A DNA stretch of 64,000 nt from Saccharothrix sp. ALI-22-I (GTDB taxonomy: Bacteria > Actinomycetota > Actinomycetes > Mycobacteriales > Pseudonocardiaceae), in NCBI RefSeq assembly GCF_001984175.1, contig NZ_MTQP01000040.1:1-64000 (forward strand), given 5' to 3'. The stretch's first letter is position 1, and each line of letters begins with the position of its first letter. The position numbers were made by a program, and so were the translations under genes. Positions 1 to 64,000 of this stretch are shown here, piece after piece. The notes beneath the pieces are model-generated. The model was not told the origin of the DNA. It did no database searches and saw only the letters and a list, made by a program, of their open reading frames with translations.

Positions 1-324
1 TCGTTCGACGCCGTCCTCGCCGACACCGGCATCCAAGTCGTGAAGATCCCACCACGGTGTCCACGAGCCAACGCCTACGCCGAGCGGTTCGTCGGCACCG
101 TCCGACGCGAAGTCACCGACCGCCTGCTCATCCTCAACGAACACCACCTGCGGGCGGTGCTGCAGCGCTACGCGAACCACTACAACCACCGCAGACCACA
201 CCAAGCCCGACAACTCACCCCACCACGACCGGACCACCCGATCGCAGAGCCGAACCACACGTCGATACGCCGCCGACCAATCCTCGGCGGCATGATCAAC
301 GAGTACGAACCCACAACAGCCTAA
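1..324 (+). CDS. IS transposase, C-terminal part (copy A, cut by window edge)
   Basis: This is the C-terminal 107 codons of a DDE integrase-core transposase; the reading frame is already open at base 1. It contains the [18 protein letters not shown] block, whose glutamate is the last residue of the catalytic DDE triad, and ends in the GGMINEYEP tail shared by the copies at 30.3 kb and 62.3 kb. The nonsense mutation that breaks the 62.3 kb copy is absent here (GAA where that copy has TAA). Whether the gene is whole cannot be judged because its start lies outside the window. The IS3/IS481-type integrase family assignment is from domain recognition; the precise IS name is not known to me. Confidence 0.85.
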   Translation, partial: SFDAVLADTGIQVVKIPPRCPRANAYAERFVGTVRREVTDRLLILNEHHLRAVLQRYANHYNHRRPHQARQLTPPRPDHPIAEPNHTSIRRRPILGGMINEYEPTTA

Positions 325-364
325 CCGCAGGTCAGACCATATGGCCGACTTCTGGCACCCCACA
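1..364 (+). mobile_element. Right part of an IS element (copy A)
   Basis: The transposase end is followed by a conserved right terminus reading GGTCAGACC...GGCCGACTTCTGG and ending in CACCCCACA at 356-364. The same terminus recurs at 16415-16453, 30305 (inverted) and 63474, so the element boundary is set by comparison between copies. The left half is outside the window. Confidence 0.75.
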
Positions 365-365
365 G

Positions 366-890
366 GGTTCCCGTGCAGCCCGGGCAGGAAGACGAGGTAG
401 GTGCCCTCCTGTTCCCGCTCCACCGTGTTCAGCCCGCCGACCGGGTTGAACTGGTAGTTCGAGTCCGGGGTGTAGGGCGGCGAGGACGGCTTGTCCGCCC
501 GGACGTAGGCCATCGAGCCCGAACCGCCCATGGTGAACAGGAACGACGCCGTGAACGAGGAGTCGGTGGGCGTACCGTCGCGGTCGACGCACACGACGTG
601 GACGTCCTGGTCGTGTTCGTCCTGGGGCGCGGGCCCCAGTCCTCCACCGAGCAGACCCGGTCGTTCCCGTCCGCGCTGGTCACGTCGACGGTTCCGCTGT
701 CGGTCCCGAGACCCGGGAACCGCACCGTGTAGCGACCGGCACTTTCCCGGGCCACGGTGTTCACCGCGCCGGTGGAGTTGCACTGGTGCTGTTCGGACGG
801 CGAGTAGGACGACTCGTGCGGCCGGTCCGCCCAGACGTACCCGGACTTCACCGACGGGTCCACCTTGATCAGGCACGCCTTGCTCCGCGC
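366..890 (-). pseudogene. Remnant of a secreted repeat-domain protein, frameshifted
   Basis: On the minus strand two frames together encode a duplicated domain of the type seen in small secreted actinobacterial proteins: GYVWADRPHESSYSPS, then VARESAGRYTVRFPGLG, then CSVEDWGP; in the next frame a second unit starts with MAYVRADKPSSPPYTP and LNTVEREQEGTYLVFLPGLHG. A single-base loss near 636, right after the CSVEDWGP stretch, breaks the frame. The upstream end has no start codon or signal peptide, and the downstream end is cut by the IS terminus at 364. I cannot assign a function; the fold is probably a beta-rich extracellular module. Both ends are missing, so this is a relic. Confidence 0.6.
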
Positions 891-978
891 CGCGGCCGGG
901 CCGAACCACCCGTCCGGAACCCCGAACGCCTGGAGGCTCTGCCCTGGCACCGCCGCTGACGCCCTCCGTAGCCGGCCA

Positions 979-1017
979 GCCGCCGGAGCCACCTCGCTAG
1001 ACGGCGGCTCCGGCGGC
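979..1017 (-). terminator. Hairpin at the end of the ABC transporter operon
   Basis: A perfect 12-bp inverted repeat (GCCGCCGGAGCC and GGCTCCGGCGGC) with a 15-nt loop spans the permease stop codon at 997-999. There is no T-tract, as is common in high-GC actinobacteria. It is well placed to end the minus-strand transporter transcript. Confidence 0.5.
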
Positions 1018-2076
1018 CCGCCTGCGCCCGAAGTAGGTGGACAGGCCCACGGCCAGCAGGAGCGCGGCGCCGTTGAAGACCGGGTCGACCCAGTCGCTGG
1101 CACCGGCCAGCGTGAGGCCACTGACGGTCTCGGAGACGAACACCACGCCGATCATCGTGCCGAGCACGTTGAACCGGCCCGGCTCGATCGCGGTCGCGCC
1201 CAGGAACACCGCGGCCAAAGCGGGGAAGAGCAGGCTGGTGCCGCTGTCCGCGGTGGCTCCGCCGACACGGGCGGTCTGCAGGACGCCGGCGATCCCCGCG
1301 AGCGCTCCGGCGATGACAAAGGTCAGCAGCAGGTTGCGCCGGACGCGGATGCCGACCAGGTTCGCCGCCCTGGGGTTGGATCCCATGGCGTACAGGGCCC
1401 GCCCGTATGGAGTGTGGCCCAGCAGATACCACATCAGGGCACCGAGAACGACGACGACGGACACCACGCGGGGTAGACCCAGCCACTGCTCGGAGCCGAA
1501 GTCGAGCAGGGCGGGTGAGACGCCCGCGCTGATGGTCTGGCCGCCCGAGTACCACTGGATGACCCCGCCGAGAAGGGTGGCGCTGCCCAGGGTGGTGATG
1601 AACGAGCTCATCTGGAACCGGGCCACCATGATGCCATTGACCAGTCCGATGAGCACGCCCGTCGCCACCGCGGCGAGCACCGCCGGCACGACGCCCACGC
1701 CATGGCGGGCCATGAGCGCCGCGCACACCAGGGAGCTGGTCGCCGCGTTCGCCCCGAGGGAGAAGTCGAAGTAGCCGGCGGCCAGCGGCGCGAGGGCGGC
1801 CAGTGCCAGTAGGGCGATGACCGACTGGTTGCCGGTCACTACGCTGAGGTTGGCGGAGGTTGGGAAGACCGCGGCACTCGGCGGGTAGAGGCTGAAGAAG
1901 ACCGCCACGGCGACGGCCAGGGCGGGAAGGGTGTACCGCTCGGCGAGCTGGCCCGGCGACAGGGCGGGCCGCCGGGTGCGCCGGGTCGGCTCCGTCTCCT
2001 CGGACCTCTCGGATTTCGCCGGCGACGGGGGCGTCGGGGGCGAGGATGCGGAAGAGGTAACACCGCTCATGGTCAT
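997..2076 (-). CDS. ABC transporter permease (RbsC/branched-type)
   Basis: This is a 359-residue inner-membrane permease of the ribose/xylose-type ABC importer family. After a hydrophilic, proline- and charge-rich N-terminal tail of about 50 residues come many hydrophobic segments; conserved blocks include GYFDFSLGANAATSS, GLVNGIMVARFQMSSFITTLGS, and the coupling-loop block GRALYAMGSNPRAANLVGI. The start is set by the overlap ATGA with the stop of the ATPase gene and a GGAG motif about ten bases upstream. It forms a three-gene operon with the ATPase and the binding lipoprotein. The family name implies sugars, but the setting among aromatic-catabolism genes suggests an aromatic or other small organic substrate; that is inference. 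Confidence 0.9.
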   Translation of the reverse strand: MTMSGVTSSASSPPTPPSPAKSERSEETEPTRRTRRPALSPGQLAERYTLPALAVAVAVFFSLYPPSAAVFPTSANLSVVTGNQSVIALLALAALAPLAAGYFDFSLGANAATSSLVCAALMARHGVGVVPAVLAAVATGVLIGLVNGIMVARFQMSSFITTLGSATLLGGVIQWYSGGQTISAGVSPALLDFGSEQWLGLPRVVSVVVVLGALMWYLLGHTPYGRALYAMGSNPRAANLVGIRVRRNLLLTFVIAGALAGIAGVLQTARVGGATADSGTSLLFPALAAVFLGATAIEPGRFNVLGTMIGVVFVSETVSGLTLAGASDWVDPVFNGAALLLAVGLSTYFGRRRAAGAAV

Positions 2077-3614
2077 GTCCTGGCTCCGGAGGTGAGGGAC
2101 GGTGAACGCTGGACGAGGTGGACGAGGCGGTCCGCGCTGAGCCCCTCGCCGTCGGCCTCGGCGACGACGCGGCCCTGGTGCAGCACGAGGACCCGGTCGC
2201 ACAGGGCTGCCAGTTCCTCCAGATCGGAGGAGGCGACGAGGACCGCGCAGCCAGAGGCTGCGGTGCGGCGGATCACCGTGTAGATGTCGGCGCGGGACAT
2301 CACGTCCACGCCCTGGGTGGGCTCGTCGAGGAGCAGCAGTTGCGGATCGCGGCGCAGCCAGCGGCCCAGTACGGCCTTTTGCTGGTTGCCGCCGGACAGG
2401 GTGCTGAACGCCGCCTCGACGGAGGGTGCCTTGACGCCGTAGCGGCTCACGAGGTCCTGGCTGTCGCGGCGTTCGGCCCCGTGGTCCAGGCGCCAGCGCC
2501 GCCAGTAGTGGCCGAGCACCGACATCGAGAGGTTGGCCCGCAGCGGGAGGTCCGCGAACGCGGCATCAGCGCCCCGGTCTTCGGGGACGTAGGCGACTCG
2601 GGCGCGCATCGCGTCGCCGGGGCCGGTGAAGGACACCCGGGCGCCGTCGAGTTCGATGGTGCCGCTGGTCGGCCGGTGGTCGCCGAAGAGGGTGCGCAGC
2701 AGCGAGGTGCGGCCGGAGCCGAGCAGGCCCGCGACGCCGACGATCTCACCCGCGCCGATCTCGAGGTCAACGCCACTGAGCGTGCCGCCGGTCAGGTCGG
2801 TGACGGTGAGCACCGGGCGGGGCCGGCTCTTGCTCACGGTAGGACGCACGGCCTCGTCCAGTGCGCGCCCGGCGATGAGCTCCACCAGTTCGGACTCCGT
2901 GGGGCGGTGGTCCACGAGGGTGCCGGCGACCCGGCCGTCCCGCAGCACGGTGTAGTCGTCGGTGACGGCGATGACCTCGCTCAGGCGGTGGCTGACGAGG
3001 ATCACCGTCTGCCCCTGGTCGGCACGCCGGCGTACGGACTCCAGAAGGAAGCTAGCCTCGTGCTCGGGCAGGCTCGCCGTGGGTTCGTCGAGGACGAGGA
3101 CGAGGTCCTCCCGGTCGGTCTCCTGCAGTGCCCGTGCGATGGCGACCATGGTGCGGGCGGCCGGGCGCAGGGTGCCGAGCGGGGCGCGGGGGTCGGCGTC
3201 GATCTCGAACCGCTCCAGCAGTGTGGTGACCCGGTCGTGCAGCGCCCTCCAGCTGATCCGGGCGCCCGTCCGGGTGGGCCAGCCGGAGGCGAGCGCGATG
3301 TTCTCCGCCACGGTGAGGTCGTCGAAGACCCCGAGGTCCTGGTGGACGAAGCGGAGCCCGGCCGCCTGTGCGGCGGCGGCCGAGAAGTTCCGGGCTTCCC
3401 AGCTGCGCCCGCCTACCTCGATCGTGCCGCCGTCGGCGCTGTGGGCGCCGGCGAGGATCTTGATGGTGGTGGACTTGCCGGAGCCGTTGCCGCCGAGCAG
3501 CGCGTGGACGGTGCCGGCACGGACCCGGAGGTCCGTGCCGTGGAGCACCGTGGTACCGCCGAACTGCTTCGTCAGCCCGGTGATCCGCAGTGCCGTGCCG
3601 GGCGGGCGGCTCAC
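2073..3614 (-). CDS. ABC transporter ATP-binding protein with two ABC domains (RbsA/MglA type)
   Basis: This 513-residue cytoplasmic ATPase has two fused nucleotide-binding domains, the normal size for the RbsA/MglA/XylG family. Domain 1 has Walker A GGNGSGKST near residue 40, Walker B LVLVLDEPTASL, but a degraded signature (LRPAARTMVAIA). Domain 2 has a degenerate Walker A GLLGSGRTS, a good signature LSGGNQQKAVLGRWL and Walker B LLLLDEPTQGVD; this asymmetry is usual for the family. The GTG start at 3614 overlaps the last base of the upstream TAG stop by one base; the frame is open further upstream but only as an antisense shadow of the binding-protein gene. It powers the permease encoded immediately downstream. 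Confidence 0.92.
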   Translation of the reverse strand: MSRPPGTALRITGLTKQFGGTTVLHGTDLRVRAGTVHALLGGNGSGKSTTIKILAGAHSADGGTIEVGGRSWEARNFSAAAAQAAGLRFVHQDLGVFDDLTVAENIALASGWPTRTGARISWRALHDRVTTLLERFEIDADPRAPLGTLRPAARTMVAIARALQETDREDLVLVLDEPTASLPEHEASFLLESVRRRADQGQTVILVSHRLSEVIAVTDDYTVLRDGRVAGTLVDHRPTESELVELIAGRALDEAVRPTVSKSRPRPVLTVTDLTGGTLSGVDLEIGAGEIVGVAGLLGSGRTSLLRTLFGDHRPTSGTIELDGARVSFTGPGDAMRARVAYVPEDRGADAAFADLPLRANLSMSVLGHYWRRWRLDHGAERRDSQDLVSRYGVKAPSVEAAFSTLSGGNQQKAVLGRWLRRDPQLLLLDEPTQGVDVMSRADIYTVIRRTAASGCAVLVASSDLEELAALCDRVLVLHQGRVVAEADGEGLSADRLVHLVQRSPSLTSGART

Positions 3615-4777
3615 TACTTCCCCCACCCGGTGGTGTAGTGCTTGACGTAGTCGACGGGCGGCTCGTAGGAGCTGCCCTTCTTGGGCAGGTTGTGGTCGGC
3701 GTCGATGCCGACGAGGCCGACGCCCGCCGACCCTGCGGGCTTCTGGCCCGCCATCAGCCGGACGGCGTCGTCGATGGCGGCCCACGACAGCTGCTTCGAG
3801 GAGTAGCCGACGTCGCCGTCCTGCGCGCCGTCGCTGCGGATGACGTCGGCGTTGGCCGCGTTGCCGAAGTTGCCGACCACGGTGAGCTGGGCACGCCGTC
3901 CGGAGGAGGATATGGCCTGGCCGATGCCCGCCTGCAGCCAGCCGTCGATCGGGAAGGCGACCGCGTTCACGGTCGGCGCCCCGAGGAGGGCGGAGGAGAA
4001 CTTGGAGCCGAGCGTGTTGTTGACGAGGTCCTGGTTGCCGACGTCGAGCTGCTTGACGACCTCGCAGCCGGCGCACTGCTTGAGCTCGTCACGGAAGCCC
4101 TTGCTGATCATCGGGCCCCAGATCGGGTCGGTGAAGTTGACCAGGAGCACCTTCGCCTTGCCGTTGGTCTTGCCGATGACGTAGTCGGCCTGGAGCGCAC
4201 CCATCCGAGCGCGGTAGTCCGCGAGGGTCATGCTCTTGAGGGGGGTGGTGACCGCGGAGTACAGCTTCTCGCCGCCAGCTACGTCGCAGTCCATGCCGCC
4301 GTTGCCGATGGTGATGATTTTGGCCTTCTTGGCCTCGCCGAGGGGGCCCTGGACGGCCGGGCAGTCGACGCCCACGGGCATGATCACGTCGGCCTTGGCG
4401 CTGATCGCCTGCCGGATGCAGGCCCCCCAGCCGCTGGGGTTGAGCTTGCCGTCACAGAGATTGGTCTTCCAGCCTGCGGCCTTGCCGGCCGCCATGGCGG
4501 CCTCGCTGGGCTCCACACATCCGGGCTGCTGCTGGCCGCAGGAGATGACCCAGAGGTTCACCCCTGCCTTCGGCTTCGCGGTGACCTCCGGCAAGTCGCC
4601 GGTGGCGCCCTTGAAGGCCGTCTCCAGGGCGGCGCGCGCCTCCTTGGAGGTCCCGGAGTCGGAGGGCCCGCTGGCCGAGGTGCTTTGGGAGGCGCCGCAG
4701 GCGGCGGTGATGGCGGTGATCGCCGCGACGATCAGGGGGAGGGCAAGCCTTGGAAGTGAACGCCTTTGTTCTGACAC
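3614..4777 (-). CDS. Substrate-binding lipoprotein of the ABC importer
   Basis: This 387-residue protein starts with a positively charged n-region, a hydrophobic stretch and a lipobox (AITAAC-G near residue 27), so it should be a lipid-anchored extracellular binding protein. A serine/threonine-rich linker follows, then a periplasmic-binding-protein fold of the sugar-binding (type 1/ribose) class with blocks such as VNLWVISCGQQQPGC, ADVIMPVGVDCPAV and NAVAFPIDGWLQAGIG. It is the first gene of the transporter operon. The ligand is not known; neighbouring genes suggest an aromatic acid or a glycoside of one. Confidence 0.85.
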   Translation of the reverse strand: MSEQRRSLPRLALPLIVAAITAITAACGASQSTSASGPSDSGTSKEARAALETAFKGATGDLPEVTAKPKAGVNLWVISCGQQQPGCVEPSEAAMAAGKAAGWKTNLCDGKLNPSGWGACIRQAISAKADVIMPVGVDCPAVQGPLGEAKKAKIITIGNGGMDCDVAGGEKLYSAVTTPLKSMTLADYRARMGALQADYVIGKTNGKAKVLLVNFTDPIWGPMISKGFRDELKQCAGCEVVKQLDVGNQDLVNNTLGSKFSSALLGAPTVNAVAFPIDGWLQAGIGQAISSSGRRAQLTVVGNFGNAANADVIRSDGAQDGDVGYSSKQLSWAAIDDAVRLMAGQKPAGSAGVGLVGIDADHNLPKKGSSYEPPVDYVKHYTTGWGK

Positions 4778-4865
4778 GGTTCTCCTTGGGGAGCGGTGGC
4801 GGCAGCATTGCCATTCCGGAGCCGGTGGTTGCTGGAATTGAACACAGTGGGCGACTGCAAGGGAA

Positions 4866-4881
4866 ATTGCGAATCAGCATG
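4866..4881. promoter_or_regulatory. Repeated upstream motif ATTGCGAATCAGCATG (site 1)
   Basis: The 16-mer lies about 90 bases upstream of the binding-lipoprotein start. A near-identical copy (14 of 16 bases) is at 11286-11301, about 113 bases upstream of the small monooxygenase that leads the other minus-strand operon. Same orientation and similar distance suggest a shared regulatory element, not a chance match, but no protein can be assigned. Confidence 0.35.
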
Positions 4882-4943
4882 AATGCCATCGCGGAACATG
4901 ATGCATGCGCTCCTGCTGATCCGCGGCTGCCTCGACAGCGATG

Positions 4944-5459
4944 TCAGGGGTGATTCGGATCCGTTAGCAGGTGTTCCATGACTCCTTCGGGAAGCCGCTT
5001 CCTGAGCTGGCCGGAGAATTCGCCGTCGACAAGCACGAACGCCATGTGGGCAACCGCTTGGGAGCGGTTCTCCCAGCGGTGATCGGTGCCCCGCTGCACG
5101 ACCACGTCCCCTGGCCGCAGCACGGTCTCCGTGTCGTCGAGCACCAGGACGACCTCCCCCTGCAGCACGATGCCGTAGTCGACGGTCTGCGTACGGTGCA
5201 TCGGTGACACGGCACCCGGTGGGAACTCGTTGATCCTGATCTTCGTCCCGTTCGGGTCGGGCGGCACGGTCAGGGAGATCTGCGTCGGCTCCGGTTCGTC
5301 AGGGTCTATACGGGCCGGCGTTTCGCGGGTGTTCCACAGCTCGTGGAAGACCGCGCCGTCCGGTGCGGTCCGCACCACGGGCGGCGGTCCGTCCGAGAGG
5401 AACACCGATTTTCCGTTGTCGTCGTGACCGGTGACGACCCGGCGAGAGATCCAGCTCAT
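4944..5459 (-). CDS. Cupin-domain protein
   Basis: This 171-residue protein has a single conserved cupin barrel in its C-terminal half. Motif 1 is GAVSPMHRTQTVDYGIVLQGEV (G-x5-H-x-T-x4-Y, G) and motif 2 is LRPGDVVVQRGTDHRWENRS, so a metal site could be formed by the histidines and acidic residues, although motif 1 has only one canonical histidine. The ATG at 5459 was chosen because AAAGGTGAG lies about seven bases before it; a GTG three codons earlier sits inside that ribosome site. It lies between the SDR and the transporter operon in the same orientation. The role is probably a ring-cleavage accessory or sensor/isomerase, but no specific reaction can be read from the sequence. Confidence 0.75.
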   Translation of the reverse strand: MSWISRRVVTGHDDNGKSVFLSDGPPPVVRTAPDGAVFHELWNTRETPARIDPDEPEPTQISLTVPPDPNGTKIRINEFPPGAVSPMHRTQTVDYGIVLQGEVVLVLDDTETVLRPGDVVVQRGTDHRWENRSQAVAHMAFVLVDGEFSGQLRKRLPEGVMEHLLTDPNHP

Positions 5460-5596
5460 ACAGCTCACCTTTCAGTGAACGAATGAAATCAGCGTGGTGA
5501 ATGAATCGGCGCGCTGCCGGAAAAGGGCACAGCGCAGCCCGCCGTCCGGTGCGGAAAACACCGCAGGGCGTCAGAGGAGGAAAAATGCGGAGGGCT

Positions 5597-6379
5597 TTAC
5601 ACGGCGTCGAGCGCGTCGGTGAACGCCTTGGTGCCGCCGTGTGCCGAGAATCCCCCGTCGACGGTGATCTCGGCGCCGTTGACGTACGCCGACTCATCGG
5701 AGAGGAGGTACACCACCAGCGGTGCCACCTCCTCGGGGATCCCGGCCCGGTTCATGGGCGTCATCGACAGATGCGCCTTCACGAACACGGGGTTGGCGTT
5801 GGCCATGATCGGTGTGTCGATGTATCCGGGGTGGATGATGTTCGTACGGATCCCCCGGGGAGCCAGCTCCAGCGCCGCGACCTTCGACAGTCCGCGCAGT
5901 GCCCACTTGCTGGCGGTGTAGGCGACCGCGTGGTGGGCGACGAGGCCGGCGACCGAACCGACGTTGACGATCGAGCCTCCTTCGCGCATCAGTGGGGCCA
6001 TGGCCTGCATGCCCAGCAGGGCGCCGGTGGTGTTGACCGCGAAGGCCCTGTTCCAGTCGGCGACGTCGACCTCGCCGAGCCGCGCGCGTACCGGCACGCC
6101 GGCGTTGTTGACCAGGCCGTGCAGGGGACGGCCGAGTGCCTCCAGCCAGTCGGCGAGAGCGGCCCAGTCGTCGGGTGAGGAGACGTCGAGGTGCCGGTAG
6201 CTGACGTCCAGGCCCTGGGCGGTCAGGGAGGCGGCGAGGGCCTCGCCGTCCTCGCCGAGGACGTCGGTGGCGAAGACGGTGGCGCCCTCGCGGGCCGCGG
6301 CCTCTGCCTCGGCGGCACCCTGGCCGCGGGCGGCACCGGTGACGACAACGCTTCGGCCTTCCAGACGCCTTCGACTCAC
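5597..6379 (-). CDS. Short-chain dehydrogenase/reductase (module 1, SDR-a)
   Basis: A 260-residue classical SDR that oxidises or reduces an alcohol/ketone with NAD(P). The cofactor motif TGAARGQG is near residue 14, the structural NNAG motif near residue 90, and the active-site YTASK at about residue 158 with an upstream serine in NVGSVAG. The GTG start at 6379 has a strong AGGAGG six bases upstream. It is closely related to the SDR at 27716-28435 of module 2; both share the HPGYI(D/E)TP and GGxxAHGG tail. The GATG-N5-CATC site at 6484 is about 105 bases upstream of the start, inside the 3' end of the LysR gene. Confidence 0.9.
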   Translation of the reverse strand: MSRRRLEGRSVVVTGAARGQGAAEAEAAAREGATVFATDVLGEDGEALAASLTAQGLDVSYRHLDVSSPDDWAALADWLEALGRPLHGLVNNAGVPVRARLGEVDVADWNRAFAVNTTGALLGMQAMAPLMREGGSIVNVGSVAGLVAHHAVAYTASKWALRGLSKVAALELAPRGIRTNIIHPGYIDTPIMANANPVFVKAHLSMTPMNRAGIPEEVAPLVVYLLSDESAYVNGAEITVDGGFSAHGGTKAFTDALDAV

Positions 6380-6445
6380 GGCTTCCTCCTGTTTCCCGCC
6401 TGTGTCCCGTCCGGGCACTCGGCCGTACCCGGCACGGGACTCACG

Positions 6446-7477
6446 CTAGGAAGCGGGGACGAGATGCGGAAACGGTTGTTGCCGATGGCTGGCATCCGGA
6501 GCCGCCATGGCTTGAACGGCGGCAGCGCCGGTCGCCGATGCCCCGGCGGCGGGAGCCGGCATGCCGGGTTCGGCCAGTTCCGCGCCGACACGACGGACCA
6601 CGCCGCGCAGCCATGTGTGCCCAGGGTCCGTATGGCGCTTGTGATGCCAGTACATTGCCTCGACCAGCGGCAGTTCGTTGGGGAACGGCGCCGGTGCGAC
6701 GGCGCAGCGCGCGAAGTCGGCGTACCGGCGGGCCAGCCGCTCCGGCACCAGCGCCACCAGGTCCGTGCCGCCCACCACGAACGGCAGGACACTGAAGCCA
6801 GGTGTGCTGACCTGGATCTTCGGCGTGACTCCCAGCATCTCCAGCTGGCGGTCCGACGGCGTGAGGCTCTTGCCGAATCCGGCCGCCGCGTGCGGCATCT
6901 CGGCCAGGTCCCGAAGGCTCAGCCGTCCGTCCACCAGCCGTGGGTTGTCCGGGTCGACGATGCACACGAACCGGTCGCGCAGCACAGCCTCGTTGACCCC
7001 GGGCACCCCGTAACCGAGCGGAGCGATCAGCAGGTCGTGGCAAGCCAGATGCGTCTCGCTCTCCAGCTGTCCGGGCGTGATGGGGTGGAAGTCGATGCGC
7101 ACGCCCGGCGCTTCCTGCCCGATGACCCGCAGGAGCGGCTCCACCATCACCGTCATCACGTAGTCGGACATGACGGCGGAGAACCGTTGGTCGCTGGTGG
7201 CTGGAATGAACCGACGAGTCAGGGACAGGGCTTCCTCGGCCTTCTGCAGGGACGCCTGCACGACGGGCAGAAGGCGCTCCGCGAGCGGCGTCAGCTCGTA
7301 CTCCCGGCCCACCCGCACCAGCAGCTCGTCGTCGAAGTGTCGGCGCAGCCGCGCCAGCGAGCCGCTCATCGCGGACTGGCTCGTGTTCAGGCGTTCACCC
7401 GCCCGGGTGACGTTCTTCTGCTGCAACAGCGCTTCGAGCGCCACCAGCAGGTTGAGGTCGATCGTTCCGAGCCCCAT
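6446..7477 (-). CDS. LysR-type transcriptional regulator (module 1)
   Basis: This 343-residue regulator has an N-terminal winged helix-turn-helix (DLNLLVALEALLQQKNVTRAGERL, with SQSAMSGSLARLRRHFDDELLVR) and a type 2 periplasmic-binding effector domain of the NodD/aromatic-sensing class. It ends with an unusual alanine/proline-rich tail of about 35 residues that is not present in its module 2 paralogue; the tail DNA contains a candidate operator for the downstream SDR. The effector is presumably the aromatic substrate or an intermediate of the module. It is transcribed towards the SDR, with the FAH gene upstream in the same orientation. Confidence 0.9.
   Translation of the reverse strand: MGLGTIDLNLLVALEALLQQKNVTRAGERLNTSQSAMSGSLARLRRHFDDELLVRVGREYELTPLAERLLPVVQASLQKAEEALSLTRRFIPATSDQRFSAVMSDYVMTVMVEPLLRVIGQEAPGVRIDFHPITPGQLESETHLACHDLLIAPLGYGVPGVNEAVLRDRFVCIVDPDNPRLVDGRLSLRDLAEMPHAAAGFGKSLTPSDRQLEMLGVTPKIQVSTPGFSVLPFVVGGTDLVALVPERLARRYADFARCAVAPAPFPNELPLVEAMYWHHKRHTDPGHTWLRGVVRRVGAELAEPGMPAPAAGASATGAAAVQAMAAPDASHRQQPFPHLVPAS
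6484..6496. promoter_or_regulatory. Candidate LysR operator GATGGCTGGCATC (site 1)
   Basis: A 13-bp interrupted inverted repeat, GATG-N5-CATC, identical to the site at 11378-11390. It lies about 105 bases upstream of the SDR start at 6379 and inside the 3' end of the LysR gene. Confidence 0.5.
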
Positions 7478-7597
7478 CCGAGTCCCCTTCCGGCAATGTC
7501 ACCGAACGAGCGCCGAAACACGGGATTAACCAGGGCGGTGAGCTTAACGGGAGCAATCAGGGCACGGAAGGGGTGGCGTGCGGCCGTTACCGAGATC

Positions 7598-7610
7598 CAT
7601 ACCAGCCATC
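7598..7610. promoter_or_regulatory. Candidate LysR operator, minus-strand GATGGCTGGTATG (site 2)
   Basis: Read on the minus strand this matches the 13-bp element at 6484 and 11378 in 11 of 13 positions. It sits in the 224-base gap between the LysR start (7477) and the FAH stop (7702), about 121 bases upstream of LysR, where autoregulation would be expected. Confidence 0.45.
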
Positions 7611-7701
7611 GGTGCCACGGATAACATTCGCGACGCCACCCGTGGTGCTGGTGCGGTCCGCCGCAGCAGCCCGTGGACGTGCGGCTCTACGGTTCCCACG
7701 C

Positions 7702-8658
7702 TCAGGGCCGCGGGGTACGCCCGCGCCTGCGGGCCCGGGGCAGGTAGACGTCCTGGCGGCCCGGCACGATCCGGTTGGACACGCTGCCGAGCCGTTCCAC
7801 GGTCAGCGTCACCACGTCACCCGGGGTGAGCGGGGGCGGGGTCCGCTCGCCGTTGCGGCCCCAGTGCTCTGCCAGGGCGCCCCAGCCACAGGTGCCCGAG
7901 CCCAGCAGGTCTCCCGGGCGTACCCAGGTGTCGCGGCTGGCGTAGGCGATCATCTCCTCGAAGGTCCACGAGCAGTTGGCGAGGGTGTCACGGCCGATGA
8001 GGTCGCCGTTGACGGTGACGGTCATCTCCAGGTCGAGGAACCCGTCGGGGTCCCTGCGGTCCTCCACCTCGTCCGCGGTCACCAGGAACGGGCCGAGGGT
8101 GTTGGCGAAGTCCTTGCCCTTGGAGAAACCCAGCCCAAGGTTCTTCTCCGGTTTCTGCAGGTCACGGGCGGACCAGTCGTTGAACACCAGGTAGCCGACG
8201 ATGTGGTCCCCGGCCTGCTCGGGCGTGAGGTCCCGCCCGGGCCGGCCGATCACGGCGGCCACCTCCAGTTCGCAGTCGAGCACCGAGCACCCGGCCGGGA
8301 CCGGCACCTCGTCGTGGGCGCCGTAGGCGGCGTGCGGGTTGGTGAAGTAGAAGTTCGGCGCCCGATACCACTCCTCTGGGATGTGCTCCAGACCGTCCAG
8401 GGCCTTCGAGACGCCCTCGATGTGCGCCTCGAAGCCCACGAAGTCACGGATCGACGGCGGCTTCAGCGGAGGCAGCAACCGGACGTCCTCGACCCGCGGA
8501 CCGCCGTCCCCGGCCAGGGCCCGCTCGCCTGCCTCCCGCAACGTCCCGTTCTCCAGGAGCGACAGCACCGTGGTGCCGTCCGGCAGCGGGTGGATCACCC
8601 CATCCCGGACGACACCCGCGCGCTCGGCGCCTTCGTGCTCGTATGTCGCGAAACGCAT
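7702..8658 (-). CDS. Fumarylacetoacetate-hydrolase-family protein, FAH-B (module 1)
   Basis: This 318-residue enzyme belongs to the FAH superfamily, which hydrolyses or decarboxylates beta-diketo and hydroxymuconate-type ring-cleavage products with a divalent metal. The N-terminal MRFATYEHEGAERAGVVRDG domain leads into the catalytic core: PNFYFTNPHAAYGAHDEVPVP, then the metal-binding E-x-E motif in CELEVAAVIG, the NDWSARDLQ block and FSKGKDFANTLGP. It is colinear along its length with the protein at 26787-27719. It lies 18 bases downstream of the amidohydrolase and is probably cotranscribed with the monooxygenase operon. Confidence 0.88.
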   Translation of the reverse strand: MRFATYEHEGAERAGVVRDGVIHPLPDGTTVLSLLENGTLREAGERALAGDGGPRVEDVRLLPPLKPPSIRDFVGFEAHIEGVSKALDGLEHIPEEWYRAPNFYFTNPHAAYGAHDEVPVPAGCSVLDCELEVAAVIGRPGRDLTPEQAGDHIVGYLVFNDWSARDLQKPEKNLGLGFSKGKDFANTLGPFLVTADEVEDRRDPDGFLDLEMTVTVNGDLIGRDTLANCSWTFEEMIAYASRDTWVRPGDLLGSGTCGWGALAEHWGRNGERTPPPLTPGDVVTLTVERLGSVSNRIVPGRQDVYLPRARRRGRTPRP

Positions 8659-8676
8659 CGTGTGTCTCTCCCGTGC

Positions 8677-9699
8677 TCAGTGGTGGGTGGGGGTGGGTGC
8701 CCGCCGGACCGTCCCCAGCAGGTCCATGGCGTTGCCGCCGGCGATCGCGGCCCGGGCCCCCGGGTCCAGCCCCGCGGCGTCCAGGCGCGCCACCGGGTCC
8801 TCGACGCCCATGTCGAAGGGATGGTCGGTGCCGAGAACGACACGGTCCGCCCCGGCCTCCTCGACCAGGTGGCGCAGTCCCCGGGGCGTGTAGACCAAGG
8901 CGTCGAACCACATGCGCCGCAGGTAGGTGCTCGGCGGGTGGGCGCAGCCCCGCGCGTCCTGGCGTACCTGCCATGCGTGGTCGGACCGTCCGATGTACGT
9001 GGGCAGGTAGCCGCCGCCGTGCGCGGCGACCAGCTTCAGCCCCGGGAAGCGGTCGAGTGTGCCGCCGAAGATCAGCCGCGACAGCGCGACGGTGGTCTCC
9101 ACGGGCTGGCCGACGGTGTTGCCGAGGTAGTGGACGGCGAGCCGTTCCCCGAGGGAGCAGCCCCAGGGGTGGACGAACACCACCGCACCCAGCGCCTCGG
9201 CCTTGGCCCACACCGGGTCGTGGGCAGGGTCGGCCAGCTCGCGGCCGTCGACGGAGGTGGAGACGCTGATCCCGTACAGCCCAAGTCCGGTGACCGCCTC
9301 CTGAAGCAGCTCCACCGCGAGGTGCGGGTGCTGCAGCGGCACGGTGCCCAGGCCGCACAGCCGCTCCGGAGCCTGCGCGCAGTGCGCGGCGACCGCCTCA
9401 TTGGTCGTACGGGCCAGGCGCTGCGCGAGGTCCTCGTCGGCCCAGTAGTGGTGCATGGGCATCGGCCCGACCACCTGGATGTCGACGCCCATCGCGTCGA
9501 GGTCTGCCAGCCTTGCCCGTACGTCGGTCAGCTTGGGCCGCAGCCGGGACAACTGGGCGCGGTTGGCCGCCAGCGACTCGGGCGCGTGCGCCCGCTGCTC
9601 GGCTGCGAACTCGGCCGCGAGTCCCTCCGTACCGGCGCACAGCTCGTCCGCCGCGGGGACGGCCAAGTGGCCGTGGAAGTCCACGACAGGCGTGATCAT
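8677..9699 (-). CDS. Amidohydrolase-family enzyme (ACMSD/decarboxylase-like, module 1)
   Basis: This 340-residue metal-dependent enzyme resembles the amidohydrolase subgroup that contains aminocarboxymuconate-semialdehyde decarboxylase and aromatic-acid decarboxylases. It shows the N-terminal H-x-H (VDFHGHLA), a core histidine in FVHPWGCSLGE, a histidine in AAHGGGYLPTYIGRSDHAW and the catalytic aspartate in VVLGTDHPFDMG. The ATG at 9699 overlaps the stop of the FAD monooxygenase (ATGA), which sets the start and shows coupling. Decarboxylation or hydrolysis of a ring-cleavage product is the likely job; the exact substrate is open. Confidence 0.87.
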   Translation of the reverse strand: MITPVVDFHGHLAVPAADELCAGTEGLAAEFAAEQRAHAPESLAANRAQLSRLRPKLTDVRARLADLDAMGVDIQVVGPMPMHHYWADEDLAQRLARTTNEAVAAHCAQAPERLCGLGTVPLQHPHLAVELLQEAVTGLGLYGISVSTSVDGRELADPAHDPVWAKAEALGAVVFVHPWGCSLGERLAVHYLGNTVGQPVETTVALSRLIFGGTLDRFPGLKLVAAHGGGYLPTYIGRSDHAWQVRQDARGCAHPPSTYLRRMWFDALVYTPRGLRHLVEEAGADRVVLGTDHPFDMGVEDPVARLDAAGLDPGARAAIAGGNAMDLLGTVRRAPTPTHH

Positions 9700-10820
9700 G
9701 CCGGGGCCCGCAGCGCGTCGAGGGTCTCGGTCATCAGCCGGGCCGGGTGGGCCCCCGGCGTCTCCGGGTGGATCTCCCACTCGGCCAGCTTCAGGGAGTT
9801 CTCCAGCACCATCCGCACACGGGGCATCCGCCGTGCCATGAACGCCTTGAGCGCGATCTCGACCGGGTCGTCACCGACGAGCAGCTCCGCGAGGACCACC
9901 GCGTCCTCGGCGCACATCGCCGCGCCCTGCGCGACCAGGGGCGGGCACGCGTGCGCCGCGTCACCGATCACGATCGTCCGCCCCCGGTACCACGGTTCGT
10001 CGATAATCACGGTCTCGATCCAGCGGTAGTCGACCGCCGTGTCGTCGGGCAGCGCGGCGATGAGCCTGCCCCAGGTGCCGCCGTATCCCTCGCCGCGTTC
10101 CCGCAGCAGGGACACCGGGGCGGACGGGCCCACCAGAGAGGCGTCCAGGTTCTCGTCCAGCAGGTAGGCGTAGCACTTGTCCGGGGAGATGGGGCTGTAG
10201 CCGGCCTTGTAGCGGGGGCCGCCGTAGTAGACCTCGTGGCAGTCCAGCTCGGCCGGGCGGTCGGCGACCACCCGGAAGATGGACATGCCGACCGGGCGCG
10301 GCTCGACGGTGATGCCGATCAGGGAGCGCATGTGCGACTTGATGCCGTCCGCGCCGACGACCAGGTCGTAGCTCCCCGTGGTGCCGTCGGTGAAGGTCAC
10401 CTCCATACGGCTGGTCGACTGTTCCAACCGCTCGACGGTGAGGCCCAGCCGGACGTGCACCCCTTGGGCGTACACCGCGTCGCACAGGGCGTTCTGGAGG
10501 TCGGAGCGGAGCGCGCCGGCCGTCGAGGGAAGGTCGGGTCCGCCGGTGTGGGCGACCGCAAGATCGGTGATCAGCTCGCCGTCCGCCTGGCGCAGTCGCA
10601 GACCGTCGTAGGGCACCGCCCGGGCGAGCACCTTGTCCAGGACGCCCACCGAGCGCAGCGCCTTCAGCGCGTTGCCCTGGAGGGTGATGCCGTGGCCGAC
10701 ACCGAACCACTGAGGTGAGATCTCGACCAGGTCGACGTCGACGCCTCGCTGCGTCAGCGCGAGCGACAGCACGCTTCCGGTGATGCCGCCGCCGACGACG
10801 AGCACCTTGTCCACTGCCAT
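9696..10820 (-). CDS. FAD-dependent aromatic monooxygenase (module 1)
   Basis: This 374-residue flavoprotein of the p-hydroxybenzoate-hydroxylase class has the N-terminal dinucleotide motif VLVVGGGITGSVLSLAL, the acidic end of the second strand (VDLVEISP), a central DLVVGADGIKSHMRS (DG) motif and the FAD-ribityl motif VIGDAAHACPP. It should use NAD(P)H and oxygen to hydroxylate an aromatic ring, preparing it for extradiol cleavage. The ATG at 10820 has AGGA six bases upstream; an ATG six bases earlier has no spacing for it. It is translationally coupled to the amidohydrolase and is paralogous to 22729-23853. Confidence 0.9.
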   Translation of the reverse strand: MAVDKVLVVGGGITGSVLSLALTQRGVDVDLVEISPQWFGVGHGITLQGNALKALRSVGVLDKVLARAVPYDGLRLRQADGELITDLAVAHTGGPDLPSTAGALRSDLQNALCDAVYAQGVHVRLGLTVERLEQSTSRMEVTFTDGTTGSYDLVVGADGIKSHMRSLIGITVEPRPVGMSIFRVVADRPAELDCHEVYYGGPRYKAGYSPISPDKCYAYLLDENLDASLVGPSAPVSLLRERGEGYGGTWGRLIAALPDDTAVDYRWIETVIIDEPWYRGRTIVIGDAAHACPPLVAQGAAMCAEDAVVLAELLVGDDPVEIALKAFMARRMPRVRMVLENSLKLAEWEIHPETPGAHPARLMTETLDALRAPA

Positions 10821-10867
10821 GGGCATTCCTTGCCGTGTGAGATGAGAGGTATGGGAAGGCCGGTCCG

Positions 10868-11173
10868 TCAGCCGGTGAAGCGGTCCCCGAGTTCGTGGTA
10901 GTGCTCGACGACCGGGGCCTTGTCGAAGTACGGGCCTACCAGGGAACGCCAGCGCTGGAACCGCTCGGAGCTGCGGAAACCGACGGTGTGCGCCTCGACG
11001 CTGTCCCAGCTGACGAGCAGCAGGTAGGTCTGCGGCCGCTCCTCGCAGCGCAGCAACTCGGCCCAGCGGAAGCCGTCGGCCTCGGCCAGAACCTTGCGTC
11101 CCTCGGCGAAGGCCGCCTCGAACTGCTGCTCCTGGCCGGCCGATACGGCCAGTTCCGCGTGCTCGACGATCAC
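10868..11173 (-). CDS. Small antibiotic-biosynthesis-monooxygenase-like (ABM) protein
   Basis: A 101-residue dimeric alpha/beta-barrel type protein: VIVEHAELAVSAGQEQQFEAAF at the start, LLRCEERPQTYLLLVSWDSVEAHTVGFRSSERFQRW in the middle and a PVVEHYHEL end. Such proteins act as cofactor-free monooxygenases or as accessory/cyclase-like proteins. The GTG at 11173 was chosen because AGGAGA sits five to six bases upstream; the longer frame upstream has no protein-like sequence. It is the first gene of the minus-strand catabolic operon and lies 47 bases before the FAD monooxygenase. Confidence 0.75.
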   Translation of the reverse strand: MIVEHAELAVSAGQEQQFEAAFAEGRKVLAEADGFRWAELLRCEERPQTYLLLVSWDSVEAHTVGFRSSERFQRWRSLVGPYFDKAPVVEHYHELGDRFTG

Positions 11174-11285
11174 CAGATTCTCCTGACGTTCCGGGTGCGA
11201 CGGTCCAGCACACCCAACGCCCGCCGTCGGGTCTGCGTTGCATGACCCTCCGTGAGTGGCGACCGCGCGGTCAACGGATTCGGGC

Positions 11286-11301
11286 ATCGCGAATCAGCAC
11301 G
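11286..11301. promoter_or_regulatory. Repeated upstream motif ATCGCGAATCAGCACG (site 2)
   Basis: Second copy of the element at 4866-4881 (14 of 16 identical), again upstream of the first gene of a minus-strand operon. It lies between the ABM start and the GATG-N5-CATC site in the divergent promoter region. Confidence 0.35.
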
Positions 11302-11377
11302 TCATCCATGCCCTACGGCGATGGACCAGCCGGGAACCATGCGTGATCTGGGGTAACGGGGAGTAGCGGCCGAACGT

Positions 11378-11390
11378 GATGGCTGGCATC
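11378..11390. promoter_or_regulatory. Candidate LysR operator GATGGCTGGCATC (site 3, divergent promoter)
   Basis: Identical 13-mer to 6484-6496. It lies in the 330-base divergent region between the ABM operon (minus) and the FAH-A operon (plus), about 114 bases upstream of the plus-strand start and 205 bases from the minus-strand start. Confidence 0.5.
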
Positions 11391-11503
11391 GCCGATGACC
11401 ATTTCCGCCGGGCACTCGCTGATGCCTAGCGTTCCCAGTGGATGCCCTGTCCGCATCCCGTTTCCTGTCACTTCCCCTGTCACCCATGGACGAGGAGTCG
11501 CTC

Positions 11504-12481
11504 GTGCCTGATCGTCTACCCCTACACGCCGGGCCGTTCGCGCTCGGCACCTTCAGCCGCGATGGCGGCGATCCGTTCCCGGGACTGGTCACCGCCACCC
11601 GGGTGCGCGATCTGTCGCACGTGGCGGCGTCGGTGCGTGCGCTGGTCGAGGACTGGGACGGGGTGCTGCCGCGGCTGGCCGCTCTCGCCGAGGAACCGCA
11701 GACACCGGACGGCGCCTGGCACGACTTGGCCGACCTGCGCGTGCACGCCCCGATCGAGCCCGGCCAGATCCTCCAGTCGGGTGCCAACTACCGGCGTCAC
11801 GTGGTGGATCTGGTCGCGGCCGAGAAGGAGAGCGTGCACGGGGCCACCCCGGACGAGGCGCGGGCCGACGCCGAGAAGATGATGGACGAACGCGCCCGCA
11901 ACGGCGTGCCGTACATCTTCCTCGGCTCGCCGCGCGCGATGTGCGGCCCCTACGACGAGGTGGTGCTGCCGGAGCTCGGCGAGCAGCACGACTGGGAGCT
12001 GGAGCTCGCGCTTGTCATCGGCCGTGAAGGGCGGAACATCGCCCCGAAGGACGCGTGGTCGTATGTCGCCGGATACACGATCTGCAACGACATCACGACC
12101 CGTGACCGGCTCTACCGCCCGGATCTGAAGGCCATCGGCACCGACTGGTTCACCGCCAAGAACGCCGACACCTTCCTGCCGACCGGGCCGTTCCTGGTGC
12201 CGGCCAGCTTCGTCGGCGACTCGTCCGACTTCCGGATCACCCTGCGCCACAACGGAGTCGTACGCCAGGACGAGTCGACGAAGGACATGATCTTCGACAT
12301 CCCCCGGCTCATCGCCTACGCCTCGACCACCAGCACCCTGCGCCCGGGAGACCTGCTGCTCACCGGCTCGCCGGCCGGCAATGGCGCCCACTGGAACGTG
12401 TTCCTGGCGCCCGGCGACGTCATGGAGGCCGAAATCACCGGCCTCGGGCACCAGCGCAACACCGTCAGGAGCATCCGATGA
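11504..12481 (+). CDS. Fumarylacetoacetate-hydrolase-family protein, FAH-A (module 1)
   Basis: A 325-residue FAH-superfamily enzyme of a different subgroup from FAH-B. The core runs QILQSGANYRRHVVDL, then the metal E-x-E in DWELELALVIG, GYTICNDITTRD, GTDWFTAKNADTFLPTGPF and the C-terminal LLTGSPAGNG. It likely hydrolyses, isomerises or decarboxylates the ring-fission product. The GTG at 11504 has GAGGAG six bases before it and leaves a protein starting like the paralogue at 20822; an ATG 18 bases earlier lies before that ribosome site. Its stop overlaps the next start (ATGA). Confidence 0.88.
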   Translation: MPDRLPLHAGPFALGTFSRDGGDPFPGLVTATRVRDLSHVAASVRALVEDWDGVLPRLAALAEEPQTPDGAWHDLADLRVHAPIEPGQILQSGANYRRHVVDLVAAEKESVHGATPDEARADAEKMMDERARNGVPYIFLGSPRAMCGPYDEVVLPELGEQHDWELELALVIGREGRNIAPKDAWSYVAGYTICNDITTRDRLYRPDLKAIGTDWFTAKNADTFLPTGPFLVPASFVGDSSDFRITLRHNGVVRQDESTKDMIFDIPRLIAYASTTSTLRPGDLLLTGSPAGNGAHWNVFLAPGDVMEAEITGLGHQRNTVRSIR

Positions 12482-13431
12482 CCTCGACTTCTTCCGACGC
12501 CTTCCAGCCCATCACACATCTGCGTCACTTCGACCTGGCCGTGCCCGACTTCGACCAGCAGCGCACCTTTTACTCCGAGGTGTGGGGACTGACCGAGATC
12601 GCCAACGACAGCGGCATCGCGTTCTTCGCGGCCGAGGGCAGCCCCGAGCAGTACGTCGTCCGCATCCGCAAGGACCAGCGCAAGCGCATGGATCTGGTCG
12701 CCTTCGGCGCCGCCTCGGTATCCGATGTCGACGAGCTGGCCGCACGGCTGGGCACCGCGGACGTCCCGCTGGTCAGCGAACCGGGCGCCATGGACACTCC
12801 GGGAGGCGGCTACGGCTTTCGGTTCTTCGACCCCGACGGGAGGGTCGTCGAGGTCTCCGCGGACGTGGAGAACAGGGTCCACCGCAAGATCGAGGAGAGG
12901 GAGGCGGTCCCGGTCCGGCTCTCGCACTGCGTGGTGAACTCCACCGATCCGGCGGGACTTCGGGACTTCTACGCGCGGCACCTGGGCTTCCGGCTCTCCG
13001 ACACCCTGTTCTCGCAGCACATGGGTGACCTCATGTACTTCATGCGGTGCAACCCGCTGCACCACTCCTTCGCCATCGCGCGCGGCCCCCATGTCTCCCT
13101 GCACCACGCGTCGTTCGAGATGCGCGGAGTGGAGGAGTACATGCGCGGCACCGGACGGGCGCTGCGCGCCGGGACACGGCTGACCTGGGGGCCCGGCCGC
13201 CACCTGGCGGGCGACAACACCTTCGCCTACTTCCACGACCCGCACGGCAACACCGTCGAGTACACCACGGAACTCGCCGTCCTGGAGGAGGACCTGTGGC
13301 ACCCCGGACGGCACGACGTGGACGATCCGCAGACGCAGGACCAGTGGGGCACCGCCGACCCGATGAGCGAGTCGGTGGCCAAGGAACAGTTCAACGACCC
13401 CGACGTGCTGTTCGAGGCCCCGCCCGTGTGA
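12478..13431 (+). CDS. Type I extradiol dioxygenase, VOC superfamily (module 1)
   Basis: This 317-residue protein has two vicinal-oxygen-chelate domains, the architecture of catechol 2,3-dioxygenase/BphC-type enzymes that open catecholic rings next to the hydroxyls. Metal ligands are visible at the expected places: H150 (RLSHCVVN), H209 or H210 (LHHASFEM) and E261 (GNTVEYTTEL), almost the same numbering as in BphC. Domain 1 has lost these residues, as usual. It is coupled to FAH-A by an ATGA overlap, consistent with cleavage followed by processing. The C-terminal DQWGTADPM region is shared with the module 2 paralogue. Confidence 0.92.
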   Translation: MTSTSSDAFQPITHLRHFDLAVPDFDQQRTFYSEVWGLTEIANDSGIAFFAAEGSPEQYVVRIRKDQRKRMDLVAFGAASVSDVDELAARLGTADVPLVSEPGAMDTPGGGYGFRFFDPDGRVVEVSADVENRVHRKIEEREAVPVRLSHCVVNSTDPAGLRDFYARHLGFRLSDTLFSQHMGDLMYFMRCNPLHHSFAIARGPHVSLHHASFEMRGVEEYMRGTGRALRAGTRLTWGPGRHLAGDNTFAYFHDPHGNTVEYTTELAVLEEDLWHPGRHDVDDPQTQDQWGTADPMSESVAKEQFNDPDVLFEAPPV

Positions 13432-13501
13432 CCGGGATGTGATCAGCACCCGCCGCCCCCTCTGGCGAAACACCCCCGAAGCATCCGAGAAAGGCGCCAC
13501 C

Positions 13502-14809
13502 GTGGCGAAGACATTTCTGAAGACCGCCGTTTCCGAGGAACAGGTCACCGTCGATCTGAACGCCGTGCGCGCCACGGTCACCGACGTCATCGCGGACATC
13601 CGCGAACGCGGCGACACGGCAGTGCGCGAGTACTCCGAGAAGTTCGACGGATGGAGCCCGGAGTCCTTCCGGCTGTCACCGGAGCAGATCGAGGAGATCG
13701 TCTCCTCGGTGCCCGCCCAGGTCATCGAGGACATCCGCTTCGTGCAGGAGCAGGTGCGCACGTTCGCCCGCCACCAACTCGACTCCCTGGGCGAGTTCGA
13801 GGTGGAGACCCTGCCCGGCGTGAAGCTCGGTCAGAAGCACATCCCCGTCCAGGCCGCGGGCGCCTACATCCCCGGGGGCCGCTACCCGCTGACCGCCTCC
13901 GCCCACATGACCATCGTCACGGCTAAGGTCGCGGGCGTGCCCCGGGTCGTCGCCTGCACCCCGCCGATCCGCGGCGAGGTCCCCGCCGCGACCGTCGCCG
14001 CCGCGCACCTGGCGGGCGCCGACGAGATCTGGCTGCTCGGCGGTGTCCAGGCCGTCGCCGCGATGGCCGCCGGTACCGACACCATGCGACCGGTGGACCT
14101 GATCGCCGGGCCGGGCAACGCGTACGTCGCCGAGGCCAAGCGGCAGTTGTTCGGCGAGATCGGCATCGACCTGTTCGCCGGCCCCACCGAGATCCTGGTG
14201 CTGGCCGACGCTGATGCCGACCCGTTCATCTGCGCCGTCGACCTGCTCTCCCAGGCCGAGCACGGCCCCGACTCCCCCGCCGTGCTGATCACCACCTCCC
14301 GCGAGGTGGGCGAGCGGACCATCGCCGAGGTGGAGCGGCTGCTGCCCGGCATGCCGACAAAGGACTTCGCGGAGCCGGCGTGGCGGGACCACGGCCAGGT
14401 GATCGTGGTGGACTCCGTGGACGAGCTGTACACGCTGGCCGACGAGTTCGCGTACGAGCACGTGGAGGTGCTCACCGCCGACCCGCGCGAGGCACTGGAG
14501 CGAATGACCCAGTACGGTGCGCTGTTCCTCGGCGAGGGCACCTGCGTGTCCTTCGGCGACAAGGTCATCGGCACCAACCATGTGCTGCCCACGCGCGGCG
14601 CCGCCCGCTACACCGGCGGTCTGTGGGTCGGCAAGTACCTCAAGACGGTGACCTACCAGGAGGTCACGGACACCGAGTCGCAGGCCCTGCTGGGCCGGCT
14701 GTGCGGCCGGGCCGCCCGGATCGAGCTGTTCGAGGGACACGCCCGGTCCGGCGACGTACGGGCCGCCAAGGCCGCGGGAGACGAACTGCCCTGGGCGGTG
14801 CGGGCATGA
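13502..14809 (+). CDS. Histidinol-dehydrogenase-like NAD-dependent alcohol dehydrogenase
   Basis: This 435-residue protein belongs to the HisD fold family. It keeps the zinc-site elements (Q and H in LLSQAEHGPDS, D and H in SFGDKVIGTNHVLPT, late H in FEGHARS) and the catalytic E-H pair in FAYEHVEV. No other histidine-biosynthesis gene is nearby, and it sits between a ring-cleavage dioxygenase and an SDR, so it is more likely one of the catabolic HisD paralogues (such as the sulfopropanediol dehydrogenase HpsN type) that oxidise a primary alcohol to a carboxylate. The GTG at 13502 has GAGAAAGG about seven bases upstream. Substrate unknown. Confidence 0.85.
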   Translation: MAKTFLKTAVSEEQVTVDLNAVRATVTDVIADIRERGDTAVREYSEKFDGWSPESFRLSPEQIEEIVSSVPAQVIEDIRFVQEQVRTFARHQLDSLGEFEVETLPGVKLGQKHIPVQAAGAYIPGGRYPLTASAHMTIVTAKVAGVPRVVACTPPIRGEVPAATVAAAHLAGADEIWLLGGVQAVAAMAAGTDTMRPVDLIAGPGNAYVAEAKRQLFGEIGIDLFAGPTEILVLADADADPFICAVDLLSQAEHGPDSPAVLITTSREVGERTIAEVERLLPGMPTKDFAEPAWRDHGQVIVVDSVDELYTLADEFAYEHVEVLTADPREALERMTQYGALFLGEGTCVSFGDKVIGTNHVLPTRGAARYTGGLWVGKYLKTVTYQEVTDTESQALLGRLCGRAARIELFEGHARSGDVRAAKAAGDELPWAVRA

Positions 14810-15585
14810 CCACCCTGCCCCTGCGAGACCGTACGGCACTGGTCACCGGCGGAGGGGGCCCGCTCGGGCGGGCCTTCTCCCTCGCGCTCGCACAGGCCGG
14901 GGCCCGGGTGATCCTCGTCGGCCGCAACGAGCAGGCCCTCTCCGGTGCGGCTCGCCGTGTGTCCATGGAGGGTGGCACGGCCCGCACCGCGGTGTGCGAC
15001 GTGTCGGACCCGGCGTCGGTCACGGCACTCACGGACACGCTCGCCGAGGAGGACATCTCCGTCCTGGTCAACAACGCGGGCGTCGCGGGCCCGGTGAAGC
15101 CTCTCACCGAGGTCGAACCCGACGAGTGGGACGGGGTTTTCTCCGCGAACGTCCGCGGCGTCTACCTGATGTGCCGGGCCTTCCTTCCCTCGATGATCGG
15201 GGCCGGCCGCGGTGACATCGTCAACATCGCCTCGGTCAGCGGCAAACGCCCCCTCCTCAACCGCACCCCCTACACAGCCTCCAAGATGGCCCTGCTGGGC
15301 CTGACCCGCACCCTCGCCGCTGAGGTCGGACCCCACGGTGTCGCCGTCAACTCCCTCTCTCCCGGCCCGGTGCGCGGCCCGCGCATGGACCGCAACTTCC
15401 GGCTGGAGGCCGAACTGACGGGCAGCACACCGGAAGAGGCCGAGCGGGCGTTCGCGTCCCGGGCGGCCCTGGGCAGATTGGTGGAGGAGGACGAAGTGGC
15501 GAAGGCCCTGGTGGCGATGCTCGCCATGCCCGGACTCTGCGGCGCGGACATCGACCTCTCCGCCGGCATGATCGCCCCCTCGTGA
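14806..15585 (+). CDS. Short-chain dehydrogenase/reductase (module 1, SDR-b)
   Basis: A 259-residue SDR with cofactor motif TGGGGPLGRAF near residue 15, NNAG near residue 88, the catalytic serine in NIASVSG and YTASK at about residue 158. The sequence is not a close paralogue of SDR-a. Its ATG overlaps the HisD-like stop (ATGA), so the two dehydrogenases are coupled and may act in sequence on the same alcohol. It is the last gene of the plus-strand operon. Confidence 0.9.
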   Translation: MTTLPLRDRTALVTGGGGPLGRAFSLALAQAGARVILVGRNEQALSGAARRVSMEGGTARTAVCDVSDPASVTALTDTLAEEDISVLVNNAGVAGPVKPLTEVEPDEWDGVFSANVRGVYLMCRAFLPSMIGAGRGDIVNIASVSGKRPLLNRTPYTASKMALLGLTRTLAAEVGPHGVAVNSLSPGPVRGPRMDRNFRLEAELTGSTPEEAERAFASRAALGRLVEEDEVAKALVAMLAMPGLCGADIDLSAGMIAPS

Positions 15586-15777
15586 CCCACGGCTCCGGCC
15601 CCGCCGTACGTACGTGGCCCCGTCCTGCCCGACGCGGAACGCATCGTCCTCAACCTGCACCGCGCGCCTACGCCGAGACCACCGGCCACCCCTTCGACCT
15701 GCCCCAGGCACTCACCGACGCGATCACCTGCAACTCGGGCCCCCTCCACACCCAGGTCTGACCGGCGTCGGCCTACC
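15586..15777 (+). other. Short region with an unassigned coding remnant
   Basis: One frame ends with AYAETTGHPFDLPQALTDAI...LHTQV before a stop at about 15761. It looks like the C-terminus of a former protein, but there is no start and I cannot name the family. It lies between the last module 1 gene and IS debris. Confidence 0.25.
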
Positions 15778-15879
15778 TCACGACGCGCGCATTGCCCCAC
15801 CACCATTCGAGCCCCCTTCCCGAGCTGGCGGGCACCCCTCCGTCGTGCGGGCCTCAGGTGAGGGCCTATCAGGAATTAG

Positions 15880-16338
15880 GCGCACGCGGATGAGAGCGAG
15901 GTCGGCCAGCTCCGTCCAGCGCGGGGATGGGTTTGGCACGCCGGCCAGCGTCACGGCCTGCGAGATCAGCTCGGAGAGCACAGCTTCGCCGTTGTTGCCC
16001 ATCCGGACAAGCCGCACCGTGCGGCGCTGGTGACGTTCCAGCAGTCCCGGAACCTGTTCCCGGAAGGTCTGCCGGGGGCAGCTCCGAGCCTGGCAGACCA
16101 GCCGCCGGGCGCGCAGGTGCACGACAACCTGGCGGCCGTCGACCGGCACATCCTTCACCGCCCGGTGGTGATAGCCGTGCGCCTTCGCCGTGGCAGTTCC
16201 GCACACCGGACACGGCACGGCCACATCCCGGGTGCGGGCCGTGACCACCACCATGCCGCCGCTCTCCGCCACGTCCTCGACGACCAACGCCGACAGTCCG
16301 GAAAACACCGTCCCCACAAGGGAGTCGACATCCATCAC
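15880..16338 (-). pseudogene. ISL3-family transposase, N-terminal fragment
   Basis: About 150 residues match the N-terminal zinc-ribbon region of ISL3-type transposases: VEDVAESGGMVVVTARTRD, the CPVCG pair, then RRLVCQARSCPRQTF. The complete proteins are usually 400 residues or more with a DDE core, so this stump is inactive. The frame runs on into unrelated residues towards 15778. Fragment ends are approximate. Confidence 0.7.
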
Positions 16339-16414
16339 AAGATCATGATCGCGGTCAGCTACTCCATGTCACCACCGACTACGGGTCAGAGCCGCTCGAT
16401 TGACAGACCCGAAA

Positions 16415-16453
16415 CGCAGGTCAGACCGTATGGCCGACTTCTGGAACCCCACA
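16415..16453 (+). mobile_element. Solo right end of the copy A IS family
   Basis: A 39-base segment from CGCAGGTCAGACC to CCCCACA is nearly identical to the right terminus following the transposase at 324-364, but no transposase precedes it. It lies only 12 bases from the vanR stop codon and marks a deletion joined to the ISL3 fragment. Confidence 0.7.
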
Positions 16454-16465
16454 GGGATAGACCCG

Positions 16466-17050
16466 TCAGGAGCCGTACAGCTCGTCGACCAGTGCGAAGC
16501 CGTCCTCGATCCACGCCAGCTCGGTGCGAGCGTGGGCGATCAGCCCGTCGTAGGCGTAGATCTTGTAACGGACGGTCAGCTCGGCCTCGCGCTCGTTCAG
16601 CTTGCCGATCCTTGCCGCCAGGGTGGGGTGACTGCGGTCGACGAGGGTCGCCCGGGTGCCCTCAAGCATCGCCAGGTGCTCTTCCCAGTACGCCTGCTGT
16701 TGTCGCAGCTGGTCGCGCACCGCCTCGGGGTCGGCGAAGTCGAAGTACGCCGCCTTCAGGTAGGCGGGGTCCCGCTGCCGCTGCGGCACCAGCGGCGATT
16801 CCATCCACTTCCGGAAGTCGGCGAGCCCCGCGTCGGTGACGTGGTACTCCTTCTTGGTCCCCTTCTTTCCCCAGGGCACCTCGACGGAGTCGAGCAGTCC
16901 GTCGCGCTCCATCCGGTTGAGCTCGGGGTAGATCTGCGAGTCCGGGGCGTGCCAGACGTGCGCGACCGAGCGGCTGAAGCTCTTCGAGAGGTCGTACCCG
17001 GTCATCGGACGACCGGTCAGCAGCGCGATCAGCGCATATCGCAGCGACAA
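16466..17050 (-). CDS. vanR: PadR-family repressor VanR
   Basis: A 194-residue PadR-type regulator with an N-terminal winged helix (SLRYALIALLTGRPMTGYDLSKSF, then QIYPELNRMERDGLL and the wing GKKGTKKEYHVTDAG) and a C-terminal PadR/vanillate-regulator helical domain (residues about 95-190). It is divergent from vanAB and a 24-bp operator lies in the intergenic region. By analogy with the Corynebacterium VanR system it should repress vanAB until vanillate binds. The family and context agree; ligand specificity is inferred. Confidence 0.88.
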   Translation of the reverse strand: MSLRYALIALLTGRPMTGYDLSKSFSRSVAHVWHAPDSQIYPELNRMERDGLLDSVEVPWGKKGTKKEYHVTDAGLADFRKWMESPLVPQRQRDPAYLKAAYFDFADPEAVRDQLRQQQAYWEEHLAMLEGTRATLVDRSHPTLAARIGKLNEREAELTVRYKIYAYDGLIAHARTELAWIEDGFALVDELYGS

Positions 17051-17091
17051 GGTCCCTGCCCTCCGGATCAGTCACGCTATCCGCTCTTGCC

Positions 17092-17115
17092 AACTAACTA
17101 TACCCATAGATAACT
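17092..17115. promoter_or_regulatory. Candidate VanR operator in the vanR-vanA intergenic region
   Basis: Two 10-base arms, AACTAACTAT and ATAGATAACT, flank a 4-base spacer. The layout and the first arm closely match the VanR operator described for Corynebacterium glutamicum (AACTAACTAA-N4-TTAGGTATTT, from memory). It overlaps a plausible vanA promoter: TTGCCA at 17087-17092 and TAACTT at 17111-17116, spacing 18. Repressor binding would block that promoter. Confidence 0.7.
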
Positions 17116-17159
17116 TGTGACTCGCGCTGCAGATACCTCTCTCCATAGGGAGTCGTCCC

Positions 17160-18293
17160 ATGACCCTGACCGCCCCTCCACCGGTGGAAGCGGTGGCACC
17201 GACCACCGCCGCCGCGAAGATCTTCAACTACCCCCGCAACGGCTGGTACGTCGCGGCCTGGGACCACGAGGTCACCGCCAAGAAGCCGCTGGCACGCACC
17301 GTCGCCGGCGTACCGCTGGCGTTGTGGCGCAACACCGAGGGCCGAGCCGTCGCGCTCGCGGACGCCTGCTGGCACCGGCTCGCACCGCTGTCGAAGGGCA
17401 AGATCCTCGGCGACGAGCTGCAGTGCCCCTACCACGGCCTGCGCTACAACTCGACCGGTCGCTGCACCGGCATGCCCGCGCAGGAGACCCTCAACCCGAG
17501 CGCGGTCGTCCCCTCCTACCCCGTCGTCGAGCGCTACCGGTACGTCTGGGTGTGGGTGGGCGATCCCGACCTGGCCGATCCGTCCACCGTGCCCGACATG
17601 CACCGGATGGACGACCCGGCCTGGGCCGGTGACGGCGAGACCATCCACGCCGACTGCAACTACCAGCTGGTGCTCGACAACCTGATGGACCTCACTCATG
17701 AAGAGTTCGTGCACTCCTCAAGCATCGGCCAGGAGGCACTCTCCGAGGCCGAGTTCGACGTGGTCCACGAGGGCAACACTGTCACCGTCACCCGGTGGAT
17801 GCGCGACATCGACGCACCGCCGTTCTGGTTGAAGAACATGCGCGACAAGTTCCCAGGCTTCGAGGGCAAGGTCGACCGCTGGCAGATCATCAGGTTCGAA
17901 GCGCCGGGCACGATCTGCATCGACGTGGGCGTCGCCAAGGCCGGCACCGGCGCCCCCGAGGGCGACCGCAGCCAGGGTGTCAACGGTTACGTGATGAACA
18001 CGATCACCCCCGAGACCGACCGCACCTGTCACTACTTCTGGGCGTTCATGCGCAACTACTGCCTGGACAGCCAGACCATCACCACCCAGCTGCGCCAGGG
18101 CGTGCACGGCGTCTTCGGCGAGGACGAGGACATGCTGCGCGCCCAGCAGAGTGCGATCGACGCCAACCCCGAGCACGAGTTCTACAGCCTCAACATCGAC
18201 GCCGGCGGGATGTGGGTGCGTCAGATCCTGGAGCGGATGCTGGCAGCCGAGGGGCGGCCGTCGGCGGCTCCCGCAGTTGGGCGGGGTGCCTGA
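17160..18293 (+). CDS. vanA: Vanillate O-demethylase oxygenase subunit (Rieske)
   Basis: This 377-residue terminal oxygenase demethylates vanillate to protocatechuate with release of formaldehyde. The Rieske cluster ligands are C70-x-H72 (ACWHRLAPL) and C89-x2-H92 (CPYHGLRY). The mononuclear iron site is in D173-N-x2-D177-x2-H180-x4-H185 (DNLMDLTHEEFVH). It lies divergent from vanR and is coupled to vanB by a TGATG overlap. Methoxy substrates related to vanillate are possible, and the flanking aromatic modules suggest that the product enters one of them. Confidence 0.9.
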   Translation: MTLTAPPPVEAVAPTTAAAKIFNYPRNGWYVAAWDHEVTAKKPLARTVAGVPLALWRNTEGRAVALADACWHRLAPLSKGKILGDELQCPYHGLRYNSTGRCTGMPAQETLNPSAVVPSYPVVERYRYVWVWVGDPDLADPSTVPDMHRMDDPAWAGDGETIHADCNYQLVLDNLMDLTHEEFVHSSSIGQEALSEAEFDVVHEGNTVTVTRWMRDIDAPPFWLKNMRDKFPGFEGKVDRWQIIRFEAPGTICIDVGVAKAGTGAPEGDRSQGVNGYVMNTITPETDRTCHYFWAFMRNYCLDSQTITTQLRQGVHGVFGEDEDMLRAQQSAIDANPEHEFYSLNIDAGGMWVRQILERMLAAEGRPSAAPAVGRGA

Positions 18294-19294
18294 TGGCGGT
18301 CCAGTCCCAGTCCCGCTGGCAGCGCGGACAGATCGTCGAGGCCGACCACGTGGCGGACGGCGTCCGCCGGATCGTGCTGGAGGTCGAGCGCCCCGAGCAC
18401 GCGGCCCCCGGTACGCACGTCGACGTCGATCTGCGCATCCACGGCCGACGGCAGGTCCGTTCCTACTCCGTCGTCCGGTCCGAAAACGGCGGCCGCCGGC
18501 TCACCCTCAGCGTGCAGCTCTCCCCCACCTCCCGCGGTGGTTCGAAGGCGATGCACGCACTGGCCATCGGTGACGAGCTCACCGTCACCGGCCCCGTGCA
18601 GAACTTCCCGCTCGCGGTCGGCGCCAGTCGTTACGTCCTGGTCGCCGGCGGCATCGGCGTCACCGCACTGGTCGCGATGGCCTCCGCGCTGCGCCGCCGC
18701 GGCGCCGACTACGACCTCGTGGTCGTCGGCCGCAGCCGCCGGGTAATGGCCTACCTCGACGAGCTCAGCGCCGAGCACAGCGACCGGATCCGCGTTCACG
18801 TCGACGACGAGGGCACGCCGTTGTCGGTGCCCGACCTGGTCGGCGACATCGCTGCAGCACCGAACCCGGCCACGACCGAACTCTACATGTGCGGCCCGAT
18901 CGGTCTGATGGACGCGATCAGGTCGAGCTGGACCGAGCACGCGCTTCCGCAGACCAACCTGCGGTTCGAAACCTTCGGGTCCAGCGGCCGGTTCGGCGCC
19001 GAGGAATTCCTGGTACGCCTCCCCCAGCACGACCGCGAGGTCGTGGTCGCACCCGACACCTCGATCCTGGACGCCCTGAACACAGCCGGGGTCGACACGC
19101 TCTCGGACTGCCGCAAGGGCGAATGCGGACTCTGCCTGGCCAAGGTCGTCGAGGTGGACGGCACCATCGACCACCGCGACGTCTTCCTCAGCGAAGCGCA
19201 GAAGCAGCACTCCACCAAACTGTGCCTCTGCGTCTCCCGTGTGGTGGCCAGCACCACCGGCGACCGCGCCACCGTCACCCTCAACCTCACCTGA
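18293..19294 (+). CDS. vanB: Vanillate O-demethylase reductase subunit
   Basis: A 333-residue class IA-type oxygenase reductase: an FMN/NAD(P)H-binding ferredoxin-reductase module (RSYSVVRSENGGRRL, LVAGGIGVTALVAMA, LYMCGPIGLMDAI) followed by a C-terminal plant-type 2Fe-2S domain with CRKGECGLC and a later LCLCVSR cysteine. It passes electrons from NADH to VanA. The ATG overlaps the vanA stop, so subunits are made together. Confidence 0.9.
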   Translation: MAVQSQSRWQRGQIVEADHVADGVRRIVLEVERPEHAAPGTHVDVDLRIHGRRQVRSYSVVRSENGGRRLTLSVQLSPTSRGGSKAMHALAIGDELTVTGPVQNFPLAVGASRYVLVAGGIGVTALVAMASALRRRGADYDLVVVGRSRRVMAYLDELSAEHSDRIRVHVDDEGTPLSVPDLVGDIAAAPNPATTELYMCGPIGLMDAIRSSWTEHALPQTNLRFETFGSSGRFGAEEFLVRLPQHDREVVVAPDTSILDALNTAGVDTLSDCRKGECGLCLAKVVEVDGTIDHRDVFLSEAQKQHSTKLCLCVSRVVASTTGDRATVTLNLT

Positions 19295-19800
19295 TCCGGG
19301 ATACCGTATCCCTCACCCCAGGACACCTCCATGAACACCACTGAGCCATTTTCATCCTGGTCTGGATGCGTTGGAGGGCAAGGGTTTGCGGTCGTGACAG
19401 GTTGATCCCCCTCGGCGTGTCGACCCGCGGGCATGGCGAAGCCCCTGGTAGCAGAGCTATCGACCAAGATCGTTCCGCATCAGCCAGGGATTCACGTGTT
19501 GTTCTGTCGTGCCGCGCTGCCATTGTCACATCGGACCCTGAGGTTCGTGTCCGGCCTGATCCGCACGCACCGTCGGGAGTTGGGATCCAGGTGGCGCAGG
19601 CACGATGCCGGGCGACAAGCCCTGCTGGTGCTGGTTCACTACACGGCGAACTCGGCCTCATCCCGCCCGTGGAACATGAGACCAACCATCACCGCACAAC
19701 CGCACCCGTCTCGACACCGAGCGGGTGATCACACCCTCCATCAAACCCGGCACTTGACACATTTTCCGGGGGCCGCGGAGCGGGAATCGCGGGCCGAGAC
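19295..19800 (+). pseudogene. 506-base region with an IS5-type transposase N-terminal stump
   Basis: From the GTG at 19496 to about 19640 the plus strand reads VLFCRAALPLSHRTLRFVSG and later GRQALLVLV, the typical start of an IS5-type actinobacterial transposase; homology stops after 48 codons. The bases just upstream look like the IS left end. A 15-base perfect palindrome (GGGATAC-C-GTATCCC, 19297-19311) follows vanB and could help end transcription, though its stem is short. The rest shows no coding signal. Confidence 0.6.
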
Positions 19801-20736
19801 CTATTCCTCCGGCTTGTCGGCCCGGCGCGTCTCGATCCTGCGGCCTGCTTCGGCGAACACCGATCTCAGCCAGTTGTGTTCCGGGTCGCGGTCGTGCACC
19901 GGGTGCCACCACAGCGCCTCGGTGAGGCGCATGGCGTCGAACGGGCACGGCAGGGCGCGCACCTCGCCGCCGAACGTGAGCCGCGGCGCCAGTTCGGCCT
20001 GCACCAGCGCGATCCGGTCAGTGCCCACGATCAGCCACGGCAGGGCGAGGAAGCTCTCCGCCACGAGCTGCACGCGCGGTTCGACGCCGAGCACCTGGAG
20101 CTGGCGCGAGGCGGGTGTGAACGCCGAGGGCGCGTGGTAGGTCAGCACCCACGGCAGCTCGGCGAGGTTGGCCATGGTGAGGGAGTCGCCGACGGCGGTG
20201 TTGGACCGGGCGACGAGGATCATCCAGTCGTCCGTCCAGAGGTCGAGGTGCGGCATGTCGGAGACGAACCCGTGCGGCAGCACCAGTCCGTCGACCATCC
20301 GCAGGGTCTCCTCGGCGGCGTCGATCATCGGCGTGGTGTACCGGTCGAACCGCAGCCGCACGCGCGGCGCGGTCTCGTCCAGGATGCGGCCGACGTGCTC
20401 GCCGACCACGGCCATCGGGTAGTCCGACACCAGCACCGAGAAGGTGCGCTGCGACGTGCTCGGGTCGAACACGGGCTCGCTGGCGAACACTCGCTCGACG
20501 CCCGCGAGCGCGGTCCCGGTACGTTCGCGGAGCTGCACGGCCAGCGGTGTCAGCTCGTAGCTGTTGCCGACGCGGGTGAGCAGCTCGTCGCCGAAGTGGC
20601 GACGCAGCCTGGCCAGCGACGCGCTGAGCGCGGGCTGGCCGAGTCCGAGCCGGGCGGCGGCACGGGTGACGCTGCGCTCGCGCAGCAGGTGGTCGAGCGG
20701 GACCAGCAGGTTCAGGTCCAGCGTGGCCAGGTTCAT
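19801..20736 (-). CDS. LysR-type transcriptional regulator (module 2)
   Basis: A 311-residue regulator, paralogous to the one at 6446-7477: N-terminal helix-turn-helix TLDLNLLVPLDHLLRERSVTRA with QPALSASLARLRRHFGDELLTR, then a ligand-binding domain (VLVSDYPMAVVGEHVGRIL, WVLTYHAPSAFTPASRQLQVLG). It lacks the long Ala/Pro tail of its paralogue. The ATG at 20736 has GAGGAG six bases upstream. It is divergent from the FAH-A gene across 85 bases that hold a 15-base palindrome, the classic layout for LysR autoregulation and activation. Confidence 0.9.
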   Translation of the reverse strand: MNLATLDLNLLVPLDHLLRERSVTRAAARLGLGQPALSASLARLRRHFGDELLTRVGNSYELTPLAVQLRERTGTALAGVERVFASEPVFDPSTSQRTFSVLVSDYPMAVVGEHVGRILDETAPRVRLRFDRYTTPMIDAAEETLRMVDGLVLPHGFVSDMPHLDLWTDDWMILVARSNTAVGDSLTMANLAELPWVLTYHAPSAFTPASRQLQVLGVEPRVQLVAESFLALPWLIVGTDRIALVQAELAPRLTFGGEVRALPCPFDAMRLTEALWWHPVHDRDPEHNWLRSVFAEAGRRIETRRADKPEE

Positions 20737-20759
20737 CAGCAGCTCCTCATCGACCCGAC

Positions 20760-20774
20760 TGATGTCGGACATCA
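20760..20774. promoter_or_regulatory. Palindromic LysR operator candidate TGATGTCGGACATCA
   Basis: A perfect 7-1-7 palindrome in the LysR/FAH-A divergent gap. It contains GATG-N5-CATC, the same arms and spacing as the three module 1 sites at 6484, 7598 and 11378. It is 24 bases from the LysR start and 48 bases from the FAH-A start. Confidence 0.6.
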
Positions 20775-20821
20775 TGAACTTCGGCTTCCCTGATGTCCAC
20801 CGCCCGGACCAGGGTGGGCAC

Positions 20822-21742
20822 ATGCCCAACGACGTGTTCGCCCTCGGTGTGTTGTCCGACGGGGACGCCCCGCCCTTCACCGCGCTCGTCGTGGACGACC
20901 GCGCGCGGGCGCTGCCCGAGAGCGTCTCCGACCTGCTGTCCGACTGGGACGCCGCGCTTCCCCGGCTGCGCGCGCTGGCCGCGGAGCCCGACGGTTGGCG
21001 GCCACTGGACGGCCTCGCGGTGCACGCCCCGGTCGCGCCGCGGCAGGTCCTCCAGGCGGGGGCCAACTACCGGACCCACGTGATCGACCTGGCCGTGAAG
21101 CACGCCTCGGGCGTTCCCGAGGAGCAGGTTCGGGCCGAGGTCGCGGCGATGATGGACCGCCGGATCGCGCAGGGCGAGCCGTACTTCTTCCTCGGGCTGC
21201 CCACGGTGATCGCCGGTCCGCACGATGACCTGGTGCTGCCCGCGTACTCCGAGCAGCACGACTGGGAGCTGGAGCTGGCCGCGGTGATCGGCAGGCCCGC
21301 GTTCCGGGTGGACCGCGAGCATGCGCTGGAGCACGTGGCCGGCTACACGATCGTCAACGACGTGACCACGCGGGACCTGGTGTTCCGCCGGGACATGCCG
21401 GAGATCGGCACGGACTGGTTCCGCGCGAAGAACGCTCCCGGCTTCCTGCCGACCGGGCCGTGGCTGGTACCTGCGGAGTTCGTGCCGGAGAACCCGACGA
21501 TCACCCTGCGGCTCAACGGGGAAGCCATGCAGGACGAGTCCACAAAGGACATGATCTTCGACGTCGCCGCGCTGGTCGCCGCTGCCTCGCGGACCGTGCC
21601 GCTGCTGCCCGGCGACCTCGTGCTCACCGGCAGCCCGGCGGGCAACGGCCTGCACCACGGGCGGCTGCTGCGCGCGGGCGACGTCATGGAGGGCACCATC
21701 ACCGCGCTGGGCACCCAGCGGGTCCGGTGCGTGGCACCGTGA
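20822..21742 (+). CDS. Fumarylacetoacetate-hydrolase-family protein, FAH-A (module 2)
   Basis: A 306-residue FAH-superfamily enzyme, paralogue of 11504-12481. Shared core: QVLQAGANYRTHVIDL, metal motif DWELELAAVIG, GYTIVNDVTTRD, GTDWFRAKNAPGFLPTGPW and VLTGSPAGNGLHH. The ATG at 20822 follows AGGGTGGG; the frame upstream is only a shadow of the LysR gene. First gene of the module 2 operon, overlapping the next start by GTGA. Confidence 0.88.
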   Translation: MPNDVFALGVLSDGDAPPFTALVVDDRARALPESVSDLLSDWDAALPRLRALAAEPDGWRPLDGLAVHAPVAPRQVLQAGANYRTHVIDLAVKHASGVPEEQVRAEVAAMMDRRIAQGEPYFFLGLPTVIAGPHDDLVLPAYSEQHDWELELAAVIGRPAFRVDREHALEHVAGYTIVNDVTTRDLVFRRDMPEIGTDWFRAKNAPGFLPTGPWLVPAEFVPENPTITLRLNGEAMQDESTKDMIFDVAALVAAASRTVPLLPGDLVLTGSPAGNGLHHGRLLRAGDVMEGTITALGTQRVRCVAP

Positions 21743-22707
21743 CCGGCGACCTGGACCGGACCGATCCGGAAGGCGCCATCGCCGCAGCCGCGAAGCTCTG
21801 CTCCAACGCGGGGCGCTGGGGCGAGGACGACGTGATCGGCACGCTGAACTTCCTCGACGAGGCCACCAGGGCGTCGGCCGCCGAGCTGATCCGGCGAGGC
21901 GCGGCGTTCTCGCTGGCGCAGAGCTTCGACGCCGACGGTCCGCAGAAGGGCTGGCGGCGGCGCACGAACCCGGTCCACACGATGCTCGACACCGGCCTGG
22001 ACGCCGAGCGCGGCACGCAGGGGTTCCCGCACGGCATCGGCGGCGCGGACGACGTGGTGTTCATGCCGTTGCAGGCCTCCACGCAGTGGGACGGCCTCGG
22101 CCACATCTTCGACCACGGCATGGCCTACAACGGCCGCCGCGCGGGTGACGTCGTGACGAGCCTCGGCGACGGGGTCACCGGCATCGAGACGGTGGCGGGC
22201 CTGATCGCGGGCCGCGGCGTGCTGCTCGACGTCGGCCGGGTGCTGGGCACGGACGGCGAACTGCCCGACGGCTTCGCCATCACCGCGGAGCACCTGGACG
22301 CCACGGCCGCCGCGCACGGCGTGCGGGTGCGGCGCGGCGACCTGCTCTGCGTGCGCACCGGTCAGCTCACCAGGGCGCGGCGCGACGGCTGGGGCGACTA
22401 CGCGGGCGGGCCCGCTCCCGGTCTGTCGTTCACCACGGCGACGTGGCTGCACCGCAGCGAGATCGCCGGGATCGCCACGGACACCTGGGGTTTCGAGGTG
22501 CGCCCCAACGAGTTCGACCACGCGTTCCAGCCGCTGCACCAGGTCGCCATCCCCCACATCGGCCTGTTCCTCGGCGAGATGTGGGACTTCGACGCGCTGG
22601 CGGCCGACTGCGCCGCCGACGGCCGGTACGAGTTCTGGCTGACCGCCGCGCCCATCCCGGTGACCGGCGCGGTCGGCGCCCCGGTCAACCCCATCGCCGT
22701 CAAGTGA
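21739..22707 (+). CDS. Cyclase-family (kynurenine-formamidase-like) metal hydrolase
   Basis: This 322-residue protein matches the cyclase superfamily that includes kynurenine formamidase and isatin hydrolase. The metal motif appears as TQWDGLGHIFDHGMAYNG, the QWD-x3-H variant typical of the longer bacterial subgroup in place of HxGTHxD. Late blocks are GFEVRPNEFDHAFQPLHQVAIPHIGLFLGEMWDF. It would hydrolyse a cyclic amide, lactone or acyl bond. Module 1 has no copy, so this is a module 2-specific step. The GTG at 21739 overlaps the FAH-A stop. Confidence 0.85.
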   Translation: MTGDLDRTDPEGAIAAAAKLCSNAGRWGEDDVIGTLNFLDEATRASAAELIRRGAAFSLAQSFDADGPQKGWRRRTNPVHTMLDTGLDAERGTQGFPHGIGGADDVVFMPLQASTQWDGLGHIFDHGMAYNGRRAGDVVTSLGDGVTGIETVAGLIAGRGVLLDVGRVLGTDGELPDGFAITAEHLDATAAAHGVRVRRGDLLCVRTGQLTRARRDGWGDYAGGPAPGLSFTTATWLHRSEIAGIATDTWGFEVRPNEFDHAFQPLHQVAIPHIGLFLGEMWDFDALAADCAADGRYEFWLTAAPIPVTGAVGAPVNPIAVK

Positions 22708-22728
22708 GCAAGTGAGAAGGAGGCAGTG

Positions 22729-23853
22729 ATGCCCGCTGTCAGCAGCGTGCTCGTCATCGGTGGCGGCGCCGCCGGAACGGCCACCGCCATCCTGCTCGCC
22801 GAGCGGGGGGTGGCCGTCGACCTGGTCGAGATCAAGACCGACGCGACGACCACCGGTTCCGGGATCACCTTGCAGGGCAACGCTTTGCGCGTGCTACGGC
22901 AGCTCGGTGTATGGGAGGCGGTGCTAGCCGCCGGGTACCCGTTCAACTCGGTCGGCATGCGCACGCCCGATGGCACCCTGCTCTTCGAGATCCCCGACAT
23001 CCGCACCGGCGGACCCGACCTGCCCGCGACCCTCGGGATGCCCAGGCCCGACCTGGCCCGCGTGCTGCTGGACCGGGCGACCTCCCTCGGCGTGAAGGTC
23101 CGCTTCGGCACCACGTGCACGGACCTGGACCAGGACGACACCGGCGTGCGGGTCACGTTCTCCGACGGCTCGCACGGGCGCTACGACCTGGCGGTCGGGG
23201 CCGACGGCGTGCGCTCGTGGACGCGGCAGGCGCTCGGCGTCCAACTGGAGACCCGGCCGACGGGCATGGGCATCTGGAGGGTGTTCACCCGCAGACCCGC
23301 GTCGATCACCCGGACCGACATGGTCCACGGCGGGCCGTGTCACATCGCGGGCTACTGCCCCACCGGCGAGGACAGCCTCTACGCCTACCTCGTGGAGGAC
23401 GCGACCGACCGCAGCGCGCTCACGCCCGATGCGCGGCTCGCCATCGTGCGCGGCCTCGCCGCCGGCTACCACGGGCCGTGGGACGAGATCCGCGAGCACC
23501 TCACCGATCCGAGCGCGGTCAACTACACCCGGTTCGAGACCCATTTCCTGGACGGCCCGTGGCACCGCGGGCGGGTCGTGCTGATCGGCGACGCCGTGCA
23601 CGTGTGCCCGCCCACCCTCGCCCAGGGCGCCGCGCAGGCGCTGGAGGACGCGGCCGTGCTGGCCGAGCTGCTGCTCGCCGCGGACCGGCTCGACGAGGCG
23701 CTGTGGACGGACTTCACCGCTCGCCGCGCCGCCCGCGCCCGTGCCGTGGTCGACGCCTCGGTGCAGATCGGGCAGTGGCTGCTGGACCGCGAGCGCGGCG
23801 ACGTGCCCGGCCTCATACGCGACATCTCGACGCTCGTCAGGGACCCCGCGTGA
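22729..23853 (+). CDS. FAD-dependent aromatic monooxygenase (module 2)
   Basis: A 374-residue flavoprotein hydroxylase, exactly the length of its module 1 paralogue. FAD motif VLVIGGGAAGTATAILLAERG, mid-motif DLAVGADGVRSWTRQ and GDAVHVCPPTLAQGAAQALEDA. The ATG at 22729 has GAAGGAGG five bases upstream; the GTG three bases earlier is too close to it. The two enzymes share the DLVEI...GxGITLQGNAL stretch, so they may act on related substrates. Coupled to the amidohydrolase by GTGA. Confidence 0.9.
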   Translation: MPAVSSVLVIGGGAAGTATAILLAERGVAVDLVEIKTDATTTGSGITLQGNALRVLRQLGVWEAVLAAGYPFNSVGMRTPDGTLLFEIPDIRTGGPDLPATLGMPRPDLARVLLDRATSLGVKVRFGTTCTDLDQDDTGVRVTFSDGSHGRYDLAVGADGVRSWTRQALGVQLETRPTGMGIWRVFTRRPASITRTDMVHGGPCHIAGYCPTGEDSLYAYLVEDATDRSALTPDARLAIVRGLAAGYHGPWDEIREHLTDPSAVNYTRFETHFLDGPWHRGRVVLIGDAVHVCPPTLAQGAAQALEDAAVLAELLLAADRLDEALWTDFTARRAARARAVVDASVQIGQWLLDRERGDVPGLIRDISTLVRDPA

Positions 23854-24878
23854 CCGCCGTCGACGTGCACGCCCACGCGATCCTGCCCGAGGTGGAGGCG
23901 CTGGTGGGCGGCTCTTCGGGCCGTGAGGCGCAGCGCGCGCTCGACCTGCGGCGCAACGGCGCGGAGTCAGAGGCGGTGTCCGGGCGCATGGTCCGCGAGG
24001 CGTGGCCGCTGCTCACGGACCTGGAGGCGCGGCTGGCTGCGATGGACGCGGCCGGGATCGATGTGCAGGTGGTGTCGCCGTCCCCGTCGCAGTACCACTA
24101 CTGGGCCGACCCGGCGACGGCCGGGGAGATCGCCGCGCTGGCGAACCGGGGCATCTCCGCGCTCGTGGCGCGGGCGCCCGAGCGGCTGTCCGGGCTCGGC
24201 CTGGTCGCGTTGCAGCACCCGGACCTCGCCGTGCACCAGCTGGAGGACGCCATCGGGCTCGGGCTCGTGGGCGTCGAGATCTCCTCGCACGCCCCCACCG
24301 CGACCGGGACCGTCGAGCTGTCCGACCCGCGCCTCGACCCGTTCTGGGCCCGCGCCGAGCAGCTGGGGGCCGTGGTGTTCCTGCACCCGTTCGGCTGCAC
24401 GCTCGACGAGCGGCTGGACCGGTTCTACCTGGCCAACACCGTCGGGCAGCCGGTCGAGAACGCGGTGGCGCTGTCGCACCTGATCTTCGGCGGGGTGCTG
24501 GACCGGTTTCCGGACCTGCGACTCGTCGCCGCGCACGGCGGCGGCTACCTGCCCACGTTCCTCAGCCGCTCCGACCACGCGTGGGAGGTGCGGCCCGAGG
24601 CGCGGGGCTGCTCGGGGCGGCCGAGCACCTACCTGACCCGCCTGCACTTCGACTCGCTCGTGCACTCCCCCGAAGCCCTGCGCGCACTGGTCCGGGCGGC
24701 CGGGGCGGACCGGGTGCTGCTCGGCTCAGACTTCCCGTTCGACATGGGAGTGCCCGATCCGGTAGCGAGGCTCGCCGCGGCCGGTCTGCCGCCCGCAGAG
24801 GAACGAGCGGTGCTCAACGGGAACGCCATCCGGCTGGGACTGGTCCCAGCCACCCTGACAGTCGAGGAGTACGCATGA
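23850..24878 (+). CDS. Amidohydrolase-family enzyme (module 2)
   Basis: A 342-residue paralogue of 8677-9699, with VDVHAHAI (H-x-H), FLHPFGCTLDERLDRFYLANTVGQP, AAHGGGYLPTFLSRSDHAW and the catalytic aspartate in LLGSDFPFDMG. As in module 1 it directly follows the FAD monooxygenase, with overlapping stop/start, so their order is conserved. Likely decarboxylase or hydrolase on a ring-fission intermediate. The GTG start at 23850 is fixed by the GTGA overlap. Confidence 0.87.
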   Translation: MTAVDVHAHAILPEVEALVGGSSGREAQRALDLRRNGAESEAVSGRMVREAWPLLTDLEARLAAMDAAGIDVQVVSPSPSQYHYWADPATAGEIAALANRGISALVARAPERLSGLGLVALQHPDLAVHQLEDAIGLGLVGVEISSHAPTATGTVELSDPRLDPFWARAEQLGAVVFLHPFGCTLDERLDRFYLANTVGQPVENAVALSHLIFGGVLDRFPDLRLVAAHGGGYLPTFLSRSDHAWEVRPEARGCSGRPSTYLTRLHFDSLVHSPEALRALVRAAGADRVLLGSDFPFDMGVPDPVARLAAAGLPPAEERAVLNGNAIRLGLVPATLTVEEYA

Positions 24879-25813
24879 CCGACCGGCTCATCACCCACCT
24901 GCGGCACGTCGACCTCGCCGTGCCGGACCTCCGGACGCAGCAGGGCTTCTACACCGGGCTGTGGGGCCTCACCGAGGTCGCCACCGACTCTGGCCTGTCG
25001 TTCCTGGCCGCTGAGGGCTCGCCGGAGCAGTACGTGGTCCGGCTGCGCCAGGCCGCCGACAAGCGGATCGACCTGATCGCGTTCGGCGCGGCGACGCCGG
25101 CCGACGTGGACACCCTGGCGCTGCGCCTCGGCCAGGACGGCGTCCAGCTCGTGTCCGAACCCGGCGTGCTGCTCACGCCCGGCGGCGGCTACGGCTTCCG
25201 GTTCTTCGACAACGAGGGCCGCACGGTCGAGGTGTCGGCCGACGTCGCGCTGCGCGCGCACCGCAAGGTCGAGGAGCGCGAGTCGGTGCCGGTGAGGCTG
25301 TCCCACGTCGTGATCAACTCGGCTGACCCCGAGGGCACCGTGGCGTTCTACGAACGGCACCTGGGTTTCGCGCTGTCCGACACCCTCATGCACCCGCGGA
25401 TGGGCAACATGATGTGGTTCATGCGCTGCAACGCCTGGCACCACAGCTTCGCCGTCGCCCGCGGCCCGCACCCCTCACTGCACCACGCGAGCTTCGAGCT
25501 GCGCGGACTCGACGAGTACATGCGCGGCACCGGACGGCTGCTGCGCTCCGGCGTGGAGAAGATCTGGGGTCCCGGCAGGCACAAGGCGGGCAACAACACG
25601 TTCTCCTACTTCCTGGACCCGCAGGGCAACACCGTCGAGTACACGACCGAGCTGGAAACACTCGACGAGGACACCTGGCACCCCGGCCTGCACGACTTCA
25701 GCGACCCGGAGGTCAGCGACCAGTGGGGCACGGCGAACGCGATGGACGAGTTCGTCGCCGCGAAGTCGTTCAACGACCCGGACAAGGGCCTGTTCGTGGC
25801 GCCGCCGGTATGA
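24875..25813 (+). CDS. Type I extradiol dioxygenase, VOC superfamily (module 2)
   Basis: A 312-residue two-domain extradiol dioxygenase. Predicted iron ligands are H144 (RLSHVVIN), H203/H204 (LHHASFEL) and E255 (GNTVEYTTEL). By eye about two thirds of positions match the module 1 enzyme, including WGLTE, AEGSPEQYVVR, TPGGGYGFRFFD and EYMRGTGR. ATGA overlaps at both ends couple it to the amidohydrolase and the SnoaL-like gene. Confidence 0.92.
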   Translation: MTDRLITHLRHVDLAVPDLRTQQGFYTGLWGLTEVATDSGLSFLAAEGSPEQYVVRLRQAADKRIDLIAFGAATPADVDTLALRLGQDGVQLVSEPGVLLTPGGGYGFRFFDNEGRTVEVSADVALRAHRKVEERESVPVRLSHVVINSADPEGTVAFYERHLGFALSDTLMHPRMGNMMWFMRCNAWHHSFAVARGPHPSLHHASFELRGLDEYMRGTGRLLRSGVEKIWGPGRHKAGNNTFSYFLDPQGNTVEYTTELETLDEDTWHPGLHDFSDPEVSDQWGTANAMDEFVAAKSFNDPDKGLFVAPPV

Positions 25814-26166
25814 GTTCCGAGCAGCTCCGGTGGCTCGTCGACCGCGCCCTGATCGGCGACCTGCTCATCGAGTTCGCCCGCAGGCTCGACCTGCGCGGCT
25901 GGGACGGCTACTCGGAGCTGTACACAGTGGATGGTGAGCTGGAGCTGCTCGGTCCGACGATCGCGCGCGGTCGGGCCGAGATCAGCGAGTTCGCCGCCAG
26001 GAGCCTGGGGCGGTACGAGGCCACGTGGCACCTGAGCGCCGCGCACACCATCGACATCGACGGCGACACCGCGCGCACCCGCTCGTCGCTGTTCGCGGTG
26101 CACGTGCTCGGCGACCACGGCCGCAGCCACGCCGACGGCGCGGGCTGGTACGACAACACATCGTGA
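25810..26166 (+). pseudogene. SnoaL-like protein, C-terminally truncated by IS110 debris
   Basis: The 118-codon frame encodes the start of a SnoaL/NTF2-like small-molecule-binding fold (LVDRALIGDLLIEFARRLD, YTVDGELELLGPTIARGRAEI, RYEATWHLSAAHTIDIDGDTARTRS). It reaches DGAGWYDN and stops two codons later; the usual final beta strands (about 30 residues) are missing. The DNA after 26155 belongs to an IS110-type fragment on the other strand, so the gene lost its end by insertion and deletion. The start overlaps the dioxygenase stop. The product may be non-functional. Confidence 0.7.
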
Positions 26167-26240
26167 TGGTCCTCGGCCCAGTCCACGCCGCAGAACACCC
26201 CGCCCATCCCCACCTCGACAATCCTCGTTCCGACAGTGTT
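26155..26240 (-). mobile_element. IS110-type transposase N-terminal fragment
   Basis: On the minus strand the sequence reads MGGVFCGVDWAEDHHDV, the diagnostic start of IS110-type DEDD transposases (the D of VDWAEDHHD is catalytic). Only about 25 codons remain. It abuts the truncated SnoaL-like gene. Confidence 0.65.
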
Positions 26241-26786
26241 ACTCCAGGTCAGAGCCTGTGCAGGGCACGCGCACGATCTAATAGCAGCGCTCTCGGCGCA
26301 ACATCCCATGAGCCGTTCGTGACCCCAGCGACCCGCACAGTCCTCGGTCACGAAACACGGAGCTCGAAGCTCGCTCTCGACGGACAGGTGAGCCTGCGCG
26401 GGCGGCTCGAACCACGACGATCATCACCAGGACGGCCATGCTCGCCGCAGCCACCCTCCACAAGGGACCGGTCGGCGGAACCGAACGACAAGGCACCGCA
26501 ACGACCCGCGCCAGTCTGTGCGCAGGGCTTCACAGAGCCGTCTCAATAACAGGCGTCCACCGAGCCGTCTGAATCACAGGCATCGACCAGCCGCTCCAGG
26601 CCCTCCCGAGCGGCACCGCCAACCGATCCAGCACCTATTAGATCTGAATCAGTGGCCAGGGCGTCCAGAACGACGGGGCGGCCATTCCTTTCGAGCCACC
26701 GCGCGGCAGACACCCGATCAGCCACACCCCATCGCCCTGGGCATCCGGGGCACCAACCCCGAACAACATCAACCTTAGGGAACCCG
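26241..26786. other. Non-coding stretch before FAH-B with a 27-bp tandem repeat
   Basis: No convincing gene is seen. Two adjacent 27-base units, 26535-26561 and 26562-26588, both starting GAGCCGTCT, match in about 22 positions. The region breaks the otherwise continuous operon coupling of module 2 and probably holds an insertion scar plus a promoter for FAH-B. Confidence 0.4.
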
Positions 26787-27719
26787 ATGCGCTTCGCGAC
26801 CGTCGAGGAGGACGGCGGCACCCGCTGCGGTGTCGTCGAAGGCGACCGCCTGCACCGGCTGCCGCCCGGCACCACGGTGCTGGACCTGTTGCGCGCCAAC
26901 GGCCTGCTCGACGCGGGCGCTGCGGCACTCGCGGCGGGCGACACCGTGCCGTTGGCCGGACTGCGCCTGCTGCCGCCGGTGCAGGCGCCGACCGTGCGGG
27001 ACTTCGTGACGTTCGAGGAGCACGTCGAGGGCATCGCGGGCGAGGTCGTCCCCGAGTGGTACCAGGCCCCGACGTTCTACTTCACCAATCCGCACTCCCT
27101 GGTCGGCGCGCACGACGACGTCGCCGTGCCGCCGGGGTGCGCGCTGCTCGACTTCGAACTGGAGGTCGCGGCGGTGATCGGCGCCGCGGGCTCGGACCTG
27201 ACACCCGAGCAGGCCCGGTCGCACATCGCGGGCTACACGATCTTGAACGACTGGTCCGCGCGCGACCTGCAACGCCGGGAGATGAAGGTGCTGCTCGGCC
27301 CGGCAAAGGGCAAGGACTTCGCGTCCACCCTGGGCCCCGTGCTGGTCACCGCAGACGAACTGGAGCCGCACCGCGACGCCGACGGCTTCCTGGCGCTGTC
27401 GATGGCGGTGGCCGTCAACGGCGTCGAGGTCGGCCGCGACCTGCTGTCCAACATGGGCTGGTCGTTCGAGGAACTCGTCTCCTACGCCTCGCGCGGCACG
27501 TCCGTGCGTCCCGGCGACGTGCTGGGCTCCGGGACGTGCGGGAACGGCGGCTGCCTCGCCGAGCTGTGGGGCCGGGGAGCCGCCCAGAACCCGCTGGTGC
27601 CCGGTGACGTCGTGACGATGACCGTGGAGGGCATCGGCACGATCGAGAACCGTGTGGTAGCGGGGCACGACGCCGCCCCCGTCACGCCCGCCAGGGTCCG
27701 CACGCGGGCGCGATCGTGA
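26787..27719 (+). CDS. Fumarylacetoacetate-hydrolase-family protein, FAH-B (module 2)
   Basis: A 310-residue paralogue of 7702-8658. Shared features: MRFATVEEDGG start, PTVRDFVTFEEHVEG, PTFYFTNPHSLVGAHDDV, metal motif DFELEVAAVIG, NDWSARDLQ and GPAKGKDFASTLGP. The ATG at 26787 follows TTAGGGA. It is coupled to the SDR by GTGA. The FAH-B/SDR pair is separated from the rest of module 2 by IS debris but matches the module 1 content. Confidence 0.88.
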   Translation: MRFATVEEDGGTRCGVVEGDRLHRLPPGTTVLDLLRANGLLDAGAAALAAGDTVPLAGLRLLPPVQAPTVRDFVTFEEHVEGIAGEVVPEWYQAPTFYFTNPHSLVGAHDDVAVPPGCALLDFELEVAAVIGAAGSDLTPEQARSHIAGYTILNDWSARDLQRREMKVLLGPAKGKDFASTLGPVLVTADELEPHRDADGFLALSMAVAVNGVEVGRDLLSNMGWSFEELVSYASRGTSVRPGDVLGSGTCGNGGCLAELWGRGAAQNPLVPGDVVTMTVEGIGTIENRVVAGHDAAPVTPARVRTRARS

Positions 27720-28435
27720 CCCTCGCGGGTCGCGTCGTCGTCGTCACGGGAGCGGGCCGCGGCCAGGGAGCGGCGCAGGCGCGGGCGCTCGCCGAAGCGG
27801 GCGCGATCGTGTGGGCGCTCGACGTCGAAGGCCCGTGCCACCACCTGGACGTGACCGACGCGGGCGCGTGGGCCGACCTGGCCGCGGAACTGGCGGCGAC
27901 GCACGGACACGTGCACGGCCTGGTCAACAACGCGGGCATCACCTGGCGGGCGCGCCTGGCCGACCTGGCGCCCGCGGACCTGCACCGCGTGCTCGACGTC
28001 AACCTGGTCGGTCCGCTGCTCGGCATCCAGCACCTCGCCCCGCTGATGGGCGCGGGCGCCTCGATCGTCAACGTCGGCTCGGTCGCCGCCCTCACCGGCC
28101 ACTACCCGCTGGCCTACACGACCAGCAAGTGGGCCCTGCGCGGCCTGACGAAGGCCGCGTGCCTGGAACTCGGCCCGCGCGGCATCCGGGTCAACGCCGT
28201 GCACCCCGGCTACATCGAGACGCCGATGACCGGGTCCGCGAGCCCCGCGTTCCGCGCCGCGAACATCGCCGAGACTCCCTTGGGCCGCATCGGAACGGTC
28301 GACGAGGTCGCGCCGCTGGTGGTGTTCCTGTTGGGCGACGGCGCGTCGTTCATCAGCGGCGCCGAGATCGCCGTGGACGGCGGGATGACCGCCCACGGCG
28401 GGGTCAAGTCCATCTCGGACGCGGTCGCCCGGTGA
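27716..28435 (+). CDS. Short-chain dehydrogenase/reductase (module 2)
   Basis: A 239-residue SDR with TGAGRGQGAAQ near the start, a compact Rossmann core in which the usual second strand is followed quickly by LDVEGPCHHLDVTD, NNAG at about residue 71, serine in NVGSVAA and YTTSKWALRG. It is closely related to SDR-a of module 1 (same SKWALRGL, HPGYI and AHGG ends). The GTG overlaps the FAH-B stop. Confidence 0.9.
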   Translation: MTLAGRVVVVTGAGRGQGAAQARALAEAGAIVWALDVEGPCHHLDVTDAGAWADLAAELAATHGHVHGLVNNAGITWRARLADLAPADLHRVLDVNLVGPLLGIQHLAPLMGAGASIVNVGSVAALTGHYPLAYTTSKWALRGLTKAACLELGPRGIRVNAVHPGYIETPMTGSASPAFRAANIAETPLGRIGTVDEVAPLVVFLLGDGASFISGAEIAVDGGMTAHGGVKSISDAVAR

Positions 28436-28751
28436 CCAAGGCAAGATCGCGCTGAGCAGCGGCGCCGTGTTCTACGCCAACGCCGGCGCCACCCGCCTGT
28501 CTTTCATCTCCGCGCTGGGGCCTGCGGAGTGGTCGTTCATGCTGCGCCACGAACCGGATGTCGTCCACCTCGCCGTCGGCACGCCTGGCCGCGGAGAGCG
28601 CGGCGCACGGCGTGCGGGCGATCGGACCTGTTCGCCGCCGACCACCCCGATACGACGGATCGCCCGGCACGTCCGTTGGTCCGCGTCGGCGAGGCGGCTG
28701 GTCCGCCGTGCTCCCCGGCGCCGAACACCGAGGTCGGCGCCGGGGCCTTCG
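28436..28751. other. 316-base gap with unassigned coding remnants
   Basis: A plus-strand frame reads GAVFYANAGATRLSFISALGP and then LRHEPDVVHLAVG before losing sense near 28600; no family could be named. It lies between the convergent SDR and MFS genes and looks like the scar of a removed gene. Confidence 0.25.
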
Positions 28752-29975
28752 TCAGGCCTGGGGCGCTTCGGCGTCCAGCGCCTCGTCGTTCCCCCGCAAC
28801 GCCAGGAACGTGACCACGGCCATCACCGCCGCCGCGACACCCAGCACCCCGATCGAGGCTTGGAGTCCACCGGTGAGCGCCGCCACCGCGGCGATCAGCA
28901 GCGGGCACAGGAACTGCCCGATGAACAGCGACCCGGTCCAGATACCAGTGCCGCGGCCGCGCTGACCGAAGTCGAGCCGGTTCATCGCCCACGTCAGCAG
29001 CGTCGGCAGCAGCATGCCCGTGCCCAGCCCGGTGAGCACCGCCCCGACCGCAACGACGGGCAGCGACCCGGCCACCGCGACCAGACCCATTCCCGCAGCC
29101 GTCAGCACGAACTCGACCGGTAGCAGCACCCGCGGCCCACGCCCGGCCGTCCGTCCGAAGAGGACCGCGCCCGCCGCCGTGGCCAACGACATGCCCGCCG
29201 ACACCGCACCGATGGTCCCCGGATCGCCGATGCCAAGCCCGGTCAGCACGAACGACAGTTCCACGATCAGCGTGTAGAACCAGACACCGCCGAGGAACGA
29301 CACGGCGCACGGCCCGGCCAGCACGCGCCACGGCAGCGGCTCCAACCTCCGGCGCACGCCTGCGGGACGCGCGGGCTGCCACAGCAGGAACGCCATCGGC
29401 ACGACGATCACCAGGGCCACCGCGTACAGCCAGAACGGGGTCCGCCACCCCGAAGCGCCCAGCAGTCCGCCGACGGCGAAGAACACTGTCGCGGCCACCG
29501 CCGCCACCAGCGTCTGCAACCCGAGGTAGCGACTGCGCCGGGCGCCGGACCAGTAGTCGCCGATCAGCGTCGTGCAGCAGGTCATGATCGCCGCCTCGCA
29601 CAGCCCGACCCCCACCCGCGTCGCGACGATCGCGCCGAGCGAGTCCAGGTACAGCGGCGCCGTGCCCAGCACCGCGTAGAGCACCATGCCGACCAGCAGC
29701 AGCCGCTTGCGGTCGACCGCGTCCACAACGAGCCCGGCGAACGGCGCGGCCAGGCCGATCATCAGCGCAGGCACGGTGAGGGCCACGGGCACCAGCAGGT
29801 CGACGCCGGGTGTGTCCGCGAACTCCGCAGTCATCTGCGGCAGGACCGGCGCGATCAGCACCGACCCGAGGACGGCCATGCAGCTGCCCGCCAGCAGCAG
29901 CACGAGTTGGGTCACGCCTGCCTGCCGCGTCCTTGGCGCCTCCGCTACGACGACAGCGGTGTCGTTCTTCATCAT
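28752..29975 (-). CDS. Major facilitator superfamily transporter
   Basis: A 407-residue membrane protein with about twelve hydrophobic segments. MFS signatures include the loop 2-3 motif GLVVDAVDRKRLLL, a helix 4 region ATRVGVGLCEAAIMTCCTTLIGDYW and a second-half DFGQRGRGTGIWTG loop. The ATG at 29975 has GAGG six bases upstream; the longer frame has no membrane or signal features. It is convergent with module 2 and probably imports an aromatic acid or exports an intermediate or drug; direction cannot be read from sequence. Confidence 0.87.
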   Translation of the reverse strand: MMKNDTAVVVAEAPRTRQAGVTQLVLLLAGSCMAVLGSVLIAPVLPQMTAEFADTPGVDLLVPVALTVPALMIGLAAPFAGLVVDAVDRKRLLLVGMVLYAVLGTAPLYLDSLGAIVATRVGVGLCEAAIMTCCTTLIGDYWSGARRSRYLGLQTLVAAVAATVFFAVGGLLGASGWRTPFWLYAVALVIVVPMAFLLWQPARPAGVRRRLEPLPWRVLAGPCAVSFLGGVWFYTLIVELSFVLTGLGIGDPGTIGAVSAGMSLATAAGAVLFGRTAGRGPRVLLPVEFVLTAAGMGLVAVAGSLPVVAVGAVLTGLGTGMLLPTLLTWAMNRLDFGQRGRGTGIWTGSLFIGQFLCPLLIAAVAALTGGLQASIGVLGVAAAVMAVVTFLALRGNDEALDAEAPQA

Positions 29976-30304
29976 GGCGATCCTCACCTGGGGTCCTGTG
30001 CCGGTCGTCACAATTCGAACAGCCACCGACCCGTCCAGGAACGCAATCCTCCCTATACCGGGCATCACCGCCGTCGATGCGAGACCTCGGCGACGTGCAC
30101 GACGATCCCGACTCCTCGGAGGCGGTCGAGTTCGGCGACCGGGGCGCGGTTTTCGGTGACGAGGTGCGCGACGCGGTCCGGCGCGACGGTCCGCACCACC
30201 GTGTCGACGCCGATCCCTAACGTGCTAGTGCTGCGTTCCTCAAAGGTGGTAGATAAACCGGCGTCGTAACTTCCTCGGTTTGGGTGCCGGGCGGCCCCGG
30301 AACC
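29976..30304 (-). other. Intergenic stretch with a short coding remnant
   Basis: On the minus strand 30065-30225 reads IGVDTVVRTVAPDRVAHLV and AELDRLRGVGIVVHVAEV before a stop: the C-terminal end of an unidentified protein with no start. Upstream of the MFS gene there is room for its promoter. The stretch ends at the IS terminus at 30305. Confidence 0.3.
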
Positions 30305-30799
30305 TGTGGGGTGTCAGAAGTCGGCCACACCATCTGACCTGCGCTTCAGGCTGCCGCGGGTTCATACTCGTTGATCAGGCCGCCGAGGACTGGTCGGCGA
30401 CGTGTCGACGTGCAGCGCGGCTCTGCGATCGGCCGGTCTGGTCGTGGTGGTGTGAGTTGTAGAGCTTGGTGGGGTCGGCGGTGGTTGTAGTGGGCTGCGT
30501 AGCGGTTCAGGACCGCTCGCAGGTGGTGTTCGTTGAGGATGAGCAGTCGGTCGGTGGCTTCGCGTCGGATGGTGCCGACGAAGCGTTCGGCGTAGCAGTT
30601 GGCTCGTGGGCACCGTGGTGGGATCTTCACGACCTGGATGCCCGCGCCGGAGAAGACCGCGTCGAACAGGGCGGTGAACCGCCCGGCCCGGTCGCGGATG
30701 AGGAACCGGAAGTCGTCTGCCCGGTCGCCGAGGTCCATCAGTAGGTTGCGGGCTTGTTGCGTGGTCCAGGGGCCGTCCGGATTCGTGGTGGTGCCGAGG
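30305..30799 (-). mobile_element. IS element copy B, 3' half only
   Basis: The terminus TGTGGGGTG at 30305-30313 is followed, on the minus strand, by the C-terminal 150 codons of the copy A-type transposase. Alignment with the copy at 62.3 kb is lost at about 30799, so the left half is deleted. Confidence 0.8.
30346..30799 (-). pseudogene. IS transposase, C-terminal fragment (copy B)
   Basis: The remaining part runs from [20 protein letters not shown] through the second catalytic aspartate region (FLIRDRAGRF) and the glutamate region (CPRANCYAERFVGTIRRE) to GGLINEYEPAAA. The first catalytic aspartate region and DNA-binding N-terminus are missing, so it cannot act. Its sequence lacks the stop codon found in copy C. 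Confidence 0.8.
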
Positions 30800-30899
30800 T
30801 GACGGCGCTCTTTGAAAGTGGATCTGGCGCTGATTGCGTGATCAACTTGATGCCCCCGTGTGACTGCAAGCGATACCTGTCACTTGCCAGGGACAACTG

Positions 30900-31062
30900 T
30901 CACCACTGGGCCTTCGCTGTTGTCGATGTCCGCGGGAGTTGGTCGGCCAGGGCGGAGTCGGCGGAGCGGACCAGGATCGGGTCGCCGGCCAGGTGGGTGA
31001 GGAAAGCGGCGGCCATCTGGGAGCGACCTGCGTTGGGGACGCAGACGAACAGCACGGACGGT
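30900..31062 (-). pseudogene. ArsC/low-molecular-weight phosphatase-like N-terminal fragment
   Basis: The minus strand encodes VLFVCVPNAGRSQMAAAFLTHLAGD, the phosphate-binding loop of thioredoxin-type arsenate reductases and LMW protein tyrosine phosphatases (normally C-x5-R-S; here CVPNAGRS). The sequence stops after about 50 residues and has no recognised start. It is a stump between IS copy B and the TetR gene. Confidence 0.6.
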
Positions 31063-31135
31063 GCAGCGGACGCGTTCGTGGATCAGGGCCTGCATAGGCC
31101 CACGATCGTCCGAAGAGCGCCGCTGGCAAGGCTGC

Positions 31136-31822
31136 CTAACGGGGCAACGTGCTGCCAGAGGGGGCGTACTGGCCACCCAGCAGGTAGCGCACCGCCGTTT
31201 CCCCCATGTCGAAGACGAACCGCTGGTCGTCAACCGGAACAGGTGTGGCAAACGCGGGGCCATATGCGACCCGGATCATCGAGGCGGCGAAGAGGGTGTC
31301 GAAGCAGGACCGGATCGCGGCTTCCGGGGCGTCGTGCGTGATCGTGCCCGCTAGGGCGCGCAGGACCTTCGCGAATCTCTCCCCCAGTTCCCGGCTGTAA
31401 CGGGAGCCGCGCCGCCGGACCTCGGGGTGCGCGGCCGAGGTGAGGACGATGGCCCGGAGGAACCGTGTGTGACGCAGCGAGATGCCGACCATCTCCGCTA
31501 CGGCAGAGCGCACGAGCTCGGCCGGCTCCAGTCCGGCCCAGCGGTCCACGTCGGCGAAGACCGCGTGCTCGGCGCGCAGGCGCGCGATGCCGTGCTCGTA
31601 GACCGCCAGGAAGAGGGCGTCCTTCGTGCTCGTACGGGCGTAGATGGCAGGAGGGGCGACCCCCGCCCGATCGCACACGGCCGCGATCGTGAACGCCTCG
31701 TAGCCGCCGTCCTCCAGGAGCATCACCCCTGCGTCGAGCACCCGGTTCCAGGCCTCGCGGCTGCGGCGCTGTTTCGGCGGCCGGACCTCAAAGTCATCGG
31801 TGGCGATGTCTGCCACGCCCAT
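31136..31822 (-). CDS. TetR-family transcriptional regulator
   Basis: A 228-residue regulator with N-terminal helix-turn-helix (RVLDAGVMLLEDGGYEAFTIAAVCDRAGVAPPAIYARTSTKDALF) and a helical ligand-binding domain. It is divergent from an FAD monooxygenase. Two inverted repeats in the 102-base gap fit dimer or dimer-pair binding. The likely mode is repression of both genes, released by the monooxygenase's substrate. Confidence 0.9.
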   Translation of the reverse strand: MGVADIATDDFEVRPPKQRRSREAWNRVLDAGVMLLEDGGYEAFTIAAVCDRAGVAPPAIYARTSTKDALFLAVYEHGIARLRAEHAVFADVDRWAGLEPAELVRSAVAEMVGISLRHTRFLRAIVLTSAAHPEVRRRGSRYSRELGERFAKVLRALAGTITHDAPEAAIRSCFDTLFAASMIRVAYGPAFATPVPVDDQRFVFDMGETAVRYLLGGQYAPSGSTLPR

Positions 31823-31846
31823 CCTCCATCGTTACCGGCTCGAGGC

Positions 31847-31874
31847 TTGACAAAACTGTAACGGTCGCTAGCGT
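31847..31874 (+). promoter_or_regulatory. Promoter of the FAD monooxygenase gene
   Basis: A consensus TTGACA (31847-31852) and TAGCGT (31869-31874) are spaced by 16 bases and point to the gene at 31925. The spacer and -10 overlap the first TetR-type repeat. Confidence 0.6.
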
Positions 31875-31875
31875 T
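31854..31875. promoter_or_regulatory. TetR operator candidate O1 (imperfect)
   Basis: Arms AACTGTAACG and CGCTAGCGTT around a GT centre, 7 of 10 pairs complementary, the same arm length and 2-base centre as O2. It covers the promoter spacer and -10 box. Confidence 0.5.
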
Positions 31876-31882
31876 CCACGCT

Positions 31883-31904
31883 AACAGTAGCGCTCGCTAC
31901 TGTT
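31883..31904. promoter_or_regulatory. TetR operator candidate O2 (perfect palindrome)
   Basis: Perfect 10-base arms AACAGTAGCG and CGCTACTGTT with a CT centre. Its centre is 29 bases from that of O1, about 30 bases upstream of the monooxygenase start. Confidence 0.7.
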
Positions 31905-31924
31905 TTAACCTCACGAGGTGCCGT

Positions 31925-33127
31925 ATGTCCTCCACCCCAACCCCACCCGGCCGGGTTGCCGTTCTCGGCGCCGGGCCCGCCGGCATGGCCGCCGCCCTCG
32001 GCATCGCGAAGGCCGGCCACGAGGTCGTCGTCTACGAGCGCTACCGGGAGGCCCGCCCGGCTGGCAACATCCTCAACCTCTGGCCCCCGCCGCTGAAGGC
32101 GCTGCATTGCCTGGGGGTTGACACCGACGACCTCGGCGCCCCCACCGATACCGAGTTCCGCAATCTCCGCGGTAAGGTCCGCGCGCACGTCAAGCTCGAC
32201 GCGCAGGTCAAGCGGGCCTACGGCGGCGGCTTCATCGGCCTGCTGCGCCCAGAGCTGTATGAGCGGATGCTCGCCGCCGTCCCCCAGAACGTCCTGCGAT
32301 TCAACCAACGCGTCGAGCGCATCGAACAGGACGACCGAGCGGTGACCCTGTACTTCGCCGACGGCAGCACCGCCGAGCACGACCTGCTGGTCGGCGCCGA
32401 CGGCATCGACTCGCTGGTCCGCCGCACGCTGTGGGGCGACGCTCCCAAGCGGGAACACCGGCTGCATGTCTTCGGCGGCTTCACCTTCACCGACGTTCCC
32501 GGCACCCAGCCGAATATGTCGGTCCTCACCCACAGCGCGACGGTCCAGGGCAGTTGGACCTCGATCCGGCACAAGGGCCGCGACGGCCACCAATGGTGGA
32601 TGCTCACCGCTACCGACCCCGACGCCCCCGCGCCGGTCGACCTCAGAGCCGCCGCCGCTGCGCTCGCTGCCGAATTCCCCGCCCCGCTTCCCGGGTTGAT
32701 CGACGCGACCGACCCCGCGAACGTGCAGCGCTGGGTGCTGCGCGACCGCCCGCGGCTGAAGCAGTGGAGCAAGGGGCGGGTCACCCTCGTCGGCGATGCC
32801 GCCCACCCAACCTCGCCATACGCCGCCTATGGCGCCGGCATGTCGATCGAGGACGGCTACTTCCTCGGCACGGTCCTGCGCGGTGTCGACCTCACAGACC
32901 TGGCGGTCGTCCGCGCCGCACTGCAGGCGTATGAGGACCCTCGCAAGCCGCATACCGCCCGCCAGGTCCAGCAAGCCTGGATGCTCGGCAAGATCTTCCA
33001 CCACACCCCGGCTCTGCTACGGCCGCTTCGCGACCTGGTGTTCGACCACACCCCCTTCCTGCAGATGGTCGCCGGCGACACCAACCCCAAGGAGATCAAC
33101 AAGCAACTGTCCCTCATAACGGACTGA
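31925..33127 (+). CDS. FAD-dependent monooxygenase under TetR control
   Basis: A 400-residue flavoprotein hydroxylase of the p-hydroxybenzoate-hydroxylase-like class: VAVLGAGPAGMAAALGIAKAG at residue 11, DLLVGADGIDSLVRR in the centre, VTLVGDAAHPTSPYAAYGAGMSIED towards the end, and a C-terminal helical tail. It is not a close paralogue of the two module enzymes. The ATG at 31925 follows GAGGTG. A strong hairpin directly follows the stop. Substrate unknown; drug or xenobiotic modification is as likely as catabolism. Confidence 0.9.
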   Translation: MSSTPTPPGRVAVLGAGPAGMAAALGIAKAGHEVVVYERYREARPAGNILNLWPPPLKALHCLGVDTDDLGAPTDTEFRNLRGKVRAHVKLDAQVKRAYGGGFIGLLRPELYERMLAAVPQNVLRFNQRVERIEQDDRAVTLYFADGSTAEHDLLVGADGIDSLVRRTLWGDAPKREHRLHVFGGFTFTDVPGTQPNMSVLTHSATVQGSWTSIRHKGRDGHQWWMLTATDPDAPAPVDLRAAAAALAAEFPAPLPGLIDATDPANVQRWVLRDRPRLKQWSKGRVTLVGDAAHPTSPYAAYGAGMSIEDGYFLGTVLRGVDLTDLAVVRAALQAYEDPRKPHTARQVQQAWMLGKIFHHTPALLRPLRDLVFDHTPFLQMVAGDTNPKEINKQLSLITD

Positions 33128-33129
33128 GC

Positions 33130-33156
33130 GCGCTGGGCACCGGCGAGTGCCCGCGC
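33130..33156 (+). terminator. Hairpin terminator after the FAD monooxygenase
   Basis: Arms GCGC-T-GGGCAC and GTGCCCGCGC with a 6-base loop begin three bases after the stop codon. One base is bulged; there is no T-tract. Confidence 0.55.
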
Positions 33157-33435
33157 CGGAGCAGTGTCATCAGTACGACCAAGCCACCGGCGATCAGAGC
33201 GCCCGGTCGCCGACCGGCAACGCCAGCCCCGCCGGACACCACGCGCCCTGAACCCTTTGGAGCGTAAGAAGTTCCTGCGCGCCGCCGAGCGCCGCGCGTC
33301 CACGCGCAACACCGCTGCCGTCACAGTCGGAGCGCCGTCGATAAATCGATGCGCAACACCGACGTCACCCGATCTTGTGACAACTCCTGTCTGCACCAGG
33401 TTCATGTGTGACAAATACGACATGTACAAGAAGTC

Positions 33436-34341
33436 GCCGTGCTTGCTCTTGGCCAGCCTGGGCCGGAAGGTGTGCCCCAGGAACGTGAACTGCTCGTGCT
33501 CATGCGAGCCCGCGCGTTTGACGTCCTTGCAGTACACCAGCCGGGTCTTGACCGGGTGCAGCTCCAGCCCACACTCGGCCAGCCGGGCAGAGCTCCTGGC
33601 CCGGACCAGCTCCGCCTGGGCTTTGCTGCGGCAGTGCACCACCACGTCATCGCAGTACCGTTCGAACGGGACTCTCGGATAGTTCCGGGCCATCCACATG
33701 TCGAACGCGTAATGCATGAAGAGGTTGGCCAGCAAGGGCGAGATCGACGAGCCCTGCGGGCTGCCCCGATCCCGGCTCACCAACGTTCCGTCCGCGCGTT
33801 GGACCGGCGCCACCAGCCACCGGCGCACATACAACAACACCCACGGAAGGCTGGTGTGACGCTCGATCGCACGCATCAACAGACCATGGTCGATGGTGTC
33901 GAAGAACGCCCGGATGTCCATATCGACCACCCAATCGTTCTCCCAGCACCGTTTCCGGGCCACAGCCACCGCGTCATGCGCCGACCGGCCCGGCCGATAC
34001 CCGAAGGAATCCGTGTGGAACAGCGGCTCCACCACAGGTTCCAACACCATGCACGCCACAGTCTGCGCAATCCGGTCGGCCACGGTGGGCACCCCGAGCG
34101 TCCTGACTTCGTTTGACTTGCCAGGCTTGGGGATCTCCACCGCGCGCACCGGCGGCGGGAAGTAACTGCCTGACGACAACCGGTTCCACAGCTTGAAGAG
34201 GTTGCCTTTCAGGTCCGCCTCGAACTGCTGGATCGACTCGCCGTCGACTCCCGCCGCCCCCTTGTTCGCCGCGACCTTCTGATACGCCTCCCACACCAAC
34301 TTCTTGGGAATATCAAACGGTTTCGACCTTGTCTCACTCAC
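33436..34341 (-). pseudogene. Group II intron reverse transcriptase/maturase, C-terminally truncated
   Basis: About 300 codons of an intron-encoded RT: KKLVWEAYQKVAANKGAAGVDG, PPPVRAVEIPKPG, RTLGVPTVADRIAQ, DSFGYRPGRSAHDAV, DMDIRAFFDTIDH, GSPQGSSISPLLANLF and the active site YCDDVVV (usually YADD). After FLGHTFRPRLAKSKHGDF homology stops; the thumb/maturase (GIIM) end is missing. The GTG at 34341 has GGAGGA just upstream. The frame runs on to 32857 only by chance, antisense to the FAD monooxygenase. Probably inactive for retrohoming. Confidence 0.85.
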
Positions 34342-34536
34342 CGGCTCCTCCCACTACCGTGGTTGACCCGCGACCGAGACCGGATGGCCCGTCCCCTTCG
34401 CTCCACCCCGATTACCGGGGCTTCATCACTACTACGGGACGGTCCGCCCCTGTGACCTGGACCGGTACTCTGCCTCTCACGGTTTCCGCCGCTTGAGGAA
34501 CTCCCTCCACCCCACCCAACCTCAGGCGAGGATTCC
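34342..34536 (-). ncRNA. Remnant of group II intron RNA upstream of the RT frame
   Basis: Read on the minus strand, the 195 bases before the RT start resemble the conserved intron RNA that precedes such ORFs (a GAGAGGCAGAGTACCGGTCC stretch, then GATGAAGCCCCGG, GGAGCGAAGGGG and GGTCGCGGGTCAACC). The 5' intron boundary is missing because an IS end begins at 34537. Assignment rests on position and familiarity, not on folding. Confidence 0.4.
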
Positions 34537-34970
34537 TGTGGGGTGCCAGAACTCTGCACTGGGACGCTGACCTGCGGCGATCCTGCACGCTTGGCCTTCA
34601 GGGCATGATCGCGAGGTGTGGCGTTACGACTGCTGTACCTGATCTTCATCCGACTCGGTGGCCGGCTGATGCTCCTCGGTCGGTCCTCCGCGGCCAAGGA
34701 CGTCGAACTGCCGGTGCTACGACACGAGGTCGCCGTGCTGCGCCGGACCACTCCTCGCCCGCGGCTGGAGTGGGCCGATCGCGCGGTGCTCGCCGTACCG
34801 GCGCGGCGACTACCCAACCTGCTATGGGAGCACCGGTCGGCGACACCCGGCACCAGTCGGTGCTCGCGCGGCAGCCGTGGCAGTCGGCGCACCAACGCGG
34901 CGAGCACCGCACGATCGACCCAGTCCAGCCGCAGGCATGGGTTGGCGCGCCGCGACACGGCTACCTCTAC
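34537..34970. mobile_element. IS copy D: left end and an inverted duplication of the transposase start
   Basis: The IS left terminus TGTGGGGTG at 34537-34545 leads into transposase codons from 34618 (LRLLYLIFIRLGGRLMLLGRSS ... [12 protein letters not shown] ... TPGT). At about 34850 the sequence turns back on itself: the minus strand from about 34965 to 34850 encodes the same region again (CLRLDWVDRAVLAALVRRLPR, EHRLVPG). The result is an imperfect palindrome of about 110 bases per arm. No complete transposase remains. Confidence 0.7.
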
Positions 34971-34984
34971 CGCAGCACCAGCAG

Positions 34985-35276
34985 CTCGACACCGACTACC
35001 GCGACGAGGTCCTTCAAGCTCCTCGCCGCAGCGGACGTCCCCGTCCTGCACGTCTTCCTCGACCTGGCCGCCGAGGAGCTGCGCCGCCGCATCGACACCC
35101 AGGTCCTCGACGACGACCCGCAGGTCGACGCCAACGCCCGAGCCTTCCGCCTCCGCAACGTCGACCGCTGCCTGGCCGCCCGAGCCGGCCTGCCCCCGGA
35201 CACCCTCGTCCTCAGGTCGGACCGGCACACCCCCGCCCACCTGGCGGACCAGGTCCTGGCCGCGCTCCACGGCTGA
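34985..35276 (+). pseudogene. AAA/kinase-type ATPase, C-terminal fragment
   Basis: The frame encodes LAAADVPVLHVFLDLAAEELRRRIDTQVLDDDPQVDANARAF then LRNVDRCLAARAGLPPDTLVL and stops at 35276. This resembles the lid and C-terminal half of P-loop kinases of the AAA_33/zeta/phosphotransferase type. The P-loop half is gone, replaced by the IS palindrome. Family assignment is tentative. Confidence 0.45.
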
Positions 35277-35278
35277 CC

Positions 35279-35821
35279 TCACGCTGTGGGCTGGGACCGC
35301 CGCTGTGCCGGCAGGAGCTTGCAGACCAACGCGGTGACGGCCGTGGCCGCGACGATCCCCACGGTGTTGTTGAGGAAGTCCTGGGTCTCGCACACGCCTT
35401 GGCCGGTGAGCGTCTGGACGAGTTCGATCCCGGCGCTCGTCGCGACCGCGATACCCAGCACGACGAACGGACGACGAGTGGCCAGGATGGCGAAGAAAAC
35501 GAACGGCACGAACATCAGGATGTTCAGCATTTCGAAATTGCCGTACGCCGAGAAACCGTTGACGTAGCAGAACGGCTCCTCCTGCACGATCACGCCCGGC
35601 ATCGAGGACCAGTCCGGCCTGCTGCGGGAGAGGGTGACCGCGAACACCAGTGCGGCGCTCAGCGCGGCCAGCACCGCCGGCACGCGGTACCAGCCGTACC
35701 TACGCGCGACGAAGTGCGCGAGCACACCGAACACCACGCAGGCCAACAGCAGGCCCGGCAGCACGAACGGCCTGGCCAGCAGCCGGTCGACCGTCTCGGA
35801 CAGGTCGCCGAACGAAAGCAT
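35279..35821 (-). CDS. VanZ-like membrane protein
   Basis: A 180-residue protein with about five hydrophobic segments (PFVLPGLLLACVVFGVLAHFVA, VPAVLAALSAALVFAV, MLNILMFVPFVFFAIL, IVAATAVTALVCKLL). The N-I-x3-PFVFF and GIELVQTLTGQG...TQDFLNNTVG blocks are typical of the VanZ family linked to low-level teicoplanin resistance and of related membrane proteins. The ATG at 35821 follows GGAGGG; the frame upstream is antisense to the glycosyltransferase gene. Function in this host is unknown. Confidence 0.82.
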   Translation of the reverse strand: MLSFGDLSETVDRLLARPFVLPGLLLACVVFGVLAHFVARRYGWYRVPAVLAALSAALVFAVTLSRSRPDWSSMPGVIVQEEPFCYVNGFSAYGNFEMLNILMFVPFVFFAILATRRPFVVLGIAVATSAGIELVQTLTGQGVCETQDFLNNTVGIVAATAVTALVCKLLPAQRRSQPTA

Positions 35822-36054
35822 CAAACCCTCCATCAACGGTGTTCCGACATCGACCACCCTGCGCGCCGAGTGCCTGTCCCACATCAGTCGGATGACCGAT
35901 ACCGGCGGCCGGATGACCGATGTGCCCACACCCCCGTCGAACCGCACCGACATTTCCGACCGATCGACCGAGGCAACACCGGCCAAAAGGCTGAGACGGC
36001 GGAATCGCCCTCCTGACAGCGTGGTGGAAATCCCACTTCCTGGAGGCCGGTTCC

Positions 36055-37300
36055 GTGCACGCCCCATTCCTGGATCGGGCCACGACCACGGCGGGGCTGC
36101 GGAAGCTCTGGCTCGCGTCCGCGGTGATCGCCCTGGGCTACGTCCTGTTCCGGTCCGGCTCGTCCCTCGTCGACCTGCGCGTGTACCGGATCGGCGGCGA
36201 GGTGTGGCGCGCCGGCGCCCGGGCTCTACGGGGAGGACTTCCCCGGCCCGTCCGGCCTGCCGTTCACCTACCCGCCGTTCGCGGCGGCGCTGTTCGGCTC
36301 GCTGATGTTGCCGCCGTGGCCGGTGACGGTGCTGCTGTGGACCGCCGGCGGGCTCGTGCTGTTCGCGTTGGCCTGCGTCACGGCGGCTCGGCACACCGCC
36401 CACCCCTCGGTCGGGCTCGGCGCCGCCGCGTGTTTCCTCCTGCTGGACCCGCTGCGCGGGACGCTGGAACTCGGCCAGGTCAACATGGTCCTCATCGGAC
36501 TGGTGGCGCTGGACTGCCTGCTGCCGCGTACGCCGTGGCCGAGGGGCCTGCTGGTCGGCCTCGCGGCGGCGGTCAAGCTCACGCCCGCCGTCTTCGTGCT
36601 GTTCTTCCTGGCCCGCGGCCGTTGTCGGGCGGCCGGAACCGCGGTGGCGTCGTTCGCCGCGCTGGGCGCTGTCGGCTGGGCGGTGGCGCCCGCGGACTCC
36701 GCGTGCTTCTGGTTCCACGCGATGCCGGACCCCGGCCGGGTCGGCGGACTCGCCTACACGGGCAACCAGTCGTTGCGCGGCATGCTCTTCCGGCTGGGCG
36801 TGGGCACGCCGGTGTGGGCCGTGCTGTGCCTGCTCGTCCTGGCCGTCACGTGGGTGGTGATCACCCGCACCCGGCACGACCTCACCGCCGTGCTCGCCGT
36901 CGCCACCGCCGGACTGCTGATCTCCCCGGTGTCGTGGTCGCACCACTGGGTCTGGATCGGGCCCGCGCTCCTGGTGCTGCGCGGCGGGGTGCGCGTCGCG
37001 GTCGGGCTGGTGTTCCTGGTCGGACCGCACTGGCTGCTACCGCGGACCGGTGACGTGGAATTGCGCTGGCAGTGGTGGCAGCACGCGGTGGGCAACAGCT
37101 ACGTGTGGCTCGGCGTGGCTTTCCTGGTGTGGCTGCTGCTGCGGACCACCGGACGAACCGCTCCCGGCACACAGCCGTGCGGTCACCGCGTGACCAGGCC
37201 CGTCCGCCACGCCCAGGCCGCGATCTCGACCCGGTTGCGCAGGCCCAGCTTGCCGTGCACGGACGTCAGGTGCGTTTTGACGGTGGACAGCGACAGGTAG
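36055..37300 (+). pseudogene. GT87/DUF2029-type polyprenol-mannose transferase, frameshifted
   Basis: The N-terminal frame (GTG 36055, with GGAGG upstream) gives a membrane segment and VDLRVYRIGGEVWRAGA; at about 36220 the frame is lost, and the continuation LYGEDFPGPSGLPFTYPPFAAALFG...MLPPWPVTVLLW is one base out of phase. With the shift repaired it is a roughly 414-residue multi-spanning glycosyltransferase with the family features (TYPPF, GQVNMVL, KLTPAVFVLF, GNQSLRGML, SPVSWSHHWVW). It may be a real mutation or a one-base sequence error. Its last 118 bases overlap the response regulator gene tail-to-tail. Confidence 0.75.
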
Positions 37301-37809
37301 AGCGCGGCCGCGATCTCCTGGTTGGTCAGCCCGCGCGCCACCTCCCGCACGACGTCCTTCTCACGTCCGGTGAGCAGTCCCACGTCGGTCTTGTCGGTCG
37401 ACCGGGCGAAGTGCGCGAGCATCCGCACGGTCACCTGCGGCGAGATCAGGGCGTTGCCCTGCGCCGCCGCCCGCACCGCCTCGACCAGCAACGCCGGGCC
37501 GGCGTCCTTGGTGAGGAACCCGCTCGCGCCGTTCTGCAACGCGGTGTGCACGTACTCGTCCAGGTCGAACGTGGTGACCACGACGACCTTGGTCTGCCCG
37601 GCCAGCTGCCTGGTGACTTCCAGACCGTCGAGGCCGGGCATCCGCACGTCCACCAGGCACACGTCCGGACGCAGTTCGCGGGCACGGGTGACGGCCTGCA
37701 CGCCGTCACCGACATCGGCGACCACCGTGATGTCCGGCTGCTTCTCCAGGATGATCCGGAAGCCGGCGCGGACCATCTCCTGGTCGTCGGCGATCAGGAC
37801 CGAGATCAC
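37183..37809 (-). CDS. NarL/LuxR-type response regulator
   Basis: A 208-residue two-domain regulator: receiver domain with acidic pair (LIADDQ), phospho-acceptor aspartate in CLVDVRMPGLDG, and conserved lysine in LTKDAG; C-terminal LuxR helix-turn-helix with LTGREKDVVREVARGLTNQEIAAALYLSLSTVKTHL. The GTG overlaps the kinase stop (GTGA), so it is cotranscribed with its kinase. Targets unknown; the VanZ and glycosyltransferase genes nearby hint at envelope functions. Confidence 0.92.
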   Translation of the reverse strand: MISVLIADDQEMVRAGFRIILEKQPDITVVADVGDGVQAVTRARELRPDVCLVDVRMPGLDGLEVTRQLAGQTKVVVVTTFDLDEYVHTALQNGASGFLTKDAGPALLVEAVRAAAQGNALISPQVTVRMLAHFARSTDKTDVGLLTGREKDVVREVARGLTNQEIAAALYLSLSTVKTHLTSVHGKLGLRNRVEIAAWAWRTGLVTR

Positions 37810-38963
37810 TCGCGCACCTCCAGTGGCAGTTCCGCCAGCACCTGCCAGCCCCGTTCCAGCGGGCCGACGGAGAACCGGCCACCGAGCAGCTCCAGGCGTT
37901 CCCCCATGCCGACCAGACCATAGCCACCGGCCTGGCGCGGGCCGTCGTCACCGTCGTCGGTCACCACGACGCGCAGGGCGGTCGGCGTCCGGGACACCTC
38001 CACGTCGACCGCGGTGGGGTTCCTGGCGTGCCGGTGCGCGTTGGTCAACGCCTCCTGCACCACCCGCAGCACCGAGCGGCCCAGTTCCGGCGGCACGCTC
38101 GGCGGCAGGTCCGCGCGCAGGCTCACCGGCAGGCCCAGGGCACGGGACCGTTCGACCACCGCGAGCAGGTCCGCGCGCAGGTCGGTGGTGGTGTCGTCCG
38201 CGCCGCCGACCCGAAGGGTGCCGACGAGCCGGCGCATCGCGCCCAGCGCTTCCGTGCCGCTGTGCACGATGCCCGGCAGCAGTCGGCGCGCCACGCCCGG
38301 GTCCTCGTCGGAGACCTCCAGCGCGGCCTGCGCCTGCACCAGCATGCCGGTGACGTGGTGGGCGACGATGTCGTGCAGTTCGCGGGCCAGCGCGATGCGC
38401 TCCTGCCGCTGCGCGTCCACCACGGCCGTGCTGATCACCCGCTCCCGCTCGACGTCACGTGCCCTCAGGTAGAGGGCCGCGCCGACCGCGAGCACACCCA
38501 GCAGCAGGCAGCCGACGACGTTGGACTTGCTGTACAACCAGCCCACCCCGTGCCGCAGCCAGGCCGCGTGCGCGGTGACCAGGAAGACCACCGTCACCGT
38601 GGTCACCGAAGTCCGTCGCGGAGCGGTGCGCACGACCACCGCGATCAGCACGATGCCCGCGATCGTCTCGGCCAACGTCAGCGGGCTCAACAGCCCTTCG
38701 GTCCGGAGACCGCTCTGCCGGATCACCACGGTGGATGCCAACAGCGCCAAAGCCACCACCGCGGTGCAGAGCAGATGACGCCTGTGCGCCCACACCGCCG
38801 CCGCGCAGGCCACCAGCGCAAGCGCCCACAGGACAGGACCCGACCCGCCGTTGCGCATCACGCGCAGCAACTGCACGGCCAGTAGCAGCCCAATCGCCAA
38901 GGAGAGCGCCCACTGCCCTCGAAATCCGCCCACGACGGACACCGTATGGCCTGACCGCGCCAC
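37806..38963 (-). CDS. Sensor histidine kinase (HisKA_3 type)
   Basis: A 385-residue kinase with an N-terminal half of about five to six membrane helices and little extracytoplasmic sequence, so it probably senses a membrane-linked signal. The H-box is QERIALARELHDIVAHHVTGMLVQAQAAL (phospho-histidine in LHD), followed by a short linker and a HATPase domain with VVQEALTNAHRHA (N-box) and GYGLVGMGERLELLGGRF (G-boxes). First gene of the two-component operon. Confidence 0.9.
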   Translation of the reverse strand: MARSGHTVSVVGGFRGQWALSLAIGLLLAVQLLRVMRNGGSGPVLWALALVACAAAVWAHRRHLLCTAVVALALLASTVVIRQSGLRTEGLLSPLTLAETIAGIVLIAVVVRTAPRRTSVTTVTVVFLVTAHAAWLRHGVGWLYSKSNVVGCLLLGVLAVGAALYLRARDVERERVISTAVVDAQRQERIALARELHDIVAHHVTGMLVQAQAALEVSDEDPGVARRLLPGIVHSGTEALGAMRRLVGTLRVGGADDTTTDLRADLLAVVERSRALGLPVSLRADLPPSVPPELGRSVLRVVQEALTNAHRHARNPTAVDVEVSRTPTALRVVVTDDGDDGPRQAGGYGLVGMGERLELLGGRFSVGPLERGWQVLAELPLEVRE

Positions 38964-39025
38964 CTGCTTCGGTCATCCAGCCGACCCGAGGCCAGGCCGG
39001 GAGCCTCCGTCGCCCGACGCTCGCG

Positions 39026-39400
39026 TCAGGACGCCGGCCGGAACAGGGGCGTGAAGACGCACTCGAAGCCGGCCTTCAAACCGCGCCGGTGGGTGGCGGC
39101 CATCCAGAACTCGCCGGGACGCACGATGCCGCTGATGTGGTCGCCGTAGCCGACGCTGGTGGTGGGCGGGTTCTCCGGGCCGACCAGCAGCCGCATCCGC
39201 GCCGTCCGCCCGGTGACGAAGTACACGGCCACGTGCCCGAACGACTTGGCCTGGCAGACGGTGTTCAGCGCCGCCAGGAAGCGCGGCTCGTACCGGCGCT
39301 CGTCGTTGAGCAACGCCCCCAGCAGGCCGCTCAGGTGCTCGACCCGGCCTTCCAGCTCCTGGACGCGGGCGTACAGCGCGTCATCCCTCGACTCGAACAC
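39026..39400 (-). CDS. Hypothetical protein with N-terminal coiled coil
   Basis: A 124-residue protein of unknown function. Residues about 8-35 (ALYARVQELEGRVEHLSGLLGALL) form a likely coiled coil; the rest (RFLAALNTVCQAKSFGHVAVYFVTG, GYGDHISGIVRPGEFWMAATHRRG) looks like a small alpha/beta or GAF-like domain, but no family is recognised. The GTG at 39400 with AAGGGTGGG upstream is the best start; no ATG is available. Same strand as the two-component genes, 62 bases away. Confidence 0.5.
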   Translation of the reverse strand: MFESRDDALYARVQELEGRVEHLSGLLGALLNDERRYEPRFLAALNTVCQAKSFGHVAVYFVTGRTARMRLLVGPENPPTTSVGYGDHISGIVRPGEFWMAATHRRGLKAGFECVFTPLFRPAS

Positions 39401-39448
39401 GTCCCACCCTTCACGCAGAGGCCGGTGTCCGTTTCCTACAGCCGAGGC

Positions 39449-39685
39449 ATGGCGCAGGTTCCAAACATTGTCCGGTTGCCAGTCGGCGCGCGGCTGGTGG
39501 TGGTCGAGGTGAAGTGCCGTTCGGGCACCAGCCAGGGCACGCCCCTGGAAGCCGTGACACCGGACAAGCTCGACCGGGTCCGCAAATCGGCCCTGCGCCG
39601 GCTCAGCGCCCACCGGATCGGCCGGGTGGAGATCCGCTTCGACGTGATCTCGATCGAGTGGCCGCCGGCAGGCCGGGTCAGTTGA
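39449..39685 (+). pseudogene. UPF0102 (YraN)-type endonuclease-like C-terminal fragment
   Basis: Seventy-eight codons contain VVVEVKCRSGTSQGTPLEAVTPDKLDRVRK and EIRFDVISIEW, the C-terminal half of UPF0102 proteins, including the nuclease-like E-V-K. The N-terminal half with the acidic G-E-x-D-L motif is missing, so this is probably a relic. Confidence 0.6.
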
Positions 39686-39857
39686 TCACACAACGCCCAT
39701 GCGGTTACCCGGAAAGGCTCAATGCCCGCTCGTTGGCATGAGCGTGTGTTGTCGTGACAGCGCGGCCACGACTTCTGTACCACGCGGAGGCACTTCGCCT
39801 GCCGGGTGTGCCAGAGTCGTCGTGCGGAATTCGCGCCGGGTTGCCGGCCGTTGGCTG

Positions 39858-40541
39858 CTACCCACCGGCAGGCTGGACGAGGTCCGGGCCTCCGGTGTGC
39901 GGTGTCGGCACGTAACCGCGCTCCGGCTCCGGCAGCGTTGCCACGCACGTCGCGGAGCACGCGTTCACCAGCAGCGGCAGCACGTCGGTGCCAACCCGAC
40001 GGGAGATCCACACCTGACGCAGCTCGCGGTCGACCGGTCCGTCGCAAACGCTGCAGGTCCGCACGGCGGCGGCGCCCCACACGCCCGGGTCGAGCGCGGC
40101 GAAGTCCGCCTGACCGGCCCCGGTCACCGGCCGCAGTGCCGGGAACGGTGGCCGGAACTTGAAGTTGCCGTACAGGACGCGCGTGCTCACTGTACTGTCG
40201 GCAAGCCGCGTGCACCTGGTCAGTTCGTACGGGTACCAGTGCAGCCGGTGCGAGGTGTAGGGCTCGAACACCTCCAGGCCGGTCATCGCACCGATCTCGG
40301 GCGGGATGCGCACCAGGTTCGTGCCGTAGAGGACCAGGCGCTTCACCGCGGTCAGCTTCGCGATCGTGGGCGGCAGGGTGACGACCTGCCGTCGCGCCGA
40401 AGCGCTCATCTCCGTGAACGGCGCGAACACCGTCCGACCGTCCGCCGCCGCCTCGTCGATCAGCGCCAGCAGGTGCCGCCAGCCCTCTGCCGTGGTGTCC
40501 TGCCGGTCCCCGTGGAAGGAGACGCTCTCCGGCCGGGTCAT
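39858..40541 (-). CDS. Leucine-rich-repeat-like protein
   Basis: A 227-residue protein. After RPESVSFHGDRQDTTAEGWRHLL come two to three leucine-rich repeats (LPPTIAKLTAVKRLVLYGTNLVRIPPEIGAMTGLEVF), then a C-terminal region with a CSVCDGPVD cysteine pair and later NACSATC, which could bind zinc. No signal peptide, so it is probably cytoplasmic. The start is uncertain: ATG at 40541 begins where conserved-looking sequence starts, while ATG 40655 adds 38 low-complexity residues. Role unknown, perhaps protein interaction. Confidence 0.65.
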   Translation of the reverse strand: MTRPESVSFHGDRQDTTAEGWRHLLALIDEAAADGRTVFAPFTEMSASARRQVVTLPPTIAKLTAVKRLVLYGTNLVRIPPEIGAMTGLEVFEPYTSHRLHWYPYELTRCTRLADSTVSTRVLYGNFKFRPPFPALRPVTGAGQADFAALDPGVWGAAAVRTCSVCDGPVDRELRQVWISRRVGTDVLPLLVNACSATCVATLPEPERGYVPTPHTGGPDLVQPAGG

Positions 40542-40812
40542 TCTCGAACGGCCGACACACTGGCACCGGTCCCGGTCGGGCCCGCCCGACGAGGGCCCGA
40601 CCGCGTCGGCGAACCGATTGGGTAACAACTGCGGCGCGTCCCCGTCCGTCGTCATCGCAGGAGCATATCGATGATCATCGACAACCATCGGTGTGTGCGG
40701 AGGGCCGACGTCCTCCCATCGGAATTACAGGACGTTGTGCGATTGATGTGCCCTGGGTTTTGCGGAGTCGGGTTACTGGACTTCATGCTGATCACCCCCA
40801 GGAGAGGTCAGC

Positions 40813-41695
40813 ATGCCCAGGAGTTACCCGCCGGAGTTCCGCAGCAAGGTCCTCGACCTGCTCAAAGCCGGCCGCACCGTCGCCCAGGTCGCGCACGACC
40901 TGCAGATCAGCGACCAGACGATCTACACCTGGCGCCGCCAGTCGCTCGTCGACGCCGGACAGGAACCGGGCCTGACCTCGGTGGAGAAGGCTGAACTGGC
41001 CTCGGCCCGACGTCGGATCGCCGAACTGGAGACCGAACTGGCGATCCACCAGCGTGCCACCGAACTGCGCAAGGAGGCGGTGCGCCCAAAAGCCCGATTC
41101 GCCGCGATCGCGGCGATGGCCCAGGACGGGCTCCCGATCCAGACCGCCTGCCGGATCCTGGGAGTATCCGAATCCGGGCTGCACGCCTGGCGCGGTCGGG
41201 CCCCGTCGGCCCGCTCGGTGCGACACGCCTGGCTCACTGACCTCATCAGGCAGGTCCACACCGCCTCCAACGGGGTCTACGGCTCCCGGCGGGTGCGCGC
41301 CGAGCTGATGCTGGGCCGTGGCATCACGGTGAGCCACGGCGCGGTCGAGATGCTCATGAAACGTGCTGGGATCACAGGACTTCCGGGCCGCAAACATCGA
41401 CGGCCCCGACCGGATACCGCCACCGCGACCGACCTGGTCGACCGTGATTTCGTCCGCACCGCGCCGAACCAGCTGTGGATCACCGACATCACCGGGCACC
41501 GCACTCGTGAGGGCAAGGTCTACTGCGCGGTGGTGTTGGATGCCTTCTCCCGCAAGGTGGTCGGCTGGTCGATCGACAGCCGCCATGCCGAGCGCGTTGG
41601 TGACCAACGCGCTCGGCATGGCCCTGCACAACCGCGAGGCCGCGGCGGACACGGTGATCCACTCCGACCACGGTGTCCAGGGTGGATTCAACCGG
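40813..41695 (+). pseudogene. IS3-family transposase, frameshifted and truncated
   Basis: The frame joins an OrfA-type HTH/leucine-zipper part (RSYPPEFRSKVLDLLKAGRTVAQVAHDL, RIAELETELAIHQRATELRKE) and the start of an integrase core (VYGSRRVRAELMLGRGI, NQLWITDITGHRTREGKVYCAVVLDAFSRKVVGWSID). At about 41585 the frame shifts (continuing in another frame as SALVTNALGMAL, TVIHSDHGVQGG) and homology ends near 41695, before the catalytic glutamate. Not functional. Confidence 0.8.
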
Positions 41696-41740
41696 TCGTC
41701 GCAACACCTCGATCGTGGAGGTGTCGGGTGGGGCGGTCGG

Positions 41741-41925
41741 CGGGTTGGATGAGAGCGTTGACGGGCAGGTCGGCGATGAAGTCGCCGGGGGCGTCGTCGC
41801 TTCGGCGGGAGGTCGAGCGTGGGTTCTGGCGTGAGATCGCCAAGGGGGTCACCGCCGAGGAGGCCGGGATCGCGGTCGGCGTGTCGCAGGCGGCCGGCGC
41901 GCGATGGTTCCGGAGTTCGTCCCAA
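41741..41925 (+). pseudogene. IS30-family transposase, N-terminal fragment
   Basis: About 60 codons: SAMKSPGASSLRREVERGFW then REIAKGVTAEEAGIAVGVSQAAGARWFR, the typical N-terminal helix-turn-helix of actinobacterial IS30 transposases. It is joined in frame to the IS3 piece before it and cut at the IS630 piece after it. Confidence 0.65.
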
Positions 41926-42439
41926 AAGGACGTACATCGTCGGGCTCTACACCGATCCGCCGGAGAACGCGACGGTAGTCTGCGCCGACGAGCTCGGCCC
42001 CGTCATACCGCGCACCTTCCCGCCCACACCCGGATGGTCCGGCGACGGACACCGCATCAAAGCACCCCTGAACTACTCCCGCGGACCGGAGAAGACCTGG
42101 GTCTACGGAGCTATCCGCGTGCGCGACGGCCAGGCCGTCACCCTCACCGCATCATCGCGCAACAGCCTCTACTACCAACGGTTCCTGGAGATGCCGGAAC
42201 AGGCAAACCCGGTCGGCGACATCCACGTGATCACCGACAACCTCTCCAGCCACAACAGCAAGTCCACCCGCGAATGGCTGCTCGACCACCCCCGCATCAA
42301 ACACGCGTTCATCCCCGTCGGAGCCTGCTGGCTCAACCTCCAGGAACCCTGGTGGCGCCTGTTCCGCCGCGAGGCACTGGCCGGACAGAGCTTCGCCGAC
42401 CCCAACGAGATCGACCACGCCACCCGACAGGCCACAGCC
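41926..42439 (+). pseudogene. IS630-family transposase, DDE-core fragment
   Basis: About 170 codons with a complete DDE set: D in VVCADELGPV, D in HVITDNLSSHNS and E in WLNLQEPWW. The N-terminal HTH domain is absent, and the 3' end is interrupted at 42440 by the next IS. The joint with the IS30 fragment is at about 41925. Confidence 0.8.
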
Positions 42440-43528
42440 TGTGCCGCTCGAAAAGTCATCGCTGCTGGTCAAGCGGCATGTCTGTACTCGTTGATGAAGC
42501 CGCCCAGGATCCGGGAGCGTAGCAGTCTGCGGGTGTCGAGGTCGTCTATCGCGGCGGGGTGCTGCTGGACCCTGGGGTGGTAGTTGGTCCCGGGCTTGGT
42601 GGGGTCGGTGCCGGTTGTAGTGGCCTTCGTAGGTCTTGAGGACTTGTCGTGCGTGGGCTTCGCCCAGGATCAGGAGCAGGTCGTCGGCCTGGAAGACGGT
42701 GTCGAACGTCTGGCCGTACTTGCCGTCGCGGTCGCGGAGCAGGAAGCGCGGCGACTCCATCCGCTCTCCGAGGTCGGCGGCGAGGTTCCTGGCCTGCTGC
42801 GTCGTCCACTCCCGGGTCGGGTGGGCGGTGACGCCGGTGATGTGCGGGCGCCTGGTGTGGTGTTCGAGGAACGCCAACGCGTGGAGCCGCTTGCCGAGCA
42901 CGGTGTCGAGGTGGAGGAAGTCCGCCGCGATGATGCTCTCGGCCTGGACGGTGAGGAACTCCCGCCACGTCGGACCGGCGCGGCGTGGTGCCGGGTCGAC
43001 GCCCGCAGCGCGCAGAATCTGCCAGACCGTCGAGGGAGCGATGCGGTGGCCGAGCCTGGCTGGTTCGCCCTGGATTCGTCGGTGACCCCAACGCGGGTTC
43101 TCCTCGGCAAGCCGCAGCACGACTGCTCTGATCGCCGTCGGGGTTGGTGGGCGTCCGGTGCGTCGACGCGCGGTGTGGTCCCACCGTCCGGCGATGAACC
43201 TGCGGTGCCGGTCGAGCAGGGTGCCGGGCGTGACCGGGAAGACCCCCTGCCATCGCCGACGGTCCAGCAGCCTGGACAGGACCGCGAACCAGAACCGGTC
43301 CGCGGGCTCGTAACGGACCTGGCCTGCGAGTTGCCGCCGAAGGACCGCGTTCTCGTGCCGCAGCACGAGCAGTTCGGCGTCTTTCGCCGCCTCGCTGCGC
43401 AGCAGCACCGACGGAACGGACAGTAGCTTCCGGGTCACCTCGTACAGCAGGGACAGGATCACCGGAGCATGCTCTCAAGCGGGTGTCAGCCCTGGTCTAC
43501 CAGCGACGACGACTTTTCGAGCGGTACA
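42440..43528 (-). mobile_element. IS element with 30-bp terminal inverted repeats
   Basis: The two ends, 42440-42469 and 43499-43528, are inverted copies matching at 26 of 30 bases (core CCGCTCGAAAAGTC). The bases flanking both sides read AGCC (42436-42439 and 43529-43532), a possible 4-bp target duplication. The element sits in the IS630 fragment. Length about 1.09 kb. Confidence 0.7.
42469..43462 (-). pseudogene. Integrase-core transposase with internal deletion and frameshift
   Basis: The protein starts ILSLLYEVTRKLLSVPSVLLRSE and shows TPGTLLDRHRRFIAGRWDHT, ENPRWGHRRIQGEPARLGH, the first catalytic D (IIAADFLHLD) and the second (FLLRDRDGKYGQTFD). Directly after VFQADD the sequence jumps to LLLILGEAHARQVLKTYEGH, so the segment with the catalytic glutamate (PRSPRANxYAER-type) is deleted. 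A frameshift near the HQARDQ codons then puts the GGFINEYRHA end in another frame. The element cannot transpose on its own. Confidence 0.8.
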
Positions 43529-43824
43529 AGCCACCGGCAAACGGAGCGACAAGCAGCGGATGACCTTCGACAGGCTGCGCGTGGTCTGCGACAGCGGCAA
43601 CGGCTTCCCCACCCGAGCATGCCCCGAACTGACCGACCTGGCCCCACGACGCAACGGCCGTCCAGCAGTTGTGGGCCCCTACGACGCTCCGTTCGAGACC
43701 GACATGCCCGTCTTCCGATCTATGAGCTCGTAACACGATCATGAGCCGTTTCCAACTTGGCTGAATAGCAGATCGGTTGGCGTGGGAGTGGCGCAGTGCC
43801 GGGCGGCAACGCCCTTGTGTTCGC
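43529..43824. other. No recognisable gene
   Basis: About 300 bases between the IS and the alpha-galactosidase remnant. Short frames exist on both strands, none with family resemblance. Confidence 0.4.
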
Positions 43825-44365
43825 GCCAGCGGGGCAGGCGCCCACATCGGCCCCTCCCCGCGCACTCCTCGCACCGCGTCACCGACCTTTCCTTCCGGGC
43901 CGCCGTCGGCCTCCAAGGCCATGCCGGGCTCGAATGGGACCTGCTCGGCTGCGACGACGCCGAGCTCAAGTCGGTCCGCGCGTACGGGGCGCTCTACCGC
44001 GAGCTTCGCGACCTCCTGCACAGCGGTACCGTGATCCACCCCGACGACGTCGACCCCGCGTTGCGGGTGCGCGGCGTCGTCGCTCATGATCGATCACAAG
44101 CCCTGTGGACCGTCGCGGCGGTCGCCCAGCCCGAGGAGTCCCTCGCTGACCGGTTGCGGCTGCCCGGGCTCGACCCCGACCGCCGCTACACGGTGCAGGT
44201 GCGTAACGACGTCGGCGCACCACGGATCGAGTGGGCGCCCCGAGCCGGCTGAGCGCCACCGCACCACTCGTGCTCTCAGGCCGGCTGCTCGCCGAGGTGG
44301 GTCTCCAGCTCCCCACCTTGCTGCCTGTGCAGACCCTGGTCTTCCACCTCACCGCCGTCGTGTGA
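43825..44365 (+). pseudogene. GH36-type alpha-galactosidase, C-terminal remnant with two frameshifts
   Basis: Three frames in order carry GAHIGPSP (the family's GAH-GP motif), DLSFRAAVGLQGHAGLEWDL ... LRDLLHSGTVIHPD ... RLRLPGLDPDRRYTV, and VLSGRLLAEVGLQLPTLLPVQ, ending at 44365. Frame breaks are near 43860 and 44250. The catalytic (beta/alpha)8 barrel is missing. It indicates that this locus once degraded alpha-galactosides. Confidence 0.75.
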
Positions 44366-44368
44366 CGA

Positions 44369-44402
44369 CGGCACCCGGACCTCCTACCAGGTCCGGGTGC
44401 CG
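44369..44402. terminator. Strong bidirectional hairpin
   Basis: Perfect 14-bp arms CGGCACCCGGACCT and AGGTCCGGGTGCCG with a 6-base loop, between the convergent ends of the alpha-galactosidase remnant (44365) and the GH43 gene (44455). No T-tract. Confidence 0.75.
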
Positions 44403-44454
44403 CCCAGGCCGTTCGCCGATGCCGTCAGCCCGAGGTAGGGCCTGTCCTCCGACA

Positions 44455-46257
44455 TCAGGGCACCACCACTTCGAGGCGAACGTCGGTCAGTTCCTCTCGC
44501 AGGTCGCGGGCCGGGCTGAGGTTGAAGACGGGAACTCCGTCCCTGCCGAAGTGGACTCGGTGCATCGCGGACGAGACCACATCGTGACCCACGGGCGAGG
44601 CGACCGCGTGGTAGCAGATCCAGGTGTTGCCGTCGTAGTCGGTGAAGAGGGAGTTGTGCCCGGCACCATAGAGCCCTTCCACCGACTGGTAGTTCAGGAC
44701 CGGCGTGATCGCCTTGGACCATGCGGAGGCATCCAGGTAGTCACCGCCTCGGGGAATACTCAGCATCCCGATGGAGTAGGTGTAGCCTCTGGCCGCTCCA
44801 CCGGAGTACGTGATGTACACGGTCTCGTCGGTCAGGAACGGGTACGGGCCTTCGTTGTTGATCGTCCCCTGCACGTTCTCCCAGCCGTACAGCGGGCGCG
44901 TCAGCAACACCGGTTCGCTGATGAGACGAGTGGGATCAGCCACGGTCGTCTCCGCGATGCAGACCATGCTGCCCGAGTCCATCGGCGAGTCCAGACCTGT
45001 CCGGAATGACCAGACGAGGAAGCACCTCTCGTCAGCTTTGAAGTAGGTCATGTCCAGCGTGATGCTGCCACTCTCGGCCAAGTAGGAGCCGTCGGCCTTC
45101 CGGACCCGTACGGGGGTCTCCCAGCTGTCGGCCTGCATGATGTCGTGACCCTTCTTGAGTCGCATCATGTGGCACTGTGGCCCCCACTCGGTGCCGCTGA
45201 CAGCGAACAAGATATAGAGGTCGTTGCCGATCTGGTGGAACTCAGGGGCCCAGAAGGTCTGCACGAAGCCCTTGCTCTCGTCCGCGTCGAGGATCACCTG
45301 CTCGCGGAACCCGTCGTCGAACAAGCCGCTGATCGTCTCGGACTCTCGGACGTAGAGGCCGATGTCGTCCACGTTGTCGTTGGTCGCGATGTAGTAGTAC
45401 TTCCCTTCCCAGGGCAGAATCACCGGGTCCGCGTACCCGCGCGCCAATGGGAAGGGGTGAACGGGAGTCTGCACCGTGCCGGAGACCCGGTAGGTTCCCG
45501 GCGCCGAGAAGTCCACTGCACTGGTGTCCCAGGCGACAGACTTGTCGGCCGTGGAGCCGTCGGAGTAGACGGCTGTCGCCTTCACCGCGGCCAGTTCCGA
45601 CAGGGAGGACGCGACGACAGTCTTGGGGACGCGGGTTTCCGTATGCGCCAGGGGCGTCCACCGGCCCCGAACGGCTTGCGCGATTGACGGTTCCACCGCG
45701 AGCACGTTCCCCGGGTTGATGTCCGTCAGGTTGCAGGGGTCCGCAACCTGCGGGAACCGGGATGCCGGCCGAGGCCCCTTTGATCCTCCTCCTGCGAGGT
45801 CGACAACCTGGTTCACGTACATGTTTCCGTCGGCGTCTCGCCACAGAAACTCGTACGCGCCGACCGCCTCGTCGTACTGACACGCGACGGCATCGACATG
45901 CAGGGAGTTGTGCAACCGAAGGAGCCCTCGGGATCGGAACTCCGTCAGATCGGTCGACGTCCACACCAGGACACAGCCACGGCTTTCCTCGTCCTGTGCT
46001 CCCCGGGGTGCGACACGGACGGCGACCAGCCCGAACCCGCCTTCTCTCGTGCGGAACAGGAAGGGGTTCTTGGCGCCCTTCTCCAGGATCGTGTTGTGCT
46101 CGCTCACCGTGGCTTCGGGAAACAAGATCCCGTAGTTCTGGTTGAGCGGCTCAAACGGTGCTCCGTCTTCGCTCAACGCGAAGTGGATGCTGTTGCTCAG
46201 CGAGTCGGTGTACTCGTCGAGCGGTGTTCGGGTGTAGACGAGAACTCTGTCTTCCAT
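44455..46257 (-). CDS. Glycoside hydrolase family 43-type enzyme with Ig-like insert
   Basis: A 600-residue protein with no signal peptide, so probably cytoplasmic. Residues 1-200 form a first propeller-like region (NSIHFALSEDG, KNPFLFRTREGGFGLVAVR, SLHVDAVACQYDEAVGAYEFLWRD); about 215-270 is a bacterial Ig-like domain (VAWDTSAVDFSAPGTYRVSGTV); 280-600 is the GH43 five-bladed propeller with the base in ARGYADPVILPWEGKYYYIA, the central WAPEFH and the acid in NNEGPYPFLT. Family members act on arabinosides, xylosides or galactans. No transporter or other sugar gene upstream is intact. Confidence 0.85.
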   Translation of the reverse strand: MEDRVLVYTRTPLDEYTDSLSNSIHFALSEDGAPFEPLNQNYGILFPEATVSEHNTILEKGAKNPFLFRTREGGFGLVAVRVAPRGAQDEESRGCVLVWTSTDLTEFRSRGLLRLHNSLHVDAVACQYDEAVGAYEFLWRDADGNMYVNQVVDLAGGGSKGPRPASRFPQVADPCNLTDINPGNVLAVEPSIAQAVRGRWTPLAHTETRVPKTVVASSLSELAAVKATAVYSDGSTADKSVAWDTSAVDFSAPGTYRVSGTVQTPVHPFPLARGYADPVILPWEGKYYYIATNDNVDDIGLYVRESETISGLFDDGFREQVILDADESKGFVQTFWAPEFHQIGNDLYILFAVSGTEWGPQCHMMRLKKGHDIMQADSWETPVRVRKADGSYLAESGSITLDMTYFKADERCFLVWSFRTGLDSPMDSGSMVCIAETTVADPTRLISEPVLLTRPLYGWENVQGTINNEGPYPFLTDETVYITYSGGAARGYTYSIGMLSIPRGGDYLDASAWSKAITPVLNYQSVEGLYGAGHNSLFTDYDGNTWICYHAVASPVGHDVVSSAMHRVHFGRDGVPVFNLSPARDLREELTDVRLEVVVP

Positions 46258-46449
46258 GACGTACCTGTGCCGTTCAGTGTCTGGCTTTGGTGAATGGTCT
46301 CTGGATCCGACGACGGTTTTGGACGAAGGGCGATGTGTAGTCGGTGAACAACCTTATACGGGCACCAGGTGATCCCACCTTCGGGCTGGGGGTGAGTCCT
46401 TCCTGCTGGTCGCAGACCTCCAGCACTTGTCGTGATGTCAACCGAGTGG

Positions 46450-46702
46450 AATTGCCGCCACCGCCGCCACCACGAACGTCATCTGCTGCCGATCTGCGGA
46501 TGTTTGAGCTCTGCTGCCAGCCGGTTTCGGCAGGAAGTAGTTGTTCCACGTCGCGACCAGGGTGAACAGGAAAACGGGTGACGATCGCGGAACGCATCGT
46601 CGGCACCACGATCTGCCAGAAGACGCGCAACTCGTCCGCCCGGTCGATGCGCGCGGCGTCGATCAGCTCCACCGGCACGCTCTCGGCCACGTACACGCGG
46701 AC
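46450..46702 (-). pseudogene. Carbohydrate ABC permease (MalG type) fragment
   Basis: The minus strand gives VYVAESVPVELIDAARIDRADELRVFWQIVVPTMRSAIVT, the EAA-loop region of sugar-ABC permeases, then after a frameshift FLFTLVATWNNYFLP. Both ends are missing: the upstream side is cut by an IS5-type remnant at 46.71 kb, the downstream side degenerates before the GH43 start. This is a relic of the sugar importer that would have served the GH43 and GH31 enzymes. Confidence 0.7.
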
Positions 46703-46711
46703 CAGATATAA

Positions 46712-47085
46712 TAAGACCCCATCTCATTTGGAGGTGTTGTGGGTCAGCAGGCCCAGCTTGTCGGCTCGGCGGTAGCAGATCACCGGTGCGTTCGATGACG
46801 TACCGGCGGCGACCCAGCCGCTTGGCGGACCCGATGCCGCGGCGGGCGATCCGGGCGATGACGCCCCGCCTGCGCCGCTTCGCGCGGCAGGCCGGGTAGT
46901 CGTAGCCCTTGTCCGCATGCAGCTTGCGCGGCCTGCGGCGAGGCCGGCCGACGCGTCCCCCACGTCCCACACGAGCAGTCCCTCGGCGTCCGCACGGGCG
47001 CCGACAGCGCGGTCAGGACCGCCTGCCACACACCCCGCGCGGCCACCGACGGAACACTCCGTACATTCGTCCCGACCTCCGGAAG
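46712..47085 (-). pseudogene. IS5-family transposase, internally deleted remnant
   Basis: Pieces in different frames match IS5-type transposases: GVWQAVLTALSAPVR, VRADAEGLLVWDVGD, KLHADKGYDYPACRAK, GVIARIARRGI, RLGRRRYVIERT, then directly VICYRRADKLGLL and a stop. The portion between VIERT and VICYRR (usually about 20-25 residues) is lost, and there are frame breaks. It ends immediately next to the GH31 stop codon. Confidence 0.7.
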
Positions 47086-49065
47086 TCAGCGCCACACCGA
47101 CGCGACGGCGGCTCCCTCGCGGACGAAGACGGGTATGCGCTCCAGTGGGGCGTCCGCGTCGAGTGTCGTTCCACCCTCCAGCAGTTGTCCGGTGGCCGGG
47201 TCGAGCCAGAGGGCGCCGGAGGGCAGGTACACCTGGCGGGTGCGTGCGTCCGCCAGGTACACGGGTGCCACGAGCACGTCGGGGCCGAGCAGGAACTGGT
47301 CGTCCACGTCCCAGGCGTGCTGGTCCTCGGGGAAGTCGAAGAACAGCGGGCGCATCGGCGGTGCGCCGGTGCGGTGCGCGTCCTCGGACAGCGCGGTCAG
47401 GTACGGGCGCAGGCGTTCGCGCAGCATCAGGTGGTCCCGGAGGATGCCGTACGCCTGCTGTCCGTATGACCAGACCTCGTTCGGCCCGCCGGTCATGTCC
47501 GCGGAGAACGTCGGGTAGTTCGGCTCGCGGTCCCCGTGCAGCCGCATCACAGGGCTGAAGGTGCCGTACTGGAACCACCGGATCAGCAGCTCGCGGTAGG
47601 CGGGGTCGTCGGGGTTGCCGCCGAAGAAGCCGCCGATGTCGGTGTTCCACCAGGGAATGCCGCTCATCGCGACGTTCAGTCCGGCCCTGATCTGACACGC
47701 GAGGGAGTCGAAGGTGGTGGGGATGTCGCCGGACCACAGTGCGGCGCCGTGCTTCTGGCTGCCCGCCCACGCGGAGCGGACCAGGGACAACGGCCGGTCC
47801 TCGCCGGCCGCGCGCAGGCCGTCGGCGACCGCGCGGGTGTGCAGCAGCGGGTAGAGGTTCGCGACCTCGGCGGCCTGCCCGGCGGCGTAGACGGCGCGGT
47901 CCGCGGCCTTCCGGGGTAGGTCGGGTTCGCAGGCGTCCAGCCAGAAGCAGCCCACGCCCACGGACAGGTAGTTGTCGTTCAGCCGTTGCCACAGTGCGGC
48001 GCGTGCCTCGGGACGGGTCGCGTCGTAGTACGCCATCGCACGCATCGGCTCCTCGGCGCTGTGGGAGGGCCACGGGACGGTGAGCAGGCCGCCGCCGGCG
48101 TCCCGGATGAGGCCTCCGGTCGAGCGCAGCTCGTCGTAGGTGTCACTGCCGGGCTCGACGGTGGGCCACACCGAGACGGCGAGCGTCACCCCGAGGCCGG
48201 CGAGCTCTTCCACCATGGCCGCTGGATCGGGCCACTCGCTCGGGTCGAAGCGCCAGTCGCCCATTTTGGGCCAGTGGAAGAAGTCGCAGACGATGACGGA
48301 CAGCGGCAGCCCGCGTTCCTTGTGCTGCCGCGCAACCGCCAGGAGCTCGTCCTGGGTGCGGTAGCGCAGCTTGGACTGCCAGAAGCCGGTCGCCCACTGG
48401 GGGATCAGGGGCGGGCGACCGGTCTCCCGGGTGTAGGCGTCCAGGATCGCTGCGGGCGTGTCGCCGGCGGTGATCCAGTAGTCGATGCGACCACCGGCGT
48501 CGGCGACCCACCGGGTGGCGTCGGCGCCCAGTTCCACCCGGCCCGTGGCGGGGTTGTTCCACAGCAGTCCGTAGCCGCGCGAGGAATGCAGGAACGGGAT
48601 GGCTGCGACCGTGTTGCCCTGGATCAGGTCGACCACACAGCCCTTTTGGTCCAGGAGCCCGTGCAGGTGCTGCCCGAGGCCGTGCAGCCGCTCGCCGTCG
48701 TACGCCTCGAAGTGCTGTTCCGTCCGGCCGCCGATGGCATGGAGACGGGGGCCGGCGTAGTGGGGGTAGGGGGTCTTGTCGGCGAGGAGTTCACGGCCCG
48801 ACGCGGCATCCAGGAACCTCAGCCGGCCGTCCGGGAGGGCCTCGACGCCGAGGCGGCCGTTGACCAGGTGGGCGGAGCCGTCCTCGGCGACGGACAGTTC
48901 GGCATCGGGAGAGTCCGAGGGGCTCTCCAGCGCGCCGGGGGCGGCGGGGTCGATCGCCCCGGACGACGCCCGGACCCGGACCGCGTCCGGCCCCCAGGGC
49001 TCGATGCGGACGATCTCGTCGACGGTGTGGCGTTCCAGGCCGCCCGCACGGATGCTGTAGGACAA
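47086..49065 (-). CDS. Glycoside hydrolase family 31 (alpha-xylosidase/alpha-glucosidase type)
   Basis: About 660 residues: an N-terminal beta-sandwich (up to about 200), the catalytic barrel with GFWQSKLRYRTQDELL, VIVCDFFHWPKMGDWRFD, nucleophile aspartate in GVGCFWLDACEPD and acid/base region LVRSAWAGSQKHGAALWSGDIPTTFDSL, then MSGIPWWNTDIGGFFGG and C-terminal sandwiches. No signal peptide. The F-W-x-D and H-W-P-x-M-G-D pattern is closest to bacterial alpha-xylosidases in my judgement. The start is uncertain: TTG 49065 has GAGG about seven bases upstream, while GTG 49098 would add eleven residues. Confidence 0.88.
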   Translation of the reverse strand: MSYSIRAGGLERHTVDEIVRIEPWGPDAVRVRASSGAIDPAAPGALESPSDSPDAELSVAEDGSAHLVNGRLGVEALPDGRLRFLDAASGRELLADKTPYPHYAGPRLHAIGGRTEQHFEAYDGERLHGLGQHLHGLLDQKGCVVDLIQGNTVAAIPFLHSSRGYGLLWNNPATGRVELGADATRWVADAGGRIDYWITAGDTPAAILDAYTRETGRPPLIPQWATGFWQSKLRYRTQDELLAVARQHKERGLPLSVIVCDFFHWPKMGDWRFDPSEWPDPAAMVEELAGLGVTLAVSVWPTVEPGSDTYDELRSTGGLIRDAGGGLLTVPWPSHSAEEPMRAMAYYDATRPEARAALWQRLNDNYLSVGVGCFWLDACEPDLPRKAADRAVYAAGQAAEVANLYPLLHTRAVADGLRAAGEDRPLSLVRSAWAGSQKHGAALWSGDIPTTFDSLACQIRAGLNVAMSGIPWWNTDIGGFFGGNPDDPAYRELLIRWFQYGTFSPVMRLHGDREPNYPTFSADMTGGPNEVWSYGQQAYGILRDHLMLRERLRPYLTALSEDAHRTGAPPMRPLFFDFPEDQHAWDVDDQFLLGPDVLVAPVYLADARTRQVYLPSGALWLDPATGQLLEGGTTLDADAPLERIPVFVREGAAVASVWR

Positions 49066-49143
49066 GGTCGGTCCTCTGCCTCTCAAAGTGCCGTGCACGT
49101 GTGAATGGTCCGGTACGACGTGGTGTCGTCCATGGTGGCGTTG

Positions 49144-49625
49144 CTACGTGGTTCGGGGGCCAGGCCCGTCTCCGTGGTCCGGGATGGGCAGGCGCGCTCC
49201 GGCCTGGCGGGCCGACTGGTGGGCGATGACGCCGGGGAGGGTGTAACGAGCGGCGGTCCACGCGTGCAGCGGTGGAGGCGTTCGAGTCGTGACCGCGGTG
49301 GCGAAGTCGTCGGCGAGGAAGTGGTGACTGCCTTCGTGGCCGTTGGGTGCGTGCGCGAACTCACGCGGGAGTCGGGAGCGGTCGTGGACGGGTGCGGTGC
49401 CGGAGGCGAAGGCGGCGCGTAGTTCCGGCGCGAGGTGGGCGAGCATCGGGTCGTCCGGTGTGAGGGTGGCCGCGGGGTGCAGCTGCGCGGTGACGTCGTG
49501 CGCGCCCGCCTTGTCGTGCCACAGGCTGACCGAGTCGAGTTGTTCGAAGACCGCCAGAGTTTGGCGAACGAACCGGCGAACTGACCGGCGCCGACGATGC
49601 CGAGTGAGAACACGCGAGACTCCAT
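49144..49625 (-). pseudogene. Gfo/Idh/MocA oxidoreductase with large internal deletion
   Basis: The N-terminal nucleotide-binding motif MESRVFSLGIVGAGQFAGSFAKL is followed after an abrupt, frame-changing joint near 49563 by the C-terminal end of the same family type (LWHDKAGAHDV, DPMLAHLAPELRAAFASG, PNGHEGSHHFLADDF, LPGVIAHQSARQAGARLPIPDHG). The central part of roughly 250 residues is missing. It would have been a sugar dehydrogenase or isomerising oxidoreductase of the hydrolase locus. Confidence 0.75.
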
Positions 49626-49714
49626 CAGGAACGGGAATGTGGGCGGTTGCCGGTCGCACGACGGTGCGGGCATCCGCACTGCGGCTCCATGACGATAGGG
49701 TCCGAGGACACGCG

Positions 49715-50575
49715 ATGTCTGTACCGTCTAGAAGTGAGAACTTCTTGGATCCTCAGGACACTCTGGTCGACGAACCGTCCTACCTGAGCGGCTGGTCCGG
49801 ACGCCCGACGCTGATGGCGGCGGCGCACCGGCACGACGACCTTGAGATCAACTTCGTGGCCGACGGCGGGTCCATGCTCTACATCTACGGCGGCGAACTC
49901 CTCGAAGTCGAGGCAGGCGGCCTCGCCGTCTTCTGGGCCGCGATCCCGCACCAGGTGGTGGCGAGCGAGGCGACGCACGTCCACTGGCTCCACGTGCCCT
50001 TCGACCAGTTCCTGGCCTGGGGGCTGCCGCAACCGCTCCTCGCCCGCGTGCTCTCGGGCGTGCCCGTGATCAGCCCGGCAGCCCGCGCCGACGCGAGCGA
50101 CCCGGCGAAGTTCACCCAGTGGGCCGCTGATCTGGCCGCGGGCGACGACGAACTGCACCGCATCGCGATGCTTGAGATACAAGCGCGCGTCCGGCGCCTG
50201 GCGCATTCCGCGGTCGGCGACCCGGTACGACGATACGCCGGTGACGATCCGGCCCTGCGCCAGGCGGTGTCCATGGTGCGGCACATCGCACACCACTTCC
50301 GCGAGCCGATCACCGTGGCGGACGTCGCCGCGGCGGCCAATGTCCACCCGACCTACGCCATGACCCAGTTTCGCAAAGTCGTGCGCACCACGATCGGTGA
50401 CTACGTGAAGCTGTACCGGCTCGCCGAGGCACGTCGACTGCTGGTGACCACCGACATTCCCGCGAGCCAGGTGGCCGAGGCCGCGGGCTTCGGCTCGGTC
50501 AGCCGCTTCTACCAGGTATTCACCGACGCGTGCGGAACCACCCCGGCACGATTCCGACACGGACACGGACACTGA
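49715..50575 (+). CDS. AraC-family transcriptional regulator
   Basis: A 286-residue regulator with an N-terminal cupin-like sugar-sensing domain (AAHRHDDLEINFVADGGSMLYIYGGELLEVEAGGLAVFWAAIPHQV) and a C-terminal double helix-turn-helix (ITVADVAAAANVHPTYAMTQFRKVVRTTIGDYVKLYRLAEARRLL, ASQVAEAAGFGSVSRFYQVF). The ATG at 49715 has GAGGA seven bases upstream. It diverges from the oxidoreductase/GH31 side and probably controlled that operon in response to a sugar. Confidence 0.9.
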   Translation: MSVPSRSENFLDPQDTLVDEPSYLSGWSGRPTLMAAAHRHDDLEINFVADGGSMLYIYGGELLEVEAGGLAVFWAAIPHQVVASEATHVHWLHVPFDQFLAWGLPQPLLARVLSGVPVISPAARADASDPAKFTQWAADLAAGDDELHRIAMLEIQARVRRLAHSAVGDPVRRYAGDDPALRQAVSMVRHIAHHFREPITVADVAAAANVHPTYAMTQFRKVVRTTIGDYVKLYRLAEARRLLVTTDIPASQVAEAAGFGSVSRFYQVFTDACGTTPARFRHGHGH

Positions 50576-50584
50576 CCTGACGCT

Positions 50585-51227
50585 GTGCTCGCCGAAATGT
50601 CGTCCGTACTTGCCGGCGTCGTGCGTCGATCGGCAGGAGCGGCTGGGTGCGGTCCAACGCCTGGATGCCGGTCTTCTCGTCGATGCTCAGCACGACGGCC
50701 CCGCCGGGCGGGGCGAGGTAGAGCCCGACCACGTCGGCGACCTTCTCGGCGAACGCGGGGTCCTTGGACAGCTTGAACGTGCCCTGCCGGTGAGGTCTGA
50801 GTTCGTTGTCCTGCCACAGTTTCGCTACGTAGCGGTGCGAGACGTACACGCCCTCGGTGCGTTTGACGTAGGCGGCCATCTCGCGGCTCGACCAGTGCGT
50901 CAGTCCCGTCGAGACCGGTGGGCTGGTGCGGCTCAGCGCCAGGATCCGGGCACGCACCGAGGCGGGAACCTGTTGCCGCGGCGCGGCATGGGACCGGTCG
51001 GTCAACCCGGCCACACCCTCTGTCCCGTAGCGGCCGAGCCATAGGTCCACGGTCGGCCGCGACACCCCGGCCAGTACCGCGATGTCCTTCTTCCGGTGGC
51101 CTTCCGCACGCCACAACACGATCCGGGCCCTGGTCGCGATCGTCGCGGGCACGTCCGGCCTGTTCACCAGCGCCCGCAACCCGGCCCGCTGATCCACGGT
51201 CAACTCCACCCGCACAGCCAACACCAA
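50585..51227 (-). pseudogene. IS630-family transposase, C-terminally truncated
   Basis: About 210 codons: RVELTVDQRAGLRALVNRPD, the HTH part RKKDIAVLAGVSRPTVDLWL, SSREMAAYVKRTEGVYVSHRYVAKLW and the start of the DDE core VVLSIDEKTGIQALDRTQPLLPID. Homology stops after this at about 50590, where the frame runs antisense into the AraC gene. The remaining two catalytic acids are lost. Confidence 0.8.
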
Positions 51228-51284
51228 GATCCATCAGCTCTGAGTAAAGCAACCAGAGTAACGAGACACTAGCCGACCCGGATC

Positions 51285-51520
51285 AGGGTGACGGGCCGCC
51301 GTCGAGGTTGGCGTGCAGTTCGGCGGGAAGGCGATCGGCGATTCGGTGTTGTAGCTGCCTTCCTTTCGGCGGACGTCCGGTACATCGACGCGCGAAGTAG
51401 TCCCACTGACGAGCCACGAGTTTGCGGCGCCAGGCGAGCAGGGTGCCCGGCGTGACCGGAAGGACTTCCCGCCACCACCGACGATCCACCAACCCGGACA
51501 GGGCGGCGAACCATTACGTG
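51285..51520 (-). pseudogene. Integrase-core transposase fragment (same family as 42.4-43.5 kb)
   Basis: The minus strand encodes LVDRRWWREVLPVTPGTLLAWRRKLVARQWDYFARRCTGRPPKG, matching the N-terminal third of the transposase at 43462. No catalytic residues are left. Confidence 0.65.
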
Positions 51521-51750
51521 CGCACCAGGGACTTCCGCACGCTCACCGCACCGCAGGTCTACACCGTGCGGTACGCCATCCTGTCCAGGCGGTGGGATGA
51601 AAGACGTGCAGGACTGCGAAATCCGCAGATCAGGCGCACTGTGGGCGCGGCAGCACGGCCCGAACCGACCGGGGTGAGCGCACGGTGGAGGGCAGGTCGG
51701 GCACGCGGAGTGCGCGTGCCCGACCCGTCACGACAGGAGACGTCGGGAGG
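51521..51750. other. Intergenic region, unassigned frame
   Basis: A plus-strand frame reads NHYVRTRDFRTLTAPQVYTVRYAILSRRWDER but cannot be assigned; it may be the tail of a removed gene. The rest is the 3' side of the xylanase gene with no clear terminator. Confidence 0.25.
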
Positions 51751-52785
51751 TCAGCCCTCGATCAGGACCGAGAGCACCGAGTCGTAGGCCAACTTCTTGT
51801 TGTAGTAGCGGTCGAACAGCAACGGGGTCTGGTTGACACGCCACGAGAACTTGTCCGTCACGCCGCTCAACGTGATCACGGTGCAGCGCGACACCCCGAC
51901 GCACGCGCGGACGACCTGGGCGTACGAGTCGGCCTGTGCGGCGCCCGAGCCGGCGATGTCCAGTTCGGTGAGGTGCACGTCGACGTCGAGGTCGGCGAAG
52001 CGCTGGAGGTTGGCCCGCATGTCGGCTGGCACGGCGCCGCTGACCAGGTGCGCCTGGAAGCCGACGCAGTCGATCGGCACGCCGCGCGACTTGAAGTCCT
52101 TCACCATGGCGTAGACGGCGTCGGACTTCGGGTTCTGCCCCTCGATGAAGTAGTCGCTGTAGCAGAGCTTCGCGGTGGGATCGGCCGCCCTGGTGGCGTG
52201 GAAGGCTTCCTCGATCCAGGCGTCGCCGAGCAGCCGCTGGAACACCGAGTTGCGTCGTGCGGCCCGACTGGTGTCGTCGAACGCCTCGTTGGCCACGTTC
52301 CAGTAGGCGACGCGGCCGCTGAAGTGGCTCGCGACGTTGGAGATGTGGTTGCGCACCGCGGCCAGCAGTTGGCTGGGCGAGTTCATGTTCTGCACCCACG
52401 CCGGCAATTGGCTGTGCCAGACCAGCGCGTGGCCGCGCACCGTCATGCCCTGGCTCTCCGCATGGCTGACCAGGCGGTCCGCGGCGGTGTAGTTGAACAA
52501 CCCGCGGTTCGGCTCGATGAAGTCCCACTTCATCTCGTTCTCGGGCGTGAGCTGGTTGAACTCCCGGTTCAACGTGGTGACGTAGTCCGGATCGCCGAGC
52601 AGCTTCGCCGCGGCTGCGGCACCGAATAAGCGTCCGCTGATCGATGCGGCGTCCTTCAGAGTGCTGGCCGTAGTGCTCGCAGTGGTGCTCGCGGCGGCTT
52701 GGGCGCTCGCGGCAGCGTTCGGTGCCACCACCAGGGCTGCCACCACAGGCACGATGGCCAGCACGGTCTCGAGTGACTTCCTCAT
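51751..52785 (-). CDS. Secreted endo-1,4-beta-xylanase, GH10
   Basis: A 344-residue extracellular xylanase: Sec signal peptide (MRKSLETVLAIVPVVAALVVAPNAAASAQA), a short Ala/Ser/Thr linker, then a GH10 catalytic barrel (FNQLTPENEMKWDFIEPNRGLFNY, VRGHALVWHSQLPAWV) with the acid/base glutamate in YWNVANEAFDD and the nucleophile glutamate in VHLTELDIAG. There is no carbohydrate-binding module. The ATG at 52785 has GGAGGA three bases upstream. It appears intact, unlike much of the neighbouring sugar locus. Confidence 0.95.
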   Translation of the reverse strand: MRKSLETVLAIVPVVAALVVAPNAAASAQAAASTTASTTASTLKDAASISGRLFGAAAAAKLLGDPDYVTTLNREFNQLTPENEMKWDFIEPNRGLFNYTAADRLVSHAESQGMTVRGHALVWHSQLPAWVQNMNSPSQLLAAVRNHISNVASHFSGRVAYWNVANEAFDDTSRAARRNSVFQRLLGDAWIEEAFHATRAADPTAKLCYSDYFIEGQNPKSDAVYAMVKDFKSRGVPIDCVGFQAHLVSGAVPADMRANLQRFADLDVDVHLTELDIAGSGAAQADSYAQVVRACVGVSRCTVITLSGVTDKFSWRVNQTPLLFDRYYNKKLAYDSVLSVLIEG

Positions 52786-52824
52786 GCTTCCTCCGTTGAT
52801 CATCGTCGACCCGGCGGCGGAGTA

Positions 52825-52854
52825 GAAAGTTTTGCCATCATGACAGCAACTTTC
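52825..52854. promoter_or_regulatory. Inverted repeat upstream of the xylanase gene
   Basis: GAAAGTT (52825-52831) and AACTTTC (52848-52854, extended to AACTTTCG) are inverted copies 16 bases apart, 40-70 bases upstream of the xylanase start. The half-sites resemble the CGAAA-N-TTTCG boxes described upstream of Streptomyces xylanase genes (from memory). Confidence 0.4.
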
Positions 52855-52971
52855 GATACCGTCATGGCGTACCGACGAGCCGAAGCTGGCCGTGTCGTAC
52901 CGCCGGAGGGCATCCCGGTGCGCGTGACCCTGCCGACGTGTCCGGCTCCCTGCCGACCAGAGGGGCAAGAG

Positions 52972-53999
52972 GTGAACGTCGCACTCGTCTCGGAACAGTG
53001 CCTCCACTGCGTCGAATACGACGTCTTCAGCGGCAGCGACCAGGTCGCCGACCGCATCGAAGACCTCGCCGGCACGCGGTGTCTCTTGTGCGGGGCCACG
53101 ATCGGGCGGGGCGAGCTGTCGATCGTGATGGATTCCGAGGCCGTGAGCCGGATCGGCGACGGAGCCGCGATCTGGAACCGCGGCGGCGACCCGGCCGCCG
53201 GATACGGCGGCTTCTTCGAGAAGGGCACGGCGAAGGAGGCTTCCAGCGGCGTCGCGAGGAAACTGCTGGGACAGCTCACGGGCGCGACGGCCGAGCGGCG
53301 CAGGCAGCGCTGTGCCGCCGCCATGCCCGCACTGCTGGGCATCGCCTCGTCGCACGCCCTCGGCGCGGAGAAGGCCGGTGATCGCCGCCGGGCTCGGCAG
53401 GCGTACCAGGTGATCGTGGACTACGTCGACGATGCGGTGGCCGCCGCCGCGGCGATCCAGGCCGGTCAACTCGCCCCGGCAGGACCACGACCGGCAGGCC
53501 GCGGCGAGGCTGTACGAGGTGGCGGCGCGGAAGGCCGACCGCTCGTTGAAGCCCATCGCCCTGCTCTGCTTCGGTGACGCGCTCAACCTCCTCTGCGACA
53601 TGCCGGGCGCCAAGCGCGCGTTCCGCGAGTGCTTGGCACTGGGACCGAGCAGCTCCCGCGCGCACTGCGGCTACCTGCTCGGCGGCCTGTTACCCGGGCA
53701 GTGCCCGTGAGGCTTACGAGGCGGCGCTCGGCGACCCGGAGTACGGCCCGCTGGCGGCGTTGAACATCGGCGTGATCGAGGACGATCGGGGACGTTCGGC
53801 GGAGGCGGAGCGGTGGTGGCGACAGGCTTTCGACCATGGCGCGCGGCTCGAACGCACGGTCGCCGCGTTCAACCTGGCCAGGGTGTTCGAGGGGCGCGGC
53901 GAGATTCGTGAGGCGACGAGGTTCTACCGGATCGCGGTGGACTCGCCCGAACCCGAGGCGGCGCGGCGGGCGCGGGCGGCGCTGGACGACCTCGGCTGA
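52972..53999 (+). pseudogene. TPR-repeat protein with two frameshifts
   Basis: Three frames in series make one protein of about 340 residues. Frame 1 (GTG 52972, GAGGGG upstream) has two cysteine pairs, EQCLHC and RCLLCG, a possible zinc ribbon; frame 2 from about 53480 has QAAARLYEVAARKADRSLKPIALLCFGDALNLLCDMPGAKRAF; frame 3 from about 53690 has REAYEAALGDPEYGPLAALNIGVIEDDRGRSAEAERWWRQAFDHG and AAFNLARVFEGRGEIREATRFYRIAVD. The later parts are tetratricopeptide repeats. Sequence error or recent decay cannot be told apart. Function unknown. Confidence 0.6.
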
Positions 54000-54031
54000 C
54001 CGCCAGCCTGGCAACTCCCAGGCCGGCAGCT

Positions 54032-54436
54032 TCAGCCCGGCAGCTGACGTCGGGCGGCGGCCACGATGTCGTCCTCGCGCGAGGAGAGCCAGTGCACGCA
54101 CGCGTCGGCGATTTGCAGCACCGCCGGCCCGTGCAGCTCGGTGAACAACGCCCGCAGGGCGGCGCCGCGCTCGTCGGACGTCGGGTGGTCGGACATGTGC
54201 AGGCCGTGCGGGATGTCGTCGATCTCCTTGCGCACCCGCGTGATCAGGTGGTCGATCACGAAGAACACCAACGGCCCGGCCACCGCCAAGTAGGTCATCA
54301 CCGGGTCGTCGGTGGCCTTCAGCCCGCGCAGCACCAGCAACGCCCCGGTCTGATCCGCCTGGAACTCCTGCTCACGGGTCCGCGCCAGCCAGGCGTGCCC
54401 GGCGCTCGGCAACGGGGCCGACAACCGGAGCGGCAT
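54032..54436 (-). CDS. M48-like peptidase C-terminal fragment or small relative
   Basis: A 134-residue protein with REQEFQADQTGALLVL (E-x3-D, as in the third zinc-ligand helix of M48 peptidases), one membrane segment (YLAVAGPLVFFVIDHLI) and HPTSDERGAALRALF, a motif usual near the end of M48 proteins. The HExxH helix is absent, so as it stands it cannot be a peptidase; it is probably the surviving C-terminal part. It lies downstream of the EspG gene in the same direction. Confidence 0.45.
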   Translation of the reverse strand: MPLRLSAPLPSAGHAWLARTREQEFQADQTGALLVLRGLKATDDPVMTYLAVAGPLVFFVIDHLITRVRKEIDDIPHGLHMSDHPTSDERGAALRALFTELHGPAVLQIADACVHWLSSREDDIVAAARRQLPG

Positions 54437-54460
54437 CGCCTCCCCGAACAGCCATGCGGT

Positions 54461-55285
54461 TCAGCCGTCCTCGGGAAGGGCAGGTTGCTGGATAACGCTG
54501 ACGGAGTGTTCTTCCAAACTGCGCAGTGTCTCGCTGAGCCTGGCGGCGATCAGCTCACGGGTGGCCGGCAGGGCGGTCACCCATCGACGACCGCCGGATC
54601 TTTTGAGTGTGAACACCCAGCGCCCTTCGACCGTGTCGATGTAGTTGACCGGTTGCCGGCTTCGCACGCGGGCTCCGCCACGGCCTCGGATGGCTGTGTA
54701 GAGGCTTCCGGCACCCAGTCGCGGTTGTGCCAGCAACTCCTGCACGGCGTCGGCATCCAGCCTCGTGGTCGTGCGGAAACCGGTGGACAACGCCTTCTCC
54801 GCGGGCGGGGCGGGCATCGTGTCGTAGACGGCGCTGACCGGTCGCCGGTCAGCAGGTCGCGCGGGTGGGATCCGGGTGAGGAAGCGGTCGAGCACCTCGT
54901 CCGGGTCGACGGCCCACAATGTCACCGTGCCGGCCCTGTCGGCCTGGTACTCGCGCACCAGCAGGAATCCTTGCTGGTGTGCGACACCGGCGAGCACGCC
55001 GCAGCTGTGCGGTTGTCCCGCGATGGTCGTGTTGACCCAGCCGTAGAACTCGCGGTCCGGGTGGAAGAGCGCGCCCACCACGTCGTCGAACTCCGGTGTC
55101 AGCCGCCCGCCGGTACTGAGCCCTTGCCTGTTCAGCTCGTCGCTTGCCGCCTCGTCGAGTGCGCGCAGCGCGGCGGCGTCGTACCAGGCCGGCTCGTGTG
55201 CCAGGACCGGGTGTGGCTCGCCGTGCCGCCAGCGGATCATCGTGAGCAGTGTCTGGACGTCGAGGGTGACGGGGTGGAGTGCCAT
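54461..55285 (-). CDS. EspG-family ESX secretion chaperone
   Basis: A 274-residue cytoplasmic protein of the EspG family, which binds PE/PPE-type substrates and keeps them soluble for type VII secretion. Family-like blocks are TLDVQTLLTMIRWRHGEPHPVL at the start, a REFYGWVN region, LVREYQADRAGTVTLWAVDPDEVLDRFL and TRLDADAVQELLAQP ... GAGSLYTAIRGRGG. The ATG at 55285 is six bases after the stop of the PPE-like gene, so the chaperone is made with its probable client. Confidence 0.85.
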   Translation of the reverse strand: MALHPVTLDVQTLLTMIRWRHGEPHPVLAHEPAWYDAAALRALDEAASDELNRQGLSTGGRLTPEFDDVVGALFHPDREFYGWVNTTIAGQPHSCGVLAGVAHQQGFLLVREYQADRAGTVTLWAVDPDEVLDRFLTRIPPARPADRRPVSAVYDTMPAPPAEKALSTGFRTTTRLDADAVQELLAQPRLGAGSLYTAIRGRGGARVRSRQPVNYIDTVEGRWVFTLKRSGGRRWVTALPATRELIAARLSETLRSLEEHSVSVIQQPALPEDG

Positions 55286-55290
55286 GGCCG

Positions 55291-56574
55291 TCAGTTCTCG
55301 TCTGTGTCGCCGTACTCGTACCTGTAGCCGTCGATGTCGTCGTCGCCGTCCGCCGGCTCGGCGCCGATGACCGAGGGGGCGATGACCATGTCGTCGATGC
55401 CGAACAGGTCTTCGGAGTCCGGCGGACGCCAGTACCGGCGGTGGTGCTCCCGGTCGTCGTCGGGCTGATGTGGGTACGCGCCCCACATCCCCCCGCCGAG
55501 TGCCGGACCGCCGCCTGTACCGGTCACCGGCCGGGGCGCCTCACCGCTCACCCGTGTGCGGGCCTCCGGCCACCCGCCAACGCCCGTTCTCGGCAGCTCA
55601 GCGCGACCGTCGGGAGCGGATCGGCTTGCGGCACCACCGGGTAAGGGCGGGACAAGGCCGACGCCGCCTCGCGCGTCGGGCCCCCACCCGGCGGATCCAC
55701 CGGGCCCCACCGGCCCACCGGCTCCCCAGCTCCCGGCCGCACCGGGACCCCCTCCGCCGGGCCCGCCGAGTCGCGGCTCGACGTGAACGCCTCCGGTCTG
55801 GCCCGACGGTACGACGGTGCCCTGCGGTCCCCAACTGTGCGGCTGGGTGGTGGAACCTCCTATCGCCTGGGGCGCCACCGTGCCGACCTGGACCGGCTGA
55901 CCGTCGGTGTCCGCCGCGCCCCAACCGGTGACGCCGCCGGCTCCCCGAGCCGCCGCCCCAACCGGGTCCACCCCCGGCCGGGCGCCGTCCGACCGGTGAT
56001 CCGCGGTCGGGCCCCGGCTGTCCCCGCTCACCGTGACGGACGGACCGTCCCCGGACGGGACGGTGGGGTACGAGGCCGGCATCTGGTCACCGTTGGCCAC
56101 GCTTTGATTGTGGTAGCCGTTGTAGACCATGACGTTCCTATGGGCCTTGTCGTTGTAGTCGGCGATCGCACGGTCGATGTCCGACTCCGGGCCGAACCCG
56201 TCGAACAAGCCCTCGGCCGGCGCGGCTGGCGGGACGTACTGAACCTCGCGGAACGCTCGCCAGTACCCGTGTGCTTGGTCCACGAACGTGTCCCGGCTCG
56301 TCGTCAGCAGCGAGTGCGAGTCCTCGAACGCCTTGGTCACCGGCCGCATCGCCGATGTCGCGCCGGCGGACGCCGCCCCGTGCCAGGCAGCGTCCATCTT
56401 CTGGGTCAACGCGTTGATCTGTGCCACTCGCTCGACGTACCGGTCCGCCAACTCCCACGACGCACTGGCCGCCATGCCGAGCGCGTAGGTCTCTCCGGCT
56501 GAACGGATCCGCCGGTAGATCTCGTGTCCGTTCAGCTTCACACCGCCCCCCAAGGCGGAATACCACTCACCCAC
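55291..56574 (-). CDS. PPE-like type VII secretion substrate with Gly/Pro-rich tail
   Basis: A 427-residue protein. The N-terminal 170 residues are helical: EWYSALGGGVKLNGHEIYRRIRSAGE, the WxG turn in MDAAWHGAASAG and YWRAFREVQYVPPAAP. Residues about 200-380 are low-complexity glycine/proline. The acidic C-terminus contains YEYGDTDEN, a Y-x3-D secretion-type signal. The GTG at 56574 follows AGAGGGG; upstream residues belong to the preceding gene. Flanked by EspG and a small helical protein, it is the likely client of EspG. The effector role is unknown. Confidence 0.78.
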   Translation of the reverse strand: MGEWYSALGGGVKLNGHEIYRRIRSAGETYALGMAASASWELADRYVERVAQINALTQKMDAAWHGAASAGATSAMRPVTKAFEDSHSLLTTSRDTFVDQAHGYWRAFREVQYVPPAAPAEGLFDGFGPESDIDRAIADYNDKAHRNVMVYNGYHNQSVANGDQMPASYPTVPSGDGPSVTVSGDSRGPTADHRSDGARPGVDPVGAAARGAGGVTGWGAADTDGQPVQVGTVAPQAIGGSTTQPHSWGPQGTVVPSGQTGGVHVEPRLGGPGGGGPGAAGSWGAGGPVGPGGSAGWGPDARGGVGLVPPLPGGAASRSAPDGRAELPRTGVGGWPEARTRVSGEAPRPVTGTGGGPALGGGMWGAYPHQPDDDREHHRRYWRPPDSEDLFGIDDMVIAPSVIGAEPADGDDDIDGYRYEYGDTDEN

Positions 56575-56578
56575 GATG

Positions 56579-56881
56579 TCATCCCCTCTCGAACTCGTCT
56601 CGGCCGTTCTCATCGGCGCGCAGGTACTCGTCCCGTGACGCGGTCAACTTGCCGATATACCGATCCACGAATGAGCGCAACTCTTCGTTGTGCACCCGGA
56701 ACATCTCCCCGGAGAATCGCGCCGAGTTCGTCATCAACTCGCTCGCCGGCACGCCTCTCGGCCCGGTCACTTCGACCAGATATCGCGCGAGACTCACGTC
56801 TTCCAGCAAGTCGTCCCGCAGCTTCCGCAGGTCTTCCAGCACCGCCTCGACGCCGGCCGGATCGAATACGAATCCCGCCAC
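56579..56881 (-). CDS. Small WXG100/PE-like type VII secretion protein
   Basis: A 100-residue all-helical protein (VFDPAGVEAVLEDLRKLRDDLLEDV, SGEMFRVHNEELRSFVDRYIGKL) that ends with RDEYLRADENGRDEFERG. YLRAD fits the Y-x3-D/E secretion signal of PE and WXG100 partners. No tryptophan is present, so it is closer to a PE-like partner of the PPE-like protein. The stop is four bases from the next start. Confidence 0.7.
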   Translation of the reverse strand: MAGFVFDPAGVEAVLEDLRKLRDDLLEDVSLARYLVEVTGPRGVPASELMTNSARFSGEMFRVHNEELRSFVDRYIGKLTASRDEYLRADENGRDEFERG

Positions 56882-56928
56882 GGCGATCTCCCTCGGGTTC
56901 GTCGGTCATGGTCACGTGAAAATCGTCT

Positions 56929-57050
56929 GCGCTGCAGTCGCCGTTCGGTGGGTCCGCGGGCGGCGCGGGCGAGTTCGACGGCGTCGAGACGGTCGGTCTT
57001 GCCCGCCACCCGGCGCATCGAAGCGGGGATGGGGGTCCAAGGCAGACCCG
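56929..57050 (-). mobile_element. IS110-type transposase internal scrap
   Basis: Minus-strand codons LPWTPIPASMRRVAGKTDRLDAVELARAARG match the KTDRxDAxxLARLAR segment of IS110 transposases. Only about 40 codons remain, lodged inside the type VII cassette between two genes without breaking either. Confidence 0.55.
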
Positions 57051-57056
57051 GAGCGG

Positions 57057-57830
57057 TCAGAAGATCGGTTCCCAATCGCTCTTATTGTCGCCGTCGAGCA
57101 CGGATGCGTCGCTGAAATCGGCAGCGGGTGCCGGCCATATACCTTCGACACCGTTCGTGGTGATCAGCTTTTCGAGCCTGGCCTTGTTGCTGTCCAGTGC
57201 GCTCTCGAACAAACTGTCTATGACTAGTACACTGGACACAAAGAGACCGACGGCCGCAAGCCCTGTCGTTATTGCAGCCTCGATCGTGATCACTCCGATC
57301 GTCTCGAGGGCACAAATCATTATCGCTACGCACAGCAAGGTGACCGCCGACGCAAACTGGATCCAGAAATCCTTCAGCGCGTCGGCGATGTCGTTCAATG
57401 TGCTGTTCAGCTCGTCGAATACGGGTTTTAGATCGGTGAGCGCCTTGTTCTGCTGATCGATGACCGACCGGTACGCCAGCTGCGCATCGCCTTTCCAGTT
57501 ACCGTTGCTCGGCATACTCCCAAACGCGAGATCCACGGCTTGCCGCCCCGCAACCGCGGCGACCTTGCTGTTCCATTCCGAGGCCGCCTCACGCAGCGCG
57601 GCAGGCGAACCACGTTCCAGCAGGAGGTCTAGGATCGAGTTTTCGGACTTGGAAACTTCACCGTCGAGCTTCTGCGTTGCCCTCCGGACTTGGTCGGCGA
57701 TGCCATCGGGAAGGAACTTGAGCGCCCAGTTGACGTGGTCGATGATATCGCCCCGAGCCTTCCGCATCTTCTTGAGGGCAGATTCGATCGACGAGATGGC
57801 TTCGTCGAACGCGCCGTCGACGCCGCCCAT
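57057..57830 (-). CDS. LXG/WXG-like protein with membrane hairpin
   Basis: A 257-residue protein: helical N-terminal 155 residues (DEAISSIESALKKMRKARGDIIDHV, KLDGEVSKSENSILDLLLERG) with a WxG-type motif NGNWKGDAQLAYR, then two hydrophobic helices (about 160-205: WIQFASAVTLLCVAIMICAL, IEAAITTGLAAVGLFVSSVL) and a short polar tail. This looks like a type VII substrate or membrane-inserting effector. Its ATG overlaps the stop of the upstream gene (TGATG). The stop coincides with the IS110 scrap, so the original C-terminus may have been longer. Confidence 0.65.
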   Translation of the reverse strand: MGGVDGAFDEAISSIESALKKMRKARGDIIDHVNWALKFLPDGIADQVRRATQKLDGEVSKSENSILDLLLERGSPAALREAASEWNSKVAAVAGRQAVDLAFGSMPSNGNWKGDAQLAYRSVIDQQNKALTDLKPVFDELNSTLNDIADALKDFWIQFASAVTLLCVAIMICALETIGVITIEAAITTGLAAVGLFVSSVLVIDSLFESALDSNKARLEKLITTNGVEGIWPAPAADFSDASVLDGDNKSDWEPIF

Positions 57831-58147
57831 CAGAGTCGATCCTCGAGTCGGCGCATAGCGTGCTCGCCCGCCTGGTCTTCCATCAGGTAGGTCTGGGCGG
57901 TGAGGGACAGAGTGTCGCCGATCTTGTTGAACTCGGTCACCGCACCCGACACCAATTTGATGAGCTTCTGCTGGAGCGTCGCGTACGCCGTAACGACCCC
58001 ACGGTTATCGGCGGTCGCGCCGAACTGTCTCTCGTCCATCGCCAGACCGCCAGCCGCCCTCGCCCCACCTTCCATCGCGTCGGCGCCTGCCCGCCATTTT
58101 TTTGCGTCCTCCACCAGCGTGGCACACACGGCCTCGACCGATTTCAT
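57830..58147 (-). CDS. WXG100-like (ESAT-6-type) small protein
   Basis: A 105-residue helical protein (SVEAVCATLVEDAKKWRAGADAMEGGARAAGG, then VTAYATLQQKLIKLVSGAVTEFNKIGDTLSLTAQTY). It resembles ESX-secreted partner proteins; the centre is KKWRAGAD (W-R-A in place of WxG) and the C-terminal YLMEDQAGE fits the Y-x3-D secretion signal. Start at 58147. Coupled to the downstream gene. Confidence 0.7.
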   Translation of the reverse strand: MKSVEAVCATLVEDAKKWRAGADAMEGGARAAGGLAMDERQFGATADNRGVVTAYATLQQKLIKLVSGAVTEFNKIGDTLSLTAQTYLMEDQAGEHAMRRLEDRL

Positions 58148-58171
58148 ATGACGTCCCTCCGTACCCTCAAC

Positions 58172-58915
58172 TCAGTCGCGCGTGCCATGCGCGAGATGTT
58201 CGACCAGTTCTTGGAGCCGGGCCAGCGAGGCCGGCTTCTGGACGGTGGTGATGTCGGTGTCGCCGAGTTGCCGCGCGGCCGCGCGGAAGGCGCCGAGCGC
58301 CTCGGACCGGATCTCGGTGTACCGGACGTGCGAGGCCCACCGTGAGTCGGCGGTCACCTCGACGACCCGGCCGCGTGCCACGGTGACCGACACCCTGCCG
58401 TTCGGCCCAGCCGCGGTGGCGGTCGCGTTCAGCACGGATTCCGCTTCATCGCGATAGATTTCGAGATCCCGACCGGCCCGGGTCAGCAGGTCGGCCATCT
58501 CGTTCAGCACCGAGTAGTAGTCCTCGGACGGGATGGCGGTCGGGGCCGTCGGGACCTTGACGATGATCGGGTCGAGATCCAGGCCCTCCACGTGTTCGGC
58601 CACGAGTTCGACGATCGCGTTACCGGCGGCGGTGAGCAGCGCCTGCCCCAGTGCGCGCGGTGTGATGTAGTTCCGCCAGTTCTGAGCGATCGTGACGTCG
58701 ACGACTCGGCCCGCTCGGTCCACCGCCACCGTGATGGCACCGCTGTCGTCAGCGCCGCTGAACGCGCCGGGACCGGGTTCCGGCGAGGTGTTCGGAGCAT
58801 TGCGGCCCCGCGCCGGCGGCTCCTCGTCCTCGAAGTCGGGTTCGGCGAACCCACGACGCCAGTCGTCGGCCGTCGGCCTCGCATGACCGGAGGAGTAGCG
58901 ACCACGTGTGGACAT
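58172..58915 (-). CDS. YbaB/EbfC-like protein with two domains (T7SS-associated)
   Basis: A 247-residue protein, mainly two YbaB-type units in tandem: GAITVAVDRAGRVVDVTIAQNW...LGQALLTAAGNAIVELVAEH and, after SVLNEMADLLTRAGRDLEIYRDEAESVL, GRVSVTVARGRVVEVTADSRW...LGAFRAAARQL. The N-terminal 50 residues are polar and probably disordered. Such proteins are frequent beside EspG/WXG genes in the Pseudonocardiales. ATG 58915 is preferred; 58918 adds one methionine. First gene of the cassette, divergent from the SARP regulator. Confidence 0.75.
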   Translation of the reverse strand: MSTRGRYSSGHARPTADDWRRGFAEPDFEDEEPPARGRNAPNTSPEPGPGAFSGADDSGAITVAVDRAGRVVDVTIAQNWRNYITPRALGQALLTAAGNAIVELVAEHVEGLDLDPIIVKVPTAPTAIPSEDYYSVLNEMADLLTRAGRDLEIYRDEAESVLNATATAAGPNGRVSVTVARGRVVEVTADSRWASHVRYTEIRSEALGAFRAAARQLGDTDITTVQKPASLARLQELVEHLAHGTRD

Positions 58916-59132
58916 CATTCAGCTCCGTCTCTCCTTCGCCGCGTGCACGTCGAGCCGGGTGGCGATCAGCGCGCATGCGGCCGGTCGCGACTACCGGGAC
59001 TACCGGTGTGTTCCAGTGTGTGCCGCCGTCTCCGTGAACTTTCCGTGTTTTCCAACAATCCGCTGGTCAGTGCTGGTATCACCGCCGCAGGACGCGTCAC
59101 GCAACGGAACTCGACACTGTGGGAACCGGCAG

Positions 59133-62084
59133 ATGGAATTTATTCTTCTAGGTGGAATAGCGGTACTCGTCGACGGCGACGCGCTCGAGCTCGGGCCGGC
59201 GCGGCAGAGGTGTGTGCTGGCGGCCTTGGCGGTGGACGCGGGCCGGGTGGTCCCGGTGGACCGGCTGATCGACCGGGTGTGGGGCGATGACCCGCCGCTG
59301 CGTGCCAGGACGACGTTGCTGAACTACCTGTCGCGCCTGCGTCTGTTACTCGCGAGCGCCGGTACAGCGGTCGTCGCCCGACGCCCTGGGGGCTACTCGC
59401 TGGACGTCGAGCGCTTCACGGTCGACCTGCTGCGCTTTCACGATCTGTGCGCTCAGGCCCGTACCGGTGACGACCGGCAGGCGGCGGCACTGCTGCGGCA
59501 GGCGCTGGACCTGTGGCAGGGAGAGGCCCTGACCGGCATTGAGGGCGACTGGGCGGAGGCCGAGCGCTATCGGCTGCACCAGCAACTCCTGGGCGCCGAG
59601 TGCGACCTGACCGACACCCTGCTGCGCCTGGGCCACGGCGAGGACCTGGTGGCTACCCTAAGCGCCCGCACCGTCCGATGGCCGTTGGACGAACGCGTGG
59701 CCAGTCAGTTGATGCTGGCCCTGCACCGCGCCGGGCGCACCGCCGACGCCCTGGCCCACTACCGCGCGCTGCGCGACCGGCTGGTCGAGCACCTGGGAAC
59801 CGAGCCCGGCACCGCACTGCAGGATCTGCACCAGCGCATCCTCGACACCGATCCCACCCTCACCCCGCCCTTGGCGGCGATCACGGGCGCGGCGATCACC
59901 AGCGGGACAGCGGCGAAGGCGGAGCCGCCGGTGCCCCGGCAGTTGCCCGCGCCGCCACGATGGTTCACCGGCCGCGGCACCGAACTGGCCCGCTTGGACC
60001 AGGCGCTGACCGCCGGACTACACGGGGACCGACTGCTCTTCGAAACCGGTTCGGCAAGACAAACCGCCACCACGGTGGTGATCTCGGCGATCGGCGGGAC
60101 CGGCGGGATCGGCAAGACCTGGCTCGCCCTGGCATGGGCACACCGCCACCTGGACCGGTTTCCCGACGGACAACTGTTCATCGACCTGCACGGGTTCAGC
60201 CCCACGGAAGAACCGATGGCTCCGGAGTCGGCGGTGCACGGGTTCCTCGACGCCCTCGGAGTCGCCTCCGGTCGGATCCCGCCGAACCTGGACGCGCAGG
60301 CGGCGCTGTACCGGAGCCTGGTCGCCGGGAAGCGGATGCTGGTCGTGCTGGACAACGCCGCCACCGTCGACCAGGTCGTCCCGCTGCTGCCGGGCAGCCC
60401 GACCTGCACCGTGCTGGTCACCGGTCGCACCAGGCTCGCCTCCCTGATCGACCGGCACGGCGCCCGCCACCTGCAACTGGACATCCTGGACCGTGTCGAG
60501 GCCCGTGCCCTGCTCGCCGCACGCCTCGGCGCGGACCGTGCCGAGGCCGATGCCGTCGATGAGCTGGTCGAGTTGTGCGGGGGCTACCCACTGGCCCTGT
60601 CGATCACCGCCCGCGTCGCCGCTAGCCGCCCCGGCATCCCGCTAACCGAGATCGCCGCCGAGCTGCGCGAGCTGGGCTTGGAGATGCTCGATCACGACAC
60701 CGACTCCGCCGCCAGTCTCCCCGACGTGTTGTCATGGTCCCTGCGCTGGCTCACCGACGAGCAGCGCACCGTGTTCGGACTGTTGGGAATCGCACCCGGT
60801 CCCGACACGACGCTGCCCGCTGTGGTCTCCCTCACCGGCCTGCCCCCGGCCCGCGCACGCAAGGCGCTGGCGACGCTGGAGAACGCGTCCCTGCTCGAAC
60901 GGCGACCGGGCGGTCGGTACGCGATGCACGACCTGGTCCGCACCTACGCCGCCAGCATCGCCCACGACCTGCCCGACGACGTGCGGGAGGCGGCCCTGGT
61001 GCGAGTCATGGACTTCCACCTGCATACCGCTCACACCGCCGATCACCTTTTAGAGCCCACCCGCCAACATCTGGAACCCGACCCGCCCGCGCCCGGCGTC
61101 CACCCGCACCCGTTGCATGATGCCGCAGCCGCGACGGCCTGGCTGCAGACCGAGCACGCCAACCTCCTGGCCACCCAGCGTGCCGCCGTCGTCCTCGGCC
61201 ACCATCCCGCCGTCTGGCACCTCGCCCAGGCACTAGAAAGCTTCCACTACCGAAGTGGGCACCTACGAGACGCGCTCGCCATGTGGCGAGCAGCGGTGGA
61301 TGCAGCCGCCCACCTACCCGACCCCGCCACCCGCAGCGGCGCTCACCGAGCCCTCGGCTATGCCTACGCCAGACTGGGGCTCCACGAGGAAGCCACCGAC
61401 CACTTGGACCAAGCCCTCGATCTAGCCGTACGCCACGACGACCCCACCCAACAGGCACACATCCACCGAACGCTCGCGGCGGTCTGGGAAAGGCGGGGGG
61501 AGGACCAACGTGCTCTGGACCACGTTCGACAAGCCCTCAACCTCCACCGCGCCCTCGGCCAGCCGGAGTGGGAAGCCCACGCGCTTTGCGGAGTGGGCTG
61601 GTTCGCCGCCCGCCTGGGCGACTTCGACACCGCCCGCGACCACTGCCGCGCCGCCCTCACCCTGTACCGACACCACGACAACCCCGACGGAGAGGCGGAC
61701 GCCCTGGACAGCCTCGGGTTCATTGCCCACCGCACCGGCCACTACCAGCAGGCCGTTGGCCACTACCACCAGGCCCTCACCCTGTACCGCACCGTTGACA
61801 ACCGCTACCAACTCGCGGACAGCCTCGACAGGCTTGGGCATCCCCACGCCGCCCTCGGACAACACGAGCAGGCATCCACGACGTGGAGGGAGGCACTGGG
61901 GCTATACCGGGAACAAGGCCGCGACGAAGACGCCGAACGCGTCCAGCAACAACTCGACGACCTCGATCGCGATCATTCGATCACCACCGCGACCGCCACT
62001 GCGTCAATGGTCCGGAAGGCTGTGCCTGCCGATAACCTCATCCATGCAAGTGAGAGGCGTGAGCAGGACAAGGGCTCGGGATAG
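59133..62084 (+). CDS. SARP/AfsR-type regulator (BTAD, NB-ARC, TPR)
   Basis: A 983-residue transcriptional regulator: OmpR-like DNA-binding domain (1-95: EFILLGGIAVLVDGDALELGPARQRCVLAAL), bacterial transcriptional activation domain (95-250), NB-ARC ATPase with P-loop AIGGTGGIGKTWLAL (about 325-340), FIDLHGFSP, VVLDNAATVDQVVPLL and CGGYPLALSI, a winged-helix part, and C-terminal TPRs from about residue 700 (HLRDALAMWRAAVDAAAHL, EEATDHLDQALDLAVRHDDPTQQAHIHRTLA, HYQQAVGHYHQALTLY). The ATG at 59133 follows GGGA; residues upstream lack similarity. Likely activator of a nearby or distant operon, perhaps secondary metabolism. Confidence 0.93.
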   Translation: MEFILLGGIAVLVDGDALELGPARQRCVLAALAVDAGRVVPVDRLIDRVWGDDPPLRARTTLLNYLSRLRLLLASAGTAVVARRPGGYSLDVERFTVDLLRFHDLCAQARTGDDRQAAALLRQALDLWQGEALTGIEGDWAEAERYRLHQQLLGAECDLTDTLLRLGHGEDLVATLSARTVRWPLDERVASQLMLALHRAGRTADALAHYRALRDRLVEHLGTEPGTALQDLHQRILDTDPTLTPPLAAITGAAITSGTAAKAEPPVPRQLPAPPRWFTGRGTELARLDQALTAGLHGDRLLFETGSARQTATTVVISAIGGTGGIGKTWLALAWAHRHLDRFPDGQLFIDLHGFSPTEEPMAPESAVHGFLDALGVASGRIPPNLDAQAALYRSLVAGKRMLVVLDNAATVDQVVPLLPGSPTCTVLVTGRTRLASLIDRHGARHLQLDILDRVEARALLAARLGADRAEADAVDELVELCGGYPLALSITARVAASRPGIPLTEIAAELRELGLEMLDHDTDSAASLPDVLSWSLRWLTDEQRTVFGLLGIAPGPDTTLPAVVSLTGLPPARARKALATLENASLLERRPGGRYAMHDLVRTYAASIAHDLPDDVREAALVRVMDFHLHTAHTADHLLEPTRQHLEPDPPAPGVHPHPLHDAAAATAWLQTEHANLLATQRAAVVLGHHPAVWHLAQALESFHYRSGHLRDALAMWRAAVDAAAHLPDPATRSGAHRALGYAYARLGLHEEATDHLDQALDLAVRHDDPTQQAHIHRTLAAVWERRGEDQRALDHVRQALNLHRALGQPEWEAHALCGVGWFAARLGDFDTARDHCRAALTLYRHHDNPDGEADALDSLGFIAHRTGHYQQAVGHYHQALTLYRTVDNRYQLADSLDRLGHPHAALGQHEQASTTWREALGLYREQGRDEDAERVQQQLDDLDRDHSITTATATASMVRKAVPADNLIHASERREQDKGSG

Positions 62085-62099
62085 CCCGTGGGGTGCTCG

Positions 62100-62283
62100 T
62101 GTTCCACGGCTGTACGTGCTCGCGGTCATCAGGCACGCCAGCCGCCGGATCCGCGTGCTCGGCGCCACCGCGCACCCGACTGCGGCCTGGTTGCCCAAGC
62201 CGCCAGGAACCTCGTCATGGACCTCGAAGACGCGCGCAGCGCCGCACGGTTCCTGATCCGCGACCGCGACGGCAAAATTCCCC
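62100..62283 (+). mobile_element. Transposase fragment interrupted by IS copy C
   Basis: Two frames give RLYVLAVIRHASRRIRVLGATAHPTAAWL and then QAARNLVMDLEDARSAARFLIRDRDGKIP, the middle of an integrase-core transposase of a different IS. It is cut exactly where the copy C terminus begins at 62284. Confidence 0.65.
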
Positions 62284-63474
62284 TGTGGGGTGTCAGAACT
62301 CTGCACAGGGCGTTGAGCTGCGGCGATCATGCACCCTGGCCTCCAGGGCATGATCGTGTGGTGTGGCGTTACGACTGCTGCACCTGATCTTCGTCCGGCT
62401 CGTCGGCTGGTTGGTTCTGCTCGGCCGGTCCCCTGCGGCCAAGGACGTGGAGTTGCTGGTGCTGCGGCACGAGGTCGCCGTGCTGCGCCGGACCAATCCC
62501 CGCCCGCGGCTGGAGTGGGCCGATCGCGCAGTGCTCACCGCGTTGATACGGCGCCTGCCACGGCTGCTGCGCGAGCACCGGTTGGTGACACCGGGAACCA
62601 TCCTGCGATGGCATCGGCGCCTGGTCGCGAGGAAGTGGACCTACCCGAACCGCACCGGGCGCCCACCGGTGAACGACACCGTCGTAGCGTTGATCGAGCG
62701 CATGGCCCGGGAGAACAGCGGCTGGGGCTACCGTCGGATCCAAGGCGAGCTGCTCACACTCGGCCACCGGATAGCCGCCTCGACCGTGCGCCGCGTGCTC
62801 AAGCGCCTGCGGATACCGCCCGCGCCCAGGCGTGACAGCGACACCTCCTGGCGGCGGTTCCTCCGCGCGCAGGCAGCCGGCCTGTTGGCCTGCGACTTCT
62901 TCCACGTCGACTGCACGGTCACCCTCGAACGCGTCTACGTGTTCTTCGTGATGGAGGTCGCCACCCGCTACGTGCACATCCTCGGCACCACCACGAACCC
63001 GGACGGCCCTTGGACAACGCAACAAGCCCGCAACCTGCTCATGGACCTCGGCGACCGGGCCGACGACTTCCGGTTCCTGGTGCGAGACCGGGCCGGGCAG
63101 TTCACCGCCCCGTTCGACGCAGTCCTCGCCGGCGCGGGCATCAAGGCCGTAAAGATCCCACCACAGTGTCCACGAGCCAACGCCTACGCCGAACGATTCG
63201 CCGGCACCGTCAGACGCGAAGCCACCGACCGCCTGCTCATCCTCAACTAACACCACCTGAGAACAGTGCTGCAACGCTACGTGGCCCACTACAACCACCG
63301 CCGACCTCACCAAGCCCGACAACTCACACCACCACGACCAGACCGAACCATCGTAGAGCCGGACTGCACCTCCATACGCCGCCGACCAGTCCTCGGCGGC
63401 CTGATCAACGAGTACGAACCCGCGGCAGCATGACCCGCAGGTCAGACCGCATGGCCGACTTTAGGCACCCCACA
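62284..63474 (+). mobile_element. IS element copy C, full length (about 1.19 kb)
   Basis: Left terminus TGTGGGGTGTCAGAAC at 62284 and right terminus ending CACCCCACA at 63474 are inverted over at least the outer nine bases. This is the only copy in the window with both ends. No convincing target duplication is seen. Confidence 0.8.
62363..63433 (+). pseudogene. Transposase of IS copy C, broken by one nonsense codon
   Basis: The 356-codon gene starts at GTG 62363 ([16 protein letters not shown]) and has the [19 protein letters not shown], first catalytic D ([11 protein letters not shown]), second ([10 protein letters not shown]) and E ([18 protein letters not shown]). At 63248-63250 the codon after LLILN is TAA; copies A and B have GAA there, so a single G-to-T change truncates it. 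Past the stop the frame stays open to GGLINEYEPAAA and TGA at 63433. The lost 61 residues lie after the DDE triad, so residual activity is conceivable. Confidence 0.85.
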
Positions 63475-63777
63475 CCATCCCCAGGCCCCACACGTTCCAA
63501 CCTCCGCTATTCGACACAATTATTAATACCTCGACCCTTCCTATTCGCAATCGCGTTTTGCTGTAGTTCTCGAATGCCTTGGACCGAGCCGCAACCCTTC
63601 TTGGCCAAGCAGGACAAGTACCACCTAACGCGATTGGCGGTGACCTTCTGCGACTGGTTCTGGGTCGAGTCATTCCACTGGGCCTTTCCGCGTAGCGGGC
63701 TATCACGCTGTGTGAAGGGCTGGCAGGGACGGCCGTGTCGGGGGTGGAGCAGGCCGAAGTGTGATCGAATCGGTCGT
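63475..63777. other. Intergenic region before the alpha/beta hydrolase
   Basis: About 300 bases, noticeably more AT-rich than the neighbourhood at 63500-63580. No gene of recognisable family; it probably holds the promoter of the next gene. Confidence 0.35.
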
Positions 63778-64000
63778 ATGACGATCGAGCACGTCCCCGT
63801 CTCCGGTGAGGGCCGCCTGTGGACTGAGAAGTCCGGCGACGGAGCGCCCATGGTCCTGCTCCACGGGTCCGTCCACGACAGCCGCCTATGGGACAGCGTG
63901 TTCCCTGAACTCGCGCTCCACCGCACCGCGATCCGGTACGACGCGCGGGGCCTGGGACGATCGACGCTGCCGACCGCGCCGTTCAGCTACGAGGACGACC
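63778..64000 (+). CDS. Alpha/beta hydrolase, N-terminal part (cut by window end)
   Basis: The first 74 codons read TIEHVPVSGEGRLWTEKSG, then APMVLLHGSVHDSRLWD, where LLHG is the oxyanion-hole H-G motif, and IRYDARGLGRST, the strand/turn DxRGxGxS typical of the family. The catalytic serine, acid and histidine would lie beyond the window. The ATG at 63778 has no clear ribosome site, so it may be leaderless. Substrate unknown. Confidence 0.8.
   Translation, partial: MTIEHVPVSGEGRLWTEKSGDGAPMVLLHGSVHDSRLWDSVFPELALHRTAIRYDARGLGRSTLPTAPFSYEDD

Follow-up and report, generated by a model that had tools for sequence, protein, structure and literature searches.

The window, the 64,000-nucleotide stretch of Saccharothrix sp. 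ALI-22-I DNA analysed here, holds two related gene modules for aromatic breakdown, one at 5.6-15.6 kb (M1) and the other at 19.8-28.4 kb (M2); these are not the only such sets in the genome, a third (M3) being found on another contig (C14). We consider it probable that M1, M2 and M3 represent three branches of a single widespread type of ring-cleavage module, each inherited or acquired on its own, that M1 and M2 became adjacent later, and that every one of the three encodes the meta-cleavage of a substituted phenol. A wider reading, which we propose more tentatively, concerns an FMO/VOC core found in Actinomycetes and, as counterparts, in some sphingomonads at least. Two non-homologous endings that exclude one another may complete it, one being the ABH of flavonoid degraders and the other a pair not described before, ACMSD-like AmdH with a diketo-acid hydrolase, and this strain may have swapped endings, with its ABH module deleted and three AmdH modules kept.

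Here FMO denotes a FAD-dependent aromatic monooxygenase, VOC a VOC-fold extradiol dioxygenase, FAHA and FAHB enzymes of the fumarylacetoacetate-hydrolase superfamily, AmdH an ACMSD-like amidohydrolase, ABH an alpha/beta hydrolase, CYC a cyclase-family hydrolase and ABM a small ABM-family protein. Families were assigned by Pfam and NCBIfam profiles together with translation of open reading frames; the assignments below are from Pfam unless stated otherwise.

Gene content of the block

On the minus strand, next to M1, lies an ABC importer (997-4777), probably the M1 uptake system, composed of a permease (BPD_transp_2; 997-2202), a two-domain ATPase (2073-4076) and a sugar-type binding protein (3614-4777). 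It is followed by a cupin (Cupin_2; 4944-5459), SDRa (5597-6418), a LysR regulator (6446-7477), FAHB (7702-8658), AmdH (Amidohydro_2; 8677-9699, with a longer reading frame to 9780), FMO (9696-10826; FAD_binding_3, and NCBIfam PRK06847 at 397 bits against a cut-off of 372) and ABM (10868-11173). On the plus strand are FAHA (11438-12481), VOC (Glyoxalase; 12478-13431), a HisD-like dehydrogenase (13439-14809) and SDRb (14806-15585). The nearest solved relative of the HisD-like protein is sulfopropanediol 3-dehydrogenase (E = 3e-120, versus 8e-80 for histidinol dehydrogenase), suggesting an HpsN-type HisD relative that is nearer to the former than to the latter. Homologues of the importer (47-57%) adjoin M1-like genes in Modestobacter altitudinis (L138), and those of its ATPase and permease (57-58%) occur in Nocardioides flavescens (L165). 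The cupin has a 66% homologue within the M1-type module of A. fibrosa and is 41-43% identical to the cupins of L204-L206.

Our M1-type sample comprised 20 loci (L118-L137), mostly from Streptomyces, and 12 of them have the full eleven-gene order SDRa-LysR-FAHB-CYC-AmdH-FMO-ABM / FAHA-VOC-HisD-SDRb. One to six of the eleven genes are absent from the remaining eight under the counting rule used: L122 and L125 are incomplete, being cut by contig ends, genes are missing or matches broken in L123, L124, L131, L132 and L137, and L136 lacks CYC, contains a cupin and has an SDR at the other end. In most Streptomyces counterparts of M1, CYC and an FAD-oxidase gene stand between FAHB and AmdH; M1 itself has neither. 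SDRb homologues of at least 60% identity were found at 17 loci besides the window, every one of M1 type.

M2 consists of a LysR regulator on the minus strand (19801-20736) and, on the plus strand, FAHA (20822-21742), CYC (PF04199; 21739-22707), FMO (22726-23853; PRK06847 at 440 bits), AmdH (23850-24878; also an ACMSD match), VOC (24875-25813), a SnoaL-like protein (SnoaL_4; 25810-26166), FAHB (26787-27719) and SDR (27716-28435), with an MFS transporter on the minus strand beyond them (28752-30068). Its CYC is the only close copy in the genome (one further match, 35%), its SnoaL-like protein has a 56% homologue at the equivalent position in L054, and homologues of its MFS transporter lie near 40 of 146 module loci. 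The module-specific genes and transporters listed in the earlier note were all confirmed, namely the HisD-like enzyme, ABM, cupin and ABC importer of M1 and the CYC, SnoaL-like and MFS proteins of M2.

Between the modules lie padR (16466-17050, minus strand), vanA (17160-18293, plus) and vanB (18293-19294, plus). They form an independent vanillate demethylase unit that is part of neither M1 nor M2: VanA had a match of 60% or more at only one of 154 annotated loci (L111), which has the padR-vanA-vanB trio at 75-90% identity and no module. Insertion-sequence remnants bound the M1-M2 block. One ISL3-type transposase remnant (zinc ribbon only; 15778-16338, minus strand) has DNA 89-90% similar elsewhere in the genus, while an rve_3-type remnant (30302-30800, minus strand) marks the right-hand boundary; self-comparison gives an inverted 87% copy of the latter at 3-366, and many copies exist in the genus.

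Relationship between M1 and M2

Seven families, six enzymes and the LysR regulator, are present in both modules, as first noticed in the earlier note; the identities are 40-69%. The best pairs by BLASTP among 24 proteins of the window were 69% for VOC (E = 6e-161), 58% for FAHB (2e-116), 57% for AmdH (9e-122), 55% for FAHA (1e-104), 54% for M1 SDRa against M2 SDR (5e-82), 46% for FMO (1e-86) and 40% for LysR (7e-62). These similarities are far above chance, and the order FMO-AmdH is kept in both modules together with a 4-base overlap (ATGA in M1, GTGA in M2). M1 and M2 are homologous throughout.

The likeness had been taken for an ancient duplication. Fast divergence after a duplication, whether in this lineage or in some recent ancestor, would explain the shared families, their adjacency and the common FMO-AmdH overlap, but it is highly improbable in view of the trees: M1 and M2 are sisters in none of the seven families, modules of other genera separate them in all seven, and the AU test (rows sampled) rejected holding them together in 7 of 7 families (p from 4e-5 to 8e-50). 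Moreover, the M1 VOC is 84-88% identical to its counterparts at 19 other loci, almost all of them in Streptomyces, and only 69% to that of M2. Streptomyces and Actinomadura modules are the nearest relatives of M1; M2 has its nearest relatives among the modules of different genera from its own family and of further actinomycetes, the M2-type module being widespread in Actinomycetes. The earlier note had named distant clades with unrelated neighbours as the mark of separate acquisition; the clades are indeed distinct, but the neighbours are related. From their phylogeny, M1 and M2 are long-separated branches of a single module family, brought together here. Each has its own regulator, transporter and additional enzymes, as might be expected if the two handle related but different substrates.

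Two proposed alternative endings and a deletion scar

Modules with FMO, VOC and FAHB were scored for their ending, in 121 loci and then in 26 new ones for which the expectation was set down before they were fetched. AmdH was present in 86 of the 121 and ABH in 30, with both in none and neither in five; the corresponding numbers for the new loci were 17, 7, 0 and 2 (scored as neither overall: L082, L143, L162, L164, L189, L236 and L237). AmdH and FAHA occurred together in 85 of the 121 loci and were jointly absent from 35, with AmdH alone in one and FAHA alone in none, and because of this distribution we regard the two as a functional unit. The exceptions are L138 and L234, with AmdH and no FAHA, and L224, where ABH and FAHA stand together and one more AmdH-like match, a distant one, lies outside the counting rule. 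Along the VOC tree FAHA and AmdH switch eight times each and ABH nine times. Among supported independent pairs none ran against either association, one of five being without difference for FAHA-AmdH (p = 0.125) and a mean of 1.3 of four for AmdH-ABH (p = 0.25). Only a small number of independent switches thus underlies the AmdH/ABH split, too few to reach significance.

The genome as a whole carries three AmdH modules (M1, M2 and M3) and the remains of one ABH module. Contig C67 retains stumps of ABH and LysR, and the two stretches that flank the joint have matches of 93 and 97% in the intact ABH module of another genome (G005), with a 5278-base gap and a 4-base overlap at the joint. This truncated copy is the sole ABH in the genome, no intact one being found, and C67 is the scar of a deleted ABH module.

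Proposed pathway

The catalytic residues are intact. The VOC site (His150, His210 and Glu261, a 2-His-1-Glu site) is conserved in 148 of 148 sequences and the acidic motif of FAHB in 129 of 129. In AmdH, the presumed metal-binding residues (HxH, two further His and an Asp) are kept almost throughout, the four His in 95 of 95 and the Asp in 94 of 95. An Arg seen in ACMSD, presumably substrate-binding, varies among AmdHs: R stands at the position of M2 in 38 of 95 and at that of M1 in 3 of 95, in a loosely aligned region. The best PDB match of AmdH is ACMSD (E = 8e-54 for M1 and 2e-49 for M2), and that of ABH in the sister modules is 2,6-dihydroxypseudooxynicotine hydrolase.

From these likenesses we infer the reactions, their order, transport and substrate. 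LysR would sense the substrate, which the ABC carrier (M1) or MFS carrier (M2) would import; FMO would add a hydroxyl next to the phenolic OH, and VOC would open the resulting catechol in extradiol fashion. The ring-fission acid would then pass to the metal enzyme AmdH and FAHA, with AmdH most likely catalysing a decarboxylation and less likely a C-C hydrolysis, and FAHB, with CYC where present, would cut the remainder to small oxo-acids. ABH, probably a C-C hydrolase, would stand in for the AmdH and FAHA pair in sister modules. The substrates are likely to be phenols of plant or polyketide origin whose ring resembles that of resorcinol or of flavonoids, and HisD and SDRb may enable M1 to oxidise an alcohol side chain as well.

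Two other roles for AmdH were weighed. It might act first, decarboxylating an aromatic acid of the orsellinate or resorcylate type, whereupon FMO would hydroxylate the resulting resorcinol, VOC would yield a trioxo-acid, and FAHA and FAHB would release pyruvate and a 3-oxo-acid destined for CoA. Resorcylate, 5-carboxyvanillate and salicylate decarboxylases are indeed among its PDB matches, the FAH enzymes match diketo-acid hydrolases (with scores below curated cut-offs), 12 of 144 loci have Coenzyme A transferase genes close to the module, and an acetoacetate-CoA ligase is annotated after VOC-FAH-cupin in C. occultum (L113). However, the best arene decarboxylase match (1e-27 for M1, 1e-22 for M2) is much weaker than that to ACMSD, and CoA-transferase clusters are absent within about 10 kb in 132 of the 144 loci. 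AmdH also alternates with an alpha/beta hydrolase akin to C-C hydrolases, and is therefore placed after ring opening; an early decarboxylation seems unlikely. Slightly more doubtful is a LigY-like C-C hydrolysis by AmdH, the same reaction as that of ABH, with all intermediates common to both variants. The mutual exclusion of AmdH and ABH across the 121 and 26 loci and a LigY-type hydrolase among the PDB matches (E about 6e-14) agree with it, but the ACMSD match is far stronger, FAHA is gained and lost along with AmdH and would be superfluous in a one-for-one replacement, and LigY presumably has Glu where ACMSD and these AmdHs carry Asp. We thus prefer decarboxylation after ring opening.

Distribution and comparison with known systems

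The module family is common in soil Actinomycetes. Within the bacterial family, 107 of 390 genomes, this strain's included, have VOC homologues at E 1e-60, a count that also takes in another group of VOCs with roughly 40-48% identity; in a class-wide sample the number at E 1e-100 was 28 of 394, again with this strain's genome. The host is a soil actinobacterium in which several related gene sets look able to open phenolic rings.

The ACMSD step of the kynurenine route resembles AmdH, and that route also has a cyclase-family hydrolase and a FAD_binding_3 monooxygenase. Its ring is opened by a 3-hydroxyanthranilate cupin, whereas a VOC enzyme would do so here, and no kynureninase is among the identified module genes. 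A plasmid cluster of Novosphingobium sp. EMRT-2 (L115) resembles the modules in VOC (44%), FMO (37-41%), FAHA (44-45%) and AmdH (42%), its metallo-beta-lactamase is 32% identical to that of M3, and no alpha/beta hydrolase is annotated in the L115 stretch; it differs in having a TonB receptor and a TetR regulator. Across systems, the module FMOs are 34-41% identical to those of L204-L206 and L115, and the module VOCs 42-43% to one sphingomonad VOC and 29-36%, over part of their length, to those of the plasmid clusters L205 and L206. These two, fde-like by gene content alone, also have LysR, MFS, CYC, cupin and FAH, but carry ABH where M1-M3 carry AmdH and FAHA.

The flavonoid-degradation clusters found described in the literature are from Proteobacteria. 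In the fde system of Herbaspirillum seropedicae SmR1, a FAD monooxygenase and a dioxygenase are described as opening the A-ring of flavonoids, here naringenin (PMC8552027, PMC11303751, PMC11069340), and FdeE as working with the Rieske protein FdeD (PMC8552027, PMC11303751). The modules likewise pair a FAD monooxygenase with a dioxygenase, but their VOC is distant from those of the fde-like clusters L205 and L206, and no Rieske partner was found beside FMO in M1 or M2 by Pfam profiles and translated reading frames. The ifc cluster for isoflavones in Variovorax sp. V35 has a group A FMO, a glyoxalase-family dioxygenase, a cupin and an alpha/beta hydrolase, the last likened by its authors to 2,6-dihydroxypseudooxynicotine hydrolase (PMC11069340), which is also the nearest likeness of ABH in our sister modules; a group A FMO and a glyoxalase-family dioxygenase occur in our modules too, as does a cupin in M1, and M1-M3 have AmdH and FAHA instead of ABH. 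The ifc work, which with fde serves as our model pathway, used mutants and enzymes of ifcA, B and D, and ifcA homologues were found only in Proteobacteria; since daidzein loss continued after deletion of the ABH-like gene, its role there is unproven, and no gene was assigned to the conversion of ring-opened X2 to X3 (PMC11069340). The choice between AmdH with FAHA and ABH gives a testable prediction for that X2 to X3 step as described (PMC11069340). The earlier note knew of no described pathway with this gene set, which is right in part, the modules being close to the fde and ifc clusters and different from them in one step. Our literature searches gave no description of the AmdH and FAHA variant, and judged by gene content this ending seems to be new; the ABH variant resembles the flavonoid clusters already described.

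Gene content of the two modules

The gene families and positions that the earlier note listed for the modules at 5.6-15.6 kb (M1) and 19.8-28.4 kb (M2) of the window were found to be accurate by ORF listing, translation and Pfam/NCBIfam scans. Seven families pair between M1 and M2 as best matches (40-69 % identity, E <=7e-62; 24 window proteins compared), and the genes of the FAD monooxygenase (FMO) and the ACMSD-like amidohydrolase (AmdH) overlap in both modules, as had been stated, by four bases: ATGA in M1, which presupposes an AmdH start at 9699, and GTGA in M2. The presumed catalytic residues are intact in the module enzymes. In counts that take in the copies of the window itself and two loci present in duplicate, the extradiol dioxygenase (VOC) possesses 2-His-1-Glu together with His196 and Tyr251 in 148/148 proteins, the metal site of AmdH retains its His in 95/95 and its Asp in 94/95, the Asp of the FMO GD motif is present in 132/133, and the acidic residues of the two fumarylacetoacetate-hydrolase superfamily proteins are found in 98/98 (FAHA) and 129/129 (FAHB).

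Phylogeny and distribution of the modules

The Saccharothrix genome (G000) has three VOC copies of the module kind, in M1, in M2 and in a third module (M3) on contig C14. Neighbourhoods were compared among same-family genomes, plasmid records and named genomes. Quick LG+G4 trees of VOC, AmdH, FMO, FAHA, FAHB, LysR and SDR, with 20-45 rows each that were hand-picked for spread, place M1 with Streptomyces and Actinomadura and M2 elsewhere. Constraining M1 and M2 together was rejected in 7/7 family trees (AU p = 4e-39, 4e-7, 4e-5, 8e-50, 2e-5, 9e-9 and 1e-6), and judged by these phylogenies of the paralogue pairs, the duplication proposed earlier for M1 and M2, taken as one within this lineage, is a wrong reading. 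The long-branched locus L103 was included in the first tree set and left out of the second, with support for the M1-type group in VOC going from 92 to 98; L175 and L197 were omitted as duplicates, their VOCs being identical to those of L087 and L055. Several module-type copies per genome occur elsewhere too: another class member (G604) has five VOC matches, and at L231 (G604:C1:438000-457999) two of these are separated by 9 kb and have FAH-family genes and a cupin-like match close by.

The M1 VOC shares 84-88 % identity with 19 loci, of which 17 are titled Streptomyces, one is a Streptomyces MAG and one is 'Actinobacteria bacterium OK074', and 81 % with Actinomadura fibrosa. The complete set of eleven genes, arranged as SDRa-LysR-FAHB-CYC-AmdH-FMO-ABM / FAHA-VOC-HisD-SDRb (CYC, cyclase-family hydrolase; HisD, HisD-like dehydrogenase; SDRa and SDRb, the two M1 SDRs), is found in 12/20 M1-type loci (L118-L137). 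Among the eight outside the full order, L122 and L125 are truncated by contig ends, five genes are absent from L123 and four from L132, a full HisD match is missing in L124 and L131 and a full FAHB match in L137, while L136 is without CYC, has a cupin inside the module and carries its SDR at the opposite end. Clustering places a FAD_binding_4 oxidase gene in 14/20 of these loci, between FAHB and CYC or AmdH (Pfam check in two, L118 and L136). M1 of the window has neither this oxidase nor CYC, and its FAHB-AmdH gap measures 18 bases. The ABC importer adjoining M1 probably belongs to it, as its homologues adjoin M1-like genes in Modestobacter and Nocardioides; the 20 kb neighbourhoods of the Streptomyces M1-type modules yielded none.

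Relatives of M2 are commonly arranged as LysR / FAHA-CYC-FMO-AmdH-VOC-FAHB-SDR, and many have an MFS gene as well. M3 (L016; G000:C14 5705-15866) carries LysR, FAHA, FMO, AmdH, VOC and FAHB along with a metallo-beta-lactamase-fold protein; it is devoid of a cyclase gene, and genes for an Amidohydro_1 protein and for another FAD monooxygenase come after it. In M3 and L100 the metallo-beta-lactamase occupies the VOC-FAHB gap in place of CYC, and members of its cluster also occur in L057, L059, L084 and L103. CYC is present in 17/20 M1-type loci, the exceptions being the two at contig ends and A. fibrosa, whose module is without CYC but whose genome has two copies elsewhere (83 and 76 %). A general scheme in which M1 and M3 share the M2 cyclase was rejected, because among seven genomes of the family whose module is without CYC (G131, G175, G384, G248, G230, G222 and G286) only G175 and G248 keep a close copy elsewhere.

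Two proposed alternative endings

The module family is real and well supported, and its point of interest is the alternative ending, either AmdH with FAHA or an alpha/beta hydrolase (ABH, ~380 aa). Judging by titles and abstract openings, we found no description of the AmdH+FAHA module in the literature. The counts cover 121 loci with FMO, VOC and FAHB, M3 being included and M1 and M2 not, after exclusion of 8/154 loci whose VOC match was weak or absent (these include L115 and L111). AmdH+FAHA occurs in 85, neither in 35 and AmdH alone in one (L138). Clustering of the remaining neighbours gave ABH in 29/36 loci without FAHA and 0/85 with it; direct search gave AmdH in 86, ABH in 30, both in none and neither in five, four of which sit on short contig fragments (12-15 kb).

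An expectation, the second half of which was that FAHA is present if and only if AmdH is, was fixed at the same time as the class-wide search behind the test loci and before any of them was fetched or read. The test loci were 31 from a class-wide sample, comprising 26 new and complete loci, three duplicates and two without FMO or FAHB by the rule. The 26 divide into AmdH+FAHA (16), AmdH alone (1; L234), ABH alone (6), ABH+FAHA (1; L224) and neither (2; L236 and L237). Under the rule AmdH and ABH coincide in 0/26 and exactly one is present in 24/26; the FAHA expectation likewise holds in 24/26. L224 is a compound locus whose second, distant cluster includes an AmdH-like match (46 %) that falls outside the rule, as does an ABH match in L237. 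The family-wide and class-wide VOC searches scored <=5 candidates per genome, so absences are soft. On the VOC tree FAHA changes 8 times, AmdH 8 and ABH 9. Across supported branches, 4/5 independent pairs agree for FAHA and AmdH, with one showing no difference and none against (p 0.125); for AmdH and ABH an average of 2.7/4 pairs are opposite, 1.3 show no difference and none are against (p 0.25). These pairs are too few for statistical significance.

The only ABH copy of G000 lies on contig C67, where truncated ABH and LysR genes meet (L207; G000:C67 9403-12821). The region around it is collinear, at 88-97 % nucleotide identity, with the ABH module of a genus mate (G005, L017), and the two stretches meeting at the joint match that module at 93 and 97 %. 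Compared with G005, a stretch of 5278 bases between the 5' parts of ABH and LysR is absent, and the two sides overlap by 4 bases. Since both stumps are without beginnings (matches start at residue 39 in ABH and residue 83 in LysR), the joint is the scar of a loss in G000 and not of an insertion in G005. FAHB, SDR, VOC, FMO and CYC of this module are gone; thus all three modules left in G000 are of the AmdH type, and none of the ABH type is intact.

vanAB and mobile remnants

Remnants of an ISL3 transposase (window 15.8-16.3 kb) and of a rve_3-type transposase (30302-30800, with an inverted copy at 3-366) suggest that the stretch of M1, vanAB and M2 may have been put together by mobile elements. 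The copy at 3-366 is the start of contig C36; another copy lies at 62980-63474, and many further ones occur in genus mates. No complete mobile element was seen around the stretch, whose left flank lies beyond the contig start. We rejected vanAB as a module part, because the padR-vanAB trio stands without a module in L111 (75-90 % protein identity) and no other VanA or PadR match of 60 % was found in 154 loci. Against five genus mates, vanAB DNA gave only short ~66 % matches and smaller fragments; in these searches, as in those for the transposase remnants, scoring was limited to at most 40 of the several hundred candidates in each genome, and absences are soft. Just outside, a TetR regulator and another FAD monooxygenase lie at 31136-33127, and a reverse transcriptase (RVT_1) that may belong to a group II intron at 32857-34341 (-); the repeats adjoining the latter (34525-35280) recur in genus mates.

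Predicted functions and comparison with known systems

FMO scores above the PRK06847 cut-off. The matches of VOC to the models of HpaD and of catechol 2,3-dioxygenase, and those of FAHA and FAHB to diketo-acid and HpaG-type hydrolases, stay below the cut-offs. In the PDB, VOC meets an unnamed glyoxalase-family protein first, then catechol and homoprotocatechuate dioxygenases. AmdH matches ACMSD, an enzyme acting on a ring-fission product, HisD is nearest to sulfopropanediol 3-dehydrogenase, and the best solved match of ABH is 2,6-dihydroxypseudooxynicotine hydrolase (E 3e-23). In 12/144 loci (including L116, L150, L163 and L170) genes for coenzyme A transferases lie close to the module and may hint at a 3-oxo-acid product.

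Several known pathways were considered. The kynurenine pathway was set aside, as was the 4-hydroxypyridine kpi cluster, whose KpiC is, in the part of the source available, listed as Amidohydro_1 and itself the dioxygenase (PMC7356986). The coumarin genes of Rhodococcus, in the portion of the account available (PMC10005059), include FAH, flavin hydroxylases and extradiol dioxygenases, a list that does not match the AmdH+FAHA module. Coumarins are possible substrates, and flavonoids may be candidates.

According to the available sections of the Variovorax isoflavone (ifc) study (PMC11069340), daidzein breakdown begins with IfcA, the ifcB mutant accumulates 8-hydroxydaidzein and the cupins IfcD act in later steps; the cluster holds an ABH-like gene (59470) whose deletion had no effect, and those sections give no gene for the step X2 -> X3. 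Diaphorobacter L205 and Burkholderia L206, with LysR, ABH, VOC, Rieske, FMO, MFS, cyclase, cupin and FAH, are taken by gene content alone to resemble the Herbaspirillum naringenin (fde) cluster. The module VOCs are distant from their fde-like counterparts, and a Rieske partner was looked for in M1 and M2 without success. Several of the L205 and L206 gene kinds recur in M1-M3, which have AmdH+FAHA where those two loci have ABH. We therefore read M1-M3, by analogy, as putative phenol meta-cleavage modules that would work like fde and ifc with a different ending.
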